Shown here: piece by piece, positions 1-23,426 of the stretch
Layout of the letters: each line of letters begins with the position of its first letter
How positions within the stretch are numbered: position 1 is the stretch's first letter
IMG/VR virus record: IMGVR_UViG_3300032342_000070
Coordinates: 1 to 23,426 of that record
DNA length: 23,426 bases
From: a virus
Reading direction: 5' to 3' (one strand)
Notes under the pieces: generated by a model
The model's input: the letters and a program-made list of their open reading frames with translations, nothing else
Databases searched by the model: none
Told to the model about the DNA's origin: nothing
Position numbers and translations under genes: made by a program

Positions 1-103
1 TTCCCCGCGAGGTCTCCACGAAAATGTTGGCGTGCGCAGGAGCCGGAGAGTCCGCGACCACCCGAGGAAAACTGATACTGAAAGCGCAAATTTCGATTGC
101 CAT
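1..103 (-). CDS. Partial N-terminus of an unknown late phage protein
   Basis: Only the first 34 codons are inside the window and the reading frame is open to the left edge. It opens with ATG (MAIEICAFSISFPRVV...), preceded by GGAAAGGA about six bases upstream, a good ribosome site. The site is embedded in one full copy of the TTTCCAGAAA word (113-122). It lies 24 bases downstream of the 137-aa gene in the baseplate operon. By position after baseplate J it could be a tail-fibre or baseplate-periphery protein, but the visible part has no recognisable motif. Function is not assigned. Confidence 0.55.
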   Translation of the reverse strand, partial: MAIEICAFSISFPRVVADSPAPAHANIFVETSRG

Positions 104-127
104 GACAAATCCTTTCCAGAAAGTGGC

Positions 128-541
128 TTAGGCTTTTTCCAGATCAATATCTCTTGCCCCGGTCAGGTAATGCAACGGCAAAACCTTGCGGAGTGAATAG
201 GTCGCGTCCGCATAGAGCCGCGGCCAGACATTTACCGCCTCCAGCAGCATCTCCTGCTCCAACGTCTCTAGGTCATCTACCACTATCGAATAAGGGGCTC
301 CAGCATCGACTGAGGGGCGCAAGTAGGGTGAATAGGCCCGGATGATCCCTTCGGTAAATGGGTAAAGGATGGCGCCTCGTCCGGGGATCCCGCTGTAGAA
401 AGCCGGATCGATAGACATCAAGGTATCGCCGACCCTTGCTCGATAGCGATGGTTGGTCACAAACGTCCCGTAGATCTCCACTAGCACCCCGCCGGCGTCG
501 GAGAGGTCTGCGTGAGAAAACCCAGTCAACGTGAGCGCCAT
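128..541 (-). CDS. Hypothetical protein after baseplate J, possible Ig/TIG-like beta domain
   Basis: A 137-aa protein starting at ATG 541 with AGGAGG directly upstream, overlapping the TAG stop of the baseplate J gene; the gap between the genes is nine bases. Residues about 8-90 have an alternating beta pattern of the kind seen in IPT/TIG Ig-like folds: a GG-V-I-G-F strand pair, then a Y-R-V-G strand, and a closing strand (APYSIVVDD). The last 40 residues contain a Trp/Tyr/Arg-rich stretch (VNVWPRLYADATYSLRKVLP) without a known match. Gene order suggests a baseplate-periphery or fibre-connecting protein in the place where P2-like phages carry gene I. That is inference from position only. The Ig-like reading is tentative. 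Confidence 0.8.
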   Translation of the reverse strand: MALTLTGFSHADLSDAGGVLVEIYGTFVTNHRYRARVGDTLMSIDPAFYSGIPGRGAILYPFTEGIIRAYSPYLRPSVDAGAPYSIVVDDLETLEQEMLLEAVNVWPRLYADATYSLRKVLPLHYLTGARDIDLEKA

Positions 542-550
542 ATCCGCCTC

Positions 551-1963
551 CTAGCTAATCACGATATTTTCATCTGTCGTTCGCGCGATCTGATCATCAA
601 GCAGAATGACATCACCGCTGGGCGTGACCAAGTTGATGTTGTACACCCCGGCGACGCTCATCACCTTCTTGATCAGCATCGCCCGCAGCACGTCTCCAGA
701 AATACCGAGCGTGTTGATGTAGTCGCGGATGGCGGTCTTGATCGAAGCGCGCACCTCCGCGTGATCGTAACCGTCGAGCACGGTGATGACCGCATTGACC
801 GTCTGGATGAGCACCTGGGGAGTCGTGACAATCACTAGCACCCCTGCTGCGCGGTAGCCGGGATAGTTCACCCGATCTGCTACGTCGCCGTCGATGATTT
901 TCTGGGCGAGCGCGATCAGCCCGGTGTATCGGGTGTAGTTCGCCGTGATGATCTCGCCCGTGACCAACGCTGGAGAAAAGACGATCTGCCCAGAGGCGGG
1001 GTTCAGCCAGTAGTCCACCCCGCGATCTAGCTCCCCGCGGTTGTTGCTTTCCAGGGTGAAGGCCACCGTATCCTTGACCGCCGGATAATTCAGGTGCAGC
1101 CGGATCTCCCCGCCCACCGCGGAGCCGGCTGGGGGACCGGCGAGCCCCTCGGTCACGATCTCGTCTACCACCTCCGCGGTCGACTCGGCCGCCCCGGTGC
1201 CGTCGTCGATATATGTGGTCACGTAGCCTGGATTGATCACGTCTTCGATCGCCTTGACGAACAGGATAGTTGCTCCTGTGGTTACGTCGACCGCCCCGCG
1301 CACCGCCTCCTCGATGGCCTCGATGGTCGAGCGCCCCAGCGAGGAGACAAATCGCTTGATCCGATTGCGCAGGCTGTCGTCGGTCTCCTTGTCCGAGCCC
1401 CAGGCAAAACTGCTCGGATTGGTGACGCTGTCGACCCCGGCGGGCCGGGAGACGAACCGGATGATGGTTGAGGCCACCACATTTCCAGAAATTCCGGGCA
1501 GCACCGCCTGGGCGGCGATCTGCCCGCTGTCCTTGCCTACTCCATGCCCGCTGATCTGCTCTGGGCTGGTGGGGGTGATAGAGCCGGCGACCGTGGTGAC
1601 GAACTCGGTGCCCGTTGAGGTGCGGACCTTGGTTCCGAGCGCAATAGCCACTGTGCCCACTGTCGTATTTCTGGAGAATACCAGCAGGCCGCTTGATTTC
1701 GACGCCTGATTTCTGGAAATGAGCCCGGGCTGGATCTCCCGGGCCCGTTCATCCAGATCGTCCCCGGTCGCCGTATCGATCGAAAACACCTGGCGGAGCA
1801 AGTACATTTGATAGGAGATCTCGTCAAGCTGTCGCGCGGCGGCAGCGATGATGTGCTTGACCACCGAGGTATCGGAGATGTCCGAGAGCCGGGTGCGTGT
1901 GACTACTTTGGCAATCATCTGAGCCAGAAACTGCTCATACCGCTTGGTGGTAAAAACCGGCAT
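551..1963 (-). CDS. Baseplate J-like wedge protein
   Basis: This 470-aa protein matches the baseplate J family (P2 gpJ, Mu gp47, related to T4 gp6), which forms the wedge ring joining the tail hub to the fibres. Supporting features: an N-terminal helical part, then TGDDLDERAREIQP near residues 66-79 (the family's G-x-x-LD-x-x-A motif), a strand-rich part with GTKVRTSTGTEFVTT (about 108-122), GNVVAST and GSDKETDDSLRNRIKRF (about 188-204), and a C-terminal helix-rich region with a G-V-Y-N-I-N strand near the end. A small insert around 300-345 carries a DY-x5-SGQIVFSP strand module, also seen in the 355-aa protein at 18940-20007. Start ATG has AAAGGAGAGG upstream; the gap to the previous gene is 11 bases. 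It carries three TTCCAGAAA-type words, two of them as rare AGA arginine codons (S-R-N). Confidence 0.93.
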   Translation of the reverse strand: MPVFTTKRYEQFLAQMIAKVVTRTRLSDISDTSVVKHIIAAAARQLDEISYQMYLLRQVFSIDTATGDDLDERAREIQPGLISRNQASKSSGLLVFSRNTTVGTVAIALGTKVRTSTGTEFVTTVAGSITPTSPEQISGHGVGKDSGQIAAQAVLPGISGNVVASTIIRFVSRPAGVDSVTNPSSFAWGSDKETDDSLRNRIKRFVSSLGRSTIEAIEEAVRGAVDVTTGATILFVKAIEDVINPGYVTTYIDDGTGAAESTAEVVDEIVTEGLAGPPAGSAVGGEIRLHLNYPAVKDTVAFTLESNNRGELDRGVDYWLNPASGQIVFSPALVTGEIITANYTRYTGLIALAQKIIDGDVADRVNYPGYRAAGVLVIVTTPQVLIQTVNAVITVLDGYDHAEVRASIKTAIRDYINTLGISGDVLRAMLIKKVMSVAGVYNINLVTPSGDVILLDDQIARTTDENIVIS

Positions 1964-1974
1964 TGCCCTCTCCT

Positions 1975-3966
1975 TTAGACCACGGCCTTCAGCATGAAAG
2001 AATCTGCAGATCCGCGCACTGTTACTGTGATACTCGCCGTGAGCGCATCCTCGGATTGCTCGAATTCCGCATCCTGGATGCTGACGATTCGGGGGTCCGC
2101 GCGAACCGTCTCGGAAATCCGAAAACGGATCAACTCAACATCTACCGTATTGAATCCGAGCCCGATCACCCGCTGTAGCCCAACACTCTTGTACAGCGTA
2201 TCAGTTCCGCGATCGGTTACCAAACGCTGAAGCACGGCTTGGGTGATGTTGGCTTTCCCCTCCACGATCTTGGCGTCCACCGAGCCCATCTCGGTGTCGA
2301 TGGCGATATCGTAGCGCGCCCCGCGCTCTCCGGTGTAGCCGACCGCTACCTCCAGGGCCAGATCGACTCCGAGCAGATGATTTTCGGCCGATTCGTCGAG
2401 CTTCACCCCGGCGATCGGTAGCACCGGCAGATCCAGGGTGGAGACCTGGTTCGAGGGGATGAGGATCTTGTAGCCGACGCCCAGCGCCTGGGGGAAAGGG
2501 CCGCTGTCCGCGCCGCTAGACGTTCCAGAAATCCGGCTACCCACCAGAGGCATTGAAGCCTGATCGTTGATGAAGGGCGGCTGCAGTCCATTCAGCGCGG
2601 CGATGTGCTGCCAGAGCCGCGCGTCTCCCAGGTACTGGGCGGCGAGAGACATGAGCGTGTCCCCCTGGCTGACGACCACCTGCTTGGCCGAGCGGAATTT
2701 GAATTCCCGCCCACCGAGGACCAGCTCGCCGTCGATGGCGATCTCCTCGCCCGGGGTGAGTTTGCTCCCCCAGCTACGCAGATCGGAGAAGGTCGACGGC
2801 GGGGTTGCTCTTCGCGCTTCTTCCCGGCGATCCGCGCTCACTCGTCGGCGCAGCTCCTGGTAGTTACGGATGTCAGCCATCACCGTGTCATGCCCGCGGG
2901 CCCACTTTGCTGGCGCGGTGCCCAATCGCTCCAGTCCATCCTGTACTTGGCGGATCTTCTGCCGGGCGACTTCCGGAAAATCCAGCGTCGCTCCTGTAGC
3001 GTCTCGCAGATCCTGGGCGGCGCCTTCAATGGCCAGCGCGTTCTCCAGCATCTCGATGGTGGTTTCCAGAAAAGCGTAGGGGGCCTGGATGAGCGCGGTA
3101 GTTCCGTCCAGAAAATCCCGGACTGCTTCCATGATGGTATTCACGCTGTCTAGGATAGTGTTGATGTTGGAGACGAACAGCCGCACTTCGTTGACCATCG
3201 CGGTCAGATCGTTGATTGCCCCCTGCACCCAATCCAAGCCCGACTTGATCCAGGCCATCGTGTCCTTGAGTTTGTCATAGAGGCTTTGATCTTCGGAGAA
3301 GTCCGCTTTACCCACGCTGGCCGGGCCCACCACGAGCAGCTCGATGTCATAATTGTACAGCAGCGGCTTGCCAGCGGCGCGGGTGAGGGTAAACCGCTGG
3401 GGAACGACTTCCCAATCTTCTTGATCTCGCGGATTGTGGAAAAAGAGCTTGGTCTCGTCGGAGGTTTCCGGGTTCTTCTTCAGATCCCCGTAAGTGCGGA
3501 AAACCGAGTCTTGAAGGTACTGAAAGTGCCGTTGTCCAGAAAGAGCGCCCACCCAAAAATTCTGGAGAGAACGGGAGTAGCTCCGATCGTCTGCGGTCAT
3601 GGACGGGGCCACGGTTTTTTTCAGGGGCAGGGTTCGCGGCTTCCAGCCGGTGTGCCCGGAGATCCGGATGGTGCGCTGCACGATGCCGTTTTCCTCGACG
3701 TAGAGCCCGCCGCCCTGGGTCGGGGTCACCTCGACGGTGAACGGCTCCTCCATGGTGTAGCTCTGCGGGGGAAGGACCAGCGGGAAAAGGAAGCGGCAGT
3801 CTCCGGCGTTCATGGCAGCTGCGACCTTCCCCGGGATTTGCAGCTCGAAGTAGTAGAGGAGCTTCTTGTAGAAAAAATCGTCTTTGTTCTGCTTCTGGCG
3901 GGTCAGTTCTTTGAGCCGCGCAATGACGCCTCCCGGTGCTCCGGGGACATTATCGATCAGCGCCAT
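1975..3966 (-). CDS. LysM-domain baseplate protein fused to a gp25/W-like wedge domain
   Basis: I place the start at ATG 3966 (MALIDNVPGAPG), which has GGAGG seven bases upstream; a longer frame to 4053 lacks a ribosome site and overlaps a leader hairpin. The product is 663 aa. Residues 1-215 are a beta-rich region, 225-385 mostly helical. Residues about 429-475 form a LysM domain (VVVSQGDTLMSLAAQYLGD, then LWQHIAALNGL), with the usual closing GYKILIPS at 498-505; phage LysM proteins of this kind join hub and wedge. Residues about 531-660 look like the gp25/gpW baseplate wedge fold: VEGKANITQAVLQRLVTDRG, then VGLQRVIG and ADPRIVSI, matching the family's Q-a-i-x-x-x-L-x-T-x-x-G and dpRI pattern. 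No separate gpW/gp25 gene lies next to J, so this fusion probably supplies it. It follows a likely promoter and hairpin leader. Confidence 0.88.
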   Translation of the reverse strand: MALIDNVPGAPGGVIARLKELTRQKQNKDDFFYKKLLYYFELQIPGKVAAAMNAGDCRFLFPLVLPPQSYTMEEPFTVEVTPTQGGGLYVEENGIVQRTIRISGHTGWKPRTLPLKKTVAPSMTADDRSYSRSLQNFWVGALSGQRHFQYLQDSVFRTYGDLKKNPETSDETKLFFHNPRDQEDWEVVPQRFTLTRAAGKPLLYNYDIELLVVGPASVGKADFSEDQSLYDKLKDTMAWIKSGLDWVQGAINDLTAMVNEVRLFVSNINTILDSVNTIMEAVRDFLDGTTALIQAPYAFLETTIEMLENALAIEGAAQDLRDATGATLDFPEVARQKIRQVQDGLERLGTAPAKWARGHDTVMADIRNYQELRRRVSADRREEARRATPPSTFSDLRSWGSKLTPGEEIAIDGELVLGGREFKFRSAKQVVVSQGDTLMSLAAQYLGDARLWQHIAALNGLQPPFINDQASMPLVGSRISGTSSGADSGPFPQALGVGYKILIPSNQVSTLDLPVLPIAGVKLDESAENHLLGVDLALEVAVGYTGERGARYDIAIDTEMGSVDAKIVEGKANITQAVLQRLVTDRGTDTLYKSVGLQRVIGLGFNTVDVELIRFRISETVRADPRIVSIQDAEFEQSEDALTASITVTVRGSADSFMLKAVV

Positions 3967-3992
3967 GTCCGCACCTCCGTGTTCCCGGGCGC

Positions 3993-4026
3993 CCCCTGGC
4001 GCTGTCGTGGACAACAACGCCAGGGG
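3993..4026 (-). promoter_or_regulatory. Hairpin in the 5' leader of the LysM/W gene
   Basis: CCCCTGGCG (3993-4001) and CGCCAGGGG (4018-4026) are a perfect 9-bp inverted repeat with a 16-base loop. It falls in the roughly 110-base untranslated leader between the putative promoter at 4086-4113 and the start codon at 3966. No run of T follows on the transcribed strand, so it is not a standard intrinsic terminator. It may stabilise the 5' end of the processed message or be a protein-binding site. Confidence 0.45.
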
Positions 4027-4085
4027 ATCGATACGGGATCGCGGAAGCGGCAACCGGCAACCAGTCGCTGACCAAAGGATGCCCC

Positions 4086-4113
4086 AGTATAGCTACCGCG
4101 ATTCATCTGTAAA
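4086..4113 (-). promoter_or_regulatory. Sigma70-like promoter ahead of the LysM/W and J genes
   Basis: On the minus strand TTTACA (4113-4108) is followed after 16 bases by TATACT (4091-4086). Each hexamer matches five of six consensus bases. It lies in the 167-base gap between the spike gene stop (4134) and the LysM/W start (3966), one of the few sizeable gaps in the window. It would drive expression of the distal baseplate genes in addition to read-through from upstream. Confidence 0.5.
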
Positions 4114-4133
4114 GATCCCATCTGCTGACTCCC

Positions 4134-5195
4134 CTAACCGTCCGGAAAGAGTAACTTATTCGACTCGATGGCACTGGTCCAGGCCGGTGCTCCGATCGGC
4201 GTCGTCGTCGACAACGTGGGCCCTTGCGGATGCGGATGGACATGTGAGTCAAAGGCGTCTAGCTTTGATTTCAAAGAGTTATACAGGGTTTTGAGATGCC
4301 CGGCGATGGCCGCCTTCACCGCCCCATCCCCCAGGGTGAGCTTGGCGGTGGCGGACTTGCCCTCCACCTTCAGCTCGGCTTCCTCCTCCAGAGTCACCTC
4401 CAGGCCGGTTTTCTGGAAAGCTAACCTTGCGACTTCCAAAGGGTTTGCTGGATCGGCCATGTCGTAGAAGACCACCTGGAGCTGGGCCTCCTTGGGTAGG
4501 TTTAGGGTCTGGTTGCCCTTGGCCGCATCCGTCGGGTAGAGCTTCTCCCGCCCGGTGCTATCCAGCGCCCCGTCGTTCCCCCGGCGGGTATCCACCACGA
4601 AGTTCCCCAGCCCATTCACGCCCCAATGCACCCCGTTGTGCCGGCGAAGGTCTGGGTTCCCATCCGCAATCTTCACCGCCATCCTTACCCCGAGGTCTCC
4701 TTCCGCGCGACCCAAATCCAGAATTGGATGCGGGAGCGATCCCAGGATGATGGGCATCTCCGGGGAATCGTTCAAAAACCCGATAAGAACGTGATCCCCG
4801 TCGACATAAGCGGGATCGGAGTTGGAGGCCAACTCCTTGGTGATGTCCATGGTCGTGGCCCGCGGAATCCAGATTCTGCCCGCATGGATCCCTGTCCCGC
4901 CCTCTTGCAGGACCATGACGTTTTGGAGCCCATGCCAGCGCTCTCCGGGGATAGAGGGGTAGACCAGCACGTCACAGTAAACCCCGACCGGCGTAGCAGC
5001 CTTGGTGCCGCTCTGTAGGGCCCCTTCTGGGCCATACGGATGTTGGAGGGCATCCAGGGCATAGCTTTTGACGACCACCCCCCGCAGAAGCAGCCCGTTT
5101 GTGCGGAGCGAAGGCCTGGTGCGCTTGGGCACGGCCGCCTGAAGGAGCGTGCCCGCTCGAGTACGCATCGGCCGAAAATTAGCATCTACGCCCAT
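4134..5195 (-). CDS. Tail spike / baseplate central spike protein (gpV-like)
   Basis: This 353-aa protein matches the P2 gpV / Mu gp45 / T4 gp5 spike family, which forms the trimeric membrane-piercing tip under the tail tube. Residues about 38-157 have the OB-fold pattern ending in GDHVLIGFLNDSPEMPIILGSLPHP, typical of this family. Residues about 225-290 are strand-rich (LEVTLEEEAELKVEGKSATAKLTLGD), consistent with a beta-helical needle. The C-terminus contains SHVHPHPQGPT (about 317-327), a His-x-His apex motif that binds a metal ion in known spikes. I chose ATG 5195 with GAGGGAA upstream; a TTG at 5216 in the same frame would overlap the preceding gene and lacks a ribosome site. The gap to the hub gene is 11 bases. 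No lysozyme domain is present. Confidence 0.88.
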   Translation of the reverse strand: MGVDANFRPMRTRAGTLLQAAVPKRTRPSLRTNGLLLRGVVVKSYALDALQHPYGPEGALQSGTKAATPVGVYCDVLVYPSIPGERWHGLQNVMVLQEGGTGIHAGRIWIPRATTMDITKELASNSDPAYVDGDHVLIGFLNDSPEMPIILGSLPHPILDLGRAEGDLGVRMAVKIADGNPDLRRHNGVHWGVNGLGNFVVDTRRGNDGALDSTGREKLYPTDAAKGNQTLNLPKEAQLQVVFYDMADPANPLEVARLAFQKTGLEVTLEEEAELKVEGKSATAKLTLGDGAVKAAIAGHLKTLYNSLKSKLDAFDSHVHPHPQGPTLSTTTPIGAPAWTSAIESNKLLFPDG

Positions 5196-5206
5196 CGTTC
5201 CCTCGT

Positions 5207-6703
5207 CTACGCCCAATCGTATTCCGGTAATTGGGGTTCTTTATACCTGCTGGATATTTTCTGGAGCGCTTCCACCATTGACCAGTCGGACCCGATCCAG
5301 CCGCGGGTGACTCCGAGGTTGGTGCGCGTTCCCTGCCCAAAACTCCAGCTGTGCCCGACCGACTCCAGGTAATAGGTTTCCTGATCCTCCTCCCCGCGTG
5401 CGCCGGGGATACGGACCTTGCACCCGATCTTGATGTCCGGCCGACCCAGCCCGAGCCCCAGCGTCCCCGAAAGAAAGTAAGGGTTGAGGCAATGCCAGTC
5501 CTTAGCGATGAGTCTCTGCTGGTAGCAGAGCTTGGAGAAATCGAGATTGGTCTCATCCGGCGCCACAGAACTCTGGATGTCGAACCGGCGTAGCCCATGT
5601 CGGTGAATCGACTCAGCGTCAATGAGCGGGACGATAATGTTGAGCGAGTTGGCGCCGAAGGCCTCCTGGTGCAGCATGCTCGCGGTGTAGAAGGCGTTGA
5701 AGCGTTCCAGACCTGATCGGCCCACGTTGTTGGTGACAATCTGCTGGCGAGGCGTAACGAACAGCGGTAGATTGCCCCAGTCATGTTTGTATGCGTCGAT
5801 CTTGGGATCGATAATAGGGAAGGGCCGATCGCGGATCACCACCGCCATCTGCGTATCTTTGGGGAGCAGGGGAGATCCCGCCGCTAACTTGGGGCTAAAT
5901 GGATCGCCGTCGGGGAAGAGATCAGCGTACAATTCCGTGAATGCTGGATCGGAATGCTGCTGCGCTGTAGCCCAAAGCGTCCCATTCATTTCCATGTAGT
6001 TCGCGTTGAAGCACTTGCGGCGCGGGGTATTCTGGAAATGCTTTTCGCAGTAATTCACCCAACCAAGAAAGTTCCCACCCCCGTTGGGCATCGACAACGG
6101 CATGTCCCAATCAATCCCCGCATGGGTGCCGATGGCGTTCATGAAAGACCATAGATAAGCCTTTACGGCTGCACTTGGCGCGCCTTGAATCTGCGGCATG
6201 GCCTGGAAGACCGACGTGGCTGTTGCGTCCGAGATGATATCGTTGGTCATGTACGGCGAGAACCAGATCGGGGTGATCTCCCAGATCTTGGCGAAATCTT
6301 TTCCCGTAATGGTGTACGTCTCAGCCGTCGCTCCGGTCCCGCCCACGGACTGATTTCTGCGGATCTCATCTACCAGTCCACGCATCACATGCCAGGGTTG
6401 ATCCTGCCGGTAGAAGGTGATGTCAATCCAGTCATCGTCGCAAACATGCTTGGACAACTCGAAGGCAGCCCGGGAGGGCTTGAGGTCGAGCTGGAAAGAG
6501 CCGCTCGGCGCTCCCAGCGTCTTTTGGGTAGAGACCGCAACCAATGCCGGACTGCGCGCGTCCGCGCGTTTTCCAGAAAATGGGTAGGCGCTAGCATTCC
6601 CCGGGGTCATGATAAGCGGGTCATTCCCGTGGGAATAGAGCGTAACCTCTACCCAGCTGGTCTCACTGCCCTGGAAGCCTGGCTTGTATCCGCTTGCTAG
6701 CAA
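5207..6703 (-). CDS. Baseplate hub protein (gpD / gp27-like), TTG start
   Basis: A 498-aa protein directly between the tape measure and the spike, where contractile phages encode the hub (P2 gpD, Mu gp44, T4 gp27). It begins with a strand-rich part (ETSWVEVTLYSHGND), then an early domain with DDWIDITFYRQDQPWHVMRGLVDEI, typical of hub proteins that describe a local beta barrel. The C-terminal part returns to beta structure (KIGCKVRIPGARGEEDQETYYLESVGHSW is part of it, residues about 430-460), the usual second barrel. The frame opens with TTG at 6703, the codon straight after the TAA of the tape measure gene and in the same frame; the next ATG is 31 codons in and has no ribosome site. No strong Shine-Dalgarno is visible, so translation must rely on coupling, or on read-through of TAA. 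Hub assignment rests mainly on order and fold pattern. Confidence 0.8.
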   Translation of the reverse strand: MLASGYKPGFQGSETSWVEVTLYSHGNDPLIMTPGNASAYPFSGKRADARSPALVAVSTQKTLGAPSGSFQLDLKPSRAAFELSKHVCDDDWIDITFYRQDQPWHVMRGLVDEIRRNQSVGGTGATAETYTITGKDFAKIWEITPIWFSPYMTNDIISDATATSVFQAMPQIQGAPSAAVKAYLWSFMNAIGTHAGIDWDMPLSMPNGGGNFLGWVNYCEKHFQNTPRRKCFNANYMEMNGTLWATAQQHSDPAFTELYADLFPDGDPFSPKLAAGSPLLPKDTQMAVVIRDRPFPIIDPKIDAYKHDWGNLPLFVTPRQQIVTNNVGRSGLERFNAFYTASMLHQEAFGANSLNIIVPLIDAESIHRHGLRRFDIQSSVAPDETNLDFSKLCYQQRLIAKDWHCLNPYFLSGTLGLGLGRPDIKIGCKVRIPGARGEEDQETYYLESVGHSWSFGQGTRTNLGVTRGWIGSDWSMVEALQKISSRYKEPQLPEYDWA

Positions 6704-9109
6704 TTAGTTACCCATTCCCGTGCTAGGAGTCTCTGCCGTGAGGGCTTTGTAGTAGTCCCAGAAACCCAGGCCTTCCTTGGAGCTGAGCTTCTCGACGACT
6801 TTGGATAGCTCCTCGAATTTCCCGGTGAGCAATTTCACCATGCCGTTATCGCCAGCGAGATTGCTAAAAGCCTTGGTCAGGTTAGCCGCCGCGCTATCCA
6901 TGGCGTTGACGATCCCGACCATCTTGGCTCCAGCCTCAGTTTGCTTATTTTCGATTCGCGCCTGCTTTTTTATACTTTCTGGAACCACAGTCGAGGCCGC
7001 GTCCGCGAGTCCACCGGGAGTAGCTATGTCCTTGGCTTCTGCCGCCCCCAGCTCCCGCCGAGATTTCTCTCGATCCACCATGACCTGCTCCTCGGGGGTG
7101 AGCGCTTGTCCTGACAGTTGCTTGTCTAGCATCATCATTTCCTGCTGGCTCATGTCGATACCCATCTGCTGTTTCATCAAGTTCCGCAGCATGAGGCGAC
7201 CCGCAGCCCTGTCCCCCCCGGTCATCCCCCGAATCCGCTTCATCACCTCGCCCATCGGGCCGCCCATGGCGCCGCCCACGCCCTGCTCGCGCATTTGCTG
7301 GCCGGCGGACTCCATTTTGAGGATCGTCTGCTCGTACTCAGCAGATCCACCCTTGCCGGTGAAGCCGAAGGCCTGGAGGGTCATATAGTCCATCCCGGTA
7401 GCGGGGCCGCCTCGGCTGGCCATACCCTGCACGTACTGCCCGACCCCGCGGGCCATCTGCATCGCCCGGGTGCCGGCGATACCCGCCTTGGAGAAGCTCT
7501 CGGCCATCCCCTTGATCGCTTCCGGGGCAACCGGAATGCCAGTCGTCTCCCACTGTTTGATTCCCTCGGCCATTGACTGCATATAATCGGACAGCTCGCT
7601 TCCTGACAGTCCCAGCTCCAATGCATCCCCGATGGTACGAGCGAGCGCCTGATCCGCTTGACCCCCCATCCCGACCATTCCCCCACGACGCCCCGCCTGG
7701 AGGAAAGCCCCGGAGGTCTCGGCGCTCACCCCGTACATGGTCTGTGCCGCGAAAGAGGTGCGGATCATTCCCTGGCGCTGCATTTCTGGAAAAGTTCCGC
7801 CCCCGGCTTGCACCACCTGCATCGCCTGCTGGAGCGCAGCTTGCTGGTTTATCCCGCCTTGCACACCCCACTCGGTAATCTCGGCAACAGGGGAGGCAAT
7901 GCGGGCGCGCGCCGCAGCAATGGCGCGCGCCTTCTTGGCTTCCGCGTCCTGCGCTGTGCTTTCCCGCAGCTTCTTGCGGTTTCCTTCCCAGTCCCCCTCC
8001 TGCCGTACTTGTTCCCGGGCCCATTCCGGCTCGCCTACCGCGTTTTTCCAGAACTCCCTTTGCCTTTTATTTGCGCGACGCATCGCCAAAGGCATGTCTT
8101 CATCCTGGAGCCCCATCCCAGCTCCTTGTGGAGATCTGTACCAGGCAGCGAGGGCAGCGCTTGGATTTTTAGCCAGAAACTGTTTCCGAAACCTCGGCAT
8201 TTTTTCGGCCAACGCTTCTGGAGAAAACCAGGTATCGGCTAACTTTTGCCCACTTAGCGTTTCTTGCTGCCGTACCTGCTCTGCTCTAGCCGTTGTGCTC
8301 GCCAGATAGCGTCGTGAGGCAAAGGCTCCCGTATACGGGGCTGCAGTTACCTGCGCCCTCTGGTACTCCAGCGATTTTCCGGCGTAGCCCATCGCCGTAC
8401 TCATCATCCCGCCCAGCATCGGACTGATAGACGAAGCGAGCTGCGCCAGTCCCTGCGCTCCAGAAAAAGGTGCCTGCGCAGCGGCGCCAGCAATTCCAGC
8501 TCCTCTCCGCCACAGCCCGCTCACCGCGCCCCCCGCCATCTGCCCCAGTCCCTGGCGCCACATCCCCGGCCCCCGCTGGAGAAAGAGCGGGGCAATCCCC
8601 GGCATCGCAGTCTGGGCAAAACCCTGAGTGAAGGCCCACTTTGCATGCCGCGCATCGGCCTTGTGCTGATCATCTGTCCGCTTGGCCGCGTCGTCGGCGG
8701 CCTGCTTGCGTTTCTCGTCGGTCTTGAGCAGCTGCTCGTTTGCCCGGTTCAGATCCTGAGCGGCCTTGGCCTCTGACTGGTAGGCCTTCTCCAGATTCTT
8801 GACCGCCCCTTCCAGCCCGGAGGATTCTTCTTGTACCATCTTCAGAGAGACGGCCATTGCCTTGTAGATATTCGAGGACTTGTCCTTCATCCCCGACATG
8901 GTCTCGAATAAGGTGGCTTGGGTTTTGGCGAGTTTGCTGATCTGGCTCTCGAGCCCCTGAACCTTGGTCTGCGCTTCCTGATAACTCTTGGCTTGTTCCT
9001 TCATCCCCTTCAAGGAGTTTTCATTGACCTTGAGAATTTTCTGGAGTGCTTCGTCGAAGCCCTTGGCGTCGGCGGTGATGACTACCCCGGTTTTAATTTC
9101 ACCTGCCAT
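6704..9109 (-). CDS. Tail tape measure protein
   Basis: An 801-aa protein with the composition and position of a tape measure, which sets tail length and is ejected ahead of DNA. Residues 1-165 are a long charged coiled-coil region (many Lys, Glu, Gln; e.g. YQEAQTKVQGLESQISKLAK). Residues about 175-275 are Gly/Ala/Met-rich and hydrophobic (GLGQMAGGAVSGLWRRGAG, GAAAQAPFSGAQGLAQLASS), the membrane-active segment typical of the family. The remainder is helical, Gln/Met-rich. The ATG at 9109 is preceded by GGAGG eight bases upstream, which lies inside the end of the chaperone frame; the gap is three bases. At about 1.5 angstrom per residue it predicts a tail of roughly 120 nm. No lytic transglycosylase or peptidase motif is visible. 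Confidence 0.9.
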   Translation of the reverse strand: MAGEIKTGVVITADAKGFDEALQKILKVNENSLKGMKEQAKSYQEAQTKVQGLESQISKLAKTQATLFETMSGMKDKSSNIYKAMAVSLKMVQEESSGLEGAVKNLEKAYQSEAKAAQDLNRANEQLLKTDEKRKQAADDAAKRTDDQHKADARHAKWAFTQGFAQTAMPGIAPLFLQRGPGMWRQGLGQMAGGAVSGLWRRGAGIAGAAAQAPFSGAQGLAQLASSISPMLGGMMSTAMGYAGKSLEYQRAQVTAAPYTGAFASRRYLASTTARAEQVRQQETLSGQKLADTWFSPEALAEKMPRFRKQFLAKNPSAALAAWYRSPQGAGMGLQDEDMPLAMRRANKRQREFWKNAVGEPEWAREQVRQEGDWEGNRKKLRESTAQDAEAKKARAIAAARARIASPVAEITEWGVQGGINQQAALQQAMQVVQAGGGTFPEMQRQGMIRTSFAAQTMYGVSAETSGAFLQAGRRGGMVGMGGQADQALARTIGDALELGLSGSELSDYMQSMAEGIKQWETTGIPVAPEAIKGMAESFSKAGIAGTRAMQMARGVGQYVQGMASRGGPATGMDYMTLQAFGFTGKGGSAEYEQTILKMESAGQQMREQGVGGAMGGPMGEVMKRIRGMTGGDRAAGRLMLRNLMKQQMGIDMSQQEMMMLDKQLSGQALTPEEQVMVDREKSRRELGAAEAKDIATPGGLADAASTVVPESIKKQARIENKQTEAGAKMVGIVNAMDSAAANLTKAFSNLAGDNGMVKLLTGKFEELSKVVEKLSSKEGLGFWDYYKALTAETPSTGMGN

Positions 9110-9112
9110 GCG

Positions 9113-9523
9113 TCAATCCTCCAGGTTGGGCACTCGCCCCTCCTCCAGGTCCTGCTCCCATTGATCGATCAACTCGTCTCCCGTCTCCGGTGGCTCCCCG
9201 AGCGCCTCGTTGAGCGCGCGAAGTTGCCGACTCAGCTCCTGCCGCTCGCGCATCCGGGTGTCCTCGTTCTCCAGCTCGGCCTCGACCTCCCGTTTGCGGA
9301 TGAGGAGGTCTTCGACCATTTCTTGGTTCAACTCTGCTACGCTCTGTTCCAGAAAGAGCGGGTGATTCGGCGGCAGCTTGTACTTCTGGCTCCACCAGCG
9401 CCGGAGCCCGGTGATCCCGCTCTTTACCTCGCGTTCAGCCCGCCGCCGTACTCTTCCCGTATCCGAGAAAGGTGCTTTCGTGGTTTGCCACCTCCATGTA
9501 CAGCTCCTGGAGCAAACGCACAT
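9113..9523 (-). CDS. Downstream frame of tail assembly chaperone, probably reached by ribosomal frameshift
   Basis: This frame overlaps the end of the 170-aa chaperone gene by 89 bases as drawn from its first ATG (9523). That ATG has no ribosome site, and the N-terminal part (MCVCSRSCTWRW) looks like out-of-frame translation. From about 9466 on it encodes a highly charged helical protein (VEAELENEDTRMRERQELSR), as expected for the T part of G/GT-type chaperones, which recruits the tape measure. The frame is +1 (equivalent to -2) relative to the upstream gene. A shift-prone TTT-C (9470-9467), where Phe-tRNA could slip from UUU to UUC, or GGG-A (9458-9455), would give a product of about 277 aa. 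It stops three bases before the tape measure, the usual place. Confidence 0.72.
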   Translation of the reverse strand: MCVCSRSCTWRWQTTKAPFSDTGRVRRRAEREVKSGITGLRRWWSQKYKLPPNHPLFLEQSVAELNQEMVEDLLIRKREVEAELENEDTRMRERQELSRQLRALNEALGEPPETGDELIDQWEQDLEEGRVPNLED

Positions 9524-9947
9524 CGTTCAGCACCAGCAAATCTTCTGCCCACTTCGGCCGCTCGGTGAGACTGACGGCGAGGTGAGCGATCATCAAATTG
9601 ATCTCGCCAGTATAGGCGTCCAGGTTCGACGGCGAGATCCCCGCGGCCAAGTTGGAGCGCATGATCCCGACCAGCTGACGATCGCGGATGGAGAGCACCT
9701 TGTTGGTGAACCTTCCTTTCCAGATTTTGCCGCGACCATCTTTCCAGTTGAACTCGAAGGTACACTCGCGTTGCGCACGCGGGTCGTCCGCTTCTTTTTC
9801 TGGAATGGCACCAGTGGCGAGGTTATCGACCTTCTGGCTGATCGCTTCGCGCAAACCCTCGATGTCTTCTGGCACCAGATTGCGCAAATGCGCTAGATTG
9901 GTTAATTTCTCGTAATTTTCCGGGGATATTCCCACTTTTTCGCTCAT
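9435..9947 (-). CDS. Tail assembly chaperone, upstream frame (gpG-like)
   Basis: I place the start at ATG 9947 (MSEKVGISPENYEK), with AGGAG seven bases upstream; the frame extends to an ATG at 9995 that has no such site. The 170-aa product is acidic and helical, and lies between tail tube and tape measure, the place of lambda gpG, P2 gpE and Mu gp41, which bind the tape measure and are absent from the finished virion. Residues about 60-100 hold a short strand-rich part (CTFEFNWKDGRGKIWKGRFT) common in this type of chaperone. Its last codons overlap the next frame, allowing a longer frameshifted product. It is the first gene after an intrinsic terminator and a likely promoter. Confidence 0.82.
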   Translation of the reverse strand: MSEKVGISPENYEKLTNLAHLRNLVPEDIEGLREAISQKVDNLATGAIPEKEADDPRAQRECTFEFNWKDGRGKIWKGRFTNKVLSIRDRQLVGIMRSNLAAGISPSNLDAYTGEINLMIAHLAVSLTERPKWAEDLLVLNDVRLLQELYMEVANHESTFLGYGKSTAAG

Positions 9948-9977
9948 GGCTCGCTCTCCTGTTTGGGTCTGGGTTCG

Positions 9978-10006
9978 AGGATACGGGATGGGCACGCCGG
10001 AGGCAA
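9978..10006 (-). promoter_or_regulatory. Possible promoter for the chaperone-tape measure operon
   Basis: TTGCCT (10006-10001) and TATCCT (9983-9978) on the minus strand are 17 bases apart; each matches four of six sigma70 consensus bases. The site sits just past the terminator at 10013-10059 and before the chaperone start at 9947, where a new promoter would be needed. The hexamers are moderate, so this is a suggestion supported mainly by position and spacing. Confidence 0.35.
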
Positions 10007-10012
10007 TACTTC

Positions 10013-10059
10013 AAAAAGAAAGGGCCACCCGATGCGGGGGGGAGCACCCGGGGCCCTTT
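10013..10059 (-). terminator. Intrinsic terminator after the tail tube gene
   Basis: AAAGGGCC (10019-10026) pairs with GGCCCTTT (10052-10059), an 8-bp stem with a 25-base loop. On the transcribed strand the stem is followed by CTTTTT (10018-10013). It lies 32 bases after the tube stop codon, so it would separate very abundant sheath and tube transcripts from the chaperone and tape measure genes, which are needed in far fewer copies. Confidence 0.75.
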
Positions 10060-10091
10060 ACTTGCCCAGACTAAAACGCCCGAGCATTCTC

Positions 10092-10541
10092 TCAGACCAT
10101 CTCGCTCTCGTCCTTGACGCGAATGGCCACGAACTCCATCTCCTCGCCGACGATGCCGCGAGCGTCGATCGTCCAGTTGTGGCTAGCCACCTTGACCTGA
10201 TCGAGGTAGCTGATCACCTTGTTGGTCTTGGTGTCTTCGATCTGCGCCTGCAATTCCCCGGTGTCGAGTATGTTGGACAGGTGGACATCGGTGCTCGTAC
10301 CCGACTTGGGGAACCACCCCTTGCTCTTGAGCGTCTCGCCGACAATGCGAAACATCGAAGCGGTGAAGCGCACCCGGTAGGCGACTGGGACGTGCTCTTC
10401 CACCTCGATATTGTCGAGCACCTCGACCGGCTGGTACTCGATCTCCTCGGTGATAGCGACGTTCCGCGCGTAACCGACCTTGACGCCCCCGATGGAGAAG
10501 CGAGCGCGAGCACCCGTCAAAAGATTTCCTTTGGCAGACAT
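10092..10541 (-). CDS. Tail tube protein
   Basis: A 149-aa protein directly after the sheath gene, the usual place and size for the inner tube subunit of contractile tails. It is mostly beta strands: ARARFSIGGVKVGYARNVAI at the N-terminus, YRVRFTASMFRIVG near the middle, and a closing strand EMEFVAIRVKDESEMV, with one short helix (VGETLKSKG). This is the tube fold shared with Hcp of type VI secretion. The ATG at 10541 has AAGGAGTG upstream, lying in the ten bases after the sheath stop. A terminator follows it. Family membership is inferred from fold pattern, length and order. Confidence 0.86.
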   Translation of the reverse strand: MSAKGNLLTGARARFSIGGVKVGYARNVAITEEIEYQPVEVLDNIEVEEHVPVAYRVRFTASMFRIVGETLKSKGWFPKSGTSTDVHLSNILDTGELQAQIEDTKTNKVISYLDQVKVASHNWTIDARGIVGEEMEFVAIRVKDESEMV

Positions 10542-10551
10542 GGATCACTCC

Positions 10552-12858
10552 TTATGCCGTCTGGCGGATCGTCACCAGGTGGACGGTGTTTTTGACGAAG
10601 TTGACCGGGATGATCGGCGCCATCTCGACCTCCACGTCGAGCACGTCAACCGCCAGATCAACCCCCAGGCTCCTCCAGTCCACCAGCACCAGCGAGTCAA
10701 CCAGCAACCCGAGAGTGCCCAGTGCAACGCCCTTGGCCGCGTTGATGGTGCCGGCGAACCCGCGTTTGCCCACCGCAAACTCCATGTTGGTCCTGAAGTT
10801 GAAACAGGCGAAGTTCACCGCGGCGTTGACCGAGCCCTCGCTGTAGGCCAGGTTGTTGGAAGAGAGGTGGGTGGTCACGTTGCGGACGAATCGGCGACCC
10901 ACGCCCTCGACGTTTTCCAGAAAACAGATCCCGCCCTGGATCATTTCCTCTGCGTCGTCGACGGGGTTCCAGCTCAGATCCTGCCGGAGGGCCAAGATGT
11001 TGGCGTACTTGAAGGTCAGCGAGGTGCCGATCGGAGCGCCGGCTTGCATGCCCGCGGCGATAGCCGCGGTGAAGGGGGGCAAGAACTCTTGCCGCTCTCC
11101 GGCGGTGTTGTACCGCTCGATGGCCTGGGGAAAGGCGCGGATATGCCGCGTGTTCAGATCCACCGCCTGCGCCTTCGCCTCCGCCTTGCTCGCCACGTCG
11201 GTAAGCCCGGCGTTGAGCAGCCCGACGAACCCGTCGCGCTCCGAGCGGCCGATGCCGCACATATAGGCGCAATGAGCATCAAGCGCGGCGGCGACCGCCG
11301 GATCTCCGCTCAGCACCACGATCGAGTTGACCCGGATCTTCTTGAGCAGGTTGAGCGCGTTTTGCCAGTTGGAAAAGATGGTAGTGCCTTCGCTTCCGCC
11401 AGCAAGGAAGGTCGCGGCCACGGTGTTGGACGGGGCGCCGCCCTTGGCGCCGGAGGCCTTGGTCGCCGCGACGTACTGCGAGCTGGTGCTGATCCACTCG
11501 ATGCACGCCCAGAGGTTGGCGTAGAAGGCTGGGTTGGCCGGGGAGAGGCAGTTCTGCACGCCCTGGGCCCCGGTGGTCACGTCGAGATCGGCCGGGGAAA
11601 AGGTCGTCTTCCCGGTGACCAGGGTAAAGACAAATCCGGCGGCGGAGGCGTAGCGGGCGTTGAAGTAGTCGGCGCATTTCTGGAGCGTCGACTGCACCGC
11701 CACCGAAGTCCGGCCGGCGTTGGCCGAGAAGGTCACGGTCTGTGCCGCCTCCACCTCGCCGAGGGCGAGGTACTGCAGCTCCGAGAAGTTCCCGACGCCG
11801 GCTACCGGGGTGGTGCCGGTGAGCGTGATCTTCTCCATCTGGATCGCCCCAGCGGTCGAGAGCCCGACAAGCAGCAAACGCTTGGTGCTCGCTCCACTGG
11901 AAACCGCGGTCACCGGCAGGTTGGCCACGTAGCCAGAGGCGAACTTGGCCAGGCCCTTGACCGGGTTGGCTCCGGCGGCGACCGTGAGCAGCGTCGCGCC
12001 GCCGCTGTGCTTGGTCATGGTCACCGTGCCGACAAGGGTGCCGACGACGCGGACTCCGAGCACCCGGGAGAAGGTCTGCGCGCCGTTGACCAGCGTGGTG
12101 CCGTTGAGCGTGAGGGTCTCGCGCACGGCCGCCGAAGAGGCATCCAGGCCGTAGACGATGAGCGAAAGCGCAACGTCCGAAGCGCTGGAGGAGACCACAT
12201 CCACCAGGCCGTCGGCGCCCAGCTGGCTGGTGATCTCGCCGTCTAGGCCCAGGTTGGCCCGGGTAGCCTTGGCCACGATCGCCCCGCTCGACTCCACCTC
12301 CGCGGTCATCGCGTCCCAACCGTTGGTGGGCTTGATGTACTTCAAATTGAAGAACACGTCCCCGCCCACGTCATCGCCGGCCTCAACCTGATCCTCGAAG
12401 GTGATCGTGATCAGCTTTCCCTGCACCGTGCCGTCGGCGATGGCCACGTTGATCTGGGATGTGAAAGCGCCATAGTCGACGCTGGAGAGCGAGAGCGCGT
12501 TGCCGTAGGCGTTTCCGAGCAGCGCCGCCGACTGGGTGGCCGGGTTGATCTTCATGGCCACCACTTCTTGCGCGCCGGCTTGGATGTCCGGATCCTTGGA
12601 GGGCGCGAACAGCATGTCCGCCACCTCCCGCAGATCTCCGGAGTGAAACAGCTGCTTGCCCTTCTCGGGCTTGTTCAGCCGTAAGAAGTCCTTGGGCTCG
12701 GTCATTGCCGATGCCGGTTTCCCGCCAACTGCCGTACCGAGAACCGCGATGATCCCCGAAGCCCCCAACCCCACCTGCTCCAGGCCCGAAGCATCGACTT
12801 GCGAGTAGCTTCCCGGTGCGCTGATCAGCCGTCCGTTGAAAAAGATACTGGTTGCCAT
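10552..12858 (-). CDS. Tail sheath protein, enlarged by a beta-rich insert
   Basis: A 768-aa protein of the contractile sheath family. The N-terminus has the usual FNGRLISAPGSYSQVDASG and a hydrophobic GIIAVLGTAVGG strand; the C-terminal domain has the typical polymerisation region (FLENVEGVGRRFVRNVTTH about 646-664, then NFRTNMEFAVGKRGFAGTI and DVEVEMAPIIPVNFVKNTVH), ending in strands used to link neighbouring subunits. Sheath proteins are often 380-660 aa; this one is longer because residues about 200-390 form a Gly/Thr/Val-rich beta insert with two similar copies of one unit (about 229-281 and 327-378). Such inserts usually lie on the outer surface of the tail. Start ATG is preceded by AAGGAGCG. 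Ten bases separate it from the tube gene. Confidence 0.92.
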   Translation of the reverse strand: MATSIFFNGRLISAPGSYSQVDASGLEQVGLGASGIIAVLGTAVGGKPASAMTEPKDFLRLNKPEKGKQLFHSGDLREVADMLFAPSKDPDIQAGAQEVVAMKINPATQSAALLGNAYGNALSLSSVDYGAFTSQINVAIADGTVQGKLITITFEDQVEAGDDVGGDVFFNLKYIKPTNGWDAMTAEVESSGAIVAKATRANLGLDGEITSQLGADGLVDVVSSSASDVALSLIVYGLDASSAAVRETLTLNGTTLVNGAQTFSRVLGVRVVGTLVGTVTMTKHSGGATLLTVAAGANPVKGLAKFASGYVANLPVTAVSSGASTKRLLLVGLSTAGAIQMEKITLTGTTPVAGVGNFSELQYLALGEVEAAQTVTFSANAGRTSVAVQSTLQKCADYFNARYASAAGFVFTLVTGKTTFSPADLDVTTGAQGVQNCLSPANPAFYANLWACIEWISTSSQYVAATKASGAKGGAPSNTVAATFLAGGSEGTTIFSNWQNALNLLKKIRVNSIVVLSGDPAVAAALDAHCAYMCGIGRSERDGFVGLLNAGLTDVASKAEAKAQAVDLNTRHIRAFPQAIERYNTAGERQEFLPPFTAAIAAGMQAGAPIGTSLTFKYANILALRQDLSWNPVDDAEEMIQGGICFLENVEGVGRRFVRNVTTHLSSNNLAYSEGSVNAAVNFACFNFRTNMEFAVGKRGFAGTINAAKGVALGTLGLLVDSLVLVDWRSLGVDLAVDVLDVEVEMAPIIPVNFVKNTVHLVTIRQTA
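11725..12174. repeat. Two diverged copies of a beta unit within the sheath gene
   Basis: The sheath residues 229-281 (bases 12016-12174) and 327-378 (11725-11880) share the order L-x-V-x-GL, E-x-x-TL-x-GTT-x-V-x-G-x-x-x-F, then a V/L strand, and GTVT or QTVTF. About 45 residues separate the copies. They are similar in protein but visibly diverged in DNA, so the duplication is old. They make up most of the extra length of this sheath. Confidence 0.6.
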
Positions 12859-12867
12859 GATCGCTCC

Positions 12868-13140
12868 TTAGTTGGTGGGGGTAGCCATGAATTTCTGGAA
12901 CGCTTCACGCCACCCCAGGACGGTCAGCGGCCCTAGCCCCCCGCGCTTGACGTGGTTGCGGAAGCCCGCCAACTGATCGAAGCGCTTGCCCGAAAGCCGG
13001 GTCCAGACCTCGAAGCTCACTGTCATCCGGGAAGCGGGCTTCTCGGTTTCTGGAACGGGTTGAACAGCGGCGGCGGCAGGCTCCTCAACCGGATCGGCGG
13101 GAGCTGCGGACTCAGGGATTTTAGATTTGATCTCCGGCAT
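12868..13140 (-). CDS. Small Ala/Pro-rich protein between tail terminator and sheath
   Basis: A 90-aa protein starting at ATG 13140 (AGAGGAAA upstream). The first 38 residues are low complexity, rich in Ala, Pro and Glu, and look disordered. The last 50 form a compact basic and hydrophobic part (TVSFEVWTRLSGKRFDQLAGF, then LTVLGWREAFQKFM). It overlaps the end of the tail terminator gene by 20 bases and stops nine bases before the sheath start. Unassigned. Its place next to the sheath suggests a small neck or sheath-associated protein, but nothing in the sequence proves this. Confidence 0.72.
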   Translation of the reverse strand: MPEIKSKIPESAAPADPVEEPAAAAVQPVPETEKPASRMTVSFEVWTRLSGKRFDQLAGFRNHVKRGGLGPLTVLGWREAFQKFMATPTN

Positions 13141-13813
13141 CGGTTTCCTCTCCGTCGTCGAAATAGGGAATTACGTTGGTATTGACCTCCCCAACATCAC
13201 TCGGGCTCCCACTTTTGTCAACGGCAATGCCCGATATCTTGAAGGCCTTGGTCAAACGAGAGGCGCGATTGATCTGCTGCAACTCGCGTTCGCAGTAGAA
13301 GATAATCCGGCGCAGGAAAAGATGCTCGGGCATGTACGCCGGGTCAAGCATCAACTCCTCGCCGCTTACCTTGATGCTGGCCAGCCCCTGCTCGGTGAGC
13401 TGCTCCAGCCCGGCAAGCAAGATCATCTTGGCGATCTCGTAGTAGTAGGCGGTGGTGTCCGGGTGCTCGGAAATGACAGTCAGGAAATAGGTGTGCTCCC
13501 AGATGGCCACGTTGACATCGCAGCGAAAGTATTTGTCGTCCTCATCCATCACCATCCCGCCGTCGTCCCCGAGCACGGTCTGGCTTTCGCCCTCGCTGCC
13601 CAGGGTGATGGCGATAGCCGGGTACTTGTTGTCCTGGCGAGAGTAGCCGTTGACCAGCGCGACCGGGTGGGCGGCGAAGAAGGTCTTGATCGCCCCGACC
13701 TCGGCCTCGGCCAGGCCGTAATTTTCCAGAAAGATGTCTTCCAGAATGAGCGGGTCGGCGACAATGGCGTCGAATCCGTCTTGGAGTAGATCGATGAGGT
13801 AGCGTTGGATCAT
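13121..13813 (-). CDS. Probable tail terminator / tail completion protein
   Basis: A 230-aa mixed alpha/beta protein one small gene upstream of the sheath, where contractile phages encode the protein that caps the tail tube and sheath (T4 gp15 or lambda gpU type). It opens with a helix (QRYLIDLLQDGFDAIVADPL), has strands around NKYPAIAITLGSEG and YFRCDVNVAIWEH, a long helix (TTAYYYEIAKMILLAGLEQL) and a strand pair (FLRRIIFYCERELQQ), the order of secondary structure in tail terminators. The acidic C-terminal 35 residues look flexible. The ATG overlaps the preceding TGA (ATGA), so translation is coupled. Assignment is from order and pattern, not from a diagnostic motif. Confidence 0.72.
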   Translation of the reverse strand: MIQRYLIDLLQDGFDAIVADPLILEDIFLENYGLAEAEVGAIKTFFAAHPVALVNGYSRQDNKYPAIAITLGSEGESQTVLGDDGGMVMDEDDKYFRCDVNVAIWEHTYFLTVISEHPDTTAYYYEIAKMILLAGLEQLTEQGLASIKVSGEELMLDPAYMPEHLFLRRIIFYCERELQQINRASRLTKAFKISGIAVDKSGSPSDVGEVNTNVIPYFDDGEETDAGDQI

Positions 13814-14631
13814 TTTGAGCCCTCGAAATAGGCCTGGAAAGCGTCTGGGGCGATCCGCTGCACGAAATTAGCAACCTGCTTGGCCAGATGTTGTGCGGGG
13901 ATGGCCTTGCGGATCCAGCCGGTGGTGACCCGGGTGGAGATGGTCCGGAAGGTCATGTAGAAGTTCTGGGTGCCCTTCTCATAAGTCTTCTCCATGCGCA
14001 CCATGCCCGAGTAGATGTCGCTCTTGTGGTGCGACTTGAGCAACGGGATGCCCAGACTGCTGGTGTCGAGCCGCGCGCCCCATTTGGTCTTACCCCCAGG
14101 ACCGCCGAAGGTCGCGGTCAGCTGCTCCTTCGCCGCCCCGTAGACCTCCTTGCCCAGCTTCTTGGCGTTGGCTACCGCCTGGTGCGCGCCGTAGGCCGAG
14201 CCCATCGGCTGGCCGATCTGCTTGGTCGATCCGGGGGTGGTGTGGCGCAAGGGAATGGCCCGGTAGTAACCCGGCTTCTGCCCCTTCTTGGGCTGCGCCT
14301 GGCGCTTGCCCTTCTGCCCGAAGGGCGCCACAGGAACCGATGGGCCCAGCAGGATCTTGCGCAAATCGATCTGCGGCGAGCCGTCCTCGAGCATGTGCGG
14401 GATCTCGCCCACCAGAGCGATCACCGCCACCCCGGGCATGGATGCCACCGGCTGGATGCCCCGGATGTAGTCGTTGCGAAAGCTGGACTTCATCCCCGAG
14501 GCGAGCTTGATCCAGTGCGCCCGGGCCGCGGAAGCGATGTCCCCCAGTACAGTGTCAATCGCGCCCTTGGAGATCCCGGCGACCAGCTCCGGCGGGATCA
14601 ATGAGCCAATCATTTCGATCTTGATGCTCAT
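13810..14631 (-). CDS. Neck / head-tail joining protein, HK97 gp10-like
   Basis: A 273-aa basic protein. An N-terminal helix (ARAHWIKLASGMKSSFRNDY) followed by strands (VAVIALVGEIPHMLEDG) resembles the HK97 gp10-like tail-completion family, in which a helix plus a G-x-x-PH-x-x-E-x-G segment is common. The middle (about 105-190) is Lys/Gly/Gln-rich and probably a flexible loop region. The C-terminus holds FYMTFRTISTRVTTGWIRKA, a strand and helix also found in this family. It begins in an ATGA overlap with the preceding gene and ends in one with the tail terminator gene. Role inferred: joining head connector to the tail. Confidence 0.7.
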   Translation of the reverse strand: MSIKIEMIGSLIPPELVAGISKGAIDTVLGDIASAARAHWIKLASGMKSSFRNDYIRGIQPVASMPGVAVIALVGEIPHMLEDGSPQIDLRKILLGPSVPVAPFGQKGKRQAQPKKGQKPGYYRAIPLRHTTPGSTKQIGQPMGSAYGAHQAVANAKKLGKEVYGAAKEQLTATFGGPGGKTKWGARLDTSSLGIPLLKSHHKSDIYSGMVRMEKTYEKGTQNFYMTFRTISTRVTTGWIRKAIPAQHLAKQVANFVQRIAPDAFQAYFEGSK

Positions 14632-15452
14632 TCATGCAGCTCCGGAATGAAGTCGTACCGCACCATGGCCTGGATGGGTAATCCGCGGGGATCTCCTCGC
14701 GGAGTTGTCGGCTTCGGCGTTTTGAATTTGATCGTGGTCTGCCGGATGATGTGCGGGTGCTCGACCACCAGCACCACGGGATGACAGAGGTAGTGGAGAG
14801 AGAGCTTGGTGCCGCTCGCGGGAACGGCGCCGGGTCGGAACCTCACGTCCCCGCCTTCGATGACAAAATCCGTATCGGGTTTGAAAACTCGGGAAAAGGA
14901 TCGCAGGTAGTTCATGCCGGTGATGAGATAGCGCCCGTGTACCGTGTCGGTGCCGTCGGCGATGATCGTCTCCCCGTAAATGATCTCGCTTTCCAGGATG
15001 GTCAGCTTGTCGTAGTAGCCGATCTTGTTCTCGTGCCTCACGGTCAGCATCATGCTGCCCGCCATCCAGTTTCCCAGTTTGTCCCAGGGGCTGTATTCGT
15101 TCTGGAGGGCGGTAACGACTCCGCGGATGGGCATTGCGTTGTTGGCTTCTAGAATCCGCTTCTGCACCTCATCCATCGTGCCTATTTGCGCATAATCAGG
15201 CGGAGTATCTCCTCCGAAATAATGCCAGCCTGACCCCTTGCACAACGGGCAATTGGGATCCGGCTGCTCGGTCTGAATCACCACTGGCTGGCAGGGACAG
15301 ATGGCTGCTCGCTCCCAGGCGATCAGATACCCCTTGGTTTCGACCAGCAGCGCGAAAGAATCGGGCAAAAAATCCGCCCGAGACATTGACTCCTTCATCC
15401 CGCTGGGAATTCCAGAAACTGGAAATCTAGGGCGAGTCGGAGAGATGGTCAT
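14628..15452 (-). CDS. Neck/connector-region protein with a Cys4 zinc-knuckle-like motif
   Basis: A 274-aa protein of the connector cluster. Residues 52-71 read CPC...NCPLCKG: Cys52, Cys54, Cys68 and Cys71, followed by a GSGW turn, a likely metal-binding knuckle. After residue 110 the protein is strand-rich (MMLTVRHENKIGYYDKLTI, LSLHYLCHPVVLVVEH). No enzyme motif is visible. It is coupled by ATGA overlaps to genes on both sides, so it is made with the neck proteins. The coupling at 15452 and GGTGG upstream favour this start over Met19 or Met23. The exact job within the neck is unknown; a scaffold or virion-joining role is inferred from neighbours. Confidence 0.7.
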   Translation of the reverse strand: MTISPTRPRFPVSGIPSGMKESMSRADFLPDSFALLVETKGYLIAWERAAICPCQPVVIQTEQPDPNCPLCKGSGWHYFGGDTPPDYAQIGTMDEVQKRILEANNAMPIRGVVTALQNEYSPWDKLGNWMAGSMMLTVRHENKIGYYDKLTILESEIIYGETIIADGTDTVHGRYLITGMNYLRSFSRVFKPDTDFVIEGGDVRFRPGAVPASGTKLSLHYLCHPVVLVVEHPHIIRQTTIKFKTPKPTTPRGDPRGLPIQAMVRYDFIPELHE

Positions 15453-16477
15453 GCTACCACCATGCGCAATCCTTTGTAGTATTTCTCAAGGGTCGGGATG
15501 ACCTGCTTTATCTCCTTCTCGTACTGGGCGAGTCGAGCGCCGTAGCCGGCGTACATCGCGGAGGAAGTCGTCGTGTACCCCTGGCTCAGGCCGTCGATGC
15601 TCAGATTCTGGGAAGCGATGCCAGCCCCACCTAACAGGTCTCCGAGGGGGTTCAGGGGCCCGAAGGCGGCCAGCTTGGCGATGGCGTCGCGCAACACTTG
15701 CGGGAGATTCCCAGTCTCGAATCCGGCGGTGTAGTCGATCTGGAAAACCCCAGGGATGAAACGCCGGGCGCCGTAGAGGTAAGGCAACCACGGTCCCGCC
15801 GTCCCCATCACCACCACGCCCGATCCTGCGTACCCCGGCACCACCTGTACATGCCCAGCTTCGCGCTCGACGTGCAGAAACTCCCGCCCAAAAGTCTGGA
15901 CGGTGTGGCCCCCAGCTCCAGGCATGACGATGCGCAGCTCATCCACGTCGATGATCGGGTAGTCCTTGGTCTTGATGAACAGGTACTGGCAAAAATCCTC
16001 CGCGTAGTAATCGTGGGACTCCGAGGTGATCGGCTTGGGCCGAAGCGAAAGCTGCAAGCGGTGCTCGAACCATGAGACCGCCGACTTGATGAACCATTCA
16101 TAAAGCGAGTCGGGCATGGGTTCGCCGGCGTCGTTGGTCAGATCGAGCCCGTAGAGGTAGTTGATCTTCAACTCCGCGACCGACACGATTTCGAGCGCGA
16201 AATCCCCCTCCCCCTGCTGCGCGTCGGAGAGCGAAGATTCGAGTAGCGAGACCGAATGAAAATAGCTCGATTTGTAATAGTAGCCAGCGGCCCCCGCCGA
16301 ATCGGTATAGTCGTAGACCATCTTCCCCGTTTCGAGCGCAATACGGGTTCCAGAGTCGGTGATCTCGGCATAGACACCGTCGAGCCCGGTGATGGACCGG
16401 TAGATCTTGATCCGGTTGAAGGTCCGCTGGACCACTTCCAGATTTGCGACCACGACTTTCAGGGTGATGACTGCCAT
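15449..16477 (-). CDS. Probable head-tail connector or neck structural protein
   Basis: A 342-aa protein starting at ATG 16477, with GAGGAGG five bases upstream and the TAG of the previous gene directly before the start. It has an N-terminal beta part with the shape of a small Ig-like module (NRIKIYRSITGLDGVYAEIT, then YTDSAGAAGYYYKSSYFHS), then helices and strands (DSLYEWFIKSAVSWFEHRLQ, DVDELRIVMPG). Its C-terminal half has FQIDYTAGFETGNLPQVLRD and a helix IAKLAAFGPLNPLGD, a pattern frequent in connector-adaptor proteins of myoviruses, ending in a helix that may contact the portal. It heads the ATGA-coupled neck set. The family is not recognised with certainty. Confidence 0.72.
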   Translation of the reverse strand: MAVITLKVVVANLEVVQRTFNRIKIYRSITGLDGVYAEITDSGTRIALETGKMVYDYTDSAGAAGYYYKSSYFHSVSLLESSLSDAQQGEGDFALEIVSVAELKINYLYGLDLTNDAGEPMPDSLYEWFIKSAVSWFEHRLQLSLRPKPITSESHDYYAEDFCQYLFIKTKDYPIIDVDELRIVMPGAGGHTVQTFGREFLHVEREAGHVQVVPGYAGSGVVVMGTAGPWLPYLYGARRFIPGVFQIDYTAGFETGNLPQVLRDAIAKLAAFGPLNPLGDLLGGAGIASQNLSIDGLSQGYTTTSSAMYAGYGARLAQYEKEIKQVIPTLEKYYKGLRMVVA

Positions 16478-16918
16478 CTAGTCCTCCTCGACCGAGGCAA
16501 ATAGGGTTGGTCGCTCCGACTGAGGCGCTATCACCGGGGCCAGCTCTGCCTGAGCTGACAATGAGCCTTCAATTTTCTCACTACCCACCTCTGGAATATC
16601 TTCGCCCGTTAGGGTATCTGGCTGGATGATACGGGTCTCGGGGGCACTGGGGCAACCCCCATCCGCTCCACCCCCAGTATGCACGTCCGAATGGTACTCG
16701 ACCTCCAAGGAATCGCCAACAAGGGGAGCTTCCTTCAGCACCACCTTGCGCGTGCCCTGCACCAGAAAACCGTCATCCCAGGCTCGGATCTTTAGCCGCC
16801 CGTTCAGGAATACCTGCACCGTCTCCGGGGTGAAGTCGAACGAGACGTAGAACTCGGTATTGACCCCATCGACTGCTCCGATCAGGGTATCGCCAGCGGT
16901 CTCCTTGAGCGTGATCAC
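16478..16918 (-). CDS. Small beta-domain virion protein, similar to its upstream neighbour
   Basis: A 146-aa protein with GTG start at 16918, overlapping the stop of the preceding gene (GTGA), GAGG upstream. Residues about 8-76 are a compact beta domain: DGVNTEFYVSFDF, VQVFLNGRLKIRAWDDGF, VVLKEAPLVGDSLEVEY. The same order of motifs is found in the 81-aa product just upstream, so the two are tandem paralogues. Here the domain is followed by a 70-aa acidic, Pro/Ser/Glu-rich tail without clear fold. Domains with the N-G-x-x-x, E-A-P-x-x-GD-S-L ending are common as repeated units in phage fibres and virion surface proteins. Role: probable structural or surface protein. Confidence 0.75.
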   Translation of the reverse strand: MITLKETAGDTLIGAVDGVNTEFYVSFDFTPETVQVFLNGRLKIRAWDDGFLVQGTRKVVLKEAPLVGDSLEVEYHSDVHTGGGADGGCPSAPETRIIQPDTLTGEDIPEVGSEKIEGSLSAQAELAPVIAPQSERPTLFASVEED

Positions 16919-17160
16919 GATTGCGCCTCGTACTGGGCGGAGAGGCTATCGCCGGCGAGCGGGGCCTCCCGCATCCGGATCTGTCGGCTCCCCAGCTCCT
17001 CATACCCGGTATCCCAGCTAGCCACTATCCGCACTCCGTTTCTCCAGATTGACACCGTTCCAGAAAAATATTCATAGCTCGTCCAGAAAATCCGATTCGC
17101 CCCGTCGGGGGCGGGGGTGAGTAGCTCCCGGAGCGAATTCCTGAAAATCACAATGGCCAT
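16915..17160 (-). CDS. Small beta-domain protein, tandem paralogue of the 146-aa protein
   Basis: I place the start at ATG 17160 (MAIVIFRNSLRELL) because the N-terminal extension from 17214 (MQRVGSGLVQ) reads like out-of-frame sequence overlapping the 86-aa gene. The 81-aa product has DGANRIFW, TVSIWRNGVRI, SWDTGY and EAPLAGDSLSAQY, matching the neighbour's DGVNTEFY, VQVFLNGRLKI, AWDDGF and EAPLVGDSLEVEY. The ribosome site is weak (GGTGG at ten bases), so coupling to the 86-aa gene, which it overlaps by 13 bases, is likely. Structural role inferred. Confidence 0.68.
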   Translation of the reverse strand: MAIVIFRNSLRELLTPAPDGANRIFWTSYEYFSGTVSIWRNGVRIVASWDTGYEELGSRQIRMREAPLAGDSLSAQYEAQS

Positions 17161-17408
17161 CGTGTCGCGTCCACCATGGTCTTGCTGTACCAATCCAGAT
17201 CCAACTCGTTGCAACTCAGCCGCAACCCCCGGATTTCCTCGAGCAGATCCTCCAGCACCTCATATAGCGTATCCATACGCCGGAAGGTCTCCGCATGGAA
17301 ACGCAGCGGGCTGTAGCGCTTGCCCGGTACCTCCTCCAGGGCGATCTCCCGGGCATTCTCATCCAGGGCGTCGCACATCCCCGGTATTATCAAACAATTC
17401 CCGCACAT
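17148..17408 (-). CDS. Hypothetical 86-aa protein in the accessory cluster
   Basis: The frame starts at ATG 17408, with AGGAG ten bases upstream; ATG 17378 is possible but has no such site. It overlaps the end of the 158-aa membrane protein gene by 50 bases. The product begins MCGNCLIIPGMC (three Cys in 12 residues), then is helical and acidic (RMDTLYEVLEDLLEEIRGLR). No lipobox or transmembrane segment is seen, so it is unlikely to be an outer-membrane spanin, although overlapping membrane genes are typical of spanin pairs. Function unknown. Confidence 0.6.
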   Translation of the reverse strand: MCGNCLIIPGMCDALDENAREIALEEVPGKRYSPLRFHAETFRRMDTLYEVLEDLLEEIRGLRLSCNELDLDWYSKTMVDATRWPL

Positions 17409-17835
17409 AATCGCGTAACTCCTGGCGCAAATCCACCTTGCCCCGGTTGTGCAGATCTTCTATGCGCTGGAGAAGGGCGGGGCGCAACTGGCGCATCTCG
17501 TCACGGATGTGGTCGACCACGTTAAACAACGCATCTACTTTCCGCCCGCGGGTTGACTCCATCGCCGTGTCCTCGCGCACGAACTGCTCCCACCGATCGC
17601 GGAGCTTCTCCATGGTCTCGTCAAGCCGCAGTATTACCCGCAGCTCCCGCTCCTCGCACTCCTTGCGCTGCACAATGAGCCCCGCGATGATGTTGCCCAG
17701 CTCGATGTACTTCTGCTCGGTTTTCTCGCGGTGGGTCTGGAGGAGCGAGCGCATTAAAAACCCGACGATCGAGGAGATCAACCCCACCGCTCCGCCGACT
17801 ATCGCCAGGACAGCCTCAATGCTGATCGATGGCAT
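17359..17835 (-). CDS. Membrane-anchored coiled-coil protein
   Basis: A 158-aa protein with one N-terminal membrane helix (about residues 8-28, VLAIVGGAVGLISSIVGFLM) followed by basic residues and a long charged coiled coil (KTEQKYIELGNIIAG, then LRLDETMEKLRDRWEQFV, VVDHIRDEMRQLRPALLQRI). This layout occurs in inner-membrane spanins and in several small phage membrane proteins, so a part in lysis or in membrane binding is possible, but no family motif settles it. A start at ATG 17835 overlaps the receiver-domain gene by 20 bases, with AAGGGCGG upstream. Its neighbours are the receiver protein and, further upstream, the YiiX-like hydrolase candidate. Confidence 0.72.
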   Translation of the reverse strand: MPSISIEAVLAIVGGAVGLISSIVGFLMRSLLQTHREKTEQKYIELGNIIAGLIVQRKECEERELRVILRLDETMEKLRDRWEQFVREDTAMESTRGRKVDALFNVVDHIRDEMRQLRPALLQRIEDLHNRGKVDLRQELRDYVRELFDNTGDVRRPG

Positions 17836-18217
17836 CCGCCCGCCCTTTCTCTCCGAGGAGTATCCAGATCCGCGCCAGCAAACGGGCCAGCGGCTTGACC
17901 GGTTTGCCTAGCCAGTCGTTGACAGCATGCCGTAGGTAGTCCAGCTGCAAATCCACCCCCTCCACCTCGCTCAGCACGATGATGGGGAGATCAAGCGTAC
18001 TGCGTTTCAACTCTTTCCTGGCATATTCAATTATCTGCCAGTCACAGGCTTTGGCCAGGCCGATGTCGATCACCAGTACATCCACCTCAAAGCTGACTAG
18101 ATGCTCGAGCGCCCCTTCCACCGTTCCAGCCTCCAGGATCTCGAATCCGAACTGGGTCAGGTACTCCCGGTGCGTTGCTTGGGCCTGCACATCCTCGTCC
18201 GCGAGCAACACCCGCAT
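17816..18217 (-). CDS. Stand-alone response-regulator receiver domain
   Basis: I place the start at ATG 18217, with AGGAGG five bases upstream; a longer frame (to 18616) overlaps the hydrolase gene and is out-of-frame noise. The 133-aa product has all landmarks of a CheY-like receiver domain: acidic pair D7/E8 (RVLLADEDV), phospho-acceptor D51 at the end of strand 3 (DVLVIDIGLA), switch Ser83 (IIVLSE) and Lys105 (WLGKPVKP). These residues bind Mg2+ and take phosphate from a histidine kinase. There is no output domain, only about 20 further residues. Receiver domains are unusual in a phage structural operon. It probably interferes with, or reads, a host two-component pathway; target unknown. 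It lies between the hydrolase gene (13-base gap) and the membrane protein gene (20-base overlap). Confidence 0.85.
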   Translation of the reverse strand: MRVLLADEDVQAQATHREYLTQFGFEILEAGTVEGALEHLVSFEVDVLVIDIGLAKACDWQIIEYARKELKRSTLDLPIIVLSEVEGVDLQLDYLRHAVNDWLGKPVKPLARLLARIWILLGEKGRADAIDQH

Positions 18218-18230
18218 GCTGGCCTCCTGA

Positions 18231-18734
18231 TTAGACCGCCACGTCCGGCTCTTCGGTAAAAATCTCCGGATTCTGTAGGCATGTACTCCAGATAGTGCGT
18301 ACATCAACAAACTGAGGATGCTCAAAATACGTGTTGATTCCATTAAGCACCAGCGCCATGAACTCCGAGCAGAACAGGCCTTTGTAGCTGCGCAGCGGAT
18401 GCCGAATTTTAAGCCGCAAATACCGCCAACACAAGATGAACAGTCCGAACACCACCAGACCCTGGTAATCGTACCGCTCTCCGAAATGGGTAGCGGTTGC
18501 CCGCAGCGCGTTCCAGATTTGAGGGTGGTTGACCAAAAAGCGTTTCCGCCAGATCCGCTTTTTTTGGGGGACGGCGCGCACCCCTCGAGCCATCGCTTCC
18601 GCCACCCAGAGCGCATCCCAATCCGCCGACTCGTAAATTATGGCTACATGATTGAAGTCGAATCCGCTCACCTTGCGAACTAGCCAAGCGCCGAAACCGC
18701 TATCGCGCTCAAAAGCAACCCATACTTTGTTCAC
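18231..18734 (-). CDS. Putative permuted papain-fold hydrolase (YiiX/NlpC-P60-like)
   Basis: A 167-aa protein with GTG start at 18734 (AAAGGA upstream), overlapping the preceding stop as GTGA. Residues 26-34 read DFNHVAIIY, with His29 in the place of the catalytic His of circularly permuted NlpC/P60 proteins such as YiiX and LRAT-type enzymes; GERYDYQGL at 85-93 and LFCSEFMALVL at 120-130 (Cys122) supply the later catalytic Cys. In this class the His precedes the Cys, as here. A hydrophobic stretch (GLVVFGLFILCW, about 92-103) may insert in or near a membrane. Such enzymes cleave or acylate peptide or lipid amides. The substrate is unknown; cell-wall peptide or lipid are both possible. The third catalytic residue cannot be fixed by eye. 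Confidence 0.72.
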   Translation of the reverse strand: MNKVWVAFERDSGFGAWLVRKVSGFDFNHVAIIYESADWDALWVAEAMARGVRAVPQKKRIWRKRFLVNHPQIWNALRATATHFGERYDYQGLVVFGLFILCWRYLRLKIRHPLRSYKGLFCSEFMALVLNGINTYFEHPQFVDVRTIWSTCLQNPEIFTEEPDVAV

Positions 18735-18943
18735 GTTCGCCCATCCTTTCGTCCAGCCATCGCCTTCCCTAACTCAGTGGCCACGTAATTTTCATTCCCA
18801 TCTTGCGCCACCCAACGTAACTTCAAACATTCCTGCATCGCCTCTGGGTGGATCACCTCCCCGGCGGAAACTGGACCGTTCTCTACCATATTTCGTAACT
18901 CTACAATGATCTTTCGCATCTGCTCTTTCTTTGCTTCGTTCAT
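18731..18943 (-). CDS. Small hypothetical protein, possible winged-helix
   Basis: I take ATG 18943 as the start (MNEAKKEQMRK): AGGAG lies five bases upstream and the ATG overlaps the preceding TGA (ATGA). The frame extends 13 codons further upstream, but that part lies inside the 355-aa gene. The 70-aa product has a charged helix, a middle helix (HPEAMQECLKL), and a strand-turn-helix (RWVAQDGNENYVATELGKAM) resembling the wing of small winged-helix proteins. This could mean a DNA-binding role, but the protein is too short for a confident call. It is coupled to the hydrolase gene downstream (GTGA). Confidence 0.62.
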   Translation of the reverse strand: MNEAKKEQMRKIIVELRNMVENGPVSAGEVIHPEAMQECLKLRWVAQDGNENYVATELGKAMAGRKDGRT

Positions 18944-20007
18944 TCGATCTCCTCGTCCTTTCGTCCAAAGAAAGATGCACAACCCATCTCGCCAACGAAC
19001 GGTATGTCGTTTTCCAGCCAGCAGCGAATCTCCATAGCGTAGGCTCCCTGGAGAGTGGTTGCCGCTCTGCCCGAGTAGTCATAGTACAAAGTGCAGCGTG
19101 GCTGGGTAGGCATGCGCCAGGCATCGCCTGCCCCCGTGTCAGCAGTTGCCTCGCGCTCACTGCGTGAAGAATCTTTCTTCAGGTCGTCCAGTGTCTGGTA
19201 ATACTCAGGGGTGGACAGCGGCTGCATACCAGCCCCAATATTTCCCCAGAGCTGAAAGATGATGGTGTCCTTCATGCCCATGTCTTTGGCGTACATGACC
19301 TTGATCACGTTTGAAGTCCAGACGTAACCAGTGGGCGCAGCGGCCTTGAACAAACTGGTGCGTGCGTACGAGTAGTCGGCGGTAACGACCTCTATTCCAG
19401 TCAGCGCCGTCTTGAACGTGATTGCCCCGGTCGTGTAGTTCACCGAGTAATCCCCCGAAGTCGTTCCTGCTGGGTGCTCGGTCTTGGCGATGTTATCTAC
19501 TTTGACCACAGGGGCGTAGTCTTCCCGAAAATCCCGCTCCCGAAATACTTTCCCATGCATGACATCGATCCAGAAGCGCGAGACCGCCGGAGTGTAGGTC
19601 GTGTGGTTTCCAGAGTCGGTGAGTGTTTCTCCTGTCACCCGGGCACTGTCCTGATACCAGGTTTCTTTCTTGGTGAAGTCTGACGTGTAGACATCGTAGC
19701 GGCGCCCTTCGAGTGGAGTTTGTTCGACAATGCCATGGATTTGTACTGTTTGATCCAACGATACTGGCTGAATCTCTTGGGGCAACGGAACTCCCGTGTG
19801 CGTGGCCACAAGACCATCCAGAATCGTCTCGTCCCCTTCTGACAAAGCCGCCTTGAACCAGATGTCACAAGCATCACCAGCCGTGTCGATGCGGTCCAGG
19901 ACGGTGACGATGGCGCTGGACTGAATCTCTTGCAGGAGGCGATCCGTGGCTACGATGTGATTGGGAAAATCATCCTGAATCGAGTAAGCATATTTTTGGT
20001 CGGCCAT
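18940..20007 (-). CDS. Virion structural protein (355 aa)
   Basis: Start at ATG 20007, with GGAGAG upstream and a TAATG overlap with the fibre gene; the frame begins 15 bases earlier, inside the previous gene. Residues about 8-75 form a recurrent phage structural pattern: DRLLQEIQSSAIVTVLDRID, then DIWFKAALSEGDETILDGLV, ending in HTG. The middle has a strand module (SVNYTTGAITFKTALTGIEVV) shared in style with baseplate J. The rest is beta-rich with Tyr/Trp (TIIFQLWGNIGAGMQPLS), without an enzyme motif. Its place directly after a fibre-like gene and before the accessory cluster suggests a virion surface or head-associated protein. Specific role unknown. Confidence 0.82.
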   Translation of the reverse strand: MADQKYAYSIQDDFPNHIVATDRLLQEIQSSAIVTVLDRIDTAGDACDIWFKAALSEGDETILDGLVATHTGVPLPQEIQPVSLDQTVQIHGIVEQTPLEGRRYDVYTSDFTKKETWYQDSARVTGETLTDSGNHTTYTPAVSRFWIDVMHGKVFRERDFREDYAPVVKVDNIAKTEHPAGTTSGDYSVNYTTGAITFKTALTGIEVVTADYSYARTSLFKAAAPTGYVWTSNVIKVMYAKDMGMKDTIIFQLWGNIGAGMQPLSTPEYYQTLDDLKKDSSRSEREATADTGAGDAWRMPTQPRCTLYYDYSGRAATTLQGAYAMEIRCWLENDIPFVGEMGCASFFGRKDEEIE

Positions 20008-21041
20008 TAGGCAACTCTCCAAAGTTCAATTTTAGCCGCTGCAATCGCCGCAGTAGCTGCCCCATTTACCGCACGATACTGAATATAGAACGTCTTGGCG
20101 GCGCCGGTGAAGACAATCTCCGCGAACCCACCCACACAAGCACGTTCCTGATTGATGGTTCCGCGCCAGACGATCAAAGCGCCCACGATTGAGGCATCGG
20201 TGTTGTTGTAAAGTTGCGCTTCTACGTTAGATGAAACGGTACTTAAATCGATCACAGCCGTCCAGCCAATTCGATACGTCCCAGTCAGCGCCGCAGTTGT
20301 CAGCGTGGTCTTGGTCTGGAAAACATCTGAAGTCGTGGTTACGCGACTATCTGACGCAGCCGCTTGGTAATCTCTCCCGAAAACACTACAGGGCAAGTTG
20401 CCAATCTGAACTTTCTTCTTGGCGTCGCTAGCTGCGCTGTCCTCAATGACCAGCAGATCGGCTGGCACAGGAACGGTTTTCTCGGTCATGGCCGAGATCT
20501 CAGCCGACGTGGCTTTATGCAGGGCCGTAGCATCAAGTCCACCAGGGAAGTTTCCAATCGTCAATCGTTTCTTGGCATAGCTGTCAGCCGAGTCCTCGAT
20601 CAACAGAACATCGGCCGAGATTGGGACTGTCTTTTCGGTGATTGCACTAATTTCGGCAGCTGTGGCCTTGTGAATGGCGTTAGAATCAGTTCGATTGTCG
20701 CTGAGCCGCGCATCGTTTCCAGCGCAAGCCGAAGTGGCAGAGGTTCCCAGGGTCCTGAGCGATCCAGTTCCAGACGCAGCGTCGATGGCCAGGGTATCTC
20801 CTCCACCAACATTGTGCGTACTGGCATGAGCAGCAGGAGTTCCGCCTTCAGCTATGCTCCTCCAGGTTATCGGAGAATGGTTGGACAGCATCCACAGGCT
20901 GTTGTTATCGAGTTGTCGGGCCAGTTTGCCAACGTCGCCAGCGACGAACCCAGTAGCAGCGCCCCGAGCTGTGGAATCCGCGTAGGACCATTGGTACGGG
21001 ATGTGAATATCGCCAATCGCTAAGGACTTGTGTAGAACCAT
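20007..21041 (-). CDS. Fibre-like virion protein with two imperfect repeats and a C-terminal beta head
   Basis: A 344-aa protein, ATG with GAGGAG upstream. The N-terminus carries motifs common in phage fibres: HASTHNVGGGDTLA (72-85) and CAGNDARLSDNRTD (106-119). Two copies of a 45-residue unit follow (about 122-166 and 173-217), each with HKAT-AEIS-x-TEKTVP and L-x-IEDSA-x-S-x-AKK-x-x-x-IGN. Residues 222-344 look like a jelly-roll (C1q/TNF-like) trimer head, ending AAKIELWRVA. It is probably a homotrimeric fibre or head spike that touches the cell surface or another virion part. Upstream is the 107-aa gene; its stop is one base from the start codon. Confidence 0.8.
   Translation of the reverse strand: MVLHKSLAIGDIHIPYQWSYADSTARGAATGFVAGDVGKLARQLDNNSLWMLSNHSPITWRSIAEGGTPAAHASTHNVGGGDTLAIDAASGTGSLRTLGTSATSACAGNDARLSDNRTDSNAIHKATAAEISAITEKTVPISADVLLIEDSADSYAKKRLTIGNFPGGLDATALHKATSAEISAMTEKTVPVPADLLVIEDSAASDAKKKVQIGNLPCSVFGRDYQAAASDSRVTTTSDVFQTKTTLTTAALTGTYRIGWTAVIDLSTVSSNVEAQLYNNTDASIVGALIVWRGTINQERACVGGFAEIVFTGAAKTFYIQYRAVNGAATAAIAAAKIELWRVA
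20391..20678. repeat. Two-copy imperfect repeat in the fibre-like gene
   Basis: Bases 20544-20678 and 20391-20525 encode two copies of a 45-residue unit (HKATAAEISAITEKTVP against HKATSAEISAMTEKTVP; LLIEDSADSYAKKRLTIGN against LVIEDSAASDAKKKVQIGN). The period is about 153 bases. This arrangement is typical of fibre shafts, where the number of units can change by recombination. Confidence 0.7.
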
Positions 21042-21042
21042 A

Positions 21043-21366
21043 TCAGCTCCTCATGACGATTTGCTCATTGCTGTCATAAACAAAGCCACCGGCGATATCG
21101 AAAATGGCGTCGTTGATGTCGAACCCACCAGAGACCAATTCAGAAAGCGTGTACGTCCCGGCAACCGGATCGGTGAGCACCAGGTTGTTTTCCGCATCTC
21201 GTTCCGCGACCACCGCCTCGTCATCGGAGGTAGTATTCTGGAAAGTCACCCCCCGCGCATCGACAAAATCCTCATTCTGATCCAGCGAGGTTGGAAACTC
21301 GTCGGTCTCGACCCCGCCGCTGGCAGGGTCCTCCAGTTTGAGGGGGTGGACGCGATCCTTGGTCAT
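21043..21366 (-). CDS. Small virion-associated protein (107 aa)
   Basis: A 107-aa acidic protein with ATG at 21366 (GAGG upstream). It opens DRVHPLKLEDPASGG, a common opening in small phage structural proteins found next to fibres, then GVETDEFPTSLDQNEDFVDA and short strands (NLVLTDPVAGTYTLSEL, GGFVYDSNEQIV). No catalytic motif. It lies after two terminator hairpins and before the fibre-like gene with a one-base gap, so it probably forms part of the same fibre or surface assembly. Specific role not known. Confidence 0.75.
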   Translation of the reverse strand: MTKDRVHPLKLEDPASGGVETDEFPTSLDQNEDFVDARGVTFQNTTSDDEAVVAERDAENNLVLTDPVAGTYTLSELVSGGFDINDAIFDIAGGFVYDSNEQIVMRS

Positions 21367-21410
21367 TGCCTCAACCTAGCCCAGAACGGACGTGCGGACA
21401 AGTCGCAGAG

Positions 21411-21458
21411 AAAGAAAGCAGTGGCCCCAATGACCGGGTAAATCGGGGGCCACTGCTT
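21411..21458 (-). terminator. Second intrinsic terminator after the 535-aa gene
   Basis: AAGCAGTGGCCCC (21416-21428) and GGGGCCACTGCTT (21446-21458) are a perfect 13-bp inverted repeat with a 17-base loop. On the transcribed strand it is followed by TTTCTTTCTC. Very strong stem; it backs up the hairpin at 21461-21509. Confidence 0.8.
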
Positions 21459-21460
21459 CC

Positions 21461-21509
21461 AGAAAAGCGGAGTCCTTCCAGCAAGGGGAATCCAGAAAAA
21501 CTCCGCTTT
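21461..21509 (-). terminator. First intrinsic terminator after the 535-aa gene
   Basis: AAAGCGGAGT (21464-21473) and ACTCCGCTTT (21500-21509) form a 10-bp stem with a 26-base loop; on the transcribed strand the stem runs into TTTTCT. It lies 13 bases after the TAA of the 535-aa gene. It holds one copy of the TTCCAGAAA word at its edge (21457-21465) and a near copy in the loop (21489-21498). Confidence 0.65.
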
Positions 21510-21522
21510 CATCTATTGCCGC

Positions 21523-23130
21523 TTAGGCGGACTTCTTGCCCAGATCGGTGATCTGCACGAGCAAGTCGCTCGCGCTGGCCGCGTAGCCGATACGGATCAC
21601 ACGTTTGGTACCCGTAGGGACTGAGGTGACCAGACCGCCGCCATCGCCCAGGTAGTAGGGGGTGTTGACCGTCGCGGTGGTGAGCACACCCACGCACAGA
21701 CCTGCGAAGCACACCGGCCCGCTGCCGCTGGGGATGGCGATGCGGGCGATACCGACCGTCCGCGCCTCGACATCCACCCCGGCGTCGGCCTTGGAGATGG
21801 TGTCATTGGCCGAGAAGAAGACCGGGTCACCCTTGGCGATGGCCTCGGCCACCGCGTAGTCCTTCTCGAGCCGCTCGGACTCAGTCGGGGCGGCGACCAG
21901 CTGATTGAACCCGTTGATGGTGATGCTGGATCCGTCGACCTTCACCCCGAGCCCACTGGCGCTGAGATCCAGCGCCCCGGTCGCGCTCACGTCGACTTGC
22001 ATCGCGCCAGAGCCGTTGAACTCCAGACCGCCGGTGCCCGAACCCGCCGCGGCGAGCTTATTCGAGACCACGCCCGAGGAGACGGCGATGCCCTTGTCGG
22101 TGTCGTAGGTTGCCTTGCCCTTGATGCCCGCTCCAGCGGGAGCGCCGGTCGCGTCGGGGATGGAAGTCGGACCGGTGAAGGCCACCCAGCCCGTGCCGGT
22201 ATCGAAGACGAAACCGGTGTTCTCATAGACGCTGTCCTCGCCGGCGACCAGCACCGCGTCTCCGTCGGAAGCGTCGAAGAACGCCCAGACGTTGGTGGTG
22301 GAATTGTAGGTCCCGATGTCGTTCTCACGGCCGACGAAAGCACCGGCCGCGCCCGTGCCGATGACCGCCACGCGGGTTCCGTTGGGGGGCTCGGAGCCAG
22401 CTCCGGCGAGGATGACATCCCAGCTATCCCCGTCCCACTCGACGATGTCGCCGTTGGTGTAGCCGGTGCCCCAGTTGTTCACCAGCCAGGCCTCGCCGGC
22501 TGCGCCGGCAGTGGGTACGTCGTTGGTGCCGGCGTCGGTCGCGTTGACGATACCGACTTCCAGCCAGTTCGCGTGCGCCGAGGTGATAGCCACGGTCGAG
22601 CCCGTGCCCGTGGTGTTGCTCTTGATGTCGATCTGGCCAGCGCCGCCGTCGATCGCGATGGTTCCGCCGAGGCCTCCACCGGTGCCGTACAGCGAGTTGA
22701 TCGCCGTGATGGCTGCGGCCACATCGGCCGGAGCCGAGACCAGGATGATGGGCACCGCGGTCTCACCGTTGATCGACACGGAGAACGAGTTGCCCGTGGT
22801 CAGAAGGTTGATCCCCGTTCCGCCAGATCCTTCGACGAGCGCGCCCACAGGCGAACGAGCGGCGCCGGACTTCATCTTCAGGACTGTGACTGGGGCCTGC
22901 CACTCGTAGCCGGCAACCGCCGCGTCGAGCTGGGCCTTGTTCACGGCGTCCGCAGGATCGGTACCGTTGGCCAGCCCGATCACCTTCCCGGTGCTGGAGA
23001 GCTGGACGTTACCAGCCGATTCTGATCCAGAGCCAATCACCAGGGAAGCGACCTTTACGCCATCGCTTGCCCCCTGCTCCTCGTTGTACCCATCGGTACC
23101 GTTCAGAAAAAGAAATTTCTTGATTGCCAT
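21523..23130 (-). CDS. Large Gly/Ala-rich fibre-like virion protein (535 aa)
   Basis: A 535-aa protein, ATG with AAAGGAG upstream. Composition is that of a secreted-type or virion beta protein: rich in Gly, Ala, Thr, Val and Asp, almost no Cys. The N-terminus (MAIKKFLFLNGTDGYNEEQG, then NVQLSSTGKVIGLANGTDPADAVNKAQLD) is a common attachment start in phage fibres. Residues about 215-340 repeat Trp/Asp turns (GDIVEWDGDSWDVILAG, NVWAFFDASDGDAVLVAGED) like the DUF2793-type unit of fibre proteins. The C-terminus (TPYYLGDGGGLVTSVPTGTK, RIGYAASASDLLVQI) resembles head-decoration and fibre end domains. It is followed by two terminators, as expected for a strongly expressed virion gene. Could be a head fibre or decoration protein. 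Confidence 0.8.
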   Translation of the reverse strand: MAIKKFLFLNGTDGYNEEQGASDGVKVASLVIGSGSESAGNVQLSSTGKVIGLANGTDPADAVNKAQLDAAVAGYEWQAPVTVLKMKSGAARSPVGALVEGSGGTGINLLTTGNSFSVSINGETAVPIILVSAPADVAAAITAINSLYGTGGGLGGTIAIDGGAGQIDIKSNTTGTGSTVAITSAHANWLEVGIVNATDAGTNDVPTAGAAGEAWLVNNWGTGYTNGDIVEWDGDSWDVILAGAGSEPPNGTRVAVIGTGAAGAFVGRENDIGTYNSTTNVWAFFDASDGDAVLVAGEDSVYENTGFVFDTGTGWVAFTGPTSIPDATGAPAGAGIKGKATYDTDKGIAVSSGVVSNKLAAAGSGTGGLEFNGSGAMQVDVSATGALDLSASGLGVKVDGSSITINGFNQLVAAPTESERLEKDYAVAEAIAKGDPVFFSANDTISKADAGVDVEARTVGIARIAIPSGSGPVCFAGLCVGVLTTATVNTPYYLGDGGGLVTSVPTGTKRVIRIGYAASASDLLVQITDLGKKSA

Positions 23131-23245
23131 GCGGGTCTCCTTTGATCGGGGTTGAGATGTGCGAGATCCCTAAACGCAGTCTCCTGCATCTGGGCCAAAA
23201 GTGGAGCGTTCAGCCCGCGAGACCAAGTGGCTGCTGGATTGCTGG

Positions 23246-23426
23246 CTAACGAGGTAGCAAACTCAAGGTCCCGGTGGCGTCGTCATATGAGTACAAGGAT
23301 AGATCTATCCCGTGTTTTTGCGCCAGAAATTCCTTGACCATTTTTATTTCCGCAATGGTTTCTGATTCTTCCTGGGCCAAACGCTGCATATTTTTGTTGC
23401 GATCAGCCTGTACTTGCTGAATGGCC
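23246..23426 (-). CDS. C-terminal part of a helical hypothetical protein (truncated by window edge)
   Basis: The frame is open to the right edge and ends at TAG 23248-23246, giving 59 visible residues. They are mainly a charged helix (QADRNKNMQRLAQEESETIA, then IKMVKEFLAQKHGIDLSLYS) ending in TGTLSLLPR. This part is followed by 115 bases without a gene before the start of the 535-aa protein. Position upstream of the fibre-like gene fits a head-region protein, but the fragment has no motif to name it. Confidence 0.55.
   Translation of the reverse strand, partial: AIQQVQADRNKNMQRLAQEESETIAEIKMVKEFLAQKHGIDLSLYSYDDATGTLSLLPR

Follow-up and report, generated by a model that had tools for sequence, protein, structure and literature searches.

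A dense DNA word with lineage-specific spellings in a clade of uncultured tailed phages

Most known DNA words that are conserved across a genome, Chi and uptake sequences among them, come from bacteria. The stretch of viral DNA analysed here (the window, 23.4 kb) contains a nine-base word, TTCCAGAAA, in many copies. The genes of the window are those of the tail and baseplate of a phage with a contractile tail; PHROGs identify sheath, baseplate wedge, hub and tail lysin. It has no megablast match among INPHARED phages, and its tail sheath (10552-12858, minus strand; PHROG 279, E 2e-42) is only ~30% identical to those of isolated phages. The sheath gene was used as the query for relatives; viral contigs yielded relatives, four of them of 97-110 kb and a fifth of 109 kb. 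The word-bearing group is one of uncultured tailed phages.

The word in the window

The window contains 18 copies of TTCCAGAAA or its reverse complement TTTCTGGAA (11 forward, 7 reverse), which is its commonest 9-mer. Nine of them (6 + 3) extend to the 10-mer TTTCCAGAAA. Both totals agree with an earlier note on this DNA, as does the strong excess over chance: an order-2 Markov model predicts 0.24 copies of the 9-mer and 0.06 of the 10-mer, a ~70-80-fold excess for the 9-mer, and the reversed control word is absent. Synonymous codon shuffling within each gene, which the earlier note had suggested, yields 2.7 +- 0.8 copies of the 9-mer with a maximum of 5 in 40 shuffles; even this null is inflated, because shuffling preserves codon frequencies that are themselves raised by the word. 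The core of the word is TCCAGAA (TTCTGGA on the other strand), with 38 copies in both orientations between 115 and 21497, 28 of them then followed by A and 22 with T before.

Reading each copy confirms that the word occurs in both orientations and in all frames as unrelated peptides (FLE, FSG, FQK, PE, SRN). FLE is encoded on the plus strand at 3064-3072 (10-mer from 3063) in a baseplate/hub gene, at 9347-9355 in a 136-aa gene, at 10915-10923 (10-mer from 10914) in the tail sheath gene and at 13724-13732 (10-mer from 13723) in a 230-aa gene. FSG is encoded at 6571-6579 (plus; 10-mer from 6570) in the tail lysin gene and at 17058-17066 (plus) in a 99-aa gene, and SG at 15410-15418 (plus) in a virion structural gene. 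Minus-strand copies encode FQK at 4410-4418 (10-mer 4410-4419) in a 360-aa gene and at 12892-12900 in a 90-aa gene, and PE at 6976-6984 and 7783-7791 (10-mer 7783-7792) in an 801-aa gene, at 9797-9805 in the tail-chaperone gene and at 13047-13055 in the 90-aa gene. ISRN, with an AGA codon, is encoded at 1710-1718 (minus; 10-mer 1710-1719) in the baseplate wedge gene. The other copies, all on the plus strand, are the first, at 114-122 (10-mer from 113), one at 1483-1491 (10-mer from 1482) in the baseplate wedge gene, one at 2523-2531 in a baseplate/hub gene, and the last, at 21457-21465, outside the larger genes. That the word twice forces AGA is true of the 7-mer core, which wholly contains two of the window's 18 AGA codons; only one lies within a full 9-mer copy (1710).

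Two trivial sources of the copies are ruled out. The sites have unrelated flanks and are therefore independent, not copies of a recently duplicated element. A codon or amino-acid artefact is excluded by the synonymous shuffling and by the use of several frames.

Distribution, conservation and spelling in relatives

The enrichment, first described across late phage genes, is present there in the window but is not limited to them: the word covers the whole ~100 kb genomes of relatives. TCCAGAA has 207 copies in the 96.8 kb of G001, 198 in the 109 kb of G007, 94 in the 55.7 kb of G002 and 34 in the 21 kb of G003. Reversed-word controls in these relatives number 2-15 (15 in G001, 7 in G007), and codon-shuffle nulls are 65 in G001, 61 in G007 and 29 in G002. 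The full 9-mer has a density of 768 per Mb in the window and 1025-1085 per Mb in G007 and G001. Core words are spaced at about one per 500 bases, evenly and in a Poisson-like manner along the genomes (gap CV 0.88-1.02 in G001, G007 and G002). Some 90% of sites lie within genes (185/207 in G001, 182/198 in G007). All six frames are used and the strands are balanced in G001 and G007; the G002 fragment (55.7 kb) has a strand bias of 65:29. The word has the same or the opposite orientation to the gene in ratios of 100:85 in G001, 86:96 in G007 and 60:66 in G009. Close pairs show a slight same-orientation excess at 8, 11 and 22 bp, but shuffled genes likewise favour the same orientation, and helical phasing is not used as evidence here.

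Conservation extends to single sites. Of 24 window words that lie in aligned orthologues, 18 are intact in G001, compared with 24% for any 7-mer; positions are thus shared between relatives, a comparison that had also been proposed beforehand. Between G001 and G007, at 65% nucleotide identity, 63/136 words (46%) are kept, compared with 9% of any 7-mer. Retention so far above that of ordinary 7-mers within one spelling indicates selection or active maintenance acting on individual sites. Where the spelling changes, from G007 to G009 or G006, only 4-5% of words are kept. One-mismatch neighbours of the word show no systematic depletion; this argues against near-words having been converted wholesale. 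The use of all frames and both strands, the codon-shuffle null and the conservation of sites support the original view that the pressure is on DNA and not on protein.

Word-bearing groups spell the word differently around a common core, CTGGA or CCGGA. The window's group uses WTTTCTGGAA (5'-3'). L081 and L091 have TCTGGAA/GTCTGGAA, L085 has AACTCTGGA, and L092 has AGTCTGGA (33 copies in 14 kb), which is weaker in G019 and G508. G009 has AATTKCTGGA, with a similar spelling in G020; G017 has NGCTGGA with loose flanks (CTGGA, 800 vs 423); G006 has TCCGGA (319 vs 75). The site is asymmetric, varying 5' of CTGGA with little fixed past +1, and the flanks are asymmetric in all spelling groups except TCCGGA. 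The more distant relatives G011, G012, G016, G018, L067, L068 and G506 do not have the word. A conserved 556-aa protein, which only its position marks as portal-like, gives a tree with the window's spelling group (TTTCTGGAA) as a single clade with 100/100 support; overall, spelling labels are clustered (11 changes vs 15 in shuffles). The word is a dialect of phage lineages. It is real, strong, lineage-specific and selectively maintained in this uncultured clade.

A different sequence, CTCGAGC, is enriched 2-5-fold in several frames in G506 (L380-L384), G018, G004, L094, L097 and G010, all of which lack a strong CTGGA word. It is wholly absent from G001, G006, G007 and G017. This is suggestive of a further dialect in word-less relatives, although other members avoid the palindrome within CTCGAGC.

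Sampled bacteria and restriction pressure

The densest bacterial or archaeal genome sampled has ~106 copies of TTCCAGAAA per Mb, against 768-1085 in the phages. The sample comprises ~470 genomes: 24 from assorted phyla, 199 from the phylum of an Acidobacteria MAG and 249 from the phylum of a Nitrosospira MAG. The word is at least 7-fold rarer in these bacteria and goes with the phage lineage. The earlier note had proposed a check for enrichment in the host genome; among the sampled genomes, which may not include the host, none reaches phage density. A homology search of genome contigs with the tail sheath gave no match, and no tRNA genes that might indicate a host were found in the phages. Among the matches listed, paired-word pattern scans of genomes and viruses gave scattered matches, which is weak evidence on the host, and a literature search by the word itself gave unrelated work.

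Restriction pressure leaves a separate signal. Each near-complete genome lacks several 6-base palindromes that are expected 15-70 times, and the missing set differs between phages. Missing palindromes include GAGCTC, CTCGAG, CTGCAG, GGATCC and GTCGAC (G001, G006, G007, G017, G020; L026-L051, L349-L354, L363-L365); in the window, GAGCTC and GACGTC are absent, with 10.6 copies of each expected. These absences strongly suggest that the phages are under restriction pressure and infect different hosts. CTGCAG and GGATCC are absent from G001; GTCGAC is absent from G007 and present 42 times in G001. These differences point to hosts with different restriction systems. Since G001 and G007 nevertheless share the word, it does not track the restriction-modification repertoire, as would be the case for a word that is the phage's own and not part of the host's repertoire. 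The word does not itself behave as a restriction target, being enriched whereas many 6-base palindromes are wholly absent.

A candidate reader and known genomic words

To our knowledge, the word matches no known class of genomic word. The explanation we favour, with a probability of about 0.45, is that the phage lineage encodes a sequence-specific DNA-binding protein that recognises the word and so marks or organises phage DNA. We infer that a phage protein reads the word, although a host factor could do so instead. Such a protein would bind phage DNA at hundreds of places, and binding might serve to package this DNA selectively, to compact or recombine it, or to shield it from nucleases that attack host DNA. 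A narrower version can be offered only tentatively: the word may be a self-recognition code, in which a phage protein reads a lineage-specific word every ~500 bases and uses it to handle phage DNA differently from that of the host; the dialects would then arise as word and reader co-evolve.

The candidate reader is a ~216-aa protein encoded near RuvC, one gene apart where gene order was examined; the G007 copy is at L036:6259-6909. It is present in all five word-bearing relatives of ~100 kb (G001, G006, G007, G009, G017) and in the replication-half contigs G507 and G508, where the word is weaker (AGTCTGGA/CTGGAAAG), i.e. in 7/7 word-bearing relatives covering the region. The word-less G506 (85 kb) ends at RuvC. 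Presence and absence do not single out the candidate, because no word-less relative covers the region, and it is one of many genes common to these phages. It has no match in INPHARED. Its N-terminus has a weak Myb/SANT match (PF00249, E 0.03, below the cut-off). Foldseek likens its helix-turn-helix to the MerR-type winged helices of TorI, RacA, TnrA/GlnR and BldC (E ~0.7-2); with a structure model of moderate confidence (pLDDT 71) and best PDB matches at E ~0.7-1, a MerR-type winged helix is proposed at low confidence. Four conserved cysteines look like a zinc ribbon. The putative recognition region is conserved around RAxxALGQKWKR, and the residues just before it vary by spelling group (SHFYR/SHFRR, TQLRR, EQLKR, CQLKR, SQLLR). 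This pattern is consistent with a reader whose core is fixed and whose flanks drift, though it is no proof of one. G017 contains a second, shorter paralogue of the candidate at 19671-19940 (L348), consisting of the helix-turn-helix part only.

Reading by the host would most plausibly resemble Chi, with a RecBCD/AddAB-type exonuclease-helicase, of the host or of the phage, attenuated at the word so that word-rich phage DNA survives and recombines; the spelling would then follow each host's enzyme. The Chi sites of E. coli (GCTGGTGG) and Pseudomonas (GCTGGCGC) share GCTGG and differ between species in their ends (PMC5959072), and the constant CTGG(A) of the phage word resembles this shared part. 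Both are short, asymmetric and spread over the genome, and Chi is selected in phages: it is in excess in lambdoid phages, and phages without RecBCD inhibitors over-represent it, with a reported excess of ~2.5-3-fold (PMC3784561). The phage word, at ~70-80-fold over the Markov expectation for the 9-mer, is far stronger. It also varies on the other side of CTGG, since the known Chi pair has a constant 5' GCTGG and a variable 3' end, and its two orientations are equally used. No enrichment was found among the sampled bacteria, which may not include the host, and the phages encode a recombination set of their own: by profile, SSB-like, SbcC-like and RuvC-like proteins and, judging by its sequence, probably a RecA-like one. 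A Chi-like role is the second most probable explanation, and a phage-encoded DNA-binding protein is favoured over it. Host uptake or transfer words carried by the phage would be the other host-read option. The DUS dialects of Neisseriaceae keep a core CTG and change their flanks with phylogeny, at low thousands per genome (PMC3630211); the phage word likewise has a constant core (CTGGA/CCGGA) with lineage-specific flanks, and its ~1000 per Mb is not far from that density. Here, however, the word is in phage genomes, whereas DUS words are enriched in naturally competent bacteria, where ComP reads them. Tailed phages enter cells by a route of their own, and no sampled bacterium has the word at such density. 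A host-read word of either kind may be involved, the uptake kind being the least probable explanation of all.

Two further systems bear comparison. HIP1 of cyanobacteria (GCGATCGC) is iterated and is replaced by alternative words in relatives (PMC4390886), as the phage word is; in a process of this kind, a methyltransferase and mismatch repair would turn near-words into words. A search of G001 and G007 by motif pattern alone gave no plausible methyltransferase, near-miss words are not systematically depleted, and the phage word is asymmetric and not, unlike HIP1, a GC-rich palindrome. This origin is improbable. Transcription control like that of mycobacteriophage stoperators, where a repressor halts elongation at many sites, is more improbable still. 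Cluster A phages have many stoperators per genome, with spellings that vary among relatives together with the binding protein (PMC6550527), and the reader is a monomer with two DNA-binding domains on an asymmetric site (PMC9283540); our candidate also seems to have two such domains. A phage has up to ~30 stoperators, however, mostly in short gaps between genes and with one direction relative to transcription (PMC6550527, PMC9283540), whereas the phage word has ~200 sites per genome, ~90% of them within genes, no orientation to transcription (100:85, 86:96, 60:66) and no known repressor.

The word points to an unrecognised step in phage DNA handling. A clade in which a dense word forms dialects yet is conserved site by site is a natural experiment on joint change in a DNA-reading protein and its hundreds of sites. 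The word could further serve to connect metagenomic fragments that come from phages of the clade.

The replication and recombination genes of these phages, by profile, also include a DnaB-type helicase, primase, family A polymerase, clamp and UvsW-like helicase. In G007, the helicase and DNA polymerase carry intein or homing-endonuclease domains (L035:2106-4646, L035:13893-16712), and the terminase of G009 (G009:64128-66689) appears on reading to have an intein-like insertion. The replication region also contains a near-adjacent pair, a MoxR-type AAA ATPase (L035:8603-9637) and a CobT-like VWA protein (L035:10130-11932). Lastly, G002 (L043-L045) has second repeated words, ATGTGGTA with 32 copies (1.3 expected) and AACTTGCC with 24 (1.8 expected); these are missing from the top lists of other relatives and are perhaps a local repeat array in G002.
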